A stretch of 64,000 nt of DNA from Paucibacter sp. DJ2R-2 (GTDB lineage Bacteria > Pseudomonadota > Gammaproteobacteria > Burkholderiales > Burkholderiaceae_C). The position numbers were made by a program, and so were the translations under genes. The notes below the pieces were generated by a model. It searched no databases, had not been told where the DNA came from, and was given only the letters and a program-made list of their open reading frames with translations. This document shows, piece by piece, positions 1 through 64,000 of the stretch. The DNA is taken from the NCBI RefSeq assembly GCF_025717675.1, contig NZ_JAJIRT010000008.1, positions 1-64,000 on the forward strand, given 5' to 3'. The first letter of the stretch is position 1, and the number at the start of each line of letters is the position of its first letter.

Positions 1-62
1 TATTTGACGCGTCAGGGGCTGCGCAATGAATCGGGACGGACCCGGTAGGGAGTTTTTTTACA

Positions 63-174
63 GCCTCAACGTTGAAGTTAACCGGCCCACGACGGCAGGA
101 CGTCGTAGGGCCAGAATGAAATGAGGCCCGAAGGCGGCATGCCGTTGCGGGTCCGGTTGAGCGACTGGTTAGGC
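63..174 (-). repeat. integron attC recombination site (attC1)
   Basis: Read on the minus strand, the site starts with the R'' box GCCTAAC (174-168). An L'' segment CTCAACCGGACCC and a variable palindromic middle follow, and it ends with L' GGGCCGGTTAACTTCAAC and a degenerate R' GTTGAGGC (70-63). This R''-L''-L'-R' order matches attC sites such as that of aadA. It is 112 bp long and clearly homologous to two sites near 49.5 and 50.0 kb, including a shared core CATTCTGGCCCT. R' departs from GTTRRRY at its last position, from decay or because it belongs to the insertion target. Confidence 0.85.
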
Positions 175-187
175 ATCGCTGGAACCT

Positions 188-475
188 TCATCGTGCTCTT
201 TCCACGGCGGCCCGAATCTCGCGCAGAACCGGCTCAATTGCTTCCGCGACGGAGCAGAACTCGAAGTGCTGAAAGTCGCCGGATTCTGACTCGACAAAGA
301 AATACTCAACATCACAGCAGCCATTTGGCCAAACGCCAATGTTGCTTAAGCACCTTGGGCCGTCAACGCGGAAATGCAAACCGCTTTCCCCGAGCAAGCG
401 GACCTCCAGCAGCGCTTGATGATGCACTGGAAGGCGAGCGGAAATTTCCGCGTGAAGCTCGGCGACGGCGATCAT
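188..475 (-). CDS. integron cassette-encoded hypothetical protein, 95 aa
   Basis: A small acidic soluble protein with no signal peptide or membrane segment and no family I can name with confidence. Its start lies 10 bases after a GTTAGGC core site (492-486 on the minus strand) and its stop is 13 bases before attC1, the compact layout of an integron gene cassette. The segment VWPNGCCDVEYFFVES followed by HFEF and a C-terminal amphipathic helix recalls small immunity-type cassette proteins, but that is only an impression. Function unknown. Confidence 0.7.
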   Translation of the reverse strand: MIAVAELHAEISARLPVHHQALLEVRLLGESGLHFRVDGPRCLSNIGVWPNGCCDVEYFFVESESGDFQHFEFCSVAEAIEPVLREIRAAVERAR

Positions 476-485
476 GAATTGCGAG

Positions 486-508
486 GCCTAACTTTGTTAT
501 CGAGCGAC
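486..508 (-). repeat. integron core site with attI-like flank
   Basis: On the minus strand this reads GTCGCTCGATAACAAAG then TTAGGC. The last 13 bases, AACAAAGTTAGGC, are identical to the end of the class 1 attI site, and the preceding GTCGC also lines up. It forms the 5' boundary of the cassette holding the 95-aa gene. In a complete integron an intI gene would lie on the other side, reading away on the plus strand; here 509-722 has no integrase reading frame. It may be an attI relic or a secondary insertion site. Confidence 0.5.
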
Positions 509-722
509 TTTAGTGCCGCGTATCGGTTCCAGCTGTCGCCGCAACCCAACTGTTTCGAAACACAAAAGCTCACTCCAAATCATGGGCTTGCAATGCCCTA
601 TGGACGTTCGAATTCAGTGTATCCAAACAACGAAAAAGGGGCAAACAGAGTCCGCTCAGTTTAGGCGTCCAAAAATGAGGCATTTGAGTGCCCGCGAGCC
701 ACACAAAAACACACAAGCCCCC

Positions 723-1085
723 TCACCCGCCCCCCGCCACCTTCTCCCCAAACACCTCCACCCCAAACCCCACCGTGAAGCTGCCATCCGACCAGCGCAC
801 CAGCGGGCGCTTGATGACGCTGGGCTGGGCCAGGGCGAGTTGGGTGGCGCTGGTGGCGTCGACGACGGCGGCTTTGGCCGCCTCGTCGAGCTTGCGCCAG
901 GTGGTGCCGGCGCGGTTGATCACCTTGTCCCAGCCCAGGGCGGCCATCCAGAGTGGCAGCTGGTCGGCGGGGACGCCGGCTTTCTTGAAGTCGTGGAATT
1001 CAAACGTCAGACCGGGCTGTTCTTGCAGCCAGGTGCGGGCGCGTTTGACGGTGTCGCAGTTGGGGATGCCATAAACGGTAATCAT
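723..1085 (-). CDS. Spx/ArsC-family (YffB-like) reductase-fold protein
   Basis: 120 aa, the usual size for the YffB/Spx/ArsC thioredoxin-fold family. The N-terminus [20 protein letters not shown] carries the single family cysteine (Cys10). The ArsC fold follows, with VIKRPLVR near residues 90-97, the conserved cis-Pro region. The arsenate-binding CX5R loop of true ArsC is not evident, so arsenate reduction should not be assumed; YffB proteins are thought to be glutathione-dependent thiol reductases. The gene is divergent from aat and the two starts lie within about 25 bases, so they share one promoter region. Confidence 0.88.
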
Positions 1086-1107
1086 GGTGGCACGCTACCA
1101 TGAAGCC

Positions 1108-1875
1108 ATGATCGATTGGCTGGACGAACGCACCCTGGACTTCCCCCCGACGCAACGCGCGCTGGGGCCCGAGTCCGACGCCCCGGGGCTGCTGGCCGCC
1201 GGCGGCGACCTCAGCCCCGAGCGCCTGGCCGCCGCCTACGCGCGCGGCATCTTTCCCTGGTTTGGCCCGAACCAGCCGCCGCTGTGGTGGGCGCCGGACC
1301 CGCGCATGGTGCTGCAGACCGCCCATTTCAAGCTCTCGCGCTCGCTGCGCAAGACCTTGCAGCACTTCATCCGCACACCGGGCTGCGAGATCCGGGTGGA
1401 CAGCGCCCTGCCCGAGGTCCTGCGCGCCTGCGCCCAGGCGCCGCGCGAGGGCCAGAGCGGCACCTGGATCCTGCCCGAGATGCAGGCCGCCTACCTGGCC
1501 TGGTCACGGGCGCAAGGCGCCGTGCACAGCATCGAGACCTGGATGGACGGCGAGCTGGCGGGCGGGCTCTACGGCGTCAATCTGGGCGGCATGTTTTTCG
1601 GGGAATCGATGTTCATGCGCCGCACGGATGCCTCCAAGATCGCCTTGGCCGCCCTGGTCTGCCTGTGCCGCCGGCATGGCATCCCCTGGATCGACTGCCA
1701 GCAAAACACCCGCCACCTGGCCTCGCTGGGCGCCGCCGAAGTGCCGCGTCAGCAGTTCGAGGCCCACATCCAGCAAGCCCTGCAGCGGCCGACGCCACAG
1801 GATTGGACCTATCATCCGGCGCTGTGGGCGCAGCTGGGCCCGGCCTTCGACCGCGATGCCGGGCTGGACCTCTGA
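1108..1875 (+). CDS. aat: leucyl/phenylalanyl-tRNA--protein transferase
   Basis: 255 aa. It transfers Leu or Phe from tRNA to N-terminal Lys or Arg, creating N-degrons for ClpS/ClpAP. Family blocks are all present: [30 protein letters not shown], the [17 protein letters not shown] region, and [15 protein letters not shown] near the C-terminus. An upstream in-frame ATG exists at 1084, but family members begin M-I-x-W-L-D, so the ATG at 1108 is preferred. It is followed by bpt on the same strand after 60 bases, giving a two-gene N-end-rule unit. Confidence 0.95.
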
Positions 1876-1935
1876 CCCTCACCGCCCACCCCTTCTTTTC
1901 CCACCAACATTCTTGACGCCACTGAGCTGAAGACC

Positions 1936-2778
1936 GTGACCCATCTGAAAGAGCTCCCGCTGGCCCAGCTGCAGTTCTACGCCACGGCCGCCTACCCCTG
2001 CAGCTACCTGGCCGACCGCCAGGCACGCTCCCAGGTGGCCACGCCCAGCCATCTGATCCACGCCGACGCCTACTCCACCCTGGTGGCCGCAGGCTTTCGG
2101 CGCAGCGGCCTGTTCACCTACCGGCCTTTGTGCGATGGCTGCAAGGCCTGTGTGCCCATGCGCATCCCGGTGGCCAGCTTCAAGCCCAGCCGCAGCCAGC
2201 GCCGCGCTCAGCGCCAGCACCAACACCTGCAGGCCAAGGTCATGCGCCTGGGCTACAGCCAGGAGCATTACGAGCTCTACCTGCGCTACCAGGCCGCGCG
2301 CCACTCGGGCGGCGGCATGGACCACGACAGCGTCGAGCAGTACAGCCAGTTCCTGCTGCAAAGCCGCATCAACTCGCGCCTGGTCGAGTTCCGCGAACGC
2401 CGCGCCGATGGCGAGATGGTGCTCAAGATGGTGTCCATTCTGGACATCCTCAACGACGGGCTCTCGGCCGTCTACACCTTCTACGAGCCCGAGGAGCACT
2501 GCAGTTACGGCACCTACAACGTGCTCTGGCAGATCCAGCAGACGCGCGATCTGCAGCTGGCCCACCTCTACCTCGGCTACTGGATCGCCGAGAGCGGCAA
2601 GATGGCCTACAAGGCCGATTTCCGCCCGCACCAGCTGCTGCAGCAGGGCCAATGGGACTGGGCGGCCGAGCTGGCAGGATCGCGGTCGCTGCCGCTTCCG
2701 CAGCCAGACTCCCCGCCCCTAACACCGCCCCTCAACCCGCCTCAATCGCTCGAAAGCTGCGCTTCCGGCAGCAGCTGA
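1936..2778 (+). CDS. bpt: aspartate/glutamate leucyltransferase (bacterial ATE homologue)
   Basis: 280 aa. Bpt adds Leu to N-terminal Asp or Glu, feeding the same ClpS pathway as Aat. The N-terminal zinc/cysteine motif [11 protein letters not shown], the start [14 protein letters not shown], and the C-terminal GNAT-like half with [10 protein letters not shown] are typical. The last 20 or so residues are Pro/Ser-rich and run 37 bases into the 3' end of the opposite-strand PAS-GGDEF-EAL gene, so the two genes overlap tail to tail. Symbols ate and bpt are both used for this family. Confidence 0.95.
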
Positions 2779-5372
2779 TCGGCCGGCAGCGGGCGGCCGA
2801 ACCAGTAGCCCTGGAAGGCCTGGCAACCGAGGGCCAGGAGCTGCTGATGCTGTCCGGCCGTCTCCACACCCTCGGCCACCACTTGCAGACCCAGGCTCTC
2901 GCCGAGCGCCAGGATGGTGCGGGCGATCGCCGCATCGTGGCTGTCGGTCAAGAGGTCGGCCACAAAGCTGCGGTCGATCTTGAGCTGGTCCAGCGGCAGG
3001 CGCTTGAGGTAGGACAGCGAGGAATAGCCGGTGCCGAAGTCGTCGAGCGCAAAGCCGACACCGCGGTCCTTGAGCGCCCGCATCTTGGCCACCACATCGT
3101 CAACGTCTCCGACCAGCATGCTCTCGGTCAGCTCGAGCTTGAGCCGGGCCGGGTCGGCGCCGCTTCGCTGCAGGGCATCGAGCACGCTGGCCACGAAATC
3201 GGCCTGCGCGAACTGGCGGGCGCTGACATTGACGGCCAGGCTCCAATCCGCCGTCGCCGGCTGCGCCGCCCAGGCCCGCAGCTGGTGGCAGGCGGCGCCC
3301 AAGACCCATTCGCCCAGCGGCAGGATCAGCGCCGATTCCTCGGCCACGGCAATGAACTGGACCGGCGCCACCAGGCCGCGCTGCGGATGGCGCCAGCGCA
3401 CCAGGGCCTCGGCGCCGAGCACGCGTGACTGGGCGTCGAACTGCAGCTGGTAGTGCAGCTCGAACTCCTCGGCCTGCAAGGCGCGGCGCAGATCGGCCTC
3501 CAGCTCGTTGCGGGCCTCGGCGGCGGCCTGCATCTCGGGGTCGTAGAAGCGCGCGGTGTTGCGCCCGGCCGCCTTGGCCTGGTACATGGCCATATCGGCC
3601 TTGCGCAGCAGTTCCTCGACGCTGGTGTCGCCCTGCATGAAAAGCACAATGCCGATGCTGGGCGTGCAGCTGTAGCTCTGCCCGCGCAGGACATAGGGCT
3701 GGGCCAGGGCCGCGAGGACCCGGGCGGCCACCTGTTCGGCCAGGCCGGCCGCTTCCTGCGCCAGGGCGCAGCGGGCGTCGAGCAGGAGCACGAACTCATC
3801 GCCACCGAGCCGGCCGACGCTGTCGCCGACGGCGACACAGGCGGCCAGGCGCGTGGCCACTTGCTGCAGCAAGAGGTCGCCGACCTCGTGGCCGCGGGTG
3901 TCGTTGAGCAGCTTGAAGTGGTCGAGGTCCAGGAACATCAGCGCGCCATGCTGGCTGCTGCGTGCCGAGGCGGCCATGGCCTGCTTGAGGCGGTCCAGCA
4001 AGAGGCGGCGGTTGGGCAGGCCGGTCAGGGGGTCGAAGAAAGCCAAACGGTGAATTTCCTCGGTGCGCTGACGTTCCAGCGTGATGTCACGCACCAGGGC
4101 GACAAAGGTGCGCCGGCCGGCGCGGTGGATCTCCGACAGCGAGAGCTGCAGCGGGAACTGCTCGCCATTGAGGCGCAAGCCCGTCATCTCACGCGCCAAG
4201 CCTTGCTGGCCGGCTTGCACCGAGCCGGCCGTCAGGGCCTGGATCAGCTCGGCCGAGCTCGCCTGCTTCGGGCCCGCCGGGAACAGGCACTGCAGCGGCT
4301 GCCCGATCATCTGCTCGGGCGCCTGGCCGAAGATGTCAGCGGCCGTGCGGCTGAAAGATTCGATGCGGCCCTGCTCGTCAAAGGTGAGCACGCCGTCCAC
4401 CATATTGTCGAGAATCGCGCGCAGATGTTCGGCGGCCTCGTTGAGGCGGGCCTGGCTGTCCAACACGGCCTGTTCGGCCAACTTCTGCTCGGTGATGTCG
4501 CAAACCTGGGTGACCAGGCAGCGCGCCTGGCCCGCCGCATCGAGCACCGGCGCCACGGTCAGCAAGCCCCAGACGATGTGCCCGTCCTTGTGCAGATAGC
4601 GCTTGACCAGGGAATAGGCCGACAGCGCGCCCTGCACGGTGCGGGCCATCTGGTGCAGGTCATCGGCCAGGTCTTCTGGGTGGGTGATGTCGGCAAAGCT
4701 CTTGCGCAGCAGCTCGGCCTCGCTGTAGCCGAACATGGAGCAGGCGCGCGCGTTGACCATCAGCCAGTCGCCCTCGCAGCTGACCAGGCTCATGCCCACC
4801 GCAGAGGATTCGAAGGCGCTCTTGAACAACTGCTCGCTGTCCATCAAGGCCTGCTCCGAGGTCTTGAGCCGGGTGATGTCGATGTGGCTGCCCATCATGC
4901 GCAAGGCCTGACCCTGCGCGTCGCGCGTCACCTCGGCGCGTGAATAGATCCAGCGCCAGCTGCCGTCGCGGTGGCGCAGGCGGAACTCGCGGTCCTCGGG
5001 GCCGGGCAGGCCGGCCAAGCGGTCCTCGACCGATTGCACGGTGGCGACGACATCATCGGGATGCAGTCGCTCCCGCCAGGTTTCGACGAGATTGGGCAGC
5101 TCATGGTCGGCATAGCCGAGCTGCTGTTTCCATTCGGGCGAGAAATAGACCTCCTGGCGGCGCAAGTCCCAATCCCAGAGGCCTACGTTCGCGGCGCGTA
5201 CCAGCAAGGCCAAGCGCAATTCGCTCTCGCGCAGCGCCATCTCCGCCTGCTTGCGGGCCCGTACCTGCTGACGGCTGAGCAAGGCCCAACTCGGCAAGTG
5301 CCGCAGCCAGCGGCCTACCCAGGAGCCCAGGGTCTGTCGCCAATGAACTGAGCCTGCGTCTGAATCCGGCAT
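2742..5372 (-). CDS. PAS-PAS-PAS-GGDEF-EAL c-di-GMP signalling protein
   Basis: 876 aa, no clear membrane segment. Three PAS domains lie at about 50-170, 180-295 and 310-430, followed by GGDEF (about 435-610, intact LGGDEF) and EAL (about 620-870). The EAL half keeps the catalytic signature: EALVRW, NVSARQF, the Glu in [19 protein letters not shown], and VVAEGVE. Both cyclase and phosphodiesterase activities are therefore possible; such hybrids often favour hydrolysis, with GGDEF acting as a regulatory GTP sensor. Only 49 bases separate its start from the stop of the FAD oxidoreductase upstream, so the two may be co-transcribed. Confidence 0.95.
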
Positions 5373-5421
5373 CGTCCCCCCCGAAGCCTTGAATGTACGC
5401 TGGCTGCGCGCCGTCTTGCGC

Positions 5422-6561
5422 TCAGTTGAGCAGTTCGCTGGCCCTTTGCGCCACAGCCAGGCAGCTGCTCAGACCAGGTGACTCCATGCCCAGCAGCTGC
5501 ACCAAGCCGGGCAGGCCATGCTCGGCCGGCCCCTCAATGCGGAAGTCGGCCGCCGCCTCACCCGGGCCGCTGAGCTTGGGTCGCACACCGCTGTAGGCCG
5601 GCTGCAGGGCGCCTTCCGGCAGGCCGGGCCAGTAACGGCGAACCTCGGCCGCAAAGGCCGGCGCTCGCTGCGCATCCACGCGGTAGTCCAGCTGCTCAGG
5701 GCTCAGCCCGGGCGCCAGCCACTCCACATCGGGCCCGAATCGGGCCTGGCCCGCCAGGTCCAGGGTCAGGTGCACGCCCAGGCCGCCGACCTGAGGCATG
5801 GGATAGATCAGGTGGCGAAACGGCGCCCGACCGCTGAGGGCAAAGTAGCTGCCCTTGCAATAGCGCAGCCCGGGCCGGTGGGCGGGGGTCAAGTCTTGCG
5901 TCTGCTGCGCCAACTCGGCGGCACAGAGGCCGGCCGCATTGATCACACGCGCGGCCGCCAGGGCGACCGGGCCCGCGTCCGTCTGCACCTCCAGCCGCCA
6001 CGGCGCCGCCACGCTGGCCGGGCGGCGCAGCGCCGTGACCTGCGTGTTCAAGACCACCTGGCCGCCGGCGGCCTCCAGATCGCCCTGCAAGGCCAGCATC
6101 AGGCCATGGCTGTCGACGATGCCGGTGCTCGGCGACAGCAGGGCCGCATGGCAGCGCAGGGCCGGTTCCAGGGCTTGGGCCTGGGCACCGCTGAGCCATT
6201 GCAGATCGAGCACGCCATTGGCTTCGGCCTGCGCGGCCAGGGCCTGCAGCTGGGGCAGCTGCGCCGGCTCGCTGGCCACCAGCAGCTTGCCGCAAGCCCG
6301 GTGTGCGACGCTGCGGCTGCGGCAGTAGTCGTACAGCAAGGCCTTGCCGCGCACGCAGAGCTGGGCCTTGAGTGAACCTGTCGGGTAGTAAAGGCCGGCG
6401 TGGATGACCTCGCTGCTGCGCGAGCTGATGCCGCTGCCGATCTGCCCACTGCGCTCCAGCACCAGGGTTTCCAGGCCGCGCAAAGCCAGGGCCCGCGCGG
6501 CCGCCAGACCGATCACGCCGGCGCCAACCACCACGGCGTCCACCTGTCCCAAGTCCTCCAT
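5422..6561 (-). CDS. NAD(P)/FAD-dependent oxidoreductase, LhgO-like
   Basis: 379 aa from the chosen start. The Rossmann motif VVVGAGVIGLAAARALALRG sits at the N-terminus, followed by SSRSSEVIHAGLYY, the signature of the L-2-hydroxyglutarate oxidase-like branch of the DAO family, and a C-terminal block beginning YSGVRPK. The ATG at 6561 is preferred because AAGGAGG lies 7 bases upstream; longer readings of the frame extend through non-conserved sequence toward the divergent response regulator. The physiological substrate may be L-2-hydroxyglutarate or another 2-hydroxy or amino acid; the sequence does not decide. Confidence 0.88.
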   Translation of the reverse strand: MEDLGQVDAVVVGAGVIGLAAARALALRGLETLVLERSGQIGSGISSRSSEVIHAGLYYPTGSLKAQLCVRGKALLYDYCRSRSVAHRACGKLLVASEPAQLPQLQALAAQAEANGVLDLQWLSGAQAQALEPALRCHAALLSPSTGIVDSHGLMLALQGDLEAAGGQVVLNTQVTALRRPASVAAPWRLEVQTDAGPVALAAARVINAAGLCAAELAQQTQDLTPAHRPGLRYCKGSYFALSGRAPFRHLIYPMPQVGGLGVHLTLDLAGQARFGPDVEWLAPGLSPEQLDYRVDAQRAPAFAAEVRRYWPGLPEGALQPAYSGVRPKLSGPGEAAADFRIEGPAEHGLPGLVQLLGMESPGLSSCLAVAQRASELLN

Positions 6562-6886
6562 CGCACCGCCTCCTTGGTTCGTGCTTGCCCCCGCCATGGC
6601 CTGATTGTGCGTTGCCCGCAACAAATGCCCAGTCAACAGAAGCGCTCCCGCCCAAGCCACTGCGCCTGGTTTGATTCGCTGCTCGCCCGGAACACGCCAC
6701 CGCGCCAGATCTGGGCCGGTTTCGCGCGCTTGTTCGGCGCATTGCCGGCGCGCGGCCGCGACGACACTCCGCATCCAACAAGCCCTGCAGTCAAGGGCAA
6801 ACGGACCGGCCACAAGGCACGGCCCAGGGAGCTCAAGACATGCAAGCCGAGGGTGCGCCACAGCGCCCCGGCCGAGAGGGACGTCG
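6562..6886. other. divergent intergenic region, no gene seen
   Basis: 325 bases between the divergent oxidoreductase and response-regulator genes. Open frames here are upstream extensions of the neighbours and show no family signal. It should contain both promoters; I could not pick out convincing -35/-10 pairs. Confidence 0.6.
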
Positions 6887-7888
6887 ATGACTGCGCACGC
6901 GCACACCGGCCAGAGCCAGGGCAACAACCAAACGGACGGCAAGAAACTGCTGATCGTCGACGACAGTCGCGCGATCCAGGCCATCATTCGCCGCGCTCTC
7001 GAATGCGAGGAGCTGGGCGAGCTGCAAATCCAGACCGCCCGCGACGGCGCCGAGGCCCTGGACAAGGTGGCTGCCTTCCGGCCCGACCTGGTCCTGTCGG
7101 ACTGGCATATGCCGGGGGTGTCCGGCATCGAGATGCTGCAGACCCTGAGGCAGACCGGCTTTCATGATGTGGCCGTGGGCTTTGTCACCACCGACCGCGC
7201 CAGCGATTGCCAGACCCAGGCGCGCAGCAACGGCGCCCTCTTCCTTTTGCACAAGCCCTTCGACGACCAGGCCTTGCGCAGCGCCGTGGCCCTGGGGCTG
7301 GGGCGGAGCGGCGTGCAGGTTCCGGCCCCGGTCCCGCCGCCGGCCGCGGCAGCATCCGCAGCGCCCGCCACCGGCGAGCCGCCGGCCATCGAATCCCTGG
7401 CCCTGGCCCAGCAGACCTTGTTCGCCCATCTGGGCATGCGCGGTTTCGAGCTGGCCCGCCACCAGCAGCCGCTCGAGCTGCGGCAGCAAGGTTTTGTGCT
7501 TCCCGGCCCACAGCTGGTGGCCCTGTACGGCAGCGTGGGCCGCAAAGGTGTCTATGCCGTGGGCCTGCTGGACCTGCCTGCCTGCTGCTTGATCGGCGGC
7601 CTGGCGGCGGGCAGCAGCCCCAAGGAGATGCAGACCGCGCATGAGCAGGGCAAGCCCAATGCCCGCCAGTTCGAGCTGGCCAGCCACTTCATGCGCCAGA
7701 TGGCGCCCCTGATCAAGAAACGCAGCCCCAGCGATGCGCCCAGCCTGAGCACGACCCGCCTGAGCAGCCAGCCCCTGGACAAGCTGGCCAGCTTGCTGGA
7801 GACCCACAAGGGTCGCAGCGACTTTGTGCTGCGCGTGCCGGCCCAAGCGCCCCATGGCGACGGCCGCCTGAGCTTCTTGCTCGCCTGA
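6887..7888 (+). CDS. response regulator with REC domain and unrecognised output region
   Basis: 333 aa. The REC domain occupies about residues 20-140: LLIVDDSRAIQ with the acidic pair, the phospho-acceptor Asp in VLSDWHMPG, and the Lys in LHKPF. A Pro/Ala linker (about 145-170) leads to a 160-residue C-terminal region, which contains a hydrophobic block LVALYGSVGRKGVYAVGLLD and SHFMRQMAPLIKKR. I see no HTH, GGDEF, EAL or HD motif. The start at 6887 follows GAGAGGG. It is 31 bases upstream of the coiled-coil gene, so the two probably form an operon. Confidence 0.85.
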   Translation: MTAHAHTGQSQGNNQTDGKKLLIVDDSRAIQAIIRRALECEELGELQIQTARDGAEALDKVAAFRPDLVLSDWHMPGVSGIEMLQTLRQTGFHDVAVGFVTTDRASDCQTQARSNGALFLLHKPFDDQALRSAVALGLGRSGVQVPAPVPPPAAAASAAPATGEPPAIESLALAQQTLFAHLGMRGFELARHQQPLELRQQGFVLPGPQLVALYGSVGRKGVYAVGLLDLPACCLIGGLAAGSSPKEMQTAHEQGKPNARQFELASHFMRQMAPLIKKRSPSDAPSLSTTRLSSQPLDKLASLLETHKGRSDFVLRVPAQAPHGDGRLSFLLA

Positions 7889-7919
7889 GCCCGGGCCAGG
7901 CAAAGAGAGCGCACCCACC

Positions 7920-8654
7920 ATGGCACTCGTGATCGAAGACCTGGCCAGCGTCGGCGTGCTGGTCGCCAATGCGGTGTTCATCGTCGTATCGGTGGGCAGC
8001 TATCTGCGCATGAATGCCCACGAAGCCGAGCGCCAGAGCTTTCTGAGCCGCGCCCTCAACGACCACCGCGAAAGCGGCCGCGAGCTCAAGGCCGTGGCGC
8101 GCAATCTGGAACGCCTGATGGAGCGCGCCGAGCGCATGCGCTTGTGGCAGCGCGAGGGGCCCGAGGACAGCTGGCGCGGCCGCACCGAGATGCAGGCCGG
8201 CGCCGCCGCGGACGACGAGGCCCTGGGCCCCGAACCCGATCTGGCCCGGCTGCGCCCGCCCGAGGCCATGCAGCAGTTGTCGCCCGCCGCCTTCGCCGAG
8301 TGGCAGCGCCTGCATGAGATCGAACTCGATCGCGTGCTCAGCCAGCGCCGCCGCCTGCAAGCCCAGCTGGCCGCGGCCCTGCAACAGCAACAGCAACAGC
8401 AACAGGCGAACCGACGCGGCGGCCTCGGCCTGCGCGAACAGCAAGAGCGCCTGCAGGAGCTGCAAGCGCTGCAGGCCCGGCTGCAAGAGGAACAGGCACG
8501 CGGCGCCAAAGATGAAGCGGCCTTGCAGCGTGTCGAGCGCCAATTGGCCAAGCTGCAAGGCGAGATGGAGCGCCAGCAGATCGAGAAAGACTTCATCGAG
8601 GACCGCCTGCTGCTGCTCGACAGCCGGGAGCGCGAGCAGCGGGCAAGCGCCTGA
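7920..8654 (+). CDS. membrane-anchored coiled-coil protein of unknown function
   Basis: 244 aa. One hydrophobic segment lies at about 8-28 (VGVLVANAVFIVVSVGSYL), and nearly all the rest is predicted helix rich in Glu, Arg, Gln and Ala, including a run of seven Gln near residue 160 and long heptad stretches to the C-terminus. This is the layout of a single-span inner-membrane protein with a cytoplasmic coiled coil. No named family is recognised. Its close position behind the response regulator suggests a structural or tethering partner; that is inference. Confidence 0.75.
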   Translation: MALVIEDLASVGVLVANAVFIVVSVGSYLRMNAHEAERQSFLSRALNDHRESGRELKAVARNLERLMERAERMRLWQREGPEDSWRGRTEMQAGAAADDEALGPEPDLARLRPPEAMQQLSPAAFAEWQRLHEIELDRVLSQRRRLQAQLAAALQQQQQQQQANRRGGLGLREQQERLQELQALQARLQEEQARGAKDEAALQRVERQLAKLQGEMERQQIEKDFIEDRLLLLDSREREQRASA

Positions 8655-8674
8655 GGCAATACGGCTGGCGGCCT

Positions 8675-8941
8675 AGGGCCTGTTCACACTGCGGATACCT
8701 GATGCGTTGCCTCACAAATCGCCGTGAACTAGGCGCAAAACGAAGCCGGGGTCCCTCCCCGGCGAGGCTTTGCAACAACGTGCACGGTGATTTGTGTGGC
8801 AACCCTTCGGGAGAGGGGTAGAAAGGGCCCCATTCGTCGTTGAACTCCTCGCCCAGGCGGCCAGCCTGGGCTTCGTCGTCCGCCTAGCTTGGGGCCCTTT
8901 CTGCCACTCTCGCACAGGTATCTGCAGTGTGAACAGGCCCT
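8675..8941. mobile_element. MITE-like element with 27-bp terminal inverted repeats
   Basis: The left end (8675-8701, starting AGGGCCTGTTCACACT) and right end (8915-8941, ending AGTGTGAACAGGCCCT) are inverted repeats matching at 26 of 27 positions, flanked by TA on both sides. The 267-bp interior has no coding frame and holds nested palindromes: TTGCCTCACAAATCGCCGTG with its near-complement about 60 bases on, GCCGGGG/CCCCGGC, GCCCAGGC/GCCTGGGC, and AGAAAGGGCCCCA/TGGGGCCCTTTCT. Size, ends and TA flanks suggest a non-autonomous element mobilised by an IS5/IS427-type transposase. No transposase is in the window. Confidence 0.8.
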
Positions 8942-8990
8942 AAAATGCCGGCCCTGCTCCGTTTTGCCTGCCCCCGAAGAATTGCTTCCC

Positions 8991-9902
8991 ATGAACATCA
9001 CCGTCCTCGACGAACTGCGCGCCTACATCGACCCGCTGACCCCTGAAGAACACCAGGCGCTGGAGCGCAGCATCCTGGCCGAGGGCTGCCGCGACGCGCT
9101 GGTGCTCTGGGGCGAGATCCTGGTCGACGGGCACAACCGCTACGGCATCTGCCAGAAGCATGGCCTGCCCTTCCAGACCATGCAGAACACGCGCTTCAAG
9201 TCCATGGAGGACGTGCATCTGTGGATGATCGACCAGCACCTGGGTCGGCGCAGCGTCTCGGACTTCCAGCGCGGCATCCTGGCCCTGCGCAAGAAGGAGA
9301 TCGTCTCGGCCCGCGCCAAGGAAGCCGTGGCTCGCCTGGCCGAGGCCGGCGCGGGCGGCGCAGTCGAGTTCCCGGCCGAACTGGCTGACGGCTTGCCCAC
9401 AGGCCCCGACAGCAGCGCCCTGCCCCCGCCCGAGCCGCTGACCAGCCGCGAGGCCATCGCCAAGGCCGCGCGCATCAGCAGCAACACCGTGGTGCAGATC
9501 GAGAAGATCCAGAAAAGCGCCGCGCCCGAGCTGGTCGAAGCGGTCAAGGCCGGCACCATCTCCATCAATGCGGCGGCCGCCGTGGCCAGCCTGGCCCCCG
9601 AGGAACAGATTGCCGCCGTGGCCGGCGGCAAGAAGGAGCTGCAGCAGGCCGCCAAGCGCGTGCGCGAGGGCAAGAGCGGTGGCCGCGCGCCCAAGGCTGA
9701 GGCCAGCGCCGAGGGAACCGAGGGTGCAGCAAGCAGTGCCGGCGAGGACAGCGCCAGCGACGCCGACCTGCGCAACCGCGAAGCCCAGCTCAAGCTCTTG
9801 CAGGACACCGTGGCCGAGCTGACGGCCGAGAACAAGCAGCTCAAGGACGAGGTGCTGCGCTTGAAAGACCAGCTGGCACTGCTGCAACAGTCCGGAAACT
9901 GA
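8991..9902 (+). CDS. ParB-like nuclease/partition-fold DNA-binding protein
   Basis: 303 aa. The N-terminal 100 residues look like a ParB/Srx fold: LVDGHNRYGIC is a typical ParB-superfamily motif, followed by RRSVSDFQRGILAL. A helix-turn-helix-like stretch (SREAIAKAARISSNTV) lies near 160-175. An Ala/Gly-rich linker and a C-terminal coiled coil (about 260-300) follow. It stands alone, without a ParA partner, so a role in chromosome partition is doubtful; such orphan proteins are often annotated as plasmid replication/partition related. The start at 8991 is 50 bases after the MITE, whose right end may carry its promoter. Confidence 0.8.
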   Translation: MNITVLDELRAYIDPLTPEEHQALERSILAEGCRDALVLWGEILVDGHNRYGICQKHGLPFQTMQNTRFKSMEDVHLWMIDQHLGRRSVSDFQRGILALRKKEIVSARAKEAVARLAEAGAGGAVEFPAELADGLPTGPDSSALPPPEPLTSREAIAKAARISSNTVVQIEKIQKSAAPELVEAVKAGTISINAAAAVASLAPEEQIAAVAGGKKELQQAAKRVREGKSGGRAPKAEASAEGTEGAASSAGEDSASDADLRNREAQLKLLQDTVAELTAENKQLKDEVLRLKDQLALLQQSGN

Positions 9903-9966
9903 GCCGCTGCAGGGCGCGGAGCGGCTACAGTGAGGGCCACAGCGGCCCACCCCCAGCAGCGAATCG

Positions 9967-11139
9967 ATGGACAGCGAACTCCAGGCAGACCTTCAGGCAG
10001 AGAACCAGGCCCTGCGCCGACAGCTGGAAAGCCTGTTGCGCGAGGCCCGCAACAACGAAGAGAAGATCCGTCGCTTCGACCAGCTGGAGCACCGCCTGAT
10101 CGGCGCGCGCTCCATGGCCGAGCTGCTCAGCCTGCTGCTCAATGACTACCGCCAGGCCTTCGGCATCGACGCCGTGTCCATGGTGCTGCTGGACCGCGAC
10201 GACGAGGCCAGCCGCATGCTGGACGCCGAGCGCCACCGCCACGAGGGCCCGGCCAGCGCCCAAGGGCAAGAGCCGGCCCTGCTCGACGGCCTGACTCTGC
10301 TGCCGACGATCGCGCCGATCGCGCCGCTGTTTCAGGGCCAACTGAACAAACCCTGGCTGGGGGCCTTCGACGAGCTGCGCCACCGGCCCCTGTTCGGCAC
10401 ACCCCATGTTTCCCGCAGCCAGACCCTGGCCTCGGTGGCCCTGCTGCCGCTGGCCCGCCATGGTGAGCTGATCGGCAGCCTGCACTTTGGCAGCAGCGAC
10501 CCGGCCCGCTACGAGCGCGGCGCCGGCACCCAGCTGCTGGAGCGCCTGTGCGCCATCGTCTCGGTCTGCCTGGACAGCGCGCTCAACCAGGAGCGGCTCA
10601 AGCTGGCCGGCCTGACCGATATGTTGACCGGCGTGCACAACCGCCGCTACTTCGAACACCGCTGCCTGATCGAGATCGCCCAAGCGCGCCGCTACCGCCA
10701 CGAGCTGGCCTGCCTGTTCCTGGACCTCGATCACTTCAAACTGATCAACGACCGCCACGGCCACCCCGCCGGCGACGAAGTGCTGCGCAGCATCGGCCAC
10801 CTGATCCAGTCGCAGCTGCGCCTGGGCGACACCATCGCCCGTTTCGGCGGCGAGGAGTTCGTGGTGCTGCTGCCGCAAGCCCCGGCGCAAGCCGCGCGTG
10901 AGATTGCCGAGCGCATACGCGCCAGCATCGCCGCCCGCGCCCTGCTGCTGCCCAGCGGCGAATTCATCCCGGCCACCGTGTCGGTGGGCCTGGCCATGCT
11001 GGCCGCCGACAGCGCCGCCGAAGACCCGCAGGCCCAGGCCCTGCGCCTGGTGGACGCAGCCGACCAAGCGCTCTACCGCGCCAAGTCGAGCGGGCGCAAC
11101 CGGGTGGTCAGCAGCGCCGACCCGGCTTCGCCGCACTGA
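9967..11139 (+). CDS. diguanylate cyclase with N-terminal DUF484/GAF-like sensor
   Basis: 390 aa. A short coiled coil (about 5-45) leads to a GAF-like domain (about 50-205), then a complete GGDEF domain (about 215-385) with active-site FGGEEF. The inhibitory I-site is intact: RLGD five residues before GGEEF, so product inhibition by c-di-GMP is expected. There is no membrane segment, so the sensor should read a cytoplasmic signal. A GC-rich inverted repeat followed by a T-run (about 11182-11228) downstream could serve as its terminator but overlaps the end of yidD on the other strand. Confidence 0.95.
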   Translation: MDSELQADLQAENQALRRQLESLLREARNNEEKIRRFDQLEHRLIGARSMAELLSLLLNDYRQAFGIDAVSMVLLDRDDEASRMLDAERHRHEGPASAQGQEPALLDGLTLLPTIAPIAPLFQGQLNKPWLGAFDELRHRPLFGTPHVSRSQTLASVALLPLARHGELIGSLHFGSSDPARYERGAGTQLLERLCAIVSVCLDSALNQERLKLAGLTDMLTGVHNRRYFEHRCLIEIAQARRYRHELACLFLDLDHFKLINDRHGHPAGDEVLRSIGHLIQSQLRLGDTIARFGGEEFVVLLPQAPAQAAREIAERIRASIAARALLLPSGEFIPATVSVGLAMLAADSAAEDPQAQALRLVDAADQALYRAKSSGRNRVVSSADPASPH

Positions 11140-11178
11140 ACAAGAGGCAGCGGATCGGCGGCTTCCCGGCCGGCAGCT

Positions 11179-11667
11179 TCAGCGCCGCTGCTCCGGCCAA
11201 GGCACGCTCTCGCGGCGGCGCGTTTTTTTACTGGGCATGGGATGGAGCTTGTTCTGGCGCCGAGTCGGCCAGTCACAGCTGCAGCAATCGCAGCAGCTGG
11301 CGCTGTCAATCAGTCGGCTGAAGCTGCGCAGATCGGGCGCATCACAGGCGCTGCAGTCCGGGGCGTCGCAGCCCAGGTCACAAAAGCCGCGCTGCGCCGC
11401 CAAGCCGCCGAATCCAGGCAAGGGGCGCTGCCGGCAACGCCGGTGCACCTCGCCACAGCGGCGCAGGCGCAGGCGCAAGACGCCGAGGCCCCGCCACAGA
11501 CCCTGACCGCGGATCGCACGGTAGCCGAGGGCCGAGCAGCCCGCGCGGCCGCAGTGCAGGCGGTAAGCGCAGGCAAAGCCTTTGTAGGGTGAAAGGTAGC
11601 GCTGGTAGGCCCGGATCAACGCCAGCGCCAGGGCCTGCAAGCGGCCTACCGTGCTGGGGCCGCTCAT
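11179..11667 (-). CDS. yidD: membrane protein insertion efficiency factor YidD, long variant
   Basis: 162 aa. Residues 10-75 are YidD-like (LIRAYQRYLSPYKGFACAYR, then the conserved Cys region with GRAGCSALGYRAI), the factor that assists YidC-dependent insertion. Usual YidD proteins are about 70-90 aa; this one has an 85-residue C-terminal tail that is Cys-rich (SCCDCCSCDW) and basic at the end. It is not next to yidC or rnpA. Its ATG overlaps the stop of the upstream YdeI-like gene in an ATGA, so the two are translationally coupled. Confidence 0.8.
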   Translation of the reverse strand: MSGPSTVGRLQALALALIRAYQRYLSPYKGFACAYRLHCGRAGCSALGYRAIRGQGLWRGLGVLRLRLRRCGEVHRRCRQRPLPGFGGLAAQRGFCDLGCDAPDCSACDAPDLRSFSRLIDSASCCDCCSCDWPTRRQNKLHPMPSKKTRRRESVPWPEQRR

Positions 11668-12236
11668 CGTTCCCAGCGCAGGCCTTGCGCGCACAGGCCG
11701 ATCAAGTGGGCCAGGCGCGCGGCCCGGGTGGCGGGGCGCTTGGCGCTGCAGACATGGTACAGCTGCTGGCGCCGATAACCTGGCGGCGAGCCGGCCCAGT
11801 AACGCCAGGCAGCCTCGGACTCTTGAAAGCGTCGCAGCTCCTCTTCGCTCAGCTGCGCCGGCTCGCATTGCTCGTAGGCATAGATGGCCGTGCGCTCCTC
11901 GCGCCGCTGGGCAAAAGCCTGCACGCCGGCGGCATGGACCCGGCCCTGGTCCAGCAGCTGCTGCATCTTGGCCAGATTGATCGCACTCCAGATCGATCCG
12001 GGCCGGCGCGGCGTGAAGCGGATCTGGTAGGACTGCGCATCAATCCTCTGGCGCACGCCGTCGATCCAGCCATGGCACAAGGCCTCGTCCACCGATTCCG
12101 GCCAGCTCATGCTGGGCAGGCCGCTGTCGCGCTTGTAGAAGCCGACCCGCAGCTCGCTGGCGCTGGCCGCATGCGCGTCCAGCCAGGCGCGGAAGTCAGC
12201 GGCCGTGGCGAAGAACTGCGGCGCGGGCGCGCTCAT
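11664..12236 (-). CDS. YdeI/OmpD-associated family protein
   Basis: 190 aa. It matches the YdeI/OmpD-associated family: an N-terminal block with WPESVDEALCHGWIDGVRQRID, then FTPRRPGSIWSAINLAKMQQL, and a C-terminal block around the family's SPPGYRRQQLYHV segment. The family has been linked to resistance to antimicrobial peptides and bacteriocins in enterobacteria, but the biochemical activity is unknown. It is 9 bases downstream of an AhpD-like gene and coupled to yidD, forming a three-gene run on the minus strand. Confidence 0.88.
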   Translation of the reverse strand: MSAPAPQFFATAADFRAWLDAHAASASELRVGFYKRDSGLPSMSWPESVDEALCHGWIDGVRQRIDAQSYQIRFTPRRPGSIWSAINLAKMQQLLDQGRVHAAGVQAFAQRREERTAIYAYEQCEPAQLSEEELRRFQESEAAWRYWAGSPPGYRRQQLYHVCSAKRPATRAARLAHLIGLCAQGLRWER

Positions 12237-12245
12237 GGCCTCGGC

Positions 12246-12743
12246 TCAGGCGGCAGGCGGCGTGAAGCGCAAGGCCCCGGCAATGCGATTCCAGGCATTG
12301 ATGGCGGCGATGGCCGCAGTCAGGTTGGCAATCTCGCCTTCGCTGAACTGGGCTTGCAAATCCGTGTACAACGCGCCGTCCACCGGCGCCGCGGCCATCA
12401 GCGTCAAGGCTTCGGTCCAGGCCAGAGCGGCGCGCTCGCGGGCGCTGAAGGCATGCGAATCACGCCAGGCGGCCAATTGGTCGAGTTGGCGCTGCGGCAG
12501 GCCCAGCTTGCGGGCCAGGTTCAAATGGAACTGCAGGCAAAAGGCACAGCCATTGATCTGCGAGGCGCGCAGCTTGAGCAGTTCGACCAGGCCCTTGTCC
12601 AGGCCAGAGGCGTCCACCGCACGGCTGTAGTCGCGCAGGGCGCTGACCACGCCGCCGGCATGCTGTTCAAACTGGGCCCAGTCCTGGTGGGGCTGACGTG
12701 CGGCAGATTCGGAAGCAGGCGAAGAGTCGGTCATGGTGAACAT
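12246..12743 (-). CDS. carboxymuconolactone decarboxylase family (AhpD-like) protein
   Basis: 165 aa, an all-helical AhpD-like fold. The redox motif INGCAFCLQFH (CxxC plus the downstream His) is the family's active site for hydroperoxide-type reduction. Later blocks LAWTEALTLM and LTAAIAAINAWNRIA are typical of the YciW/AhpD-like subgroup. An internal ATG at 12734 could also be the start. It heads the run with the YdeI-like gene and yidD. A role in oxidative stress defence is likely but not proven. Confidence 0.9.
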   Translation of the reverse strand: MFTMTDSSPASESAARQPHQDWAQFEQHAGGVVSALRDYSRAVDASGLDKGLVELLKLRASQINGCAFCLQFHLNLARKLGLPQRQLDQLAAWRDSHAFSARERAALAWTEALTLMAAAPVDGALYTDLQAQFSEGEIANLTAAIAAINAWNRIAGALRFTPPAA

Positions 12744-12805
12744 CGAAAAGGCAGTTTGAAAGGCAAGCGCCTCGGGCGCATGCGAGCCAGTTTCGCAGAA
12801 GCGGC

Positions 12806-13366
12806 TCAGGCCGAAGACGCCCTGCGCACACCGCTTTCAAACACCTGCACCACCCCCTGCCAAGGTCCGCTGCGCAGCACATGCTCCTGGTACTGGCCGC
12901 CCGAAACCTCGGCGACCACCTGGCGCCAAAAGCCCTGGGCGGCGTAGTTCAGGCTCATCTGCCCGACTTCCCAAGGCCCTGGCAGCGCCTCGAACACCGC
13001 GCGCGCCATTTGCCGGCCCAGGCCCAGGTGCCGGTATTTCTTCAAGACGAAGAACTGGTTCATCCAGTGGCCGCCCGGGACGGCGCTGCCGATACGGCTG
13101 GAGCCATCAACGAGGGCCAGACCGGCATAGCAGCCGGCCACCGTGGCCACAAAGGCATGGCAGGCCGGGTCGCGCCAGAAACGGTCGAGCTCATAACCGT
13201 ATTCGCCATGGGCATCGAGGTCCTGGTCCCAGATGTCGGACAACTCGTACTGGTAGAGCTCCAGCATGCGCGCCAGCGGCAGGCGGTCGGCCGGCGCGGC
13301 CAGGCGAATGTCCGAGGTGCTCAGGCCGGGCTCCGAATGTGGAGGCGAAAACTTAGAAACCTGCAT
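12806..13366 (-). CDS. GNAT-family N-acetyltransferase
   Basis: 186 aa from the ATG at 13366; the frame stays open to 13414 without conserved sequence. An N-terminal GNAT segment (DIRLAAPADRLPLARML) precedes the acetyl-CoA loop in FVLKKYRHLGLGRQMARAVF near residues 105-125. The substrate cannot be read from sequence. It reads away from the SnoaL-like gene by about 110 bases on the same strand. Confidence 0.88.
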   Translation of the reverse strand: MQVSKFSPPHSEPGLSTSDIRLAAPADRLPLARMLELYQYELSDIWDQDLDAHGEYGYELDRFWRDPACHAFVATVAGCYAGLALVDGSSRIGSAVPGGHWMNQFFVLKKYRHLGLGRQMARAVFEALPGPWEVGQMSLNYAAQGFWRQVVAEVSGGQYQEHVLRSGPWQGVVQVFESGVRRASSA

Positions 13367-13475
13367 GGCCAGCCCACTCCCCGCTGTTGAATCCGAGACG
13401 CAGCGGGCCGCCACCGTGGCAGCCCTGCGCGGGCCCGATTCTCACCGAGGCGAGGCTGCCGCCGCGCGCCGAAGC

Positions 13476-14000
13476 TCAACGCCGAGTGTCTGGATCCCAA
13501 TGCTCGACGATGCGGCCCTGGGCATCGAGGCGGAACAGATCGAACCAGGTGCTGGTGTAGGTCTGGCCCGGCGCTTTGGGGTCGGGGTGCACGGAGACAA
13601 ACACCAGACTGACCAGATCGCCCTCGGCCATGATGGCCACCAGCGGCGCCTTGACGCGCTCGGCCACCGGCCGCGGCTTGCTGAATTTGCGAAAGAACTC
13701 GACGAAACCAGCGCGGCCGTTCGGCACATTGGGGTTGTGCTGGATATAGCCCTCGGCCAGGTAATGCTCGGCGCGCTCCAGCTGGCCCGCTTCGAAGACC
13801 TCGCGCCAGAAGTCGTAGACCCGGCGCTTGTTGGCGGCCAGGCGGGCATCGTCGCTGCGCAAGAGCAGCTCGTGATCGGCCTGGGCCGTCACCGGCTGCT
13901 GCGCCTGTGCCGGGCGGGCGGCAAGCACGAACAGAAGGAAGAACAGGCAAGTGCTCAGCACCAGGCCGAGCAGCCAAGAGGGAAGGCGAACAGGTTTCAT
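13476..14000 (-). CDS. exported SnoaL/NTF2-like protein
   Basis: 174 aa. A signal peptide spans residues 1-34 (hydrophobic core LLGLVLSTCLFFLLFVLAA, cut near AQAQ). The mature part is an NTF2/SnoaL fold: VYDFWREVFEAGQLERAEHYL, then YIQHNPNVPNGRAGFVEFF with the conserved His/Asn pocket, and FRLDAQGRIVEHWD at the end. Members have been called SnoaL-like aldol-condensation enzymes, but many are of unknown activity. Export to the periplasm is clear from the leader; the substrate is not. Confidence 0.85.
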   Translation of the reverse strand: MKPVRLPSWLLGLVLSTCLFFLLFVLAARPAQAQQPVTAQADHELLLRSDDARLAANKRRVYDFWREVFEAGQLERAEHYLAEGYIQHNPNVPNGRAGFVEFFRKFSKPRPVAERVKAPLVAIMAEGDLVSLVFVSVHPDPKAPGQTYTSTWFDLFRLDAQGRIVEHWDPDTRR

Positions 14001-14228
14001 ACAGCTAGGCTCACTCGCCCTGTCGGGCTGGTCAAGGCCGTGGCAAACGGCAGGAAGCCCATTGGACAATAGGGACGAGCACCCCGCGTGCCGGGCTCCG
14101 GCGCTTGTGATCGGTACCCCTGGGCGAGTGATGAATGCAGCGATGAATACAAGCGGGTTTCCATTCACAAGCCTGCCGCACAGGGGCCGCTATGCTGCGC
14201 GGCTGTTCTCCGCGAGACCCTGTCCATC

Positions 14229-17200
14229 ATGAGCACTCCGGCCTCCACGTCTGCATCCCCTGCCGCAGCCTCGGCGCCGCGCCGCGCCACCCGCGACATT
14301 TCCATCGGCCTGGAAGTGCTGCTGAGCGAACGCCAGGAGCAGACGGACAGCGCCGCTCAAGATGCACCGGTGGGCGGGCCAGGCCAAGCGCCGGATTTCG
14401 ACATCCTGATCATCGGCAGTGGCTACGGCGGTGCCGCCGCGGCCGAGACCCTGTCGCGCTGCGTGGCAACCGAGGGTCAGCCGGATCAAGCCCTGCGCAT
14501 CGCCGTGCTCGAACGCGGCCAGGAGTACCTGCCCGGCGCTTTTCCGCGCCGCATGGCGGACCTGCCCGGCCATGTCCGTTTCGCCACCTCGGGCAGTTCG
14601 GAGGTCAAGGGCTACCGCAAGGCCTTGTTCGACTTCCGGCTCGGGCCCGATATGTGCGTGGCCCTGGCCAATGGCCTGGGCGGCGGCTCGCTGATCAATG
14701 CCGGAGTGATGGAGCCGGCCCTGCCCTCGGTGTTCGAGGGCGAGCGCTGGCCCCAAGCCCTGCGCCGGGACCCGGGCCAGATGCAGGCCTGGTACGAGCA
14801 GGCCGGCCGCGCCCTGGGCAGCCTCGATGCGCAAGGCCAGCCCAACACCATCGCCCGCCTGAGCGGCCACAGACCGCGCCGCGCCGACTTTCTGGTCCAG
14901 CTGGGGGCCGAGGGAGCCGTGCCCGCTCGCCAGGTTCCCATCACCGTGGCCCTGGAGGCTGCGCCGCGCAGCGCCGCCGGCCTGCCGCTGGAACGCTGCA
15001 TCGCCTGCGGCGACTGCGCCACCGGCTGCAACCAGGGCGCCAAGGAATCGCTGGACACCAATCTGCTGCGCCAGGCCCAAGCCCAGGGCGCGCGCTTGGT
15101 GACGGGGGCCACGGTGCGCCATCTCGAGCGCAGCGCGGGAGATGAGCCCGTTTGGATCGTGCACCTGTCCCACACCGACGAAAAGCTGAACGCCCGAGAG
15201 CCAAGCGATCTGCAGCTGCGCGCCCGGCATGTGGTGCTGGCCGCGGGCAGCCTGGGCTCGACCGAAATCCTGATGCGCTCGCGCGAGCAAGGCCTGAGCT
15301 TGTCCGACCGTTTAGGCGAGCAGTTCAGCGGCAATGGCGATGTGCTGGCCCTGGCGGTCGATGCGCCGGATGATCTGAACGCCCTGGCGGACGAAGACCA
15401 GGCACCCGGGCAGCGCGGCGTCGGCCCCACCATCACCGGCCTGATCGATGTGCGCGAGGCGGGCGGCTTTGTGGTCGAGGACCTGGCCATTCCGGGGCCG
15501 ATGCGCTGGGCGTTTGAAGAAAGCTTCGCCATGGCCGAGACCCTGCACGGCCTGGCCCGGCCGGACCACAGCGAGCATGGCAGCAGCCTCAGCTTCGACG
15601 ACCCTTATGCCATCCCGGTGGCGCGCCGGTCGAGCATGCTGCCTGTGGCTCTGATGGGCCTGGATGCCGCCATCGGCCGCTTGCAAAGCCCGAAGGACAC
15701 GACAAAGCAAACACCCGAGTCCGGCACCCTCAGCGTGCACTGGCCCGAGGCGCGCAAGGACCCCGCCGTGCAGGCCCGCCACGACTGGCTGAACCTGCGC
15801 CTGGCTCGCCAGGGCGCGCGCCTGCTGGCCAACCCCATGTGGCGGCTGCTGCCGGCCGAGATGAGCTTTCTGATCAATGACCAGCTCGGCCCCATGCTGA
15901 CCGTGCACCCGCTGGGCGGCTGCGCCATGGGCGACGAAGCCAGCCGCGGCGTGGTCAATGAATGGGGCCAGGTCTTCAGCGGCCGCTTCGGCGAGGCCGT
16001 GCACCCAGGCCTGGCCGTGCTGGACGGCGCCATCGTGCCGGCCGCCGTGGGCATCAACCCGGCCCTGACCATCACGGCGCTGAGCCTGCGCGCCCTGGCC
16101 AGCTTGCGCCAGCGCTGGGGCTTGGTCGAGCGCGGCCCACGCATGGGGCAAGAGATAGGGCAAGACCTGGCCCCACGGCCGGTCTACCGAGTGATCAAGC
16201 CCGAGCAAGCACAGCTCAGCAAGCCCACCCTGGCCGAGTTCCGCGAACGCATGGGCGGCTATGTGCGTCTGCCCGGCGCGCCGGGCGGTGAGCTCAAATA
16301 CCTGGAACTGAGCTTTGTGTTTGAGCCCGTGGCCCTGCAAGACCTGCTGCAGCCCGGCCCACAGCGACGCTTGCAAAGCGGCCCCGGCAGCACAAGCCGC
16401 CTGCGCCTTTTCGACACAGCGGCCGACCCCGACTCGCCCGGCCGGCCCATGATCGTCAGCGCCGACCCGCAGCGCCAGGGCGCCAAGCTCTGGATGCATG
16501 CCGAGCGCGAGGACCGCGACGCGCGCTGGCTGGCGCCGCTGGAACAAGCGCAGCTGCAGGTGTTCCACCGCGCCCGCAGCAGCCACCGCCAGCGCCGCTG
16601 CAGCGCGCTGAAAGCCTGGTTCATGAACCGCGGCTGGCGCGACAGCATGTTTGCGCTGATGGACTTGGCCCAACAGAGCGAAGCGGCCAAGCCACGGATG
16701 GGGGCCCGCTCCAGTCCACTGGGCGACCGAGTCCGCAATGCCCTGGCCCTGGCCAGCCATGGGGGCCAAGTGCGTTTGATGGAGTACCAAGTGCGCATCC
16801 AGGCACCAGAGCAGGGTCAGGTCTTGCCCGCCTGGTTGCAGCCGCTCTATGCCCAGCCCCTGCACGGCGTGAAGCGCATCAGCTACACCCGGCGCGCCAA
16901 CCCCTGGACCCAGCTCAGCCGCATGGTGCTGGAGGCGCCGCAGCTGCAAGGCCTGGACGGCGGCACGCCGCAGATGGACCTGGATCTCTTCTATCTGGCC
17001 CGCCAAGGCCAGCCCCTGCTGCGCATCACCCAGCAGCAGGACCTGGCCAGCGCCATGCGCGATGTCGGCTCCTTGCTCAGCTATGTGCTGCGCCTGCTGG
17101 TGGGCGTGCATGTCTGGAGCTTCCGCAAGCCCGATGCCGCGCCACCGCGCGAGCCCCAGCGCCTGCCCGCCGAGGTGCCTGGGCTGCCGGCGCCCGAGAT

Positions 17201-18374
17201 CTGCGAGCTGGCCGTGGGCCGGCGCGGCGAAGCTGGCCTGTCGCGCCAGCCGGTGCAAGCGCGCAAGGCAAAGGACGACGATCAGCCCGTGCATCTGCGC
17301 CTGACCCGCTACCGCGCGCGAGCGGGCGGCCATGGCCAGCCGGTGCTGATGTTGCACGGCTACAGCGCCAGCGGCACGACCTTTGCGCACCATTCGGTGC
17401 AGCCGGGCCCGGCCCAGCTCTTGTGGGACGCCGGCTTCGACATCTGGATCGCCGACATGCGCACCAGCGCCGGCATGCCCTCGGCCTGCCTGCCCTGGAC
17501 CTTCGAGGAATGCGCGCTCAACGACATCCCGGTGGCGGTGGACCATGTGCTGCGTGCCAGCGGCAAGCCCCAGATCGACGTGCTGGCGCACTGCATGGGC
17601 TCGGTGATGCTGCATATGGCCTTGCTGCAGCCTCAAGCCCAGCCCTTCGAGCACTTCTACCCCCTGCGCCAAAAGCTGATGGCCGGCGGGCTGATCCGCC
17701 GGCTGGTGATCTCGCAGGTCACGCCCAAGATGATCTTCTCGCCCACCAACAGCTTGCGGGCGCATCTGATGCAGTACATCCGGCCCTATCTGCCGATGGA
17801 TGACTACAGCTTCCGCCCGAGCGAACCGGCGGGCCTGAGGGACCAGCTGATCGACCGTCTGTTGTCCAGCCTGCCCTACCCAGAGGCTGAGTTTGACATC
17901 GAGAACCCGCCCTTCCCCAGCCTGCGCAAAACGCCCTGGACGGCCACCCGCCACCGTATGGACCTGCTCTACGGGCGCGACTTTGCCATCGGCAATGTCG
18001 GTCAGCCCGTCTTCGATTTCATCGACGACCATTTCGGCCCGCTGAACATGGACACCGTGGCGCAAGCCATCAACTTCGCACGCAGCAACGAGATCACCGA
18101 CTGGAGCGGCGCCAGCCTCTACCTCGACGACATGGCCAAGACCCTGGCCCATTTGCAGCAGTTCCCGGTGCTGTCCATCCACGGCCAGGACAACGGCCTT
18201 TGCCAGGCCGAGAGCGCCGAGCTGACGGCCGATCTCTATGAACAGGTGGCGCCAGGCCGCTACCGCTTCCGGGTGATCGCCGAGCACGGCCACCAGGACT
18301 GCCTGATCGGCCGCCACATCGAGCAGCGCGTCTTTCCCCACATCATCGGCTTCCTGAAGGAGGGCTTGTCGTGA
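14229..18374 (+). CDS. GMC oxidoreductase fused to alpha/beta hydrolase (cholesterol-oxidase-like)
   Basis: 1381 aa, much longer than a single GMC enzyme (500-600). Residues 55-630 form an FAD GMC oxidoreductase: dinucleotide motif IIGSGYGG (62-69), the HPLGGCAMGD and GINPALTITALSLRALA blocks of the active site. A four-cysteine cluster (C257, C260, C263, C267) resembles a ferredoxin loop and occurs in related cholesterol-oxidase-like proteins. Residues 630-1020 are a poorly defined middle part. Residues 1040-1381 are an alpha/beta hydrolase whose elbow reads AHCMGS, making Cys1122 the predicted nucleophile as in PhaC, with an Asp in HGQD and His in EHGHQD. No signal peptide. Coupled to the PhoD-like gene by a TGATG overlap. 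Confidence 0.9.
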   Translation: MSTPASTSASPAAASAPRRATRDISIGLEVLLSERQEQTDSAAQDAPVGGPGQAPDFDILIIGSGYGGAAAAETLSRCVATEGQPDQALRIAVLERGQEYLPGAFPRRMADLPGHVRFATSGSSEVKGYRKALFDFRLGPDMCVALANGLGGGSLINAGVMEPALPSVFEGERWPQALRRDPGQMQAWYEQAGRALGSLDAQGQPNTIARLSGHRPRRADFLVQLGAEGAVPARQVPITVALEAAPRSAAGLPLERCIACGDCATGCNQGAKESLDTNLLRQAQAQGARLVTGATVRHLERSAGDEPVWIVHLSHTDEKLNAREPSDLQLRARHVVLAAGSLGSTEILMRSREQGLSLSDRLGEQFSGNGDVLALAVDAPDDLNALADEDQAPGQRGVGPTITGLIDVREAGGFVVEDLAIPGPMRWAFEESFAMAETLHGLARPDHSEHGSSLSFDDPYAIPVARRSSMLPVALMGLDAAIGRLQSPKDTTKQTPESGTLSVHWPEARKDPAVQARHDWLNLRLARQGARLLANPMWRLLPAEMSFLINDQLGPMLTVHPLGGCAMGDEASRGVVNEWGQVFSGRFGEAVHPGLAVLDGAIVPAAVGINPALTITALSLRALASLRQRWGLVERGPRMGQEIGQDLAPRPVYRVIKPEQAQLSKPTLAEFRERMGGYVRLPGAPGGELKYLELSFVFEPVALQDLLQPGPQRRLQSGPGSTSRLRLFDTAADPDSPGRPMIVSADPQRQGAKLWMHAEREDRDARWLAPLEQAQLQVFHRARSSHRQRRCSALKAWFMNRGWRDSMFALMDLAQQSEAAKPRMGARSSPLGDRVRNALALASHGGQVRLMEYQVRIQAPEQGQVLPAWLQPLYAQPLHGVKRISYTRRANPWTQLSRMVLEAPQLQGLDGGTPQMDLDLFYLARQGQPLLRITQQQDLASAMRDVGSLLSYVLRLLVGVHVWSFRKPDAAPPREPQRLPAEVPGLPAPEICELAVGRRGEAGLSRQPVQARKAKDDDQPVHLRLTRYRARAGGHGQPVLMLHGYSASGTTFAHHSVQPGPAQLLWDAGFDIWIADMRTSAGMPSACLPWTFEECALNDIPVAVDHVLRASGKPQIDVLAHCMGSVMLHMALLQPQAQPFEHFYPLRQKLMAGGLIRRLVISQVTPKMIFSPTNSLRAHLMQYIRPYLPMDDYSFRPSEPAGLRDQLIDRLLSSLPYPEAEFDIENPPFPSLRKTPWTATRHRMDLLYGRDFAIGNVGQPVFDFIDDHFGPLNMDTVAQAINFARSNEITDWSGASLYLDDMAKTLAHLQQFPVLSIHGQDNGLCQAESAELTADLYEQVAPGRYRFRVIAEHGHQDCLIGRHIEQRVFPHIIGFLKEGLS

Positions 18375-20119
18375 TGCCCCAGCGTCTCACTCCCGCCCAA
18401 GCCCAGAGCCTCGACCCGGAACTGCGCAGCGCCCACCCGCCCCTGCACCGCTTGGAAGTGCGCCACCGTGCAGCGCCTGGCGCCATGCCCGACACCGACG
18501 CGCCGGCCGCGCAAGACCTGGCCCTGGTCTTGACCGCCTTGCAGCCCGAGCTGGGCTGGCCGCGGCTCTGGGCCTGGCTGCCGATGCGGCGCGTGGGTGC
18601 CGATCACTGGCAGCCGCTGCAGCCCGATGCGCCCCTGGCCAGCCAGGCGCGGCTACAAGCATTTGAGAAGCCGGCCGGCGATGGCACGCGCGAGCCCCTG
18701 CCCGGCGAGCCGCTGCGCCACGCCCTTCCCATGGACTTCTTCGAGGGCCTGCACGATGTGGACGCCGCCCTGCTCTGCCTTTTCGTCTACGCCGATGCGC
18801 GCACGCCGCACCGCGAGGGCGAGCGGCCGCCGCCGGGCCTGGAAGACGCGCTGCGCGACGCCCTGGCCCAGCCGCCGCTGAGCTGGCGCCACGCCCTGCT
18901 GCAGCGGCCCGACACCCAGCCAGAGCAGGCCCGCCCAGGCCAGGCCCTGAGCTTGGTGCTAGCCGCTTGCCAATACCCGCCCGGCGTGCTCGACCCCAGC
19001 CGCCCGGCCGACACGCCGCCCGAGCTGGCCGGCCCGGCCCAGGCCTCGCTGGCCCGCCTGCTGGCCTACAGCCGCGGCCACGCGCGCGGGGCCGAGCTGT
19101 CCCTGCTGCTGCTGGCCGGCGATCAGATTTATGCCGATGCCAGCGGCGGCCTGGCCGATGCGGGCACGCGCATCGAGCGTTATGCCAAGCCCTACCAGCA
19201 ATTCAAGGCCGGCCTGGTTCGGCATCTGCCACCCAGCCTGGCGCGCATCGTCCACGCGCCCGACGACCACGAGATCGAAGACAACTGGGAGCCCATCGCG
19301 GACCCCCAAGCGCCCGGCGGCCTGCGCCGCGGCCCCTTTTTCGAGAGCGCCGTGGCAGCCGCCTGGGCGGCGCGCTGGGAACCCGGTGACGAGACCGAAC
19401 GCCCGGGTCTGCTCCAACATTTCTGGCACGACTTCGTCTGGCGCGGCGCTGCGTTTTTCATCGGCGACACCCGCACCGAGCGTGAACCCCGGCACAGCGG
19501 CAACTGGCGCGAGGCACGCATCTTCAGCCGGGAGCAGGAAGCGGCATTTGCGCACTGGCTGCGCAGCCATCGCGAGCGCCCCCGCCTGGTGCTGACCGGG
19601 TCCCTGCTGCTGCCGCGCCGCCGCGCCTGCCAGGAGCATGCGGCCAGCGCCCTGCACTCCGACGCCTGGTGCGGCTACCCAGCCAGCCTGAAGTCTTTGC
19701 TGGCCGAGCTCTGGGCCCAGCAGGCCGATGGCGTGGTATTTCTCTCCGGCGACGAGCACCGCTCAGGTTTCGTCAGCGCCGAGATCTGCGCGCTGGACGA
19801 GAACGGGCAAGCCCTGGGCCAGCCCATCCGCCTGCACAGCATCCACAGCTCGGCCCTTTACGCCCCCTGGCCTTTTGCCGTCACTGATGTCGAGGCCCTG
19901 GCCGAGCCCGACGAGTTCACCTTCCCCGGCCCCGTCGAGGGTCAAGTCTTGCGCTGCCGGGTCAGCGCCTGGCAGGATTTTCCAGGCGACGGCTTTGCGC
20001 TCTTGCGCGCTCAGGGCAATGACTTGCAGCTCTGGTACGACCGGGCTGAGCGGCCGCTGTATCGCCTCACGGGGCCGGACTTGCCGGCGCCGGATGGGCG
20101 CTTCTCGCTGGGTTTGTAA
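18374..20119 (+). CDS. PhoD-like metallophosphatase
   Basis: 581 aa. The C-terminal two thirds form a PhoD-type metallophosphoesterase: LLLAGDQIYADASG, the metal-ligand block APDDHEIEDNWEP, and VFLSGDEHRSGF with the late His. The N-terminal 170 residues are not recognised and may be a substrate or partner domain. No Tat or Sec signal is visible, unlike classic secreted PhoD. The start codon overlaps the stop of the GMC-hydrolase fusion, so the pair is co-translated and likely acts on the same lipid-like or sterol-like substrate; that substrate is unknown. Confidence 0.88.
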   Translation: MPQRLTPAQAQSLDPELRSAHPPLHRLEVRHRAAPGAMPDTDAPAAQDLALVLTALQPELGWPRLWAWLPMRRVGADHWQPLQPDAPLASQARLQAFEKPAGDGTREPLPGEPLRHALPMDFFEGLHDVDAALLCLFVYADARTPHREGERPPPGLEDALRDALAQPPLSWRHALLQRPDTQPEQARPGQALSLVLAACQYPPGVLDPSRPADTPPELAGPAQASLARLLAYSRGHARGAELSLLLLAGDQIYADASGGLADAGTRIERYAKPYQQFKAGLVRHLPPSLARIVHAPDDHEIEDNWEPIADPQAPGGLRRGPFFESAVAAAWAARWEPGDETERPGLLQHFWHDFVWRGAAFFIGDTRTEREPRHSGNWREARIFSREQEAAFAHWLRSHRERPRLVLTGSLLLPRRRACQEHAASALHSDAWCGYPASLKSLLAELWAQQADGVVFLSGDEHRSGFVSAEICALDENGQALGQPIRLHSIHSSALYAPWPFAVTDVEALAEPDEFTFPGPVEGQVLRCRVSAWQDFPGDGFALLRAQGNDLQLWYDRAERPLYRLTGPDLPAPDGRFSLGL

Positions 20120-20128
20120 GCTGAACCC

Positions 20129-21472
20129 TCAGGGCTTGGCAGCAGGCTCGGCGGCTTCGGCCAGGTGCTTGCGGTAGCTGTCGAGCACGCGGGGGCTGCG
20201 GCCGGCGGCCTCGGCCAGGCTCAGGGCGCGAGCGAACTCGGCGCGCGCTTCGGCGCGACGGCCCAGCTTGAGCAAGACCTCGCCGTGGCTGTCGGCGGCG
20301 TTGTCTGACTTGGGGTAGAGCCGCGCGTTGGCGCCGAGCACCAGGGCCGCCAGCTGTGCGCGCGGCGCCTGCTTGCCATCGCCGAGGATGGCGTAGCCGG
20401 CGTTGTTGACATCGGCTTCGCTCAGGCCCGGTGCACGGATCGCCTGCTCCACCGCCGCTTGCGGATCTGCGGCCGCAGCCGCGGCCTGCAGGTCGCCGCC
20501 CAGCTTGGCACGCGCCGCTTCCAGCGCACGGCGCTGCGCCTGCTCCTGGCTCAGGCGGATGACCTGGTCGACTGCCGCCACCACGAGATGCGGCTCATCG
20601 AACTGGATGTGGTGGCCGCTGACGGGGGTCAGCACATGGGCGCCATTGCTGAACTGGGCGAAGAACTCACTGTGCAGCTGGCGCCAGGCGGCCATGCCGG
20701 CGGGGGTGTGCAAAAGCACCTCGGGCTTGGCATAGCGGCGCGTGGACGTCAACACCACGGCCGGCACATCGGGCAAGGGGCCGCCCGCATCGGGCAGCTT
20801 GCCGGCATCCATGATGGACTGGATGTAGCGCTCGTCGGCGCGGAAGCGCTCGGGCGCACCTTGCTGCAAATGCGCTTGTTCGGCGGCCAGGCGGGCGGCA
20901 TCCAGCGGTTTGAGTACTTGGTCATAGCGTTCATGCGCCGGGTCCACGAAGACCAAACCGGCAATCTGCTCGGGATGGCGGCTGGCGAAATCGCGAATCA
21001 AGAAGGCACCGTAGGAATGGCCGACCAGCACATAGGGTGGCGGCAGCTGCGCCGCCTTGAGCACGGCCGACAAATCACGGCCCGATTGCTGCAGGCTGAC
21101 CGGCGCCGGGCTGGGCTCGCTCTGGCCATAGCCGGCACGCGAGTAGATGAGAACCTTGGCCCGCGGCGCCAGCTGCGGCGCCACCCGCCGCCAGGCGCTC
21201 AGGTCCATGCTGAAGCCCGCCTCGAACACGACAGTGGCCTGCGCCTTCTCGTCACCCATGCGAATGGCATGCAGCTTGCGGCCGCCGACGTCGAGCATTT
21301 GTTCGTTCATGGCAGCCGGAGCTGCGCTCGGCGCTTGGGGCTGGGCTTGGGCAAACGTCGTGAGGCTGAGGCCGGCCAGCAGAACCAGCAAGGCTGCGCC
21401 AGGGACTAGAGAGAAGGTACGGCTTGCGCGCTGGCGCCCGGTGGTGGCGAAGGAGGAGGAAAAGGAATTCAT
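20129..21472 (-). CDS. exported alpha/beta hydrolase with C-terminal TPR-like region
   Basis: 447 aa. Signal peptide about 1-43 (hydrophobic LVPGAALLVLLAGLSLTTFA, cleavage near AQAQ). An alpha/beta hydrolase domain follows (about 58-330): oxyanion region FEAGFSMDLSAW, nucleophile elbow VGHSYGAFL, acid FVDPAHERYD, and late His in VSGHHIQFDEPH. The last 90 residues are helical with TPR-like spacing (SDNAADSHGEVLLKLGRRAE). The upstream ATG at 21538 would place the leader inside the protein, so 21472 is preferred. Esterase or peptidase activity in the periplasm is likely. Confidence 0.85.
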   Translation of the reverse strand: MNSFSSSFATTGRQRASRTFSLVPGAALLVLLAGLSLTTFAQAQPQAPSAAPAAMNEQMLDVGGRKLHAIRMGDEKAQATVVFEAGFSMDLSAWRRVAPQLAPRAKVLIYSRAGYGQSEPSPAPVSLQQSGRDLSAVLKAAQLPPPYVLVGHSYGAFLIRDFASRHPEQIAGLVFVDPAHERYDQVLKPLDAARLAAEQAHLQQGAPERFRADERYIQSIMDAGKLPDAGGPLPDVPAVVLTSTRRYAKPEVLLHTPAGMAAWRQLHSEFFAQFSNGAHVLTPVSGHHIQFDEPHLVVAAVDQVIRLSQEQAQRRALEAARAKLGGDLQAAAAAADPQAAVEQAIRAPGLSEADVNNAGYAILGDGKQAPRAQLAALVLGANARLYPKSDNAADSHGEVLLKLGRRAEARAEFARALSLAEAAGRSPRVLDSYRKHLAEAAEPAAKP

Positions 21473-21980
21473 GAAGCTGGAGCCCGGAGTTCGGTGGCGG
21501 GGAAGATCGTGGGCGGACTGTAGGCAGTGGGCGCCCAAGCCGCCAGTGCCCTGCGCTGCGCGGGCGGGCGCTGCGGACAGAGCGTCGAAACACGGGGATG
21601 AAGCGTTGGGCTCGAAACGCTTGCCGATTCAGGACTTGGCTCTATGCGACTCCGGCCTGCAGCGCCCCGCATTGCTCGAACCACACAGAAATTGCTCAGC
21701 CCTGTGGCCTGGATAGCGCATGCGGTTCACCCGGCGGGCGGTTCCATCGTCTTTGCGAATCCCATGTACTAACCCAGGTGATCCGCAGGCCAGGTCCGGT
21801 CATTCAGGCGCCCAGATTGAGCGGCAGCAAGGTGCCCATTGCTGACTTCCGCCACACCGGGTCCAACCCTTTGCTATTCCAAGCTTTCCAGGCGAAAAAG
21901 TAAACAGGGTTTGGATATGCCCAACTCTGGTCCTTTGAAATGAGCCGGCCCCATTTTTCTTCACCGTATTTGAGACAAAC
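21473..21980. other. intergenic region, no gene supported
   Basis: 508 bases between the exported hydrolase and the TPR kinase, both on the minus strand. Composition becomes less GC-rich toward 21.9 kb. Open frames are short and have no family signal. It should contain the hydrolase promoter. Confidence 0.55.
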
Positions 21981-23870
21981 TTACAGGCTTGCCGGTGTGG
22001 AGGGCCAGACGAGTTCAAATCGGCTGCCCAAACCAAGTTCGCTTTGCACACGCAGCTTGCCGAGCATCTTTTGACCTGCTGCCGCTCTGGCTACAAACAG
22101 GCCAAGACCGCTGCGTCCCTTGCCAAATTGGCTGGTGACGTACGGGTCGAAAACACGCGGCAACAGTTCGGGGTCTATGCCCCTGCCGGTGTCGCTAACC
22201 GTCAGCAGAATTTGCTCACCATCAACGCAGGCTTGCACCTGCACCACACCAGGCTCATCGACGGCGTAGGCATGCCGCTCGACGTTCTGAAGCAGTTGCC
22301 TTAGCACTTCAGTGAAGGCCTCAAGGTGTACCGATACGCACAGGTTTGCATCGACTTCTATGCGCAATGGGCTGCGCGGATCAATGCTGCGGTCCCATGT
22401 CGCCCGGATCACTTCGTCCAGTTGCACTTCGACCCAATGTTCGTGGCTGTGCGTTGCATTGAGCTGCTGGTAGCTTTCAATCAATTTGATCGCGCTCTCG
22501 ACACTGCGCCGAGCGAGTTCGGCGCCCTGCTCGCAGGCGCCAATGTCACGCTCAAAGCCCTTGCGCGAGATTGTTCCCTGGCGCACTTGGTTGCCAAGCT
22601 GTCGGCTCATATCAGCCAAGGTGCTGACGGCGACCAGCGTGGTGCCCAAAGGCGTGTTGAGCTCATGCGACATGCCTGCCAGCAAGCTGCCCAGTGTGGC
22701 CAGTTTGCTGGCCTCGATCAACTCGGTCTGCAATTCATATTGTTTAGCCAGCGCCTGCTCCAGCGCTTGGTTTCGAGCAGCCAATTCGCTTGCGTGAGTC
22801 GCACTGCGAGCTTGCTCGGCTTTGGCATGGTCTACTTCCAGCAGCCTGAGCTGGATGGCCATGTGTTTGCGCCCGACCTCATGCGCAGCCTCCAACTCCA
22901 AGCCATGGGCGCGCTCCAGTGCCGCTACCGCTTCCTCGCCCTGCCGCAATTCCAATAGCCAGGGCACGATTTGACGCAGGCGTTGGGACATGTCGCGCCA
23001 CCCGAGAGCCTTGCCGGATTCGATGGCTTTACGCATTAAAACGACTGCGCCAGCCTTATCCTCTTTGAGCGCACAAAGAACGGCCTCGGTGGCGCAAAGT
23101 TCCAACTCCATCCAAACTGGAAGCGTGCTGGCTCGGCCAGCGAGGTCGCGGGCATCCTTCAACGCCCGCTCGGCGAGCGCATGCTCACCGCGTTCGGCAT
23201 ACTCCTCTGCGATTCCGGTGCTGGCATTGCTCGCCTCGACCCAACGACGTTGTGCGACAGCCCCGGCGACGCAGTCGATATAGGCCGCAAGCATTGCATC
23301 GCGCTCGCCCAATCTACGATGGAGTTGGGCAATCAGCGTGAAAAGGCCAATCCATCCGCACACATCGCCTGAGAGACGGTACAGCTCAATAGTTTCTCGG
23401 TACAGCTCAATCGAGTGTCGGTATTCACGCTGCGCAAAGAGTGACATAGCCAAGACGCGGCGGTGCTGCGCCAACAGCAGTGGGTCATTTTCGTTTCGCG
23501 TCAGTTCGCTCAATTGCGCCAGGGAGGTCAAAGCTTCTTCCTGACGCTGAAAGAATGAATGCATACGGCATTGCCAACTCAAGAGGGCAACCTTCTCCCG
23601 CCTGGAAATGTCAAGCCCGGCCCAAGCCAGTGCTCGCTCTACAAGCGTGGCCACTTCCTCGCGGCGGTGGACCTGCTGCAACAATTCACAGAGGAACAGC
23701 GTCAGCAATACCCCGAATTCGCTGGGCCGTTCCATCAGCACCTGATCTTCATACAAGCGCAGGGCGGGTTCGATCAGAGCTTCAGCTGAGCAAGGTGCTT
23801 CCCCGTAGAGATGCCATTGCGCCTTCAGCCAGTTAGAGCGTTCAATCAAAGAAGGTAAATGCGAGGACAT
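21981..23870 (-). CDS. cytoplasmic histidine kinase with N-terminal TPR-like repeats
   Basis: 629 aa without membrane segments. Residues 1-340 are helical repeats of TPR type, a likely protein-binding sensor. A coiled coil (about 340-385) leads to HisKA with the phospho-acceptor in AGMSHELNTPLG, then HATPase_c with N-box LLQNVERHA, G1 DTGRGID and G2 GRSGLGLF. No response regulator is adjacent, so it is an orphan. The gene is visibly less GC-rich than its neighbours and has 440-500 bases of empty sequence on each side, which suggests acquisition by transfer. Confidence 0.92.
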   Translation of the reverse strand: MSSHLPSLIERSNWLKAQWHLYGEAPCSAEALIEPALRLYEDQVLMERPSEFGVLLTLFLCELLQQVHRREEVATLVERALAWAGLDISRREKVALLSWQCRMHSFFQRQEEALTSLAQLSELTRNENDPLLLAQHRRVLAMSLFAQREYRHSIELYRETIELYRLSGDVCGWIGLFTLIAQLHRRLGERDAMLAAYIDCVAGAVAQRRWVEASNASTGIAEEYAERGEHALAERALKDARDLAGRASTLPVWMELELCATEAVLCALKEDKAGAVVLMRKAIESGKALGWRDMSQRLRQIVPWLLELRQGEEAVAALERAHGLELEAAHEVGRKHMAIQLRLLEVDHAKAEQARSATHASELAARNQALEQALAKQYELQTELIEASKLATLGSLLAGMSHELNTPLGTTLVAVSTLADMSRQLGNQVRQGTISRKGFERDIGACEQGAELARRSVESAIKLIESYQQLNATHSHEHWVEVQLDEVIRATWDRSIDPRSPLRIEVDANLCVSVHLEAFTEVLRQLLQNVERHAYAVDEPGVVQVQACVDGEQILLTVSDTGRGIDPELLPRVFDPYVTSQFGKGRSGLGLFVARAAAGQKMLGKLRVQSELGLGSRFELVWPSTPASL

Positions 23871-24310
23871 ATCGGGTCTCTGTGTAGGTTGTCACAGGAA
23901 ACTCCGGTCGCCTATGCTTTGAAATTGAAACTACGCCCTATTGTTCAAGTCCATTCTTGCTTGCATCGACCGTTCTGCTGGGCTTGCTTCTTCCGATAGT
24001 AGGTTCAACCGAATGACTCCCAGCATCGGACCCTAGAGCCGGGCATAGAAGCATGGGTATTCAAGGGCTCCCGGCGCGAATGCATTGGGCAAATTCAAAA
24101 CCGAGGAGGTATTGGGCTACCCTGAGGCTGCCCTGGCGCTTGTTTCAGGTGACTGCTGTGGGCACATTGCTGCCACTGACGACTGAAGGCCGACCGGCTC
24201 CTTTGCGTCCCTGCCCGCCGCTCCCTGCACGCACACCATGCAGACAACAGTCCCGGTCAGGGGGCAGCCGCACTCGACGGCGTAGGCGACACGCCCCGTC
24301 CACCCTTCCC
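23871..24310. other. intergenic region, no gene supported
   Basis: 440 bases downstream of the arginine succinyltransferase genes and upstream of the TPR kinase. The part next to the kinase (23.9-24.0 kb) is AT-richer and should hold its promoter. Short frames are unsupported. Confidence 0.55.
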
Positions 24311-25060
24311 TCAGGCCAGCCGCAACCCCCACACCGGCCCGCCATCATCAATCCGCACATGGCTGGAATCGGCAAAGCCCAGCGAGGCGGCAGCGGCCGC
24401 TGCAACCAAGCCGCTGGCCCCCACCTGCCCCACCGCAGCCTGCGCCTCGGCGCTCAGGAAGGACAGGTACAAGGTCTGCCGTGGCAGCAGCGCGGCGAGG
24501 TGGCTGCGCCACGCCTCGCCCAGCTGCACCTCAGCGGCCACTGGGTCGCCGCTGTAGAAGTTCGCGCCCAGGCCCAGCCAGAAGGGTGAGGCGCCCGACG
24601 CATCGCGCGGGCCGGCCAGCTCCAGCACCAGCTGGCGGCCATAACGATCACGCTGGGCGGAGATGCGCTGGAGTGCGGCGTCGATGAGCTGAGCCAGGGC
24701 GGCCTGCTGTTGCGAAGCGTCCAGCTCCGGCGCGCAAGCCAGATCGGCCAGCTCGCTCTCGCCCGTGTGGTCATTGCCCAGCAGCAAGGTGGGCTGGGCG
24801 CGGAACAAGCCCAGCTCGGCGGCGGCGTGGACGATCTGGCCCAGGTGGTAGCTGTAGCGCGGCAGGGGCGCCAGGCCCAGGCGCTCGACCAGGCGCAAGC
24901 AGGCCAGGGGCCGGTCATCCGCCGGATCCGCCAGCAGCAGCCATTGCTCGGCCGGTGCGTCCAGCTGCAGGGCGGCACCGGTCTGGTTGCGCCAGCCGGC
25001 GGCGCGAATCTGGGCCGCGTCTTCGGGTCGCCAGGAACGCAAGCTTCCGATCTCGGTCAT
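24311..25060 (-). CDS. arginine N-succinyltransferase, second subunit (AruG-like)
   Basis: 249 aa. Shares the AstA GNAT-like layout with its neighbour: LRSWRPEDAAQIRAAG at the start, YSYHLGQIVHAAAELGLF, then FWLGLGANFYSG and the C-terminal SHVRIDDGGPVWGLRL. In pseudomonads the enzyme is a heteromer of AruF and AruG, and two adjacent genes here suggest the same. It catalyses succinyl-CoA plus arginine to N2-succinylarginine, the first step of the AST pathway. Its ATG overlaps the stop of the upstream subunit as ATGA. No astB, astC, astD or astE follows. Confidence 0.85.
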   Translation of the reverse strand: MTEIGSLRSWRPEDAAQIRAAGWRNQTGAALQLDAPAEQWLLLADPADDRPLACLRLVERLGLAPLPRYSYHLGQIVHAAAELGLFRAQPTLLLGNDHTGESELADLACAPELDASQQQAALAQLIDAALQRISAQRDRYGRQLVLELAGPRDASGASPFWLGLGANFYSGDPVAAEVQLGEAWRSHLAALLPRQTLYLSFLSAEAQAAVGQVGASGLVAAAAAASLGFADSSHVRIDDGGPVWGLRLA

Positions 25061-26133
25061 GACCGGCTCCTTTCCAGGGCGTCGGGCTGCAGCGGCGTCA
25101 CCCACAGGCTGTGGCCCTCGCTCAGGCCCAGGCGTTGCACGGCTTCATGCCCGGGCGCCAGGGCCTGGGCGGCCGGCGGCAGCTCGGCCAGCACGGCACG
25201 AAAACCGGGCCGGGCGCTGTTGACGGCCAGGTGCCAGACCGGCTGGCCCAGGGCCATGGCATCGGCTTGCACGGCCAGCTCGCGGGCGTGGCGCACGCTG
25301 CGCAGCAGATGCAGGCTGGCCTCGACCGTGGGGCCGCCGTCGAAGATGTCGATATAGCTGTCGGCGTCGAAGCCCTCGTCTTGAAGGATGGAAAACGGCA
25401 ACTCGCCGACCGGGTGCAACTGGCCGATGGCGAACTGCGCAGCCTCGGGAAGCAAGGGCACATAGATGGGCGACTGCGGCATCAGGTCGGCGATGAAGGA
25501 TTTGCTGCGCCCGCCGGTGACGGCCTCGGCCTGCGGATAGTCCATGTCAAAGAAGCGCCGGCCCACGGCGTCCCAGAAAGGGCTTTGCCCGGCCTCGTCG
25601 GCGAGGCCGGGGCTCTCGGCCGCGATGCGGTCATTGAAGCGCTCCAGATGGCGCAGGATGAACAACAAGCGGGCGCGCGAGAGCAGCTGCGGCGCCGGGC
25701 CGTCCGCATAGGCTGGGTCGATGTAGAAAGAGGTCAGCAAGGTGTAGCCGGTCAGGTCGTGGCACAGATGCAAGGTGTGCAGGCGCCGGCTCACGCCCAG
25801 GGCGGCGCTGGCGTGGACCACGAACTCATTGCGGTAGCTGTAGAAGCGGTCGTGAAAACCAGCGCTGGCGGCGATGCCGCTGCAGCCCACCACCTGGGCG
25901 CGCGTCAGGTCTTCCAACACGAAGAGATAACGCTCTTCACCGCTGGCATCGTCGGCGCTGGCAAAGGACTCGATCGAATGCGCGATGCGCTGGCGCAGCT
26001 GCTCACGGTCATGCGGCAGCGAGCCGATGCCATGCGCGCTGGCCGCGGCAATGCGCTCCAGCGCCGCCAGGTCGGACAGCGCCACCGGGCGCAAGACAAG
26101 CTCGCGCAGATCGTGCGGCTCAGTGACATTCAT
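25057..26133 (-). CDS. astA: arginine N-succinyltransferase, AstA/AruF-type subunit
   Basis: 358 aa, matching AstA length. Diagnostic blocks: LVLRPVALSDLAALERIA at the N-terminus, HLCHDLTGYTLLTSFYIDP, SPFWDAVGRRFFDMDY, FIADLMPQSPIYVPLLP, and DIFDGGPTVEA. It opens the arginine succinyltransferase route, giving glutamate and succinate from arginine. Start and stop both overlap neighbours (ATGA with the regulator upstream, ATGA with the second subunit downstream), so all three are made from one coupled message. Confidence 0.93.
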   Translation of the reverse strand: MNVTEPHDLRELVLRPVALSDLAALERIAAASAHGIGSLPHDREQLRQRIAHSIESFASADDASGEERYLFVLEDLTRAQVVGCSGIAASAGFHDRFYSYRNEFVVHASAALGVSRRLHTLHLCHDLTGYTLLTSFYIDPAYADGPAPQLLSRARLLFILRHLERFNDRIAAESPGLADEAGQSPFWDAVGRRFFDMDYPQAEAVTGGRSKSFIADLMPQSPIYVPLLPEAAQFAIGQLHPVGELPFSILQDEGFDADSYIDIFDGGPTVEASLHLLRSVRHARELAVQADAMALGQPVWHLAVNSARPGFRAVLAELPPAAQALAPGHEAVQRLGLSEGHSLWVTPLQPDALERSRS

Positions 26134-27203
26134 GGGGGGCTCTCTCCTGCCGGGCGGCGCCAGGCCGCGGCTCGCTGGCTGCGCTCATCGCGCGGCGTCT
26201 TGTCGAAATGGGCTTTGTAGGCGTTTGAAAAATGCGGGCCCGAGGAAAACCCGCAGCTCAGGCCGATTTGCAGAATCGATTGGCTGCCCTGCTGCAGCAG
26301 GCGGCGCGCTCGGTTCAGGCGCAGCTCCAAGTAGTAGCGCGAGGGCAGCGCGTCGAGATGCTGTTTGAACAAGCGCTCCAGCTGGCGCCGTGACACGCCC
26401 ACCAGGCGCGCCACCTCCTCGGTCGGCAGGGGCTCGGCCAGATTGGCCTCCATCAGGCTCAGGGCTTCGGCCAGCTTGGGGCTGCCGCCGCGCTGTTCGG
26501 CCACGGCGCGGCGCTGCCGCTCGTCGCGGCCGCGCGCGCGCTCCAGGCCCAGGGCCAGGGTCAGGTCTTGCGCGAAGCGCTCACCATGGCGCCGGCCCAG
26601 CCAGGCGACCATCAGGTCGAGGCTGGCGCTGCCGCCGGCGCAGCTCATGCGGCTGGCTTCGGCGTTCATCTCCCAGACCTTGTCGCTCCAGACCACCTCG
26701 GGCCAATCCTCTTGCAAGGCATCGATCCAGGCGCCGTTGACCGTGGCGCGCTGGCCGCTGAGCAGGCCGGCCTCGGCCAGCAAGGCGCTGCCGCCGTCCA
26801 CACCGGCCAGGGCCACGCCAGCGGCTGCCTGGGCCTGCAGCGCGAGCAAGAGCGCCGCATCGGCAGGCAGCGACTCGCCGCTGAACACCAACAGCAAATC
26901 CCAGGCTCGCTCGGGCGACAGCAGGGGCAGCGCCGCCGCCCAGGCTTGCGGGCTCAAAAGCTGGCCGCAGCAGGCGGCAGGCGCACCGTCTAAAGAGAGC
27001 AGCTGAACCTCGTAGCGCGCCTCTGGCTGCAAGCCATTGGCCGCCTGCAAGGCCTCCAGCACGCCGGCCAAGGCCAGCAGCGAAGCACCGGGCATGACGA
27101 GCAAGCCACAGCGCCGCAGCGCCGCCGTGGCGGCACCGGTTTCGACTGGCAAGGCGGGATAGGCAGCGCTGTTCACCGCCTGGACTGTAAGGCAGCTCAG
27201 CAT
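26130..27203 (-). CDS. GlxA/ArgR-type AraC-family transcriptional regulator
   Basis: 357 aa. A DJ-1/PfpI-like amidase fold (about 1-200) precedes a C-terminal AraC DNA-binding domain (about 250-345) with two helix-turn-helices (VSRRQLERLFKQHL and GLSCGFSSGPHFSNAYK). This is the architecture of Pseudomonas ArgR, the arginine-responsive activator of aru and aot genes. The ATG at 27203 is preferred over 27275, whose extension is not conserved. Coupling to astA by ATGA overlap makes an arginine-sensing role very likely; the ligand is inferred from context. Confidence 0.9.
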   Translation of the reverse strand: MLSCLTVQAVNSAAYPALPVETGAATAALRRCGLLVMPGASLLALAGVLEALQAANGLQPEARYEVQLLSLDGAPAACCGQLLSPQAWAAALPLLSPERAWDLLLVFSGESLPADAALLLALQAQAAAGVALAGVDGGSALLAEAGLLSGQRATVNGAWIDALQEDWPEVVWSDKVWEMNAEASRMSCAGGSASLDLMVAWLGRRHGERFAQDLTLALGLERARGRDERQRRAVAEQRGGSPKLAEALSLMEANLAEPLPTEEVARLVGVSRRQLERLFKQHLDALPSRYYLELRLNRARRLLQQGSQSILQIGLSCGFSSGPHFSNAYKAHFDKTPRDERSQRAAAWRRPAGESPP

Positions 27204-27452
27204 GGCAAATCTCGCTGGCCACGCCGGGATGCTGGCGAACCACGCTGCACGCGCTGGGAGGGCTGGAACATCCAAGCCGGCATGGGGTCTTGGCAGCGGC
27301 GCCGGAGCGAAATGTCACGATGGCGCACACTCAGGGCCTGCCTTCCAAGTTTGGCCCTCAGAATGAAAGCATCGACAGGCTGAGCTGCGCGCGGCGCGAC
27401 AAGCCTGGCCTGTGACGCACCCTCTCCGCAAGCCTCACCCCTCGGACGCTCC

Positions 27453-28355
27453 ATGCCCCAAGCGAAATCAGCGAACAAAGCCAGGCCGCTCGTGCTGCCT
27501 GCCGGCCTCGAACTGGAGGCCGGTTTCGCCCTGATCACGCGCCACTGCTTGCGCCAGATCCGCGCCAATGAGGCTGGCCTGAAGTTCAGCAGCGACCCCG
27601 AGTTTGTGCACCAGATCCGCGTCGGCTTGCGCCGTCTGCGTTCAGCCTTGAGTCTGTTCAAGCCCTGGATCCCGCTGCCGCAGGCTCTGGCCCATGATCT
27701 CCGCTGGTTGGGCCAGCGTTTGGGCGCGGTGCGCGATGCCGAGGTCCTGGCCCACACGACCTTGCCCGCCCTGGCGCTGGCCTGCGCCGGAGTCGAGGAC
27801 CTGGGCAAGCTGCAAGACGCCGCAGCGGGCCTGGCCCAAAAGCGGCGTCGCAAAGCCGTGCAGGCACTGGACTCGGATCGATACCAGCACCTGCTGGCCA
27901 ATCTGCAGCGCTGGCTCAAGCGGCGCGGCTGGCGGGCTGAATCGCCCAGGCCCGAGGAGCTGGGCATGCCGCTGGAGGCTGCGGCACAAACAATGCTGAC
28001 GCTGCGCAGCCAGAAGCTGAGCCAGCAGATCCAGAGCTTGCCGGACCCTGCCCGCGCAGAGGACTGGCACCGGCTACGCATTGCAGTCAAGAAGCTTCGT
28101 TATGCGCATGGGTTCTTCCAGTCCTTTGCTATTGCAAGAGCTGCCGGCCAGCCGACGCAGCTCAGCGCGCTGCAGGACTTGCTGGGCCAGTTCAACGATG
28201 CGGACGTGGGGCGCGAGCTGCTGCTGCATCTGGACCCGAAGCAAGGCCGGCCAGCCGCCTTTGCCAGCGGCGTCTTGTGGGCGCAGTCGCAGCAGCGCAT
28301 CCACATGGTCACGGCCTTGCTGCCGGCCTTCGTCACCGGCCCGCCCGCCCCCTGA
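27453..28355 (+). CDS. CHAD domain protein
   Basis: 300 aa, one CHAD domain from about residue 20 to 290. Conserved histidine/basic helices are present: FVHQIRVGLRRLRSALSLF, LRWLGQRLGAVRDAEVL, and DWHRLRIAVKKLRYAHGFF. CHAD domains bind polyphosphate and have been found on polymer granules. The usual CYTH partner is absent. It lies between the arginine-catabolism operon and the cyanophycin genes, divergent from the regulator; whether it belongs to that system is unknown. Confidence 0.92.
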   Translation: MPQAKSANKARPLVLPAGLELEAGFALITRHCLRQIRANEAGLKFSSDPEFVHQIRVGLRRLRSALSLFKPWIPLPQALAHDLRWLGQRLGAVRDAEVLAHTTLPALALACAGVEDLGKLQDAAAGLAQKRRRKAVQALDSDRYQHLLANLQRWLKRRGWRAESPRPEELGMPLEAAAQTMLTLRSQKLSQQIQSLPDPARAEDWHRLRIAVKKLRYAHGFFQSFAIARAAGQPTQLSALQDLLGQFNDADVGRELLLHLDPKQGRPAAFASGVLWAQSQQRIHMVTALLPAFVTGPPAP

Positions 28356-28384
28356 CGCCATGACAGGCAATCAAGCAGCCTGCT

Positions 28385-29827
28385 TCACTGCCATGACATG
28401 GAACTCGCCAAGGCCAGCAAGCCCAGGGCCAACACCAGATAAGCCAGCTGCAAAGGGATCATCCAGCGCGCCCATTTGGTCCACGGGATGCCGGCCAGGG
28501 CCAGCACGCCGACCGTGATGCCCGAGGTCGGGATGACCGGCGTGGTCAGCTCACCGAACTGAAAGGCCAGCACAGCGGTCTGGCGGCTCACGCCCACCAG
28601 ATCGGCCAGCGGCGCCATCACCGGCATGGTCAGGGCGGCCTGGCCGGTGCCGGAGTGGATGAAGAAGTTGATCACCGACTGGATCAAGAACATCTTCTGC
28701 GCCGAAAAGATGGGGCTGCTCGATTCCACCAGGGGCACCAGGCTGTGCAGCACGGTGTCGATGATGTGGCCGTCGCGCATCAGCACCACGGTGGCCTTGG
28801 CCAGGGCGATCACCAGGGCGGTGCTGACCAGGTCCTTGGCGCCTTGCATGAAGGCGGCGACGAAGTCTTCGGCAGACAGCCGCGCCACCAAGCCCACGGC
28901 CAGGGCCATCACCAGGAACAGGGCCGCGATCTCCTCGATGTACCAGCCAAAGCGCACCACGCCGACGATCATGGACAGCAAGGTCAGCACGAACAGGCCC
29001 AGCACCAATTTGTGGCGTGGCTGCAGGCCCTCGAACTGCTCGAAGCTGCTGAGGTCCAGATGGCGGCGGCGCTCCAGGTCTTGCTCGTAGCAGGGGCTCA
29101 AGCGCGGATCGCGCTGCACGCGGGCCGCGTACCACATCAAAAAGGCGATGGTCACCGTGGTGAAGATCAGCCAGCAGACCAGGCGGTAGCCCAGGCCCGA
29201 GAACATGGGCACACCGGCAATGTTCTGGGCCACACCGACATTGAAGGGGTTGAGAAAGGCCGTGGCAAAGCCGATCTGCGAGCCGACGAAGGGAATCGCC
29301 ACGCCGACGATGCTGTCGTACTTCAGCGCCAGGGCCAGGGGGATGAAGATCAGCACAAAGGGAATCGCCTCCTCGGCCATGCCGAAGGTGGCGCCGCCCA
29401 GGGAGAACAGGCCAACGAAGAGGGGGATCAGGCCGGCGCGCACCAGAGCCGAGTGCCGATGGGCGCGGGCCACGGACTTGATCATCGCGTCGATGGCCTC
29501 GCTGCGCTGAAGCACCGAGAACGCGCCGCCAACGATGAGCACAAAGCCAATGATCAGGGCCGCCTCAACGAAACCCTTGATCGGCGCCGTCATCAAGGCC
29601 ACCAGACCTTGCGGCTGGCTGGGGATGTGGCGGAAGGAATCGGCCACGATCACCTTTTTGCCATCAACCAGCTCCGTCTGGTACTGGCCGCCGGGCAGCA
29701 CCCAGGTGGCCAGGGCGATCAGGGCCAGCAGGGCGAACAGCAGGACAAAGGTGTTGGGAAACTTGAGAGGCTTGGCGGGGGTGGCGGTGGTGCTTGCGGG
29801 GTTCGCAGGGGTGATGGGCGTGGACAT
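28385..29827 (-). CDS. YfcC-family membrane carrier (Dcu/ArcD-like)
   Basis: 480 aa with about 12 hydrophobic segments. It opens with PKFPNTFVLLFAL-like sequence and LPGGQY, has repeated re-entrant motifs (GGATFGMAEEAIPFVLIF and FFIHSGTGQAALTMPVM), and ends in a hydrophobic span: the YfcC/C4-dicarboxylate-carrier-like layout. Relatives are proposed to move basic amino acids or small peptides. A GTG at 29839 overlapping the cphZ stop is an alternative start. It is the last gene behind the CphZ-like hydrolase, so import of arginine, aspartate or beta-Asp-Arg is a reasonable guess. Confidence 0.88.
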   Translation of the reverse strand: MSTPITPANPASTTATPAKPLKFPNTFVLLFALLALIALATWVLPGGQYQTELVDGKKVIVADSFRHIPSQPQGLVALMTAPIKGFVEAALIIGFVLIVGGAFSVLQRSEAIDAMIKSVARAHRHSALVRAGLIPLFVGLFSLGGATFGMAEEAIPFVLIFIPLALALKYDSIVGVAIPFVGSQIGFATAFLNPFNVGVAQNIAGVPMFSGLGYRLVCWLIFTTVTIAFLMWYAARVQRDPRLSPCYEQDLERRRHLDLSSFEQFEGLQPRHKLVLGLFVLTLLSMIVGVVRFGWYIEEIAALFLVMALAVGLVARLSAEDFVAAFMQGAKDLVSTALVIALAKATVVLMRDGHIIDTVLHSLVPLVESSSPIFSAQKMFLIQSVINFFIHSGTGQAALTMPVMAPLADLVGVSRQTAVLAFQFGELTTPVIPTSGITVGVLALAGIPWTKWARWMIPLQLAYLVLALGLLALASSMSWQ

Positions 29828-29835
29828 GGCCGGGC

Positions 29836-30957
29836 TCACATGGAAAGCAGCTTGCCGCTGCGGAAAGGAATGGCGCCTGCAATCTTGCAGACCCGCATGC
29901 CGGCGCTGGCATAACGCCGAGACACACGGGCAAACATCAGGCCCGCGGCGCGGGCACAGAGCAGGCTGCGCTGCTCGCTCAAAGGATTGATCAGCTCGGC
30001 CACGGCCTCGCCAGCGGCGACGCGATCACCGGGCGCCTTGAGGAAGACCAGCACACCAGCATGGGGCGCGACGATGGGCTCCACCGCCTCCAGCGCCGTG
30101 GCCGGGCAAGCCAGGCCCTCCAGCGCGGCAGGCGGGCGGTCCGTCACATCGCCGGTGTCGCGCAGGAACTCGATCAGGGCGGCGGCATCGGCCGCGGCCA
30201 GCTCGTGCGAAACCTCGGTCTCGCCGCGCAGCTCCACCGTGGCAGCCAGGCAGGCCAGGGGCACAGGCGTGGCCGGGCCGAAATGCTCGGCCAGCTCCCA
30301 CCAGTGCCGGGCCAGGGACTCATCGAAGGGGTCGTCCCCCGACTCGCGCGAGATCAGATAGGCCTGGGCGCCCAGGCGCGCAGCCAGTGGCGCCAGTGCC
30401 GAGGCCAGGGGCGTGCCGGTGTAGACATGGAGCACGGCCTGGTTGTCGCAATGCAGGTCCAGCACCACATCGGCGTCCAGGGCCAGGCTTTGCAGCAGGC
30501 GCTTGAGCGCCTCGGTCTCGGTGGCGGCGGGCCGCTCGGCCAGCAGGGCCTGGGCGGCCGCGCGCACCGTGCGCACATTGGCGGCAGCATCGGCACCCAG
30601 CTGACCCTGCAGGCGCGGCAGCAGCGCCGGGGTCAGGTGTTGATAGCCGCGGTTGAAATTGACGCCGGTGCTGAGGTCGAAGCGACCGAAGGACGTGCCC
30701 TGCAGCTCCTGGGCCAGACCGATGGGGTTGGCCAGAGGCAGCAGCACGATTTCGCCGGGCAGCTGGCCGGCCACCTCCAGCTCCAGCAATCGTTCTTTCA
30801 AATGCTGGGCCACCAACATGGGCGGCACCTCGTCGGCATGGAGCGAGGCCTGGATGTAGACCTTGCGGCCGCTGTGGCCCGCACCGAAGTGCAGGCTGTG
30901 CAGCTGGCGGGCGCTGCCGGCATGGGCCGGCGGTAGGGCGTGAACGTGGCGGCGCAT
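29836..30957 (-). CDS. cphZ: CphZ/AotO-like cyanophycin dipeptide hydrolase (M14-type)
   Basis: 373 aa of the succinylglutamate desuccinylase/aspartoacylase superfamily. Zinc ligands are visible: His40 and Glu43 in SLHADE, His169 in DLHC; the catalytic Glu lies in VELRGE (about 242). The blocks GRKVYIQASLHADE and LANPIGLAQELQG closely recall AotO of the Pseudomonas aot operon, now known as CphZ, which splits beta-Asp-Arg into Asp and Arg. No signal peptide, so it acts in the cytoplasm. Position between a secreted cyanophycinase and an arginine pathway supports this over succinylglutamate desuccinylation, but an AstE role cannot be fully excluded. Confidence 0.85.
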   Translation of the reverse strand: MRRHVHALPPAHAGSARQLHSLHFGAGHSGRKVYIQASLHADEVPPMLVAQHLKERLLELEVAGQLPGEIVLLPLANPIGLAQELQGTSFGRFDLSTGVNFNRGYQHLTPALLPRLQGQLGADAAANVRTVRAAAQALLAERPAATETEALKRLLQSLALDADVVLDLHCDNQAVLHVYTGTPLASALAPLAARLGAQAYLISRESGDDPFDESLARHWWELAEHFGPATPVPLACLAATVELRGETEVSHELAAADAAALIEFLRDTGDVTDRPPAALEGLACPATALEAVEPIVAPHAGVLVFLKAPGDRVAAGEAVAELINPLSEQRSLLCARAAGLMFARVSRRYASAGMRVCKIAGAIPFRSGKLLSM

Positions 30958-31092
30958 GATGGTGTGGATGAAGAAGAGAAAGAGCTGAAATGAAGTGGGC
31001 AGGCACAGCCCTGCCCGGCTCGGCTGGGCAGGAGCCCAAGGCCGAGTTCGAAAGACGGGACCGAAAATGCATGCGCCGATGGCGCGGGCGCA

Positions 31093-31233
31093 GAGGGTGA
31101 GAACTTTTGTAGCGAGCGGCCGTCAGACTAGGCGGGCGGAGCGCAGGAACCGGAACGTACTTTGTGTACGTGAGGATTCCGAGCATTCGGCCAACGACGT
31201 ATGGCGGCCGCGCAGTAAAAAGTTCTCTCCCTC
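31093..31233. repeat. 141-bp imperfect palindrome downstream of cyanophycinase 1
   Basis: Arms 31093-31160 and 31165-31233 pair over most of their length, centred on GTAC-tttgt-GTAC, with outer ends GAGGGTGAGAACTTTT and AAAAAGTTCTCTCCCTC. The palindrome ends a few bases past the stop codon of the first cyanophycinase gene and before cphZ, so in RNA it would form a long hairpin that could terminate or attenuate read-through. It has the look of an intergenic repeat family; only one copy is in this window. Confidence 0.75.
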
Positions 31234-31238
31234 TCAGT

Positions 31239-32570
31239 TCAAGGGATGGGGCTGATGGCCTTGTAGAAAGGTTGCTGCACCCGCACTGGCAGCACATCGA
31301 GGCGCAAATTCAGAACGGTGTAGTCCTCGCCGCCCATGGTGCCGGTGAACCAGGCCAGGCTGTCGGGGCCCTTGTAGAGGCGGAACTCAAAGCCCAGCTC
31401 GCTGTCGATCCCAGCGCTGGCTTGAGCGGCGGCCGAGCGCGGCCCAGCAAAAGCCAGGCCCAGCAAGTCCGGAAAGGGGCTGTCGATCAGCTGGGCCATG
31501 GCGTTGGCGATCGTGTTGTCGCCCAACATGTCCATCAGGAAAGGCTGCTGGGTGAAAAAGGGTTTGAAGTTCGGCGCGCGCGGGTCGATCTTGTGGCCGG
31601 CGCGCTTGGCGGCCGAGGGCGTGGTCTCGCCGCTGCCCAGGTGATGGCGGTCGCCGCGGTCGAGAAAACTCAGGCGCACGCCGCGGATGTTGAAGGCGGG
31701 CAGGCGCGCATCGCGGCTGGCCTCGCTCAAGTCCACCAGCAGCACGCCGCGCGCGCCGATCACCTCCAGCGCCTCGCCCTTGATCACCGCCGCGCTGTTC
31801 TCTTCCACGCCCAGGCCCAGGCGATAGCCCTCGGCCTGCATCAGGGGCAGAAGGCGGCCGATGCGGCCACGCTTGAGGAAGTGCTGGTCAATGAAGAGAT
31901 GGGGGCCGACGAAGCCCAGGCCGCGGTCCACCTCCTGGCCGCGGCGCAGCTGGCCTTTGAGCACCTTGAGCGAGTCCTGCGCGTCGCGGAACATGGTGCT
32001 GCTCATGATGGCCGCGCCGGCGCTGGTACCGGCCACCACACCGCCGCGCCGGTAGAGCGCCCAGATGGCATCGAGCATGGGCGTGGGCTGGCCGCCGGGC
32101 TGCAGGCTGTCGACGATCAACTCTTGCGCGCCGCCCGAGAAGAACACGCCTTGCGCCGCACTCACCTTGGCCAGCAAGGCCGGGTCTCGCACGGCAGCGG
32201 CCACATCGCTGCCGGCCAGGCGCGGCGCCACGGGGATGTGCTCGGCGCGTGCGCCCTGGCGCTGCAAGGCTTCGATGATTTGCCCGGCGCTGCGCTCGGG
32301 GTTGGCGGCGGCCGTGGCGAACACGGCGAAGCGCGCGCCGGGGCCGCCGGCCTCGTCGACGATGCGCTTCCAGACCGCGTCGTTGTCGTACTTCAGGGCG
32401 CCGCCGATGACGATGGCCGTGCCGCGCGGCGCGGTCTCGACTGAGGTCTGCGCTTGTGCATGGCTGGGCGTGGCGAAGAGGCCAGCGCTGGCCAAAAGCG
32501 AGGCCAGAAGAAAGCAACGGCGGCCTGGGGCGCGAGGGCCCAGTGCGATGGAGTGGCTTGGGGTTTGCAT
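31239..32570 (-). CDS. secreted cyanophycinase (peptidase S51), copy 1
   Basis: 443 aa. A signal peptide occupies about 1-40 (core FLLASLLASAGLF, cleavage near AHA-QA). The S51 domain follows: IVIGGALKYDN, FFSGGAQELIVDSL, and the nucleophile elbow VAGTSAGAAIMS with Ser183. Cyanophycinase cuts cyanophycin into beta-Asp-Arg dipeptides; the leader makes this an extracytoplasmic CphE/CphI-type enzyme for using external polymer. The C-terminal 100 residues are an added beta-rich region. It is divergent from TonB receptor 1 across 286 bases. Confidence 0.92.
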   Translation of the reverse strand: MQTPSHSIALGPRAPGRRCFLLASLLASAGLFATPSHAQAQTSVETAPRGTAIVIGGALKYDNDAVWKRIVDEAGGPGARFAVFATAAANPERSAGQIIEALQRQGARAEHIPVAPRLAGSDVAAAVRDPALLAKVSAAQGVFFSGGAQELIVDSLQPGGQPTPMLDAIWALYRRGGVVAGTSAGAAIMSSTMFRDAQDSLKVLKGQLRRGQEVDRGLGFVGPHLFIDQHFLKRGRIGRLLPLMQAEGYRLGLGVEENSAAVIKGEALEVIGARGVLLVDLSEASRDARLPAFNIRGVRLSFLDRGDRHHLGSGETTPSAAKRAGHKIDPRAPNFKPFFTQQPFLMDMLGDNTIANAMAQLIDSPFPDLLGLAFAGPRSAAAQASAGIDSELGFEFRLYKGPDSLAWFTGTMGGEDYTVLNLRLDVLPVRVQQPFYKAISPIP

Positions 32571-32702
32571 GGCGCCAGTCTGTCAGCGCGCGCGCTGCAA
32601 AACCAGCGGGTTGGCCCGCTGCAGAGCCTGCAAAGGACGCAAAGCGCAAGTGCGTGTCGCATCCATGCAAGCGCGTTTGCCCCCTGTTCATCGAGGTTTG
32701 CG

Positions 32703-32781
32703 CGCTTGCGACATGCATTTACACGCAAGCGACCGAGGCGCCAAAACCCCATAGGCAAGTCATGTGGGCCACTTCTAGAGT
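32703..32781 (+). promoter_or_regulatory. putative promoter/operator region of TonB receptor 1
   Basis: A perfect 8-bp inverted repeat CGCTTGCG / CGCAAGCG (32703-32710, 32724-32731) with 13-base spacing is followed by CCCCATAGGC (32747) and CTTCTAGAGT (32772). The second receptor gene has CCCCTATGGC and CTTCCTAGACT with exactly the same 29-base distance from CCCC to TAGA and the same GCGAC just upstream. TAGAGT may be a -10 box; no good -35 is seen, which fits an activator-dependent promoter. Operator assignment is inference. Confidence 0.5.
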
Positions 32782-32808
32782 CCGTTCGAACCCAGCCATC
32801 CCGGCGCA

Positions 32809-32838
32809 TTCACCTGTTCACCCATTCACCTGTTCACC
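32809..32838 (+). repeat. 8-bp tandem repeat (TTCACCNN)x4 in receptor 1 leader
   Basis: Four TTCACC units with an exact 8-base period lie 18 bases before the receptor 1 start codon. The same octamer, also four units per arm, makes an inverted repeat at 58.79-58.86 kb. In this position it would sit in the 5' untranslated region. Confidence 0.75.
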
Positions 32839-32856
32839 CCTCCCCAAGGCCCAGCC

Positions 32857-35604
32857 ATGATCAAACCCCGCAGCCCCCATCGATTTCAAACCCAGCGTCT
32901 GGCCCAAGCCGCGATGCTGCTGCTCGGCAGCCAGCTCTTGAGCACCGCCCAGGCCCAGGAAGCCAAACTGGAGCGCGTGGAAGTCACCGGCACCAGCATC
33001 AAGCGCCTGGAGGGCGAGACCGCCTTGCCGGTGCAGACCCTCAAGCGCAGCGACATCGACAAGACCGGCGCCACCACGGCGGCCGAGATCATGAAGTCCA
33101 TCAGCGGCAATACGGCCGGCCTGACAGACGGCGCCTCCATCACCGACAGCACCGGCGGCCAACGCGGCTTCAACGGCGCGAACCTGCGCGGCATCGGCGT
33201 CTCCAGCACCCTGGTGCTGCTGAACGGCCGACGCATGGCCAATTTCGCCTCGCCCGGCGACAACTCGGGCGTGGACCTGAACAACATCCCGGCCGGCGCC
33301 ATCGAGCGGGTGGAAATCCTCAAGGACGGCGCCTCGGCCATCTACGGCACCGACGCCATCGGCGGCGTCATCAACTTCATCACCCGCAAGGACTACCGCG
33401 GTGCTGATGTGAACGTCTACGCCTCGCGCACGCAAGAGGGTGGCGCCGAAAAGACCGCCGCCTCGCTGGGCGGTGGCTTTGGTGACCTGGCCAAGGACCG
33501 CTTCAATGTCTTCGGCGTGATCGACGCGCAAAAGCTCGGCGCCCTGCGCAGCAGCGAGCGCGACTTCCTGAAGGAGCGCCCGCTGGCCAGCACCCTGCCC
33601 TTCTACATGAGCAGCCGCACCTACCCCGGCAACATCCGCCTGGCCAGCCGGGCGGCCGCACGCAAGGTGCAGCTCGATGCGCTCAATGCCGCCGGCTTCA
33701 ACTTCAACGGCAAACCGCTGACCCAGCGCACCATCAACCTCTCGGCCCCGGCCTGCAATCCGCCGGCCACGGTCTACGCGCCCGACAACCTGTCCGAGGC
33801 CTGCAGCTTCGACTACATGCAGGACACCGAGCTCTACCCCGAATCCGAGAAGCTCGCTTTCCTGGGCCGCGGCGTCTTTCAGCTGAACGAGCAGCACCAG
33901 CTGTTTGCTGAACTGCTGAAGAGCAAGACCACGACGCAGTACGTGGCCAGCCCCAACCCGATCGAAATCACCGCGGTGCCGACCAGCGCCATCAACCCCT
34001 TCCTGAGCAAGCCCCTGCCCTTCGGCGGCAATGTGGACGTCCGCCAGCGCGTGACCGAAGCCGGCAACCGGACCAATGAAGTGACCAGCGATGCCGAGCG
34101 CCTGGTGGTTGGCGCCAGCGGCAGCCTGCCCCTGTTCGGCGGCTGGGACTATGACATCGCCCTGAACCGCGCCGTCAACCGTTCGACCGACGCGATCAAG
34201 GACGGCTACTTCCTCTACAACGAGTTCGTGGCCGGCGTGCGCACCGGCAAGATCAACCCCTTCGGCCCTTCGCCGCAGGCCGGCAAGGACTTGCTGAACA
34301 GCATCCGCGTGCAGGATGAATCGCGCCGCTCCAAGGGCACGACCACCACCCTGGACTTCAAACTGAGCGGTAGCCTGGCCCAGTTGGAAGGCGGCGATCT
34401 GGGCTTGGCCCTGGGCGCCGAGCTGCGCCGTGAGGTGACCGAGTTCACCCCCTCGGCCCTGCTGCTGACCAACAACATCCAGGGCGACCGCAGCTCGCGC
34501 GGTGACGCGCCGGTGGCCAGCAGCAACAGCCGCAAGGTGGGCGCCGTGTTCGCTGAGCTGAATGCACCGCTGAGCAAGGCGCTGGAGCTGCAAGCCGCAC
34601 TGCGCTATGACAAATACAGCGGCGTCGGTGACACCCTGAACCCCAAGCTCGGCGTGCGTTGGCAGCCGAGCAAGCAGCTGGTGCTGCGCGGCTCGGCCGG
34701 CACCGGCTTCCGGGCGCCCACCATCACCGAACTGACCCGCCCGACCTCATTTGGCAGCAGCTCGGCCTTCCTGACCGACCCCGGCTGCGTGGCCCAGGGC
34801 TTTGCCGTCGCCGACTGCACGGACCAATGGCGCGTCGAGCGCCGCAGCAACCCGAACCTCAAGCCCGAGAAGTCCAAACAGGCCTCCTTCGGCGTGGTCT
34901 TCGAGGCCAGCAAGGACGCCACCGCCAGCCTGGACTACTGGATGATCCGCAAGACCGATGTCATCAGCGACCTCTCGGAACAGGTGATCCTGGGCAACCT
35001 GCCCAAGTACGGCAAGGACTACGTCAAGCGTGACGAGTTCGGCGAGTTCATCGACACCATCCTGCTCAAGAAGGACAATCAGGGCGAGCTGCGCACCTCG
35101 GGCCTGGACTTGGAGATGACGCTTCGCCAGGCCACCGAAGGCTGGGGCCGCTTCACTGCCTCGCTGAGCGGCACCTATGTGCTCAAGTACGAGCGCCAGC
35201 CCGGCGCCGGCGAGCCCTTCATGAACAACGCCGGCCAGTTCCTGAGTGACCAGGTGATCCAGAAATGGCGCCACCGCCTGTCGGTGGACTGGGACCTGGG
35301 CCCTTACGGCCTGACCCTGGGCAACACCTATTACTCGGGCTACCGCGACCACAACACCGCCTTCAACCCCAACACCAGCCAACTGCTGCCGGCCCGCAGC
35401 GTGCAGGCCTACTCGCTGTGGGACCTGTCGGGCTCCTGGCGCATCAACAAGCAGCTCAAGCTGCGCGCCGGCATCCAGAACCTGCTGGACACGCAGCCGC
35501 CGTTCTCCAACCAGGGCTACTACTTCCTCGCCACCTATGACCCGACCTACACCGACCCGCGCGGCCGCAACTTCTACATGAGCCTGAACTACAGCTTCCG
35601 CTGA
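32857..35604 (+). CDS. TonB-dependent outer-membrane receptor 1
   Basis: 915 aa. Signal peptide about 1-33. The plug domain begins with LERVEVTGTSIKRLEGETALPVQ, has LLNGRRMANFASPGDNSGVDLNNIP, and DGASAIYGTDAIGGVINFIT; a C-terminal 22-strand barrel ends in an aromatic residue and Arg (SLNYSFR). No STN signalling domain, so not a sigma/anti-sigma receptor. Divergent from cyanophycinase 1 and paired in the same way as copy 2. It probably imports cyanophycin fragments or dipeptides across the outer membrane; the ligand is inferred from the neighbours only. Confidence 0.93.
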   Translation: MIKPRSPHRFQTQRLAQAAMLLLGSQLLSTAQAQEAKLERVEVTGTSIKRLEGETALPVQTLKRSDIDKTGATTAAEIMKSISGNTAGLTDGASITDSTGGQRGFNGANLRGIGVSSTLVLLNGRRMANFASPGDNSGVDLNNIPAGAIERVEILKDGASAIYGTDAIGGVINFITRKDYRGADVNVYASRTQEGGAEKTAASLGGGFGDLAKDRFNVFGVIDAQKLGALRSSERDFLKERPLASTLPFYMSSRTYPGNIRLASRAAARKVQLDALNAAGFNFNGKPLTQRTINLSAPACNPPATVYAPDNLSEACSFDYMQDTELYPESEKLAFLGRGVFQLNEQHQLFAELLKSKTTTQYVASPNPIEITAVPTSAINPFLSKPLPFGGNVDVRQRVTEAGNRTNEVTSDAERLVVGASGSLPLFGGWDYDIALNRAVNRSTDAIKDGYFLYNEFVAGVRTGKINPFGPSPQAGKDLLNSIRVQDESRRSKGTTTTLDFKLSGSLAQLEGGDLGLALGAELRREVTEFTPSALLLTNNIQGDRSSRGDAPVASSNSRKVGAVFAELNAPLSKALELQAALRYDKYSGVGDTLNPKLGVRWQPSKQLVLRGSAGTGFRAPTITELTRPTSFGSSSAFLTDPGCVAQGFAVADCTDQWRVERRSNPNLKPEKSKQASFGVVFEASKDATASLDYWMIRKTDVISDLSEQVILGNLPKYGKDYVKRDEFGEFIDTILLKKDNQGELRTSGLDLEMTLRQATEGWGRFTASLSGTYVLKYERQPGAGEPFMNNAGQFLSDQVIQKWRHRLSVDWDLGPYGLTLGNTYYSGYRDHNTAFNPNTSQLLPARSVQAYSLWDLSGSWRINKQLKLRAGIQNLLDTQPPFSNQGYYFLATYDPTYTDPRGRNFYMSLNYSFR

Positions 35605-35626
35605 AGCCGCCAGGCCCCAAAACAAA

Positions 35627-35663
35627 GGGCCGGGAGCATCACGCTCCCGGCCCCTTTTCTTTT
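35627..35663. terminator. intrinsic terminator between receptor 1 and cyanophycinase 2
   Basis: An 11-bp perfect stem GGGCCGGGAGC / GCTCCCGGCCC with a 5-base loop is followed by CTTTTCTTTT. It lies 22 bases after the receptor 1 stop and just before the convergent cyanophycinase 2 stop, so it ends receptor 1 transcription. Confidence 0.92.
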
Positions 35664-35684
35664 CATGCTCGCGGCTGGCCTGTT

Positions 35685-37199
35685 TTACTTGCTGGGGCCG
35701 TCGCCCCGCTCGGGTGCCGGCCCAGGGTTGCGGTCGGGGCCAGGCCAGGCGCTGTACAGCGGCTGGGGCATGCGCACCGGGGTCACGTCGAGGTAGAGGT
35801 TGACGACGGTGAACTCCTCGCCGCCCCACTCCTCGGTGCTCCAGCCATAACTGCCCTTGCCCTTGTACAAGCGGAACAGGAAGCCGAGCTCGGCCACCGG
35901 GTCGCCCGGCTTGGGCAGCACGTCGAAGGACAGGCCACGCACCTCGTTGCGGCTGCTGTCGATCAGATAGGTCATGGCATTGGTGATGGTGGAGTCACCG
36001 AGCATGTCCAGATCGAAGCGCTCTTCGGTGAAATAAGGCTTGAAGTCCGGCGCCATGTGATCGTGCTTGGCACCGCGCAGCTTGATAGGCGCGGGCGTGG
36101 TCTGCCGGGTCTTGAGGTTGTAACGGTCGCCCTGGTCCAGATAGCTCAGGCGAGCGCTGGTCACATTGAAAGCGCCCAGGGTCGGGTCGGTCTTCACATC
36201 GGTCAAGTCCACCAGCAAGGCACCCTTGTCGCCGATCACCTCGACCTCATCACCATGCACCACGGCGGCCGAGTTCTCCTCCACGCCCAGGCCCAGCTTG
36301 TAGCCCTTGGCCATCATCAGCGGGATCATGCGACCGAAGCGGCCGCGCTTGAGGAAATGCTGGTCGACAAACAAATCAGGCCCGACAAAGCCCAGGCCGC
36401 GGTCGATCTGCTTGCCCTCGACCCATTTGCCTTTCATGATGTTGATGACGCTGGGCGCGTCGCGGAACATCACCGTGCTCATGATGGCGGCGCCGGCCGA
36501 GGTACCGGCCACCACGCCGCCGCGGCGGTAGACGTCCCAGATGGCCTCCAGCATGGGCGTGCTGTGGCCGCCCGGCATTAGCACATCGACGATGCGCTCT
36601 TGCGAGCCGCCGGTAAAAAACACACCGCGGGCGTTCTTGACCTTGGCGATCAGGGACGGGTCGCGCACCACCTTGCTCAGGTCCACCCAGCTGAACTTGG
36701 GCGCCACCGGCAGGGCTTCGGCCACAGCGCCGCGTTTTTGCAGCATGTCGACGGCCGTCTTGGCGCTGGCCTCGGGATCCTCGGCCGCCGTGCCAAAGAC
36801 GACAAAACGCGCGCCTTTGCCGCCGGCCAATTGGACGATGCGGCCCCAGACGTCTTCGTTGTCGGCCTTCAATGCACCACCGATGGGCACCGCATAGCCC
36901 TTGATGGCGCCCTCACCCGCAGCCAGAGGGCCGAGGCCCGAGGCGTTGCTGCTCGGGTTGCTACTGCCTGCCGTAGAACTGGCGGGTTTGGCCGGCACCG
37001 GCGAGGGCGCATGCACGCCCTTGACCGGCGTGGTCGGCGGCGGCGGCGTGGCGCCCAGCACCGTGCCCGCAGGTCCAAAGGTGCCGGGTTTCAAGGTGTG
37101 CACGGTGCCGCCCTGGGCTTGGGCGCCCAGGCTCGCCGTGACCAGCAGACCGGCTGCCAGGGTGGAAATCAAAAAATCTGAAACGTGCTTGGTGTTCAT
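35685..37199 (-). CDS. secreted cyanophycinase (peptidase S51), copy 2
   Basis: 504 aa from the ATG at 37199. Signal peptide about 1-28 (LISTLAAGLLVTASLGAQA). A Pro/Ser/Ala-rich linker (about 48-92), absent from copy 1, precedes the S51 domain: YAVPIGGALKADNEDVW, FFTGGSQERIVDVL, VAGTSAGAAIMS with nucleophile Ser234, and DQHFLKRGRFGRMIPLM. The C-terminal beta-rich region matches copy 1. The linker may tether or space the catalytic domain outside the cell. Divergent from receptor 2 across 338 bases. Probably a duplicate of copy 1 that has diverged. Confidence 0.92.
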   Translation of the reverse strand: MNTKHVSDFLISTLAAGLLVTASLGAQAQGGTVHTLKPGTFGPAGTVLGATPPPPTTPVKGVHAPSPVPAKPASSTAGSSNPSSNASGLGPLAAGEGAIKGYAVPIGGALKADNEDVWGRIVQLAGGKGARFVVFGTAAEDPEASAKTAVDMLQKRGAVAEALPVAPKFSWVDLSKVVRDPSLIAKVKNARGVFFTGGSQERIVDVLMPGGHSTPMLEAIWDVYRRGGVVAGTSAGAAIMSTVMFRDAPSVINIMKGKWVEGKQIDRGLGFVGPDLFVDQHFLKRGRFGRMIPLMMAKGYKLGLGVEENSAAVVHGDEVEVIGDKGALLVDLTDVKTDPTLGAFNVTSARLSYLDQGDRYNLKTRQTTPAPIKLRGAKHDHMAPDFKPYFTEERFDLDMLGDSTITNAMTYLIDSSRNEVRGLSFDVLPKPGDPVAELGFLFRLYKGKGSYGWSTEEWGGEEFTVVNLYLDVTPVRMPQPLYSAWPGPDRNPGPAPERGDGPSK

Positions 37200-37402
37200 G
37201 GCCTGGGAGACTGTGTGGATTGGCCACCGCAAACAGGGACGGAGTCAGCGGCGGCACAGACGACGACAAATGCGACGGCGGAACGAATCATGGCACGGCC
37301 GCACACAGGGCTGCCGCACCGGCCAGTCTGAGGCCAGGCCCAAGGCACTTGGAACGCTATGCGAACGCTCCGCGAAAGATACGCACCCTGAGTTGCGCTG
37401 AT

Positions 37403-37454
37403 GCGACTGGCGCGTGAATCCCCTATGGCCCGACAGGCACATGCTTCCTAGACT
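37403..37454 (+). promoter_or_regulatory. putative promoter region of TonB receptor 2
   Basis: GCGAC (37403), CCCCTATGGC (37420) and CTTCCTAGACT (37444) match the receptor 1 upstream region in order and spacing: CCCC to TAGA is 29 bases in both. The ATG follows 84 bases after TAGACT. The remaining 37.20-37.40 kb of the intergenic region holds nothing else I can name apart from the expected cyanophycinase 2 promoter. Confidence 0.5.
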
Positions 37455-37537
37455 GGTGCGGAAACCTCATTGGAAGACCGGTCGCCACCCGCCTCGGCGC
37501 GCGCCCCGGCCCCCTCACACCCCCGGGAGAAGTACAA

Positions 37538-40312
37538 ATGACCCAGCCCCGCGCTTTCACCCCCACCCCCGTTCTGCGCGCCACTGCCCTGGCAGCCCTG
37601 ATGGCCACCGCCGGCCTGGCCAGCAAGCTGGCCCATGCCCAGGAAGCACCCAGCACCTTGAACCGCGTCGAAGTGACCGGTTCGGCCATCAAGCGCCTGG
37701 AGTCGGAGACCGCCCTGCCGGTGCAGGTGATCACGCGGGCTGACATTGTCAAGGCCGGCATCACGACGGCCGCCGAATTGGTGGCCAGCCTCAGCGCGGC
37801 CAGCAACAGCCTGACCGACGGTGTCTCCATCGGCACCGGCGGCTTCAAGGACCAGATGGGCTTCAACTCAGCCAATCTGCGTGGCCTGGGCACCTCCTCC
37901 ACCCTGGTGCTGCTGAATGGCCGGCGCATGGCCAACTTCGCCTCGCCCGGTGACGACTCGGGCGTGGACCTGAACACCATCCCCATGGCCGCCATCCAAC
38001 GCGTGGAGGTGCTGCTGGACGGCGCCTCGGCCATTTACGGCACCGACGCCATCGGCGGCGTCGTCAACTTCATCACCCGCAAGGACTACCAAGGCGTGCA
38101 ACTGGACGCTTATGCCGGCGCCAGCAAGGAAGGCGGCGCGGGCAAGCGCAGTGCCTCGCTGGCCGGCGGCACGGGCGATGTCGTCCGGGACGGTTTCAAT
38201 CTCTTTGGTGTGCTGGATCTGCAGCGCACCGACGCCTTGAGCACCTCGCAGCGCCAGTTCATCTCCGACCTCAAGATCCCCGAACGCCTGCCCCACCTGC
38301 TGTCCTCCGCTGGTTTTCCGGCCAATATCCGCCTCAGCCGCGACCAACGCGACTACCTGAAGGATCAAGGCTTCAAGATCAATGGCAAGACCATCAGCGG
38401 CCGAACCATCAATCTCAGCGCACCGGCCTGCCAGCCGCCGCACACCCTGTACCTGCCCGAGGGCATCGGCGGCGTGGATGGCTGCACCTACGATTTCATG
38501 CGTGACATCGAGCTCTACCCCAAGACCGACAAGGCCAGCTTCCTGGGGCGTGGCGTGTTCCAGCTCGACAGCAGCACCCAGGTGTTTGTGGAAACGGCGC
38601 TGACGCGATCCAAGAGCTGGTACGTGGGCACCTCCAATCGCATCGACGGTGAAGTCGACGTGGCCCGCATCCCGGCCTTGGCAGCCACCGGCCTGGCTGA
38701 CGCCTTGCCCGACGACCGCAGCATCACCGTGCGCACCCGCCTGCTCGACGCCGGCAAGCGCGCCAGCGAGCTGACCAGCACCGGCCAGCGCGTGGTGCTG
38801 GGCCTGACCGGCAGCACGGCCGGCTGGGACTACGACCTGGCTTACAACCGCAGCACCAACAAGGTGGCCGACCGCGATGTGGCCGGCTACCTGCTTTACG
38901 ACAAGACCATGGCTGCCTTTGCCGACGGCACCATCAACCCCTTTGGCACACAAAGCGACAAGGGCCTGGCCTTCCTGCGCAACAACCAGATCAACGAGGA
39001 AGTGCGCAGCGCCAAGGGCACGATGGAGGTGTTCGACATCAAGGGCACACGTGCCCTGACCCAGCTGGCTGGCGGCGAGATGGCCCTGGCCATCGGCGCC
39101 GAAGTGCGGCGTGAGAAGGGAAGCTCGGCCGCCTCGGCTCTGCTGCTTTCCGACAACATCGTCGGCGACAGCACGCCCGGCGATGCCCAGTTCACCAACA
39201 GCTCGCGCAAGGTCTGGGCCGTGTACGGCGAGTTGAACGCCCCGGTCAGCAAAGAGCTGGAAGTGCAGCTGGCCCTGCGCCACGACCACTACGACGTGGT
39301 CGGATCCACCACCAACCCCAAGATCGGCCTGCGCTACACACCGAGCAAGCAGGTCGTCGTGCGTGCATCGGCCGGCACCGGCTTCCGCGCACCCTCGCTG
39401 AACGACCTCTACCGCCCGGTCAAGACCGGCCAGACCGCCGTGCTGCCCGACCCGGTCTGCATGAAGGAAAACGACAACGACCTCTCCACCTGCGCCGACT
39501 TCTGGGAGACCCGCACCTACGCCAATCCCAAGCTCAAGCCCGAGACCTCCAAACAGTTCAGCTTCGGCCTCGTGATCGAGCCACATCCACAGTGGACCGT
39601 CAGCCTGGACTACTGGAACATCGCCAAGAAGAACGTGATCAGCACCATCGGTGACGATGTGATCCTCGGCAATCTGTCCAAGTACGAAAGCCTGGTGCAC
39701 CGCCTGAACGAGAACGAAGGCTTGGCCGGCTGCGACTACGACGAAGAAGACTCGACCATCTGTTTCATCGAGTTGCGCAAGGAAAACCGGGGTCGCCAGC
39801 GCGCCTCGGGCCTGGACATCAGCATCGACTTGAAGGGTTTGAAGAGCAGCGTCGGCGAGTTCGGCGTGCGCCTGGCCGGCACGGTGGTGCTGAAGTCGCA
39901 GAAGCAGACCGGCTTCGGCGACGACTACATCAGCAACCTGGGCAAGTTCGTCACCGACGGCGTGGTGCAACGCTGGCGCCATCGCCTGACCCTGGACTGG
40001 ACGCAAGGCGCTTACAGCCTGGCCTTGAGCAACACCTACTCGAGCGCCTACACCGACCAGAACTCGGCCATCGACACCAATTCCGGCACCGTGGTGGCGC
40101 CCAACAAGGTCAAGGCCTATTCCCTGTGGGACCTCTCCGGTGCCTGGAACGCGACGAAAGACCTGACCCTGCGCGCCGGTGTAAAGAACCTGCTGAACAC
40201 CACGCCGCCCTACTCCAACCAGGCCTACTTCTTCCTGTCCGGCTATGACCCGAGCTACACCGACCCGCGCGGCCGCTTCGCTTACCTGAGCGCCCAGTAC
40301 CAGTTCCGCTGA
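37538..40312 (+). CDS. TonB-dependent outer-membrane receptor 2
   Basis: 924 aa, a clear paralogue of receptor 1. Signal peptide about 1-35; plug with LNRVEVTGSAIKRLESETALPVQ, LLNGRRMANFASPGDDSGVDLN, DGASAIYGTDAIGGVVNFITRKDY; barrel ending SAQYQFR. Extracellular loops differ most from copy 1, including an acidic stretch (GCDYDEEDSTICF) that is a candidate contact for arginine-rich ligand. SD GGGAGAAG lies upstream of the ATG. The serine hydrolase gene follows after 16 bases and is likely co-transcribed. Confidence 0.93.
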   Translation: MTQPRAFTPTPVLRATALAALMATAGLASKLAHAQEAPSTLNRVEVTGSAIKRLESETALPVQVITRADIVKAGITTAAELVASLSAASNSLTDGVSIGTGGFKDQMGFNSANLRGLGTSSTLVLLNGRRMANFASPGDDSGVDLNTIPMAAIQRVEVLLDGASAIYGTDAIGGVVNFITRKDYQGVQLDAYAGASKEGGAGKRSASLAGGTGDVVRDGFNLFGVLDLQRTDALSTSQRQFISDLKIPERLPHLLSSAGFPANIRLSRDQRDYLKDQGFKINGKTISGRTINLSAPACQPPHTLYLPEGIGGVDGCTYDFMRDIELYPKTDKASFLGRGVFQLDSSTQVFVETALTRSKSWYVGTSNRIDGEVDVARIPALAATGLADALPDDRSITVRTRLLDAGKRASELTSTGQRVVLGLTGSTAGWDYDLAYNRSTNKVADRDVAGYLLYDKTMAAFADGTINPFGTQSDKGLAFLRNNQINEEVRSAKGTMEVFDIKGTRALTQLAGGEMALAIGAEVRREKGSSAASALLLSDNIVGDSTPGDAQFTNSSRKVWAVYGELNAPVSKELEVQLALRHDHYDVVGSTTNPKIGLRYTPSKQVVVRASAGTGFRAPSLNDLYRPVKTGQTAVLPDPVCMKENDNDLSTCADFWETRTYANPKLKPETSKQFSFGLVIEPHPQWTVSLDYWNIAKKNVISTIGDDVILGNLSKYESLVHRLNENEGLAGCDYDEEDSTICFIELRKENRGRQRASGLDISIDLKGLKSSVGEFGVRLAGTVVLKSQKQTGFGDDYISNLGKFVTDGVVQRWRHRLTLDWTQGAYSLALSNTYSSAYTDQNSAIDTNSGTVVAPNKVKAYSLWDLSGAWNATKDLTLRAGVKNLLNTTPPYSNQAYFFLSGYDPSYTDPRGRFAYLSAQYQFR

Positions 40313-40328
40313 TCCAGGTCGCACAGCC

Positions 40329-41471
40329 ATGAAGCGCCGGCACTGCCTGGGTGGCGCGGCCGGCGCCCTGCTGGCCGGCCCGGGGCTCGCCTGGGCTCAG
40401 AGCGATGCGGCCCTGTCTGCGCTGCAATTGGCGCAGCGCCTGGAGCAGCGCCAGCGCGAGCTGAACGAGCAGCTGCCGGACAGCATGCGGCGCCTGGGCG
40501 TGCCCGGCCTGTCTTTGCAACTGCTGCGTCACGGCGAACCCAGCCAGGCCTGGCATCTGGGGTGGCGCGAACGCTCGGAGGACGGCGCGCCGGTGGACGC
40601 CGGCACGGTGTTCGAATGCGCGTCCATGAGCAAGCCGGTGTTTGCGTTTCTGCTGTTGCAGCAGGTGCAGCGCGGCCGCCTGGGCTTGGACCAGCCCATC
40701 CTGGACTTCTACCCCGAACGTTTCAGCCCAGCGCAGCCTGCGCAGGCGCGCATCACCGCGCGCCAACTCCTCAGCCACAGCTCGGGCCTGCCGAATTGGC
40801 GCGAAGGCGATGAGAACACCGGCCCCCTGCCCCTGAGCTTTGCGCCCGGCGAGGGCTTTCAGTATTCGGGCGAAGGCTATTTTTATCTGCAAAGAGCGCT
40901 TGAGCATCTGCTGGGCGAGCCCTTGCAGACAACGGCCGAACGCGAGCTGTTTCAGCCCCTGGGCATGAGCAAGAGCAGCTTTGTGCTGAGCCCAGCGATA
41001 GAAGCCCAGCGAGCGCGCGGCCACGCCGAAGATGGCCGCGCCCTGCCCTGGAGCCGTTACGAACGGGCCAATGCCGCCTACACGCTCTACACCACGGCGG
41101 GCGACTACAGCCGCTTTCTGGCTCATTTGCTGCGCCCAAGGCAATCGGGCCCGGGCCTGCTCAGCGCCGAGCTGCGCACCGAAATGCTGGCCGCGCAGGC
41201 GGTCGCTACCGACCGCCAACCCCTGGACCGCGCCGGGCAAGCCCAGGCACTCAAAGGCCAGCCGGTCAAGGTCCACTGGGGCCTGGGCTGGATCCTCAAT
41301 CACATGGCCGATGGCAGCCGGGTGGTCTATCACACTGGCACCAACAGCAGTGGCTTTCGCGCCTTTTGCCAGTTCAACCCTTCACAGGGCAGCGGCATGG
41401 TCTTTCTGAGCAACAGCCTGGCCGGCCATCAGCTCTGGCAGCCCATGATCAAGCGCTGGGGCGACCTTTAA
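40329..41471 (+). CDS. secreted serine hydrolase, beta-lactamase class C/DD-peptidase fold
   Basis: 380 aa. Signal peptide about 1-23 (CLGGAAGALLAGPGLAWA). The SxxK motif is ASMSKPVF (Ser about 99). A Tyr motif YSGEGYFYLQ lies in the middle, and HTGTNSSGF stands where class C enzymes have KTG. Members include esterases, D-aminopeptidases and peptidases. Position right behind receptor 2 suggests a periplasmic role in trimming cyanophycin products, for example an isopeptide or dipeptide hydrolase, but no residue proves that. Confidence 0.88.
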   Translation: MKRRHCLGGAAGALLAGPGLAWAQSDAALSALQLAQRLEQRQRELNEQLPDSMRRLGVPGLSLQLLRHGEPSQAWHLGWRERSEDGAPVDAGTVFECASMSKPVFAFLLLQQVQRGRLGLDQPILDFYPERFSPAQPAQARITARQLLSHSSGLPNWREGDENTGPLPLSFAPGEGFQYSGEGYFYLQRALEHLLGEPLQTTAERELFQPLGMSKSSFVLSPAIEAQRARGHAEDGRALPWSRYERANAAYTLYTTAGDYSRFLAHLLRPRQSGPGLLSAELRTEMLAAQAVATDRQPLDRAGQAQALKGQPVKVHWGLGWILNHMADGSRVVYHTGTNSSGFRAFCQFNPSQGSGMVFLSNSLAGHQLWQPMIKRWGDL

Positions 41472-41501
41472 GCCACCAAGCTCAAAGGCCGCGCAGCCCC
41501 C

Positions 41502-41750
41502 TCAGTTCTTGCCGCCTTGCGCGGTGCCCGAGTTGCCCGACAGACTGGACTGGAAGGCGTCCTTGTCCACCAGCTTGACGTTCAGGGCATTGCGGTCCTT
41601 GCGGGCCAGATTGCTGCCGGTGGTGTACTCGGGCCGCTCGTAAGCTGCGTCTTTCTCGTCCGGTGCCTGGCTGCTGGCACAGGCCGTCAGGGCGAGGCAG
41701 GCGGCGGCCGACAGCAGGCCGAGAATGGAATGGCGTTGTTCTTGCTTCAT
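41502..41750 (-). CDS. small outer-membrane-type lipoprotein, unknown function
   Basis: 82 aa. A lipoprotein signal peptide with lipobox LTAC (Cys about 26) leaves a hydrophilic, charged mature part ending in Gly/Asn/Lys. Residues after the Cys are Ala-Ser-Ser, so outer-membrane sorting is expected. The upstream in-frame ATG at 41813 lacks the leader, so 41750 is preferred. No family is recognised. It is convergent with the serine hydrolase gene. Confidence 0.8.
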   Translation of the reverse strand: MKQEQRHSILGLLSAAACLALTACASSQAPDEKDAAYERPEYTTGSNLARKDRNALNVKLVDKDAFQSSLSGNSGTAQGGKN

Positions 41751-41887
41751 GGACTTGGTCTCCCTGGTGTCGAACCGGGCCTCTTGAGCAACGGTCGCGA
41801 TCTCAACCCTCAATCGGGCCTGCGAATTCTGCCCAGCGCTGGCGGGCCGCCACTCCGGGATAACCCGACAAATCCACGGAAACGTTC

Positions 41888-42565
41888 TCAGATCGCCCCG
41901 CCGGCGTCCATGCCCAGCTCAGCGGCCATGCGCTGAACCAGGGCCTTGAGTTGCTCCAGCTCCTTGCCCATGCGCTGCTGTTCGGCGCGCAAAAACGCGA
42001 TGTCTTCGTCCTGCGCCGCGCTGGCGCCGGGCGGGCCTGCATAAACGCCAGCATCGGCCGCCGGCTCACCGCTGAGCAGATGGGCCCAGCGCGCTTCGCG
42101 GGCACCGGGTGCACGCGCCAGCTTGACGACAAAAGCCGGGCGCCGCTCGGTGGCCTCGGCCAGCTCTTCCAGAAATCCTTCGACCGAGGACACATCGGCA
42201 AAGCGGTGCAGGCGCTCGGTGTGCAGGCGCAGCTCGGCCGTGGTCTGCGGGCCGCGCAACATCAGCAAAGTCAGCAAGGCCAGGCCGGCACCGGGCACGC
42301 CCAGGCCGCGTGCGCCGTTGTGCTCGAAGCGCACGACGCGGCTGCCGCTGACGGTGTTGACCAGGTGCATGGCCTTGAGCTCTTCCAGCGCCAGCAGCGC
42401 ATCGGCCTCGCTGGCGTTCATCACCGGCTCACGCGCGGTCTTTTGGTTGCAGCCCAGAGTCAGGGCGTTGAGGGACAGGGGATAACTGTCCGGCACCGTG
42501 GATTCCTTTTCCACCAGCACCGCCAGCACACGCGCCTCCAGAGCGCTCAAAGTTCGCAAAGACAT
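41888..42565 (-). CDS. yceH: YceH family protein (DUF480)
   Basis: 225 aa. Two winged-helix units of the DUF480/YceH type: LSALEARVLAVLVEKESTVPDSYPLS, then CNQKTAREPVM, and LLMLRGPQTTAELRLHTERL. The C-terminus is a short coiled coil (about 190-220). Function is unknown; family members are conserved in proteobacteria. The SDR gene ends 6 bases upstream, so the two form an operon. Confidence 0.93.
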   Translation of the reverse strand: MSLRTLSALEARVLAVLVEKESTVPDSYPLSLNALTLGCNQKTAREPVMNASEADALLALEELKAMHLVNTVSGSRVVRFEHNGARGLGVPGAGLALLTLLMLRGPQTTAELRLHTERLHRFADVSSVEGFLEELAEATERRPAFVVKLARAPGAREARWAHLLSGEPAADAGVYAGPPGASAAQDEDIAFLRAEQQRMGKELEQLKALVQRMAAELGMDAGGAI

Positions 42566-42571
42566 GGATGT

Positions 42572-43354
42572 TCAGACCCCGAAGCCGTCGTCGGCCTGGA
42601 TGATGGCCCCGTTGATGAAGTGGCTCTCGTTGGCGCAGAGCATGAGCAGAGAGGTGTCCAGATCCTTGGGCTGGCCGACACGCTTGCGCGGCAGCAGCTC
42701 CACCAGCTTCTTGCCCTGCTCGGTGCCCCAGTGGTGGTGGTTGATCTCGGTGTCGATATAACCGGGGCAGATGGCATTGACATTGATGCCGTACTTGCCC
42801 CACTCCAGCGCCATGGCGCGGGTCATGTGGATGACCGCCGCCTTGCTCATGGAATAGACGCCGATCTGGCTCAGCACCCGCAGGCCGGCCATGGAGGCGA
42901 TGTTGACGATGCGGCCGCCGATGAAGGTGCCGGGCGCCGAGCCCTGGGCGCGAGCCAGCATGCGCTTGCCCACCTCTTGCGCCACGAAGAAAGCGCCGCG
43001 GACATTGGTGTCCATGACGAAGTCGTAGTCGTCGGGCGTGACCTCGGTCAGGCGCTGGGTGGTGCTGACGCCGGAGTTGTTGATCAGGATGTCCAGGGTG
43101 CCGACTTCGGTCTCGGCATGGGCCACGGCCGATTTGATGCTGTCCAGATCGGTGACGTCCAGGGTCACCACATGGGCGTCGCCTCCCGAACCCTCGATCT
43201 CGCTGCGCAAGGTCTTGAGCCGCTCGGTGCGGCGGCCGGCCAAGACCACGCAAGCGCCGGCCTGGGCCAGGGTCTTGGCGAATTGGGCGCCCAGGCCGCT
43301 CGACGCGCCGGTCACCAGGGCCACACGGCCCGACAAATCAATGCTGTAACTCAT
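42572..43354 (-). CDS. short-chain dehydrogenase/reductase
   Basis: 260 aa, classical SDR. Cofactor loop TGASSGLG near residues 15-22, NNSG motif near 92, and active site Tyr-x-x-x-Lys in YSMSKAAV with upstream Ser. Arg residues at the end of beta-2 (AGRRTERL) favour NADP(H). The ATG at 43354 is chosen because GAGG lies 7 bases upstream; the ATG at 43360 abuts that SD. Similar proteins are annotated as 3-oxoacyl or acetoacetyl reductases. Substrate not determined. Confidence 0.92.
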   Translation of the reverse strand: MSYSIDLSGRVALVTGASSGLGAQFAKTLAQAGACVVLAGRRTERLKTLRSEIEGSGGDAHVVTLDVTDLDSIKSAVAHAETEVGTLDILINNSGVSTTQRLTEVTPDDYDFVMDTNVRGAFFVAQEVGKRMLARAQGSAPGTFIGGRIVNIASMAGLRVLSQIGVYSMSKAAVIHMTRAMALEWGKYGINVNAICPGYIDTEINHHHWGTEQGKKLVELLPRKRVGQPKDLDTSLLMLCANESHFINGAIIQADDGFGV

Positions 43355-43583
43355 GGTCATCCTCTGGGAAAACTGCTGAGGAAGCGTAGCACGCGACCCC
43401 GGGCCCGAATGCGAAAACAGAGCGCCACGCCGGGTTCTGATTGACAAGCCGGCAGCGCCTTCGGCCCCGCTAGAGCCCCGCACCTAGCTGCAAGAAAAGC
43501 ACGACCGTTCGTTTTATCAAAGCCCCTTATAGAATGCCGCGCAGACAAGCCAGCTCAACAGCTTCAGCCAGGACAAGAACACC

Positions 43584-45272
43584 ATGACGACAAACCAAGA
43601 TCTTCTGAGCCAGTACGGACCGCGTGAATCGATGGAATACGACGTGGTCATCGTCGGCGGCGGCCCCGGCGGCCTGGCCACCGCGATCCGGCTCAAGCAG
43701 CTGGCGACGGCCAAAGGCCAGGAGCTGTCGGTCGTGGTGCTGGAAAAAGGCTCGGAGCCGGGCGCCCACATCCTTTCGGGCGCGGTCATGGACCCGCGCG
43801 CGCTCACCGAGCTGCTGCCCAACTGGAAGGAACTTGGCGCACCGCTGAACCAGGCGGTGCAGGCCGACGAGGTGCTCTTCCTCAACGAAACCGGCGCCAC
43901 CGCCACGCCGCAGTGGCTGATCCCCGGCTGTTTCCACAACCACGGCAACTACGTCATCTCCCTGGGCGCCGTCACCAAATGGCTGGGCGAACAGGCCGAG
44001 GGCCTGGGCGTGGAGATCTTCCCCGGCTTCACCGCCGCCGAAGTGGTCTACGGTGAAGACGGCAGCGTGCGCGGTGTCGCCACCGGCAATCTGGGCGTGG
44101 GCAAGGACGGCGAGCCGACCGAGAACTTCCAGCTCGGCATGGAGCTGCTGGGCAAGTACACCATCTTTGCCGAAGGCGCCCGCGGCCATCTGGGCAAGCA
44201 GCTGATCGCCAAGTTCCAGCTCGACGCTGGCAAAGACCCGCAAAGCTACGCCATCGGCATCAAGGAACTCTGGGAAGTGCCGGCCGCTCAAGCGCAGCCC
44301 GGCCTGGTGGTGCACACCGCTGGTTGGCCCATGGACGGCGACACCTATGGCGGCGGTTTCCTCTACCACCTGGAGGGCAACAAGGTCACCCTGGGCTATG
44401 TGGTCGGCCTGGACTACAAAAACCCCTGGCTCTCGCCCTTTGAAGAGATGCAGCGCTGGAAGACCCACCCCAGCATCCGCAAGCACATCGAGGGCGGCAA
44501 GCGCCTGGGCTACGGCGCCCGCGCCATCACGGCCGGCGGCCTCTTGAGCCTGCCCAAGACCGTGTTCCCGGGCGGCGCCTTGGTCGGCTGCGATGCTGGC
44601 TACCTGAACGCCGCCCGCATCAAGGGCAGCCATGCGGCCATCAAGACCGGCATGCTGGCGGCCGAAGCCGCTTTCGAAGCCCTGGCCGCCGGCCGCCAGC
44701 ATGACGAGCTGAGCGCCTACCCCGCTGCTTTCGAGCAAAGCTGGCTGCATGAAGAGCTGAACCAGTCGCGCAACTTCAAGCAGTGGTTCAAGAAGGGCAA
44801 CACCGTCGGCACGCTGATGACCGGCATCGAGCAATGGCTGCTGCCCAAGCTGGGCATGAAAAGCCCGCCGTGGACCATCCACCGCCCCCTGCCCGACCAC
44901 CTCTACCTGAAGCCCGCGGCCGAGTGCGCCAAGATCGACTACCCCAAGCCGGACGGCAAGCTGACCTTTGACCGGCTGTCCTCGGTCTTCGTGTCCAACA
45001 CCAACCACGAAGAAAACCAGCCCGCCCACCTGACGCTGAAGGATGCTTCGGTGCCGGTGTCGCTGAACCTGGCCAAGTTCGCCGGGCCGGAGGCACGCTA
45101 CTGCCCGGCCGGCGTCTACGAGTTCGTCAAGAGCGATGCCGGCGAAGATCGCCTGCAGATCAACGCCCAGAACTGCGTGCACTGCAAGACCTGCGACATC
45201 AAGGACCCGAGCCAGAACATCGTCTGGGTCACGCCCGAAGGCGGCGGTGGGCCCAACTACGCCGGCATGTAA
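43584..45272 (+). CDS. electron transfer flavoprotein-ubiquinone oxidoreductase
   Basis: 562 aa. Carries electrons from ETF (fatty-acid and amino-acid dehydrogenases) to ubiquinone at the inner membrane. N-terminal FAD motif VVIVGGGPGGLATAIRL; the membrane/quinone segment includes GCDAGYLNAARIKGSHAA; the C-terminal [4Fe-4S] ligands are CPAGVYEF and CVHCKTCDIKDPSQNI. Length and motif order match ETF-QO well. A strong terminator follows directly. Confidence 0.96.
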   Translation: MTTNQDLLSQYGPRESMEYDVVIVGGGPGGLATAIRLKQLATAKGQELSVVVLEKGSEPGAHILSGAVMDPRALTELLPNWKELGAPLNQAVQADEVLFLNETGATATPQWLIPGCFHNHGNYVISLGAVTKWLGEQAEGLGVEIFPGFTAAEVVYGEDGSVRGVATGNLGVGKDGEPTENFQLGMELLGKYTIFAEGARGHLGKQLIAKFQLDAGKDPQSYAIGIKELWEVPAAQAQPGLVVHTAGWPMDGDTYGGGFLYHLEGNKVTLGYVVGLDYKNPWLSPFEEMQRWKTHPSIRKHIEGGKRLGYGARAITAGGLLSLPKTVFPGGALVGCDAGYLNAARIKGSHAAIKTGMLAAEAAFEALAAGRQHDELSAYPAAFEQSWLHEELNQSRNFKQWFKKGNTVGTLMTGIEQWLLPKLGMKSPPWTIHRPLPDHLYLKPAAECAKIDYPKPDGKLTFDRLSSVFVSNTNHEENQPAHLTLKDASVPVSLNLAKFAGPEARYCPAGVYEFVKSDAGEDRLQINAQNCVHCKTCDIKDPSQNIVWVTPEGGGGPNYAGM

Positions 45273-45290
45273 CAGAGAAGCATCGCTTGA

Positions 45291-45321
45291 GGCGGGCCCT
45301 GCACAAGGGCCCGCCTTTTTT
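45291..45321 (+). terminator. intrinsic terminator after ETF-QO gene
   Basis: A 10-bp perfect stem GGCGGGCCCT / AGGGCCCGCC with a 5-base loop is followed by six T. It begins 19 bases after the stop codon. Confidence 0.95.
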
Positions 45322-45405
45322 ATGAGCCCGCTGCGTACAAATTCTCGCAACTGAACGGCGTGCGCTCTGCGCCCCTGGACTGACGCACGCCCCGGCCCTA
45401 TCGTC

Positions 45406-45500
45406 CGCTCACCCGCAAACCTTGTGAAAGCAAGGGACGCAAAACCTCCGGCCTACAGCGTGCTGCCCCACAGCGCGCCACGGTAGCGGGGTTGCCAGGC
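45406..45500 (+). promoter_or_regulatory. c-di-GMP-I (GEMM) riboswitch
   Basis: The aptamer consensus is present in order: GCAAACC, four bases, GAAA tetraloop closing CTTGT/GCAAG, GGGACGCAAA, CCTCCGGCCTAC, a variable GC-rich hairpin, then CGGTAGCGGGGTTGCC. This closely follows the Vibrio Vc2 aptamer. It lies about 50 bases before the subtilase start codon on the same strand. The stretch after it can form CCAGG/CCTGG with CCCC/GGGG, a possible expression platform without a T-run, so control at translation is more likely than termination. Binding is predicted, direction of control unknown. Confidence 0.93.
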
Positions 45501-45548
45501 ACCCCGGCTCTTGGGGCCTGGCCTCGTCACCATCGAGGCAGTGATTCC

Positions 45549-47417
45549 ATGCAGTACCCGGCTTCCCGCTTGCGCCCCGCTGTTCCGGCCATCCTCGCCG
45601 CCCTGTCCCTGGCCTGCGCCAGCAGCGCCTTCGCCCGCGAACCCGAACCGACCCGCTCGCTACGCGACCAGCCCGAGCGCACCGACCGTCTGATCGTCAA
45701 ATACCGCAGCGACAGCAGCCTCGGCCTGAATGCCGAAGGCCAGTTGAGCGTGCAGGCGCAGGCCGCCGTGCAGGTGGCCGCCAACCGCCAAGGCGTGCGC
45801 ATCCAGCATCTGCGCCGCATGTCCAATGGCGCTCAGGTCTTTGCCCTGAACCGCGCACTCAGCCTCAGCGAAGCCAATGCCATGGCCGCCAGCCTGCGCA
45901 TGGGCGACGCCTCCATCGAATACGCCGAGCCGGACCGCCTGCACCACCCCAGCTTGGTGACCAACGACGCCCTGCTGGCCCAGCAATGGAGCCTCAACGA
46001 TGCCGTCGGCGGCATCCGCGCGGCGGCGGCCTGGGACAAGGTCAATGGCAGCGGCGTCACCGTGGCCGTGCTGGACACCGGCGTGCGCCCCCATGCCGAT
46101 CTGGCGGCCCGCCTGCTGCCGGGCTACGACTTTGTCACGGCCCTGAGCTTCGCCGGCGACGGCAATGGCCGCGATGCCGATGCCAGCGACCCGGGCGACT
46201 TCACCACCGCCAACCAATGCGCCAGCGGCTCCAAGGCCAGCAGCAGTTCCTGGCATGGCACCCATGTGGCTGGCATCGCGGCCGCCAGCGCTGGCAACGG
46301 CATTGGCGTGGCCGGTGTGGCCTTTGGTGCCAAAGTGTTGCCCCTGCGCGTGCTGGGTCGCTGCGGCGGCTACAGCTCGGACATCGCCGACGCCATCGTC
46401 TGGGCCGTGGGCGGTGCCGTGAGCGGCCTGCCGCTCAACCCCAACCCGGCCAAGGTGCTCAACCTCTCCCTGGGCGGCGCTGGCGCCTGCGGCATCACCA
46501 CCCAGAACGCGATCAACACTGCGCGCGCCAAGGGCGCCGTGTTGGTGGTGGCCGCCGGCAACGAGAAAGTGGACGCTGCCAATGTGTCGCCGGCCAATTG
46601 CACAGGCGTGATCGTGGTGGCCGCCACCGGCAAAACCGGCGCGCGCGCCAGCTATTCAAACTTCGGCAGCAAGGTCACCCTGGCCGCCCCCGGTGGCGAC
46701 ACCGGCGCCGCCATTCTTTCGACCTGGAACGCCGGCAGCACCACGCCCGGCGCCGACAGCTACGCCAGCATGATGGGCACCTCCATGGCCACCCCGGTGG
46801 TCAGCGGCGTGGTGGCGCTGATGCTCGCCGCCAACCCAGCGCTGACGCCCGACCAGATCGCCGCCCTGCTCAAGAGCAGCGCCCGCGCCTTCCCGGCCGC
46901 CTGCAGCGGCTGCGGAGCCGGCATCGTCAATGCCCAAGCGGCCGTCACCCAGGCCCTGGCCACCACGGGCGCGGCCAGCCCGGCACCAGCGCCCACGCCC
47001 GCACCCGCTCCTGCGCCGACCCCTGCTCCAACGCCCGCCCCCGCGCCCACCCCGGGCACGCTCAACCTCAGCGACAAAGAGCCCAACGAAAGCATCGCCA
47101 CCGCCCAGGCCGTTGCCAGCCTGCCTGCATTGATCAGCGGCAGCATGGCCAGCAACAGCGACAACGACTATTTCAAGCTCACCTTGCCGGCCGGCCAGAC
47201 CCTGCTTGCCACACTCAACGCCGCCAATGCCGGCTCGGGCTTCGGCGTCGGCGTCTACACCGCCAGCGGCCAGCAGGTGCTGCTGTCCACGGGCGTCGTT
47301 GGCGCCAGCCAGCAGATCCGCATCAGCAACCCCGGCAGCACGGCCGTGGTGCTCGTCTTGCGGGTGCTGCGCAGCGCCGGAACCACCGGGGCGTACAGCC
47401 TGAAGCTGGCGCTCTGA
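45549..47417 (+). CDS. secreted subtilisin-like serine protease (S8) with PPC domain
   Basis: 622 aa. Signal peptide about 1-28; an inhibitor-type propeptide (about 38-135) with LIVKYRS; the S8 catalytic domain has Asp in VAVLDTGVRPHADL, His in WHGTHVAGIAAAS and Ser in MMGTSMATPVVSG. A Pro/Ala/Thr linker (about 475-505) joins a C-terminal bacterial pre-peptidase domain with EPNESIATAQ and DYFKLTLPAGQ. It is an exported extracellular protease, preceded by a c-di-GMP riboswitch, so secretion of proteolytic activity is probably tied to the sessile/motile switch. Confidence 0.95.
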   Translation: MQYPASRLRPAVPAILAALSLACASSAFAREPEPTRSLRDQPERTDRLIVKYRSDSSLGLNAEGQLSVQAQAAVQVAANRQGVRIQHLRRMSNGAQVFALNRALSLSEANAMAASLRMGDASIEYAEPDRLHHPSLVTNDALLAQQWSLNDAVGGIRAAAAWDKVNGSGVTVAVLDTGVRPHADLAARLLPGYDFVTALSFAGDGNGRDADASDPGDFTTANQCASGSKASSSSWHGTHVAGIAAASAGNGIGVAGVAFGAKVLPLRVLGRCGGYSSDIADAIVWAVGGAVSGLPLNPNPAKVLNLSLGGAGACGITTQNAINTARAKGAVLVVAAGNEKVDAANVSPANCTGVIVVAATGKTGARASYSNFGSKVTLAAPGGDTGAAILSTWNAGSTTPGADSYASMMGTSMATPVVSGVVALMLAANPALTPDQIAALLKSSARAFPAACSGCGAGIVNAQAAVTQALATTGAASPAPAPTPAPAPAPTPAPTPAPAPTPGTLNLSDKEPNESIATAQAVASLPALISGSMASNSDNDYFKLTLPAGQTLLATLNAANAGSGFGVGVYTASGQQVLLSTGVVGASQQIRISNPGSTAVVLVLRVLRSAGTTGAYSLKLAL

Positions 47418-47517
47418 AGAGACTGCGGCTCTGGCTGCGGAGGGTCAGGTCTTGCCCTGGGACTCTGAGGCTTGAAGTTGGAACTGCCTGCCCCGCAGCG
47501 CAGCGCAGTCCGAAAGG

Positions 47518-48333
47518 CTAGACCGCCTCGCCCGTCCTGCGATTGGAGCCAACCAGCACCCGGCGCAAGACAAAGGCCCCGAGCGCGGCGGCCGCTAGCG
47601 CAGCCAGCCAGGTGGAAACATCGGCCGAATCCAGGAAGGGTTGGCTCTGTGTGCCCTTCATTTGCTCCAGCACATAGACGGCAGTGTTGACCGCTGAATG
47701 CAGAGCAATGCAAGGCAAGAGAGACCGCGAACGCTCGTAGAGCCAGCCAAGCAAAACGCCCAGCCATAGCGCCAGCAAGAACTGATAGATGTTCATATGC
47801 GCCGCACCGAACAGCAATGCGGAGTAGGAAATCGCGGCCCAGCGTGGGTATTGGCTCAAGAACGACCGCAGCAAGATGCCGCGGAACAGCATTTCTTCCA
47901 GAACGGGCGCCAGTACGCAGGTGGCGATCACCGCCGGAAGGCTGCCAGCCACCATGCTGCTGAAGGCCTGCTCCTCCCAGCGGGACAGGGGCAGTACCTG
48001 CTCAACGACAGTGAGCAGCGCGTGATCCAGAAGCAGCACGAGCGGAACCAGCAAAAGGATGGGTGGCAGCAAGAGCATCAAGGTGGCCGAAACCGATGAC
48101 TTCGTTGCATGCATCAGCTCGCGGTAGCGGATCCGGCTGTAATGCATGGCAGACACCAGAACGATGCCGTTGGCCAGCACCATGACAAGCGCTTGAGTCT
48201 GGTCCTCGGTCAGGCCGGTGAAGTGACGCAAGTCGAAAAGAAGCGCCAGCAAGGCGTACTGCAAAAGGAAGTTCGCAAGAAGAAGCAGGGCGGCCTGTGC
48301 GACCGAAGGAAAGTGCGCTTGGCTTGAATTCAT
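47518..48333 (-). CDS. CPBP-family intramembrane glutamic endopeptidase
   Basis: 271 aa with about 7-8 hydrophobic segments. The CPBP (Abi/CAAX protease) motifs are all visible: EEMLFRG with the double Glu and Arg, the His in LLFGAAHMN, and the late His/Asn in ALHSAVNTAVY. Bacterial members act in bacteriocin self-immunity, maturation of signalling peptides, or remain unassigned. Convergent with the subtilase gene. Confidence 0.92.
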   Translation of the reverse strand: MNSSQAHFPSVAQAALLLLANFLLQYALLALLFDLRHFTGLTEDQTQALVMVLANGIVLVSAMHYSRIRYRELMHATKSSVSATLMLLLPPILLLVPLVLLLDHALLTVVEQVLPLSRWEEQAFSSMVAGSLPAVIATCVLAPVLEEMLFRGILLRSFLSQYPRWAAISYSALLFGAAHMNIYQFLLALWLGVLLGWLYERSRSLLPCIALHSAVNTAVYVLEQMKGTQSQPFLDSADVSTWLAALAAAALGAFVLRRVLVGSNRRTGEAV

Positions 48334-48513
48334 GGGGGCGCAGGCAAACGACGATGTGGTTTAAGGAGGCGGTCCAAGGAGTCGCGAGCCACTGCATCTA
48401 TGGCCGCTTCGCGAGTCGAAACTGATGACGCAAATTGTGTGCTGCGAGGTCAAGCTCAACAGCCACGGACCATTCGCCAAGCCCGCACCCTGGACGTATC
48501 TGCAAAAAGCCTG

Positions 48514-48987
48514 TCAGCCGGCAATCTCACATTTTTTCCATGCATCTGAAGCTTTGATGCATCTCTTAAATGGATACGTCGTGCCATTGCGAACCGACAC
48601 AAGCATGTCTTCGATTTGCTTGGCTGTACGCGTGCCGTGGAAATAGTCATACACCTCACCGTCCACCATCAGGGCAAACTGAGGAGAGCCGCTTCTTCCT
48701 GAGCTTGCATAGTCAAGTTTCTCTTTGAAGGGCTTGACTTCGCTGGGCAGGAAGAACCTTGGAGGCACAGGTGACTTGATGGCTTTCACCACTTTGGAAA
48801 ACTGAATTTTGGTGAATTCATCAGATTTCTCCAAAATCGGCAGCTCAGTGGCTACCCATGCCACACAAAAGGGGCAATCGTTTCCACCCATGTATATCAA
48901 GTGCACATTGGGCTGCTTGATTTCCTGCGAAAAAGCGACTGGCGCGAAAGCAGCGACAAGCAAAAGCATGAATCTTCGCAACATCAT
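48514..48987 (-). CDS. exported thioredoxin-fold protein
   Basis: 157 aa. Signal peptide about 1-20 (FMLLLVAAFAPVAFS). The mature protein has a thioredoxin-like active site GGNDCPFCVAWVATE (CPFC), a cis-Pro region in SPQFALMVDGEVYDYF, and two more Cys near the C-terminus. A second ATG three bases in (48984) has the better SD spacing to GTAGGGAG. Base composition is clearly less GC-rich than the surrounding chromosome. It lies next to the integron cassettes but has no attC of its own, so it may be part of the same acquired island. Confidence 0.8.
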   Translation of the reverse strand: MMLRRFMLLLVAAFAPVAFSQEIKQPNVHLIYMGGNDCPFCVAWVATELPILEKSDEFTKIQFSKVVKAIKSPVPPRFFLPSEVKPFKEKLDYASSGRSGSPQFALMVDGEVYDYFHGTRTAKQIEDMLVSVRNGTTYPFKRCIKASDAWKKCEIAG

Positions 48988-49428
48988 GGCTCCCTACAAA
49001 AATAACCAATCAACGAGACCCAGCAAGAACTAGAAACCGACAGCCGCACCGTCTTTTCGTGCCGCCGCTGTTCACAAAAAGATTTAAACATGCAAAACCC
49101 CCCGAAGTATCAAGTCTTGCTATTCGACGCAGCCACCGCTCAACCGAATCATCAAACGAAATCACCTGAACCCCGATTTCATCAGTCCTGCAAAGGTCTG
49201 TAAGGGGTGATTGAACAATCCTTGGTCAAAGGACCTCGCAATAGAAAGTCAAATCGACACCAGCGCCAGCTGTTGATTTACATGAAGCATCCAAAACACT
49301 GATGTCAATCGACATAGCGGCGTGACGCACATGCCCGAGGATGAATCAGCGGCCTGCCGGGCATCCGGTTACGGCTCCGTTTGATCAAAGGTGCATTCTG
49401 AGGTCAGTGATTTCTGGTTGCTGCATGC
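48988..49428. other. AT-richer intergenic stretch, no gene supported
   Basis: 441 bases between the thioredoxin-fold gene and the attC3-like site. Composition is low in GC for this genome. No frame with a family signal was found. It could hold the promoter of the thioredoxin-fold gene and remains of an eroded cassette. Confidence 0.5.
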
Positions 49429-49539
49429 GCTCTAACGCTTAAGCCACTCCGACCATGACGGCAAAGGGCAGAAGGGCCAGAATGGAATGGGGGCTTGGGC
49501 TGACTAGCTCTTGCGAGTCGGCTCGAACACCCGCTTGGC
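49429..49539 (-). repeat. integron attC-like site (attC3)
   Basis: 111 bp on the minus strand, ending with GGCTTAAGC and R' GTTAGAGC (49436-49429), with an L'' partner GTTCGAGCCGACTC and a degenerate R'' GCCAAGC (49539-49533). The middle segment CATTCCATTCTGGCCCT and TGCCGTC match attC1 and attC2, and its length equals attC2. It follows the 110-aa cassette gene by 53 bases, as expected for a cassette end. Both outer boxes are decayed, so mobility is doubtful. Confidence 0.62.
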
Positions 49540-49592
49540 CCGCTGGAATTCGGCCCGCCAGATGAAGTGACCATGATGGCGCCTCACGCCAA

Positions 49593-49925
49593 CTACTTAA
49601 TGCAGGCCGGGAATGAAGGCTTCTCACCGGGCTTTGCAGCGCACTGTCGATACCCTACCGGCAGGTTGGAGAACTTCTTGGTCTGCCCAACCTTGAGAGT
49701 GAATTCCTGCAAAAGTGACTTCGTGCAAACCAAGGAAGGCCTGCCATTGACCATATCGGCCTCTTTGCAGTCCTCTGCATACAGAACAAAGTGGCAATCA
49801 GTATTGGACGCGCTGCTGCAGCGGAACTCAGTTTCGGTGAGTGGTCCGGCATAGGCACAGCACCCTGCGAGAAGTGCGCAAAACAAGACCCCAAGTTTGA
49901 AGAGCGGTTTGCAGTAGGAATTCAT
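49593..49925 (-). CDS. integron cassette-encoded exported Cys-containing protein
   Basis: 110 aa. Leader about 1-27 with LGVLFCALLAGCCAYA; the LAGC could be a lipobox, making this a lipoprotein candidate. The mature part has six cysteines (FRCSS, DCHF, EDCKE, VCTKS, RQCAA, PACIK), which would suit three disulfides, and no family I recognise. It is bounded by attC2 upstream and the attC3-like site downstream, so it is the second cassette of a two-cassette array. Confidence 0.72.
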   Translation of the reverse strand: MNSYCKPLFKLGVLFCALLAGCCAYAGPLTETEFRCSSASNTDCHFVLYAEDCKEADMVNGRPSLVCTKSLLQEFTLKVGQTKKFSNLPVGYRQCAAKPGEKPSFPACIK

Positions 49926-49979
49926 GTGGGATGGTGAAGTGGAGGTGGAGGTGAGAGGAATCTGGGAACTCGAACTGCG

Positions 49980-50090
49980 GGCTTACGTTGAAGCTAACCG
50001 GCCCGCGACGGCAGGACGTCGCAGGGTCAGAATAAAACGAAGCCCGAAGGCGCAATGCCGTTGCGGTTCCAGTTGGGCGCCGGGTTAGGC
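49980..50090 (-). repeat. integron attC recombination site (attC2)
   Basis: 111 bp. On the minus strand it begins with R'' GCCTAAC (50090-50084), has L'' CCCAACTGGAACC, a palindromic middle with ATTCTGACCCTGCGACGTCC, then L' GGGCCGGTTAGCTTCAAC and R' GTAAGCC (49986-49980). It is closely related to attC1 at the window start. The R' has GTA where GTT is expected. Confidence 0.85.
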
Positions 50091-50136
50091 CTCCGGCTGG
50101 CTGGCACTCCATTCTGGCCTTGGCGGGAGACCATTT

Positions 50137-50394
50137 TCAAAGCTCCCTCTCAGATCTTCCCTGTTCATCCTCGACTTTGCGCGAGTAGTCGACTTTGCCG
50201 CTTCGCCCCACCACCCAGGCAAGAAGCATCGCGACACCTGCACCCCCGTAGGTAGCCAGATCAAGCCAAATCGGAGTGAAGCCAAGAATGAGCTTGTAGG
50301 CGATTGCCCAGCAGATCCACAAGGCAACGATGACGGCGAGTGCCAATCGCAGGCCTCTACCTAGCATATGAGCCGATTTTCGGAGCCATTTCAT
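50137..50394 (-). CDS. integron cassette-encoded small membrane protein
   Basis: 85 aa with two hydrophobic segments (about 17-36, LALAVIVALWICWAIAYKLI, and about 44-62, LATYGGAGVAMLLAWVV) and a charged C-terminal tail. The ATG lies 4 bases after a GTTAGGC core site (50405-50399) and attC2 follows the stop, a typical cassette. No family recognised; small two-span membrane proteins are common cassette cargo. Confidence 0.72.
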   Translation of the reverse strand: MKWLRKSAHMLGRGLRLALAVIVALWICWAIAYKLILGFTPIWLDLATYGGAGVAMLLAWVVGRSGKVDYSRKVEDEQGRSEREL

Positions 50395-50398
50395 AGAG

Positions 50399-50405
50399 GC
50401 CTAAC
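50399..50405 (-). repeat. integron core site GTTAGGC at the cassette array boundary
   Basis: On the minus strand the context is GGAAACATAGTTAGGC, again resembling the attI end AACAAAGTTAGGC with one change. It marks the 5' end of the two-cassette array. The 285 bases beyond it (50406-50690) hold no gene I can support and no integrase. Confidence 0.55.
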
Positions 50406-50690
50406 TATGTTTCCGGGCAACTCACCTGCTGCCTATCGCGTCGACTGCGCCCATATCCAGTCTTGGCAACTCGTTGGACCACGGCATGACCCTTGCCGAT
50501 CCGTCGATTTTCGAGGTTTGTACCACGCGTCCGGAGCCGCCACAGGCCGCAAATCCTGAACGTGACTTTCCACAATCCGCAGCAGTTTCTTGTCGAATGA
50601 TCAGCTCACTCCGCCTACACCCGCACTCTGCGTCCCAGGTCTGAAACGGCCCAACCGCGACCCTGGCGCCACCAAGCATTCGCCCCGGCC

Positions 50691-51947
50691 TCAGCCCCCG
50701 CTTGCAGCCGCCGCCCGCCCCCGCCCCCTGCGAAACACCCACACAAACAGCAGCGCCGCCGGCACCGTCAGCGCCAGTTCGACCAAGAGGGTCAGGCGGC
50801 CGCCGGCCTGGGCAAACACCCAGCCGTACAAGGCGGTGGTCCAGCCGATCGGGGTGTTGGACAGCGAGGCCATCAGGTTGTATTTGGTGGCCGCGGCGCC
50901 CTTGCCGATGGCCTCCAGGGTGACCGCCGAGAAGCCGGCGTAGCACAGGCCGGTGATCAAGGCATAGACGCTGGTCCAGACGATGAAGTGCCACTCGGTA
51001 TGCGGCGCCAGCGCCATGATCAGGCTGGCGCCGGCCAGTAGCAGGCCGAAGAGCACATAGGCCAGCTGCCGGTTCATGCGGTCGCAGATGTAGCCGCCGA
51101 TCAGGCAGCCCAGGGCCGAGATCAGGCCGCTCAGCGTGCCGGTGACCAGGGCCACGGTGTTGGCCGAAGCCTGCCACTCGCTCGCCATGATGGAGTACAT
51201 ATTTGCCATCGAGCCGGTGCCCATGGGCAAGAAGACCAGCAGCATGGCCAGGGCGCCGTTGCGCGAGCGGACCACGGACCAAAGATCGGCCCCGGTGTCG
51301 CGCAGGCGCTGGGTGATGCTTGGTGGCGAAACGCTGTCGGCCGTCGCCTCGCCTTCGCTGACCCAGAGTATGGGCAGCGCACACAGCAGGCACAGGCCGG
51401 CCAAGGCAGCGGCGCCCATCTGCGGCGTCAGGCCGCCCGACTGCACCAGCCACAAGGCCGCGCCGCCGCCCAGGCCGCCGCCGCCCAGATTGCCGGCCTG
51501 GAACCAGCCGGCCGCCCTGCCCTTGGCGTGCTCAGGCGTCTGGTGCGCCATCAGGCTGTCCACCGCCATGCCCAGAAAGGTCGAGGCCGTGCCCATCAGC
51601 AGCACGGCCAGGGTCAGTGGCCACATGGCCGCCTGTGTCAGCGGGCTGCTGCCCACCAGCAAGATGCCAAGCACGATGCCGGCCAAGCCGATGCCGTACC
51701 AGGTCTTGCGGCTGAGGCTCAGGTCCACCACCGGGGCCCAGAGGAACTTCCAGGTCTGCGGCAGATAGGCCAGGGCCAGCAGGCCGGCCACCGCCTCAGC
51801 GCCGACCTGGGCCTGGGTCAGCAGATAGGCCACGCAGACGGCGGTGTAGCCCGAGGTCGCGCCAAAAGGCGCGATCAGGAACATATAGAGGGCGGGATGC
51901 GGGGCCTTGCGGTCCGGGTCGACCAGGATCTTGGCAGCGGTGCTCAT
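50691..51947 (-). CDS. MFS transporter, AmpG/RhtX-like
   Basis: 418 aa, 12 predicted hydrophobic segments. It opens with LYMFLIAPFGATSGYTAVCVAYLL and has LAYLPQTWKFLWAPVVDL, which recalls AmpG and RhtX/FptX permeases, then MGTASTFLGMAVDSLMA and GRAAGWFQAGNLGGGGLGG. Substrate unknown; muropeptide, siderophore or drug transport are all possible in this branch. Ends in a basic tail. Confidence 0.9.
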   Translation of the reverse strand: MSTAAKILVDPDRKAPHPALYMFLIAPFGATSGYTAVCVAYLLTQAQVGAEAVAGLLALAYLPQTWKFLWAPVVDLSLSRKTWYGIGLAGIVLGILLVGSSPLTQAAMWPLTLAVLLMGTASTFLGMAVDSLMAHQTPEHAKGRAAGWFQAGNLGGGGLGGGAALWLVQSGGLTPQMGAAALAGLCLLCALPILWVSEGEATADSVSPPSITQRLRDTGADLWSVVRSRNGALAMLLVFLPMGTGSMANMYSIMASEWQASANTVALVTGTLSGLISALGCLIGGYICDRMNRQLAYVLFGLLLAGASLIMALAPHTEWHFIVWTSVYALITGLCYAGFSAVTLEAIGKGAAATKYNLMASLSNTPIGWTTALYGWVFAQAGGRLTLLVELALTVPAALLFVWVFRRGRGRAAAASGG

Positions 51948-52072
51948 GGCGGGCGAGCGCCGCTAAAAGGGCGCGCGCTGGAAAAATGCGAAGGCCGCAC
52001 CCTAACACCGCCCCAGCCGCATCGGGCCGGGGTTTGCCCGCAAGCCCCCGGCCACCACCTTTCTTTACTGCT

Positions 52073-52681
52073 TCAGCGTCTGCGCGCCAGCAGGCCTGCC
52101 TTCACCGCCGGCCATTCATGGTCGAGCACCGAGAAGTAGACGGTGTCGCGCACGCGGCCGGTGTCGGTCAAGGTGTGGCGGCGCAAGATGCCTTCCTGCT
52201 GAGCGCCAATGCGGGCAATCGCTGCGCGCGACTTGGCATTGAGCGCATCGGTCTTGAGCTCCACCCGCCAGGCGCCCAGGCTTTCGAAGGCATGGGTCAG
52301 CAGCAAGGTCTTGGCCTCGGTGTTGGCGCCGCTGCGCTGCCAGTCGCGGCCCAGCCAGGTCCAGCCGATTTCCAGGCGGTGGTCGCGCGGCGAGATATTG
52401 CCGAAACGGGTGCAGCCGATGACGCGCGCTCCTTCTCCGTCATGGTCACCGCCATCACCATTCAACACAATGGCAAAGGGCAGAGAGACACCGCGTGCCT
52501 GCTCGTCCAAAGCCGTTTCCACATAGGCCCGCATATCGGCCTCGCTGCGCACCTGACTCGGTACCCATTGCCAGAGCTCCGGCTCCAATCCGACGGCACA
52601 CAGGCCTGGCAGGTGGTTCAGGCTCAGGGGTTCCAAGCGCAGCAAGCTGCCTTTCAGGGTCAGGGGCTGGACTTTCATCAT
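52073..52681 (-). CDS. GNAT-family N-acetyltransferase, RimJ-like
   Basis: 202 aa. RimJ/RimL-type layout: LRLEPLSLNHLPGLCAVG at the N-terminus, VIGCTRFGNISPRDHRLEIGWTWLG in the core, and RVELKTDALNAKSRAAIARIGAQQEGILRRH, the typical end block. Substrate may be a protein N-terminus or a small amine. The start could be either of two adjacent ATGs at 52681 and 52678. It lies 62 bases behind the PaiB gene and is likely in its operon. Confidence 0.9.
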   Translation of the reverse strand: MMKVQPLTLKGSLLRLEPLSLNHLPGLCAVGLEPELWQWVPSQVRSEADMRAYVETALDEQARGVSLPFAIVLNGDGGDHDGEGARVIGCTRFGNISPRDHRLEIGWTWLGRDWQRSGANTEAKTLLLTHAFESLGAWRVELKTDALNAKSRAAIARIGAQQEGILRRHTLTDTGRVRDTVYFSVLDHEWPAVKAGLLARRR

Positions 52682-52743
52682 CGTCGTCGATTCACTACTC
52701 ACTTCATTCCTCGCTTCTTCTTCATCTTTGCGCTGGCCGGGCA

Positions 52744-53370
52744 TCACAAACCCAGGCGCGCCATCCAGGCCGCCAGCTCCTGCTCGCGCGGCTGGCCCTG
52801 GGCAAAAGCGGCCTGCACACGCTGGCGCTCGGCGGCGCTGCGGTTCTGGCTCAGCTTGAACTTGGCCTCCCAACGCACGATGTGCAGACGAAAGCCGACG
52901 ATGGCCTTCAGCATGCGGCTCTGGTAAGCCTCGGGCAGCGCACGCCACTGCGCGGCATAGCCGGGCTCATGCTGCTCGATCAGGCGCTTGAGCAGGCGGT
53001 CCTTCTCCAGCTCGCCTTCGACCAGTTCCAAGCGGCCATAGACATGCACGGCCATGTAGTTCCAGGTCGGCACGTTCTGAACGCCGTCATAGTGCTGGGG
53101 CGAAACGTAGGCGCCCGGGCCATTGAAGACCGCCAGCACCTCGGGGCCGGCGGCTGCCAAGCCGCTCAGCCAGGCCCAATGCGGGTTGGCGCGCGCCATA
53201 TGGCCCTCCAGGTAGAGCGCCGGGTCCTCGCCTTGCAGGCTCAGAGGCAAGTGGCTGCCGAAGCTCTGGCCCTGAGCGTCGGGGCCGACCAACAAGGCCA
53301 GGGGCTGCTCGGCCATGAAGCGGCGTGCCTGGGCGAAATCTTCGCAGCGAAATGATGGGTTCTGGTACAT
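52744..53370 (-). CDS. PaiB-family FMN-binding protein
   Basis: 208 aa, the size of PaiB. Split-barrel flavin fold with MYQNPSFRCED start, LLVGPDAQGQSFGSHLPLSL, HMARANPHW, and PTWNYMAVHVYGRLELVE. Often called FMN-binding negative transcriptional regulators after Bacillus PaiB, but many may be enzymes. It is divergent from a MocR regulator with only 30 bases between the start codons, a common MocR arrangement suggesting control by that protein. Confidence 0.92.
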   Translation of the reverse strand: MYQNPSFRCEDFAQARRFMAEQPLALLVGPDAQGQSFGSHLPLSLQGEDPALYLEGHMARANPHWAWLSGLAAAGPEVLAVFNGPGAYVSPQHYDGVQNVPTWNYMAVHVYGRLELVEGELEKDRLLKRLIEQHEPGYAAQWRALPEAYQSRMLKAIVGFRLHIVRWEAKFKLSQNRSAAERQRVQAAFAQGQPREQELAAWMARLGL

Positions 53371-53389
53371 GGCCGCCAGAATAGCCGCC

Positions 53390-53440
53390 CGCTTGGTACC
53401 ATGAAAGAACCACTTTCCCTTGATTTGATGGAACCAATTT
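53390..53440. promoter_or_regulatory. putative MocR operator cluster between paiB and mocR
   Basis: Three related words lie close together: TTGGTACCA (a palindrome core, about 53394), AGTGGTTC on the minus strand (GAACCACT, 53407) and ATTGGTTCC on the minus strand (GGAACCAAT, 53430). MocR proteins typically bind such repeated GGTNCC-type words. If correct, the second ATG at 53428, which lies in the cluster, may be the true mocR start. Confidence 0.45.
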
Positions 53441-54993
53441 CAGAGCCCAAGCTGGCACCACCCTCCGCACTGGAACTGGACCCGGCCGGCATGCAGCTGC
53501 GCCCCGGCCTTGGCCTGAGCCGGCAGATCCATGCCCAGATCAAGGCCCGCATCCTGCGCGGCCAGCTGAGCCATGGCGCGCGCCTGCCCACCACACGCGC
53601 CCTGGCCCAGGCGCTGGGCGTCTCGCGCAACAGCGTGCTGCACGCCTACGAACAGTTGGAGAGCGAAGGCTTGATCGAAGCGCGCATGGGCGCCGGCAGC
53701 TTTGTCAGCGCCTTGAAGACGCTGAGCGCCAGCGAAACGCCTGTGCCACTGCTGCAAGCCGGCCCGGCCAAGCCGCTCCCTGCGCCAGATCCCACGCCTG
53801 TCGAGCTACCAGAAACCCCGCTCTGGCAGGCGCTGCAGCACTACCAGCCCACGGCCACGACCGTCGGCCGAGGCCGGGCCTTCCGCCACGGCCTGCCCGC
53901 CCTGGACCTGTTCCCGCATGCGCTGTGGTCGCGCCTGCAGGCGCGCTTCTGGCGCCGCCAGGCACGCCCCGACCCCGATGCGGCGCTCAGCTACGGCGAC
54001 CCCGCCGGCTTGCCGCGACTGCGCGAGCTGATCGCCGCCTACCTGAGCCATTCACGTGGCCTGCCCTGCCGGCCCGAGCAGGTGCTGGTGACCGCAGGCT
54101 CGCAGCAGGCCATCGCCATCGCCGCCCTGGCCTTGCTGCGCCCGGGCGACCGGGTCGGCATGGAGTCGCCCGGCTACCGCGCGGCAGCGGCTGCCTTGGG
54201 CTTGGGCGGCGCGCGCGTGCTGCCGGTGCCACTCGATGAGCAAGGCCTGCGTGTCGGCGCCTTGCGGGCCCTGGGGCCGGTCCGCCTGGTCTACACCACG
54301 CCCTCGCACCAATACCCGACCGGCGTGGTCATGAGCTTGCAGCGGCGCCTGGAGCTGCTGGCCTGGGCGCGCGCCAACGATGCCTATGTGCTGGAGGACG
54401 ACTACGACGGCGAGTACCGTTTCAGCGGTGTGCCGCTGGCACCCATGGCTTCGCTGGAAGCGGGCCAGGCCGGCCGCACGCTCTATGTCGGCAGCTTTTC
54501 CAAGCTGCTGTTCCCGGGCCTGCGTCTGGGCTATCTGGTGGCCCCGGCCCACTGGCTGCCGACTCTGGCTCGCCTGCGCTCGGTGCTGGACCGACAGGCG
54601 GCCATCGCCGACCAGGCGGTGCTGGCCGACTTCATGGCCGAGGGGCATTTTCTGCGCCATGTGCGGCGCATGCGCCGGGCTGCGCGCGAACGCCGCGACG
54701 CTTTCATTGAGGCTTGGACGCAAGACCTGACCCCGCTGCACCCGCGCTTTCAGCTGCCGGCTGTTCCAGCCGGCCTGCAGGTCTTCCTGCCCTTGGAACA
54801 TCGCAGCGAGGAACAGCGCCTGAGCCAGAGCGCCCAGGCCGTCGGCGTGGAAGTGGGCTGCCTGCAGCAGATGGGCGGCCTGCCCGCGCACAGCCAGCAG
54901 GCCGGCCTGGTGCTGGGCTTCGCCACCGTGCCCACGGCAGACATCCGCCAGGCCGTGCGGGCCCTGGCGGATGTCTGGCGAGGCCTGCTCTGA
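53401..54993 (+). CDS. MocR/PdxR-type regulator (GntR HTH fused to aminotransferase)
   Basis: 530 aa. A GntR winged helix (about 30-100) with LSRQIHAQIKARILRG and LGVSRNSVLHAYEQLESEGL precedes a type I aminotransferase-like domain (about 130-530). PLP-site residues are present: YTTPSHQYPTGVVM, EDDYDGEYRF, and the Schiff-base Lys in VGSFSKLLFPGLRLGYL. Such proteins sense PLP or an amino compound. An alternative start at 53428 is discussed with the operator cluster. Confidence 0.93.
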   Translation: MKEPLSLDLMEPISEPKLAPPSALELDPAGMQLRPGLGLSRQIHAQIKARILRGQLSHGARLPTTRALAQALGVSRNSVLHAYEQLESEGLIEARMGAGSFVSALKTLSASETPVPLLQAGPAKPLPAPDPTPVELPETPLWQALQHYQPTATTVGRGRAFRHGLPALDLFPHALWSRLQARFWRRQARPDPDAALSYGDPAGLPRLRELIAAYLSHSRGLPCRPEQVLVTAGSQQAIAIAALALLRPGDRVGMESPGYRAAAAALGLGGARVLPVPLDEQGLRVGALRALGPVRLVYTTPSHQYPTGVVMSLQRRLELLAWARANDAYVLEDDYDGEYRFSGVPLAPMASLEAGQAGRTLYVGSFSKLLFPGLRLGYLVAPAHWLPTLARLRSVLDRQAAIADQAVLADFMAEGHFLRHVRRMRRAARERRDAFIEAWTQDLTPLHPRFQLPAVPAGLQVFLPLEHRSEEQRLSQSAQAVGVEVGCLQQMGGLPAHSQQAGLVLGFATVPTADIRQAVRALADVWRGLL

Positions 54994-54997
54994 ACGA

Positions 54998-55552
54998 TCA
55001 GGTCTTGCCGTACTTCATCTTGGCATCGAGCACGCAAGCATCCTTGGCCGCGCCGGCCATGGCATCGCATTTCTCGGTGGCGACCTTGTAGTTCGCATCG
55101 CGCTTCTCGTCCTTGGCTTCGGTGACGGCTTCGCCGACCTTCTTGGCCAGGGTCAGGTCGGCCAGGGCCTTGGTCTCGACGGCCTTGGCCTCCTTGACGC
55201 AGACATCCTTGTCATTGCCGGCCTTGTCGTCGCAGCGTTCCTTGGCCACGGCATAGGTGGACTCGGCCTTGGCGACGCCGACCTTGCGCTGATCGGCCAG
55301 CTTGCCGGTGTAGGCGAACTCCTGCTCGGCCAGGGCCACCTTTTCCTTGGCCTTGGCTTCCTCGATGCAGACGTCCTTGGCATTGCTGGCCAGGCTGTTG
55401 CAGGCGGCCTTGTCGGCCTTGTACGTGGTATCGATGCGGGTCCGGGCATCGTTGTGCTCGGCCTTGCTCATGGCCATGGCGCTGGCCACCGGCAAAGCCG
55501 CCAGCAGCAAGGTCAGCAGAGACATCTGGAAGGGGGTGTGGCGTTGAATCAT
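54998..55552 (-). CDS. exported protein with three cysteine-pair helical repeats
   Basis: 184 aa. Signal peptide about 1-27 (MSLLTLLLAALPVASAMA). The mature part holds three copies of about 45 residues, each with a Cys pair: ACNSLASNAKDVCIEEAKA, RCDDKAGNDKDVCVKEAKA and KCDAMAGAAKDACVLDAKM. Rich in Lys and Ala, mostly helical. It resembles short exported proteins common in Burkholderiales without known function. The Cys pairs suggest disulfide-pinned helical hairpins in the periplasm. Confidence 0.82.
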   Translation of the reverse strand: MIQRHTPFQMSLLTLLLAALPVASAMAMSKAEHNDARTRIDTTYKADKAACNSLASNAKDVCIEEAKAKEKVALAEQEFAYTGKLADQRKVGVAKAESTYAVAKERCDDKAGNDKDVCVKEAKAVETKALADLTLAKKVGEAVTEAKDEKRDANYKVATEKCDAMAGAAKDACVLDAKMKYGKT

Positions 55553-55619
55553 GGAATACCTCTTGGGGTGGGTGGGGGAAGCGGAGTGAAGGTGAAGATG
55601 AAACTGATGGGCTGAAGCC

Positions 55620-56468
55620 TCAGCCGCGCGGCTCGCCGTTGCGGTTGACGGTGATGGTGTCGCCCGGCGGCGTGGTCATCTGCACCCGGTGCTGGCGGCC
55701 ACGGAACTGGTAGCTCACATCCCAGTAGGCGGGCCGGTCGGCATCGGCGGGCAGGTTGCGGCAGCGCTGCACATCGCGGCTGCTGATCTGCGGCGCACCG
55801 GCGTCGCGGCCGGTCTTGGAGCCGATGGCCGCGCCGGCCACCACACCGCCGACGGTGGCGATGTCGCGGCCGGTGCCACCGCCGATCTGGTGACCCAGAA
55901 TGCCGCCGATCAGGGCGCCGGCCAGAGCGCCCGGCACGTTGGCCTCGCGCTTGTCCTCCGAGACCTGCTCGCGCTCCATCCAGCAGCGCTGCTGCGGCGG
56001 GCCGAGCACGGCGCGAACGGAGCTGACATCGGCCTCGAACAGGCGCTCCTCGCGTTGGCGACCGAAGTCGCGCACGATCAGGGGCTCGGGGGCATAACGG
56101 TCATCGTCCACGCGGGCCCGGGCATCGAGGCGGCGCAAGGAAGAGATCTCATTGTTCAGACCCATGGCCGCCAGCGAGGCGTACTTGCCCGGCCGCAGCA
56201 CCACACAGCGGCCGCTGAAGCGCAGGTCCTCGCAGACCTCCCAGCGCTCGCTCGCAACCACGACGCTGGAGGCACGGTCGTTGAAGTTCTGCAGGCGCAG
56301 ATCGGGAACGGCACGCCGGCTCACAAAGGAGGAGCCACCGAAGTCTTCCCGCTCGTAGGCGGTCAGCTGCGCCCAGGCCAGGCCCGGCAAACAGGACAGC
56401 AGGGCCGCAGCGCTGCACAGCAAAGCCGAAGGCGGCGGACACAGAGGCAGGAGGCGGGGCAGTTTCAT
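55620..56468 (-). CDS. exported beta/gamma-crystallin and glycine-zipper protein
   Basis: 282 aa. Signal peptide about 1-33. Residues 35-115 form a beta/gamma-crystallin-like domain (LTAYEREDFGGSSFVS and WEVCEDLRFSGRCVVLRPGKY). Residues about 175-220 are a glycine-zipper/17-kDa-antigen segment (PGALAGALIGGILGHQIGGG and GVVAGAAIGSKTG). A short beta-rich end follows. Likely anchored at or near the outer membrane; function unknown. It precedes the three-repeat protein on the same strand by 68 bases. Confidence 0.88.
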   Translation of the reverse strand: MKLPRLLPLCPPPSALLCSAAALLSCLPGLAWAQLTAYEREDFGGSSFVSRRAVPDLRLQNFNDRASSVVVASERWEVCEDLRFSGRCVVLRPGKYASLAAMGLNNEISSLRRLDARARVDDDRYAPEPLIVRDFGRQREERLFEADVSSVRAVLGPPQQRCWMEREQVSEDKREANVPGALAGALIGGILGHQIGGGTGRDIATVGGVVAGAAIGSKTGRDAGAPQISSRDVQRCRNLPADADRPAYWDVSYQFRGRQHRVQMTTPPGDTITVNRNGEPRG

Positions 56469-56827
56469 GGCGGCGGCTTTCTCAGGGTTTCGGGCCGGCC
56501 ACCGGCCGAATCGGCAGGCAGCTCTTGAAGCCCTGGCTCAGTGTGAGAGGCCGGGGCCGCAGCGCCCAGCGGACAGGGCCGCGAGACGGCGTAGGCCGCT
56601 GCCTACAAACTCTGCCGCTGCCGTCGATCTAAGCCGCTAGCCGCTGCGCGCCCTTGTAGGCCTTGTCTGACAGGCGAGCCATCCTGCTGCCGATGGGCGG
56701 CGCCCCGAGTGGCTGGCACACTGGCCGCTGCGGGCCCGCCGGAGTGTTGAATCGCGTCGCCTTGCAAGCCCACGCTGCCTCCTTGGCGGCCTACGCAGCC
56801 CCGGCTGTGCCTGCCCTGAGCCCCACC
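56469..56827. other. intergenic region with small palindrome, no gene seen
   Basis: 359 bases between divergent genes. It contains a perfect hairpin GTAGGC-CGCT-GCCTAC (56591-56606) and a further TGTAGGC near 56655. The frame of the REC gene stays open upstream to 56663 but shows no conserved sequence. Confidence 0.55.
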
Positions 56828-57232
56828 ATGCGCCCACTGAAGGCCTATCTTGTCGAAGACAGCCCGCTGATCCAGGCGGAGCTGATCGCCACCTTGGAAG
56901 AGCTGCTGCCCCTGCAGGTGCTGGGCGCCGCCGACAACGAGGCCGCTGCCCTGCTCTGGCTGGGCCAGGCCGGCCATGCGGTGGACGTGGTGATCGTCGA
57001 CATCTTCCTCAAGGGCGGTTCGGGCCTGGGCGTGCTGCGGGCCGCCCAACATCTGCGCGCACAAGTTGACCCGCGACGCCACTGGGTGGTACTCAGCAAC
57101 TACGCCACGCCCGACATCCGGCGCAGCTGCCTGGAGCTGGGCGCCGACCGCATCTTCGACAAGTCGCGCGAGATCGAGGACCTGATCCAGTACTGCGAAG
57201 GCCTGGTCCAAACCCTGCCGGGGCCGCACTGA
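56828..57232 (+). CDS. stand-alone receiver (REC) domain protein
   Basis: 134 aa, one REC domain and nothing else. YLVEDSPLIQAELI supplies the acidic residues, VIVDIFLKGGSG the phospho-acceptor Asp, and FDKSREIEDL the conserved Lys. It may act as a phosphate sink or allosteric partner. The gene is convergent with the adjacent LuxR-type regulator and near a soluble histidine kinase, so the three may form one signalling set. Confidence 0.88.
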   Translation: MRPLKAYLVEDSPLIQAELIATLEELLPLQVLGAADNEAAALLWLGQAGHAVDVVIVDIFLKGGSGLGVLRAAQHLRAQVDPRRHWVVLSNYATPDIRRSCLELGADRIFDKSREIEDLIQYCEGLVQTLPGPH

Positions 57233-57260
57233 GAACGCCACGGATCAGCGGCTCATTGCG

Positions 57261-57905
57261 TCAGCGGATCAAGCCTTGCTTGAGTGCGTAATAGGTCAGG
57301 TCGCTGTTCGAGGCCAGGCACATTTTTTCCATCACCCGGCTGCGGTAGGTGCTGACCGTCTTGACGCTCAGGGACATGGCCAGGGCCAGATGCCCGACCG
57401 TCTCGCCGGCGGCCAGGCGCAAAAAGACCTGCAGCTCGCGCTCGGACAGCTGCTCATGCGCCGGCAGCGCGCCACCCGGGCCGGGGGCGTCGGCCAGCTG
57501 GCCGGCCAGCAGCTCGGCGACACCGGGGCTGATGTAGCGGCGGCCGCGGCAGACCGTGCGGATCGCCTGGACCAGCTGCTCGGGCTCGCAGTCCTTGCTC
57601 AGATAGCCGCTGGCGCCCTGGCGCAGCAAGGTGGTGGCGTAATGGGCCTCGGCAAAACCGCTCAGCATCAAGACCGGCAGATGCGGTGCACGGGCGCGGA
57701 TGGCGATCAGGGCATCGACACCGCTCTGGTCGGGCATGGCAATGTCCATCAGCATCACATCGATCTCACCACGCCGGACGATGGCCAGGGCCTCGCGGCC
57801 ATTGGCCGCCTCGGCCACCACGGAGAAATCCGCCTGCTCCGAAAAATACTGGCGCAAGCCGGCCCGCACGACCGCATGATCATCAACAAGTGCAATTCGA
57901 ATCAT
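57261..57905 (-). CDS. NarL/FixJ-type response regulator
   Basis: 214 aa. REC (1-120): VDDHAVVRAG, Asp in MLMDIAMPDQSG, Lys in YLSKDCEPEQLV. The LuxR-type HTH (about 145-205) has LSERELQVFLRLAAGETV and VSTYRSRVMEKMCL. Divergent from the kinase gene with a 77-base gap, the usual layout of a cognate pair. Confidence 0.95.
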   Translation of the reverse strand: MIRIALVDDHAVVRAGLRQYFSEQADFSVVAEAANGREALAIVRRGEIDVMLMDIAMPDQSGVDALIAIRARAPHLPVLMLSGFAEAHYATTLLRQGASGYLSKDCEPEQLVQAIRTVCRGRRYISPGVAELLAGQLADAPGPGGALPAHEQLSERELQVFLRLAAGETVGHLALAMSLSVKTVSTYRSRVMEKMCLASNSDLTYYALKQGLIR

Positions 57906-57982
57906 GTGCTGGACCTCTTCTTCATCGTCATCGTCATGTTGAAACCAAACCCCAAACTTCGGGCCGCTCGCGCGGCGCCGCC

Positions 57983-58807
57983 GTGAGCCGGCTGCGCCGC
58001 CTGGCCCATCTCGCGGCCTGGCGCCAGAGCTGCCGCATGGAGCAGCGCCGCAGCCGCCAGCTGCAAGCCGGCCTGCACCGGCAGCTCGACGAACTGGTGC
58101 GCCAGCGCACCGTTCAGCTGGCCGAGCTGACCCTGCACCTGCAAACCGCGCGCGAGGACGAGCGCCAACGCCTGGCCCGCGATCTGCATGACGAACTCGG
58201 CGCCCTGCTGACCTCGGCCAAGCTCGATGCCGCGCGCATCAAGGCCCGTTTGAGCGCCCTGCCGGCCGAGCCGACCGTGGCCCTGGAGCGCCTGGCGCAT
58301 CTGGTCGCCACCCTCAACAGCGGCATCGCCATGAAGCGGCGCATCATCGAAGACCTGCGCCCCTCGGCCCTCGCCCATCTGGGCCTGCTGGCGGCCCTGG
58401 ACATCCTCTGCCACGAATTCGCCGACAGCAGCGGCCTGCAGGTGCACAGCGATCTGCGGCCGGTGCGCCTGGGCGAAGCCAGTGCCCTGGTGCTGTACCG
58501 GGCCCTGCAAGAAGCCCTGACCAATATCGCCAAACACGCCCAGGCCCGCAGCGTCTGGGTCAGCCTGCAAATGACGGCCGGCCCAGTGCCCGGCTGCACG
58601 GCGCGGCAGGACTTCGCCGAGCTCTGCGTGCGCGACGACGGCTGCGGCTTCGACAGCAGCGCCCGCCCCGGCTCCGCCTACGGCCTGCTCGGCATGCGCT
58701 TTCGCGTCGAAGCCGAACAAGGCCAGCTGAGCCTGCGCTCGAGGCCTGGAGAGGGCTGCACGCTGCGGGTGGTGTTGCCCTTGAAGGGTGAACAAGTGAA
58801 CGGGTGA
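57983..58807 (+). CDS. soluble histidine kinase, HisKA_3 (NarX/DesK) type
   Basis: 274 aa from a GTG at 57983; an ATG at 58037 is the alternative. There is no membrane segment or sensor domain, only a coiled coil (about 20-60), HisKA_3 with phospho-acceptor RDLHDELGALL, and HATPase with EALTNIAKHA, DDGCGFD and YGLLGMR. Likely partner of the divergent NarL-type regulator. The missing sensor domain implies that another protein brings the signal. The last codons lie inside the octamer repeat that forms the hairpin with the next gene's end. Confidence 0.88.
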   Translation: MSRLRRLAHLAAWRQSCRMEQRRSRQLQAGLHRQLDELVRQRTVQLAELTLHLQTAREDERQRLARDLHDELGALLTSAKLDAARIKARLSALPAEPTVALERLAHLVATLNSGIAMKRRIIEDLRPSALAHLGLLAALDILCHEFADSSGLQVHSDLRPVRLGEASALVLYRALQEALTNIAKHAQARSVWVSLQMTAGPVPGCTARQDFAELCVRDDGCGFDSSARPGSAYGLLGMRFRVEAEQGQLSLRSRPGEGCTLRVVLPLKGEQVNG

Positions 58808-58860
58808 ACCAGTGAAGCGACCGGGCCGTGCTCACCTGTTCACCCGTTCACCCCTTCACC
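58787..58860. repeat. inverted octamer repeats between convergent genes
   Basis: Four RGTGAA units with an 8-base period (58787-58816) are followed after 14 bases by four TTCACC-type units (58831-58860) in inverse orientation, giving an imperfect 30-bp stem. It spans the 3' ends of the kinase and GGDEF genes and may block convergent transcription. The same octamer occurs before TonB receptor 1 at 32.81 kb. Confidence 0.78.
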
Positions 58861-59914
58861 TCCCATCCCCCCTCGCCCGCACCGCACGCGCCAACAAGTC
58901 CAGAGCGCCGCCCTGGCCGGGTCCACCTTGGGCCATGCCGATGCGGACGCGCAGCTGCAGGCTCAGCGGCGCGAGGCTGACGGGCAAGGCCAGGGCTTCG
59001 ACCAGCTTGGCCGAGACCCCCGCCAGCGCGACCGGATCCTCTCCCTGGGCCAGGCGGAGGCAGGCAAACTCAGCGCCGTCCAAGCGGCTCAACATGTCCT
59101 CGACCCGCAAGACCCGACCCCAACGCGCCGCCACAACCTTCAGCAAGGCTTGCGCCAGATCAGCCCCATGCTCGGCCTCGATGGCGGCATAGCCATCGAT
59201 GCTCATGCTGAACACGGCCAGCAAGGAATCCGGACGCGGCAGGTGTTGCAGGCCATGCTCCAGCCGCTCCAAGAAGAAACGTCGGTTGGGCAAGTCGGTC
59301 AGGCTGTCATGCAAGGTCTGGTGGCGGCTGCGGCTGAAAGCATCGGGGCCGCTCAGAGGCGCCATGGGCGTGGCCGCCTGCGCACCCGCACCCGCCGCGC
59401 CTAGGCGTGCGCCCAGTTCGGAGCGAGCCTGGGCCAAGGCCACTTGGGCATCAAAGACCTGCAGCTCCAGCTGCAAGCGGCGCGCCAGTTCGTGGAGCAA
59501 GGTGCTCTGCAGCTGATCGAGCGCGTCCACGCACTCCAGCACCGTGCGCTGGAGCTGCGGCGACGGGGCGGCCGGCGAGGCGGCCCCGGCCTGCAGCGGC
59601 TCGGCCAGGCCAGCCGGTCCGCTGGGCCCCGCGACACTGGCGCGCAGGCGCAGCTTGACGGCGTCCAGCAGCACGCTCCAGTCTGCCAGCGAGACATCGG
59701 CCGCAGCGGCGGCCAAACGCCGTGCCTGCACGGCATTTACACCGTCCTGGGCCGATCCAAGCGAAGGCGCAGTGACTGAAGGAAGAACCTGCGCGGGGCT
59801 CGGCGTTGCCTGCGCCGAAGCGCGCGCCCAGCGATTGGGCAAGACCCGCTCCGCCGCCAGCGACGGGCCCTCCGCGCCTTGCGGCGCACGGTATTTACCA
59901 CCCATATTGTGCAT
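58856..59914 (-). CDS. degenerate GGDEF protein with retained I-site
   Basis: 352 aa. The N-terminal 190 residues are Ala/Leu/Gln-rich and partly coiled coil, not a known sensor. The GGDEF domain (about 200-350) has the active-site motif changed to DGAEF (LDGAEFACL), so cyclase activity is unlikely, but RVED five residues before it preserves the RxxD I-site. Such proteins commonly act as c-di-GMP receptors. The ATG at 59914 has GGGAGAGG 6 bases upstream and is preferred to two earlier ATGs. Confidence 0.9.
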   Translation of the reverse strand: MHNMGGKYRAPQGAEGPSLAAERVLPNRWARASAQATPSPAQVLPSVTAPSLGSAQDGVNAVQARRLAAAAADVSLADWSVLLDAVKLRLRASVAGPSGPAGLAEPLQAGAASPAAPSPQLQRTVLECVDALDQLQSTLLHELARRLQLELQVFDAQVALAQARSELGARLGAAGAGAQAATPMAPLSGPDAFSRSRHQTLHDSLTDLPNRRFFLERLEHGLQHLPRPDSLLAVFSMSIDGYAAIEAEHGADLAQALLKVVAARWGRVLRVEDMLSRLDGAEFACLRLAQGEDPVALAGVSAKLVEALALPVSLAPLSLQLRVRIGMAQGGPGQGGALDLLARAVRARGDGR

Positions 59915-59968
59915 AGCCATCCTCTCCCAAGGAACCATCAAACCAGGTCGTGACACCGGGCCCGAGGC

Positions 59969-60127
59969 CTAGAGTCGCCCCATCAACATCAGCACGATCA
60001 GCACCAGCAGCACCAGCCCCAGGCCACCGCTGGGCAGATAACCCCAGCCGCGGCTGTGTGGCCAAGTCGGAACGGCACCGATGAGCATGACGATCAGGAT
60101 GATCAGCAGCAAGGTGAAGAGACTCAT
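59969..60127 (-). CDS. DUF3309 small membrane protein
   Basis: 52 aa. Two hydrophobic segments flank the family signature TWPHSRGWGYLPSGGLG. This is the DUF3309 family, widespread in proteobacteria, function unknown. It is short but the pattern is unmistakable. The gene lies 54 bases before the GGDEF-like gene on the same strand. Confidence 0.92.
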   Translation of the reverse strand: MSLFTLLLIILIVMLIGAVPTWPHSRGWGYLPSGGLGLVLLVLIVLMLMGRL

Positions 60128-60367
60128 GGGGAACTCCAGTTCAAAAATCGGAAGGGGCCAGGGCGGCATGCAAGGCATGCCGCTCGTCGTCGAGATTAGG
60201 CGCAGCCGCCCCGAAACTCGGTGCGTTGGCGAACACACAAGCGGCTTGTGTCGCAACACTTGGGCCACAGCTCAAACCGCGGTTCGCTGTCGCACAGAGG
60301 CCGCACCCCGCTCGGCGCACAATCACTCTCTTCTGCGCCCCCGCCCTCTTGCCACGAGCCCAAACTT

Positions 60368-61363
60368 TTGAACGCCAAACCGCAAGACCACGAGACCGGG
60401 GCCAAGGCCAAGCCCAGCGGCGCCGTTGGAGCCGACCACTACGCCACCCTGGGTGTGGCCCATGGCGCCAGCGCGGCCGAGGTCAAGCAGGCCTACCGCA
60501 AGCTGGCACGCCGCTTCCACCCCGATGTCAGCCGGGCCGACACCGAGGCGCAGTTCAAGGCCGTGGCGCAAGCCCACGAGGTGCTGATCGACGCGGAGCG
60601 CCGCTCTGCCTACGACGCCCAGTTGCAGCAGCAAGAGAAAGCGAGCAAGGCGAACCGAGGCTTCGAATTCGCGGCCGACAGCGAACTCGGCGAGCTCTTG
60701 CGCAAGGCCCGCGGCAACACGGGCTGGCGCGCGGCCAGCCGCGAGCCACTGCTGGCGGGCGAAGACTTGCATGCCGAGGCCGAGATCGCCCTGGTGGACA
60801 GCTATTCAGGCGCCAGCCGGCGCCTGAATCTGCAGCTGCCGCGCCTGGATGACCAGGGCCGGCGCCATCTGCAGGACTGCCCGGTCGATTTGCAGATCCC
60901 GCCCGGCTTGCGCAGCGGCCAGCGTCTGCGCCTGGCCGGTCTGGGCGGCCCCGGCCTGGGCGGTGGCGCCGCGGGCGACCTCTACATCACCGTGCAGCTG
61001 CGGGCCGAGCCGCCGTTTCGGCTCGACAGCCCCTCAAGCCCGGCGGGCAAGTCCAGCGACCCAGCCGCCAGCGGCGATGTGTTCGTCAGCCTGGCGCTGG
61101 CGCCCTGGGAAGCCGCCCTGGGCGCGGCCGTGCAGCTGCGCACGCCGGGCGGAAGCCGCCTGGAACTGCAGGTGCCGGCCGGCGCCTGTGCGGGCCAGAA
61201 ACTGCGACTCAAGGGCCGCGGTCTGCCCGCCCATCTGAACCTGCCGGCCGGCGACCTTTACGCCGAGCTGGAACTGCGCCTGCCCCTGGCCGATAGCCCG
61301 GCTGCGCGCGCCGCCTACGAGCAGCTGGCGGCCGCTTGCGCCGACTTCCAGCCGCGCGGCTGA
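60368..61363 (+). CDS. CbpA-like DnaJ-family co-chaperone
   Basis: 331 aa from a TTG start; no ATG or GTG lies between the conserved J domain and upstream non-conserved sequence, so TTG 60368 is the best choice. J domain about 18-85 with HYATLGVAHGASAAEVKQAY and the HPD motif in RRFHPDVSR. No Gly/Phe region or zinc finger; the C-terminal substrate-binding domains follow (LQIPPGLRSGQRLRLAGLG, GDLYITVQL). This is the CbpA/DjlA-like type II layout. Neighbouring CbpM or DnaK is absent. Confidence 0.88.
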   Translation: MNAKPQDHETGAKAKPSGAVGADHYATLGVAHGASAAEVKQAYRKLARRFHPDVSRADTEAQFKAVAQAHEVLIDAERRSAYDAQLQQQEKASKANRGFEFAADSELGELLRKARGNTGWRAASREPLLAGEDLHAEAEIALVDSYSGASRRLNLQLPRLDDQGRRHLQDCPVDLQIPPGLRSGQRLRLAGLGGPGLGGGAAGDLYITVQLRAEPPFRLDSPSSPAGKSSDPAASGDVFVSLALAPWEAALGAAVQLRTPGGSRLELQVPAGACAGQKLRLKGRGLPAHLNLPAGDLYAELELRLPLADSPAARAAYEQLAAACADFQPRG

Positions 61364-61385
61364 GCCCGAGGGAGGAAGAGGCCCC

Positions 61386-63623
61386 TCAACTCCAGCTCAG
61401 GTCGCTCAGGCTCAGCGGCAGCTGGCGCACGCGGTGGCCGGTGGCGGCAAAGATGGCATTGCAAACCGCCGGCGCCAGCGGCGGCAAGGCCGGCTCCCCG
61501 AGGCCGGTGACCGGCTGATCGCTGCGCAGGAAATGCACATCGACCCGGGTTGGCGACTCATGCATGCGCAAGAGCGGGTACTCGCCCAGATTGCCTTGCA
61601 CGATGCGACCACGCTGCAGGTCCAGCTGGGCATGCATCAGCGTACCCAGGCCATCCAGCACCGAGCCCTCGACCTGGTTCTCGGCACCGCTGAGATTGAC
61701 GATTTGGCGGCCGATGTCCGATACCACCACCACCCGGTCCACCTTGAGCTGGCCGCTCTTGCTGACCGTCACCTCGGCCACCTCGGCGATGTAACCGCGA
61801 TGGCTGAAATGGAAGGCCATGCCCTGGCCCTGGCCGCGCGGGAACTTCTTCTTGCCCCAGCCGGATTTGGCCGCCACCTCCAGCAGCACGGCGCGCATGC
61901 GGCCGGCATGGTAGGGCTGGCCGCGCTCATTGCTGGGCGGCACGATCTCGCGATCGCCGAGCAGCTCCAGGCGCAGCGCCAAGGGGTCGCGCCCGGCCGC
62001 ATGGGCCAGCTCGTCGATGAAGCTGTGGAAGACCCAGGCGAACACGCAGCTGCCAGGCGCCCGCCAGGGGCCCATGGGCACGCCGCATTCCAGGGCGGTC
62101 TGCTCCAGTGTGATGTTGGGCAGCCAGCGGCCGGGGAACTCGTCGGCCGACAAGCTGCCGCCACTGCCCGGCTGCAGCACCGACTGACCCTCGCGCTGGA
62201 CCCGGTTGGCGAAAGTGACGAAGTGGTTGTGCCAGGCGCTGACCCGGCCTTGCGCATCGACCGCGCCGCGCAGGTGGTGGAAGCCGCCCGGGCGGAAATG
62301 GTCGTGGCGCAGATCGTCTTCGCGGCTCCAGCAGAGCTTGACCGGCGCGGCCACGCGCTGGGCGATGGAGGCCGCCTCGACGATGAAATCCGAGCTCAGG
62401 CGCCGGCCGAAGCCGCCGCCGCTGCGCGTGATGTGCAGGCTGATTTTTTCCTTGGGAATGTTCAGGGTGTTGGCCACCAGGTTCTGACCCGAGGCCGGGT
62501 TCTGGGTTGGCGCCCAGAGTTCCAGGCTGGCGCTCTCTGGTTTCCACCAGGCCGTGCAGTTCTGCGGCTCCATGCTGGCATGCGAGATGAAGGGGTAGCT
62601 GTAGCTGGCCTCTACCACCTTGGCACCGCTGGCCCGCAGGGCCTGCTCGACATCACCGTCCTTTCGCAGGTTGCTCGTGCCGGCTTTGCCGCGCAGGGCC
62701 GCAGCCTGGGTGGCAAAGCCGTCCCAGCTCTGCGTGGCCACGGCGCCCTCATCCCACTGCACGCGCAGCTGCTTGCGGGCGCTGAAGGCCGCCCAGGTCG
62801 ATTCGGCCACGATGGCCACGCCGGGCATCAGGCCGTTGAGATTGCTGGTGCCCTCGATCACAAAGGCATCGCGCACGCCGGGCAGCGCCTTGACCGCGGC
62901 CAGATTGGCGCTGAGCACCTTGCCGCCGAAGGCCGGGCATTTCTCGTACACCGCGTAGAGCATGCCGGGCAGCTTGACGTCGATGCCGAACAGCGGCGCG
63001 CCGCGCACCAGCACAGCGTTGTCGACGCCACCGATGCGCTGGCCCAGCAGCTGGTAGTCCTTGGGGTCCTTGAGCTGCACGCTGGCAGCATCGGGCAGTG
63101 GCAGCGTGGCGGCCAAGCTGGCCAGCTCGCCATAGCCCAGCTTGCGGCCTGTGGGGCGGTGGTGGACGAAGGAGTCGCGTGCCTGGCAGTCAGCAGCCGG
63201 CACGCCCCAGCGCTGCGCCGCCGCTTGAACCAAGAGCGTGCGGGCGGTGGCGCCCAGGCGCAGGAAGTCCTGGTAATTGGTGGGCGTGGAAGTGGAGCCG
63301 CCCGCGCCCTGGCTGCCGTAGGCCGGGTCCAGATCACCTTGCACGATCTTCACATCGCGCCAGTTCACCGACAGCTCTTCGGCGATCACCATGGGCAGCG
63401 AGGTCTTGATGCCCTGGCCGATCTCGGGCTGCTTGGAGATGAGCGTCACCACGCCCTCGGGCGAGATGCTGATGAACGCGCTGGGCTTGAAAGCCTGGGC
63501 CGCTGCGGGCTTGACGCTTTGAGCCAGGGCCACGGTCGAGCCGCTGAGCGCCAGCACCAGGCCGGCGCCGCTGTGGCCGAGAAAACGGCGGCGGCTGGGG
63601 TTCACAAGGGCGGCGCGGCTCAT
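61386..63623 (-). CDS. molybdopterin-dependent aldehyde oxidase/IorB-like large subunit
   Basis: 745 aa. Tat signal with SRRRFLG near residue 10 and a hydrophobic stretch to about 34, so the holoenzyme is exported folded. Molybdenum-cofactor blocks of the xanthine dehydrogenase superfamily follow: [33 protein letters not shown], and a late conserved Glu in [15 protein letters not shown]. It resembles isoquinoline 1-oxidoreductase beta subunits. Coupled by ATGA overlap to the 2Fe-2S subunit upstream. Substrate probably an aldehyde or N-heterocycle. Confidence 0.92.
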
Positions 63624-64000
63624 ACGCCCTCCTTCGCTTGCGGTTTGGCCTTGCGGGACACGGGCGCTTTGACCGCCACGGCGGCAGCTTGGGCCGAGAT
63701 TTCGGCGGCACGGTGAATGCCCGCGCGAATGCGCAGATAGGTAGCACAGCGGCAAAGGTTGCCGGACATGGCGCCGTCAATGTCAGCATCACTCGGTTTG
63801 GGGTTTTCTTTCAGCAAGGCGGCGGCCGTCATGATCTGGCCGGCCTGGCAGTAGCCGCATTGCGGCACGTCCAGCTCCACCCAGGCTTGCTGCAGGGGAT
63901 GGCTGGCCTGGGCGTCCAGGCCTTCGATGGTCAGCACTTTCTTGAGGCCGACGGTGGCCACCGGGGTCATGCAAGACCGGGTGGGCACGCCGTTGAGGTG
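63620..64000 (-). CDS. 2Fe-2S subunit of molybdenum hydroxylase (IorA-like), partial
   Basis: 126 codons visible, the N-terminus lying beyond the window end. The second [2Fe-2S] domain is complete: [11 protein letters not shown] and [13 protein letters not shown] with four Cys, preceded by TRSCMTPV from the end of the plant-ferredoxin-like domain. A 25-residue Lys/Ala tail is extra. It passes electrons from the molybdenum subunit. Its stop overlaps the start of that gene. A GTG at 63988 is not the true start. Confidence 0.92.

Follow-up and report, generated by a model that had tools for sequence, protein, structure and literature searches.

Organisation of the locus

The locus occupies positions 24311-41471 of the analysed window, a stretch of 64,000 nucleotides that forms part of the genome of Paucibacter sp. 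DJ2R-2 (5.80 Mb, 100% complete as reported). The genes and coordinates listed in a first-pass annotation of this DNA were borne out by Pfam and NCBIfam matches and by signal-like N-termini, and a CHAD-domain gene that was absent from it was added (Table 1). In the closest relative (L004) the gap between yfcC and araC is only 66 bases and leaves no room for a CHAD gene, so this gene looks like a local insertion. The minus-strand genes from S51a onward follow the order S51a, CphZ, YfcC, AraC, AstA1, AstA2, and four-base overlaps between CphZ and YfcC, AraC and AstA1, and AstA1 and AstA2 suggest translational coupling. The closest NCBIfam model for the AraC-family regulator is GbdR (237 bits, below the cut-off of 480).

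Table 1. Genes and promoter boxes of the locus, with positions in the window
Feature	Position	Strand	Remarks
AstA2	24311-25060	-	Pfam AstA 117 bits; short, diverged arginine/ornithine succinyltransferase-like subunit
AstA1	25057-26133	-	AstA 369 bits; subfamily TIGR03243 above cut-off; arginine/ornithine succinyltransferase-like subunit
AraC-family regulator	26130-27275	-	ArgR-like by co-occurring boxes
CHAD-domain gene	27453-28355	+	Between AraC and YfcC
YfcC/DcuC-family inner-membrane carrier	28385-29839	-	NCBIfam YfcC 374.7, below cut-off 500
CphZ-like hydrolase	29836-30957	-	AstE/AspA fold; putative beta-Asp-Arg hydrolase
S51a	31239-32570	-	Exported CphE-class cyanophycinase; TIGR02069 and signal-like N-terminus
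ArgR-type box TGTCGCATCCATGCAA	32655-32670	+	S51a/TBDR1 promoter
ArgR-type box TGTCGCAAGCGCGCAA, inverted	32698-32713	-	S51a/TBDR1 promoter
TBDR1, TonB-dependent receptor	32857-35604	+	Divergent from S51a
S51b	35685-37232	-	Exported CphE-class cyanophycinase; likely ATG near 37199
TBDR2, TonB-dependent receptor	37538-40312	+	Divergent from S51b
Exported beta-lactamase-fold serine hydrolase	40329-41471	+	3' of TBDR2; weakly linked member

Cyanophycinases and dipeptide hydrolase

Both S51 proteins pass the cut-off of the TIGR02069 cyanophycinase model (132.7 and 131.4 bits, cut-off 126.6), and the Ser-His-Glu triad and the CphB pocket residues, as named in PMC3235067, are invariant in 16 of 16 sequences. 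Model score, pocket residues and fold thus agree in pointing to two cyanophycinases, as the first-pass annotation had it. S51a and S51b, both with signal-like N-termini and predicted to be exported, are the only S51 proteins of this genome above the cut-off; others below it, encoded elsewhere, keep similar Arg motifs, so a pocket of this kind is not confined to the locus. Under a crude rule, 50 of the 57 linked CphE-class places encode a signal-like N-terminus, but so do 10 of 20 enzymes with a CphB-like core, and an export signal is therefore not diagnostic of CphE. For the same reason the CphB-like S51 proteins (at least 200 bits; 20 of 21 fetched) were rejected as a cytoplasmic control, while still serving as a contrast for gene linkage.

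The CphZ-like protein scores 255 bits to 8ein, a structure of CphZ, and its putative metal and catalytic residues H40, E43, H169 and E242 are invariant in nine of nine sequences, in keeping with the proposed dipeptide hydrolase activity.

TonB-dependent receptors

The first-pass annotation had likened the locus to a polysaccharide-utilisation locus. The comparison may stand as an analogy, since the SusCD loci of Bacteroidetes likewise combine an extracellular depolymerase, TonB-driven uptake and an intracellular finishing enzyme, as appears to be the case here for a protein-like polymer. It does not extend to a SusC/SusD pair: the receptors score 42.5 and 22.5 bits with the SusC/RagA model, far below its cut-off of 368, and no SusD family match was found by Pfam among the 20 window proteins scanned. 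No ligand-specific model matched the receptors above cut-off in a scan with NCBIfam-type models. A sequence search of the PDB with the receptor retrieved only generic receptors (Colicin I, enterobactin, B12), which give no hint of the ligand, and the structure prediction for TBDR2 was poor (mean pLDDT 54.5).

Conservation and linkage across genomes

Relatives of S51b were collected from 40 loci of Roseateles, Paucibacter, Pelomonas, Ideonella and others, all of them Burkholderiales where a name is given; one is labelled Methylotenera. A TBDR2-type gene adjoins S51b in 35 of them; three of the remaining five lie on short or cut contigs (L005, L029, L036), and two lack the gene (L023, L043). CphZ is located within the fetched flank in eight of the 40.

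Among 299 genomes of the family, S51 was detected in 70 (TIGR02069), CphZ in 86 (alignment) and the receptor clade in 41, all of them S51-positive. The same 41 emerged from the scan of the whole family, in which two candidates per genome were scored, and from that of the S51-positive subset, in which up to twelve were. Linkage is concentrated in S51 places scoring 115-150 bits with TIGR02069 (n = 69), here called the CphE class: 42 of these have CphZ at a distance of no more than 10 kb, and 45 have the receptor at no more than 3 kb. Neither gene was found at these distances from any of the 21 places with at least 200 bits or from the five with 150-200 bits, and one or the other is near four of the 29 below 115 bits. 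CphZ is present in 48 of 49 CphE-class genomes versus 38 of 250 others, counts that, like the others given here, are not independent because of the shared ancestry of the genomes, and is not enriched in genomes of the 200-bit class (6 of 21).

The layout could be read for 68 of the 69 CphE-class places (G075:C27 was omitted). As counting by place inflates loci with two S51 genes, these were recounted as 63 distinct loci from 48 genomes, several of which stop at contig ends. The receptor occurs in 43 of the 63, divergent and upstream in 42 of these, and CphZ in 39, on the same strand and downstream in 38. AraC (31 loci), AstA (30) and YfcC (13) are on the same strand and downstream in every case, and the serine hydrolase was found in eight loci. 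The full set is present in 22 loci, the receptor alone in 11, and neither receptor nor CphZ is nearby in 10. The arrangement is thus more than chance, the same layout recurring across the family; co-occurrence in related genomes, which the first-pass annotation had put forward as its own test, extends to the receptors, CphZ, carrier, AraC and AstA. A draw of 398 genomes from the phylum, including that of DJ2R-2, contained an S51 match at E<=1e-25 in 12. The only close CphE-class protein in the 397 others (447 bits) came from a genome of the same order (G624), whose two S51 neighbourhoods (L077, L078) have neither the receptor clade nor CphZ; the pattern was not seen outside the family in this draw.

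Receptor and enzyme are inherited as units. In eight genomes with two divergent pairs, similarity of S51 and similarity of the receptor lead to the same pairing in all 28 genome comparisons, which are not mutually independent, and over 41 pairs the S51 and receptor distance matrices correlate with r = 0.66, a value reached in none of 2000 permutations. This joint inheritance hints at a different form of the substrate for each pair.

Inner-membrane carriers

The carrier associated with CphZ is variable. Among the 39 CphZ-linked loci, 13 have YfcC, 21 have parts of an arginine-type ABC importer and five have neither; YfcC and the ABC importer never occur together (Fisher p 1e-6). The interchange of two unrelated carriers at the same site is an argument for beta-Asp-Arg or arginine as the cargo of both. 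In one ABC variant (L050), the substrate-binding protein (SBP) is above the TIGR01096 cut-off, HisQ-, HisM- and HisP-like parts are present, and the gene order is CphE-SBP-Q-M-CphZ-ATPase-AraC-AstA. In the genome of DJ2R-2, a contig other than that of the window (L069) carries a separate SBP-Q-M-CphZ-ATPase operon without S51 or receptor. The ABC variants share the order SBP-Q-M-CphZ-ATPase-AraC with the aotJQMOP-argR operon of Pseudomonas aeruginosa, in which AotO corresponds to CphZ. Unlike that operon, they also have a divergent receptor and an exported cyanophycinase ahead of these genes and AstA after them; the window has YfcC in place of the ABC importer.

ArgR-type boxes

In Pseudomonas, ArgR is described as an AraC-family protein with the box TGTCGCN6GNAA (PMC10963909), and the aotJQMOP-argR operon of P. 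aeruginosa as activated by it (PMC12341379). Tested in divergent S51/receptor regions, which contain some 5' coding sequence, the shorter motif TGTCGCN8AA was found in 25 of 26 regions with AraC in the locus (24 genomes and 16 genera by our own count) and in one of 15 without AraC, that one belonging to a locus that stops at a contig end just past CphZ. The 26 regions hold 33 such sites, whereas shuffled regions average 0.34 (never more than 3 in 200 shuffles) and the density across all fetched loci is 0.05 per kb. The full consensus gave 28 sites in 22 of the 26 regions (shuffle mean 0.12). The box is oriented toward the receptor in 24 of the 26, and an inverted second box is present in eight. 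A motif-blind count of dyads also ranks the ArgR box first (up to 23 of 26 regions, shuffle maxima 10-12).

S51b/TBDR2 promoters without a linked AraC, that of the window included, have no ArgR box. A candidate box of their own was rejected, because its dyad, present in 9 of 14 regions, did not clearly exceed the shuffles, whose maxima were 8, 6 and 6. The regulator would accordingly be ArgR-like, as first annotated, with its boxes in the promoters of AraC-linked loci and, in the window, in that of S51a/TBDR1 only. The locus seems to be switched by arginine.

The AstA pair

AstA had been taken in the first-pass annotation to start arginine catabolism. This genome gave no match to AstB or AstE, and its ten AstD-like matches all fall below the cut-off (the best at 285.5 against 579.3); AstB was likewise found in none of 48 genomes, namely all 41 that carry the receptor clade plus seven more. 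An AST pathway, in which AstB, AstD and AstE accompany AstA, was thus not found, and the role of AstA here cannot be the classical one. AstA1 and AstA2 must either serve another purpose or feed enzymes that the models miss.

Proposed function and alternatives

The best explanation, and in our opinion a probable one, is a receptor-coupled operon for scavenging cyanophycin within an arginine regulon. It draws on computed family membership, linkage, strand layout, carrier exchange, matched paralogue pairs and ArgR boxes. The exported CphE-class enzymes would cut cyanophycin outside the cytoplasm to beta-Asp-Arg and perhaps short oligomers. TBDR1 and TBDR2, each with its own cyanophycinase, may then move the released pieces, their presumed ligand, across the outer membrane. 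YfcC, or the arginine-type ABC importer in other genera, would probably work inward, bringing the dipeptide or arginine across the inner membrane, and cytoplasmic CphZ would split beta-Asp-Arg into aspartate and arginine. Free arginine, the likely inducer, could activate the S51a-TBDR1 promoter via the AraC/ArgR-type regulator and its boxes, which would constitute positive feedback. The receptor may be dispensable for the dipeptide, as beta-Asp-Arg is small enough for porins.

In an alternative that we rate as rather unlikely, the receptors import oligomers, the S51 enzymes are exported no farther than the periplasm and cut them there by a logic similar to that of SusCD, and the dipeptides then pass the inner membrane by YfcC or the ABC importer. 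In its favour, oligomers are above porin limits, which would account for the use of TonB receptors, an enzyme of its own accompanies each of these, and Sec/Tat signals by themselves reach the periplasm. Against it, the CphE enzymes known from PMC3235067 are extracellular, and with a polymer that PMC7564069 calls insoluble, at least part of the cleavage would seem to have to take place outside. The origin of the polymer is a separate matter. Lack of a synthetase in the window had led to the proposal that other cells supply the polymer; it is uninformative, because another contig of the genome encodes a cyanophycin synthetase (TIGR02068, 961.9 bits, cut-off 850), adjoined by a second CphA-like gene below the cut-off, and the proposal is not supported. 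With CphA1 above the cut-off also in 39 of 39 relatives searched (L036 was left out), TIGR02068 matches at E<=1e-200 in 36 of the 41 receptor-bearing family genomes, and the exported pair as the only above-cut-off S51 of this genome, the main substrate could conceivably be cyanophycin from lysed sister cells rather than cyanobacterial polymer, to which we give a limited probability. Against this, five receptor-bearing genomes (G050, G179, G182, G263, G335) have no TIGR02068 match at that threshold, so the operon is kept also without own synthesis, and the 18 kb around cphA of DJ2R-2 contain no ArgR box.

A more general handling of arginine-rich or isoaspartyl-rich peptides, with cyanophycin incidental, would fit the ArgR-type boxes and arginine-type importers, which point to arginine and not to the polymer, and the receptors' lack of an above-cut-off ligand-specific model. 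It is improbable in view of two curated cyanophycinase matches, their pocket residues and fold, and a CphZ-type hydrolase in the same operon. Least probable of all are receptors for iron or another ligand that stand beside S51 by chance or through unrelated co-regulation: their generic likeness to haem, B12 and siderophore receptors has to be set against a clade restricted to S51-positive genomes, with 44 of 60 receptor matches within 3 kb of S51 and the other 16 farther away, against matched paralogues, and against an ArgR-box promoter shared with S51.

A more specific form of the scavenging explanation can be offered only tentatively. According to it, the two receptor-enzyme pairs are specialised for different forms of cyanophycin, ArgR-type boxes control the system, and the envelope is the only route by which stored polymer is regained, in the form of necromass from kin or prey; a role for YfcC would be the import of beta-Asp-Arg or arginine, and the AstA pair would start a non-AST route of arginine use. 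Examples of such forms are different oligomer lengths, soluble and insoluble polymer, and Lys-containing polymer; the hosts concerned are cyanophycin makers without a recognisable cytoplasmic cyanophycinase above cut-off.

Comparison with known systems and significance

Two elements of this arrangement are already on record. In Citromicrobium JLT1363, a TonB-dependent transporter adjoins a cyanophycinase gene, and cyanophycin was proposed as its substrate (Tang 2012, PMC3400609), which is the same pairing and the same predicted substrate as here; the account concerns one genome, and its relevant part does not describe CphZ, a carrier, a regulator, a paralogue or promoter evidence. A 'cyanophycin utilization locus' was reported for the Bacteroidetes strain L21-Spi-D4 (Ben Hania 2017, cited in PMC10206079), likewise clustering a cyanophycinase, an isoaspartyl dipeptidase and a transporter for scavenging. 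The locus described here has the same three components, with CphZ in the place of the dipeptidase, IadA in L21-Spi-D4 as cited. Compared with what that citation gives, an AraC regulator with ArgR boxes, the AstA pair and a CphA1-bearing lineage are features of the present locus. CphE of Pseudomonas anguilliseptica and P. alcaligenes resembles S51a and S51b in its described features, being also an exported S51 enzyme with the GXSXG/His/Glu triad and conserved pocket residues; the part of PMC3235067 concerned describes no receptor or operon, whereas here a TonB receptor is paired with the enzyme. The discovery paper of CphZ (PNAS 2023) is cited in PMC10206079. A search of open-licence papers found no CphZ operon with ArgR boxes, carrier exchange, matched receptor-enzyme pairs or AstA without AstB.

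The same source, PMC10206079, gives 903 beta-proteobacterial genomes with cyanophycin synthetase, a recognisable cyanophycinase being present in 2.8%. How synthetase-bearing bacteria regain the polymer is a question to which, in one large group, the operon offers an answer open to experiment; Roseateles and Paucibacter include culturable relatives that are not pathogenic, in which each step can be examined. It also suggests a candidate function for YfcC carriers and draws attention to AstA pairs retained without AstB. If the receptors bind pieces of cyanophycin, TonB-driven polymer foraging would be widened from sugars to a nitrogen polymer.

Related loci in the genome and the family

The genome of Paucibacter sp. 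DJ2R-2 (G000) contains another neighbourhood of S51 and TonB receptor genes, on contig C1 (G000:C1:835k-845k, locus L047; see table). An open frame of 792 aa at G000:C29:345609-347987 (L048:7609-9987) matches the cyanophycinase model with 104.8 bits, below the cut-off, and in locus L064 a gene 76% alike to this frame lies directly behind the operon's AstA genes. Cyanophycin synthetase-like genes occur in tandem at G000:C1:478850-483638 (L046), the first of them falling below the TIGR02068 cut-off, and no S51 gene was found near this tandem among the matches of the family scan.

Features of the second S51/receptor neighbourhood and the CHAD gene
Feature	Location	Strand	Remarks
Two long S51 proteins	within L047:6924-16426		655 and 610 aa; both below cyanophycinase cut-off
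RpiR-type regulator	within L047:6924-16426
DDAH-like guanidino-group hydrolase	within L047:6924-16426		PF19420
TonB receptor	within L047:6924-16426		37% alike to TBDR1
CHAD-domain gene	window 27453-28355	+	inside operon, on opposite strand

The CHAD domain belongs to a polyphosphate-linked family; in locus L004 the CHAD gene is absent from the yfcC-araC interval.

L018, L024, L028 and similar Pelomonas-type loci carry one receptor, behind which tandem S51b and S51a-like genes are located, and have no CphZ near these genes. Among the CphB-like-core cyanophycinases of the family survey (S51 score of at least 200 bits), signal-like N-termini, often twin-arginine-like, were present in 10 of the 20 tested, suggesting that the family also holds canonical CphB in an exported form.
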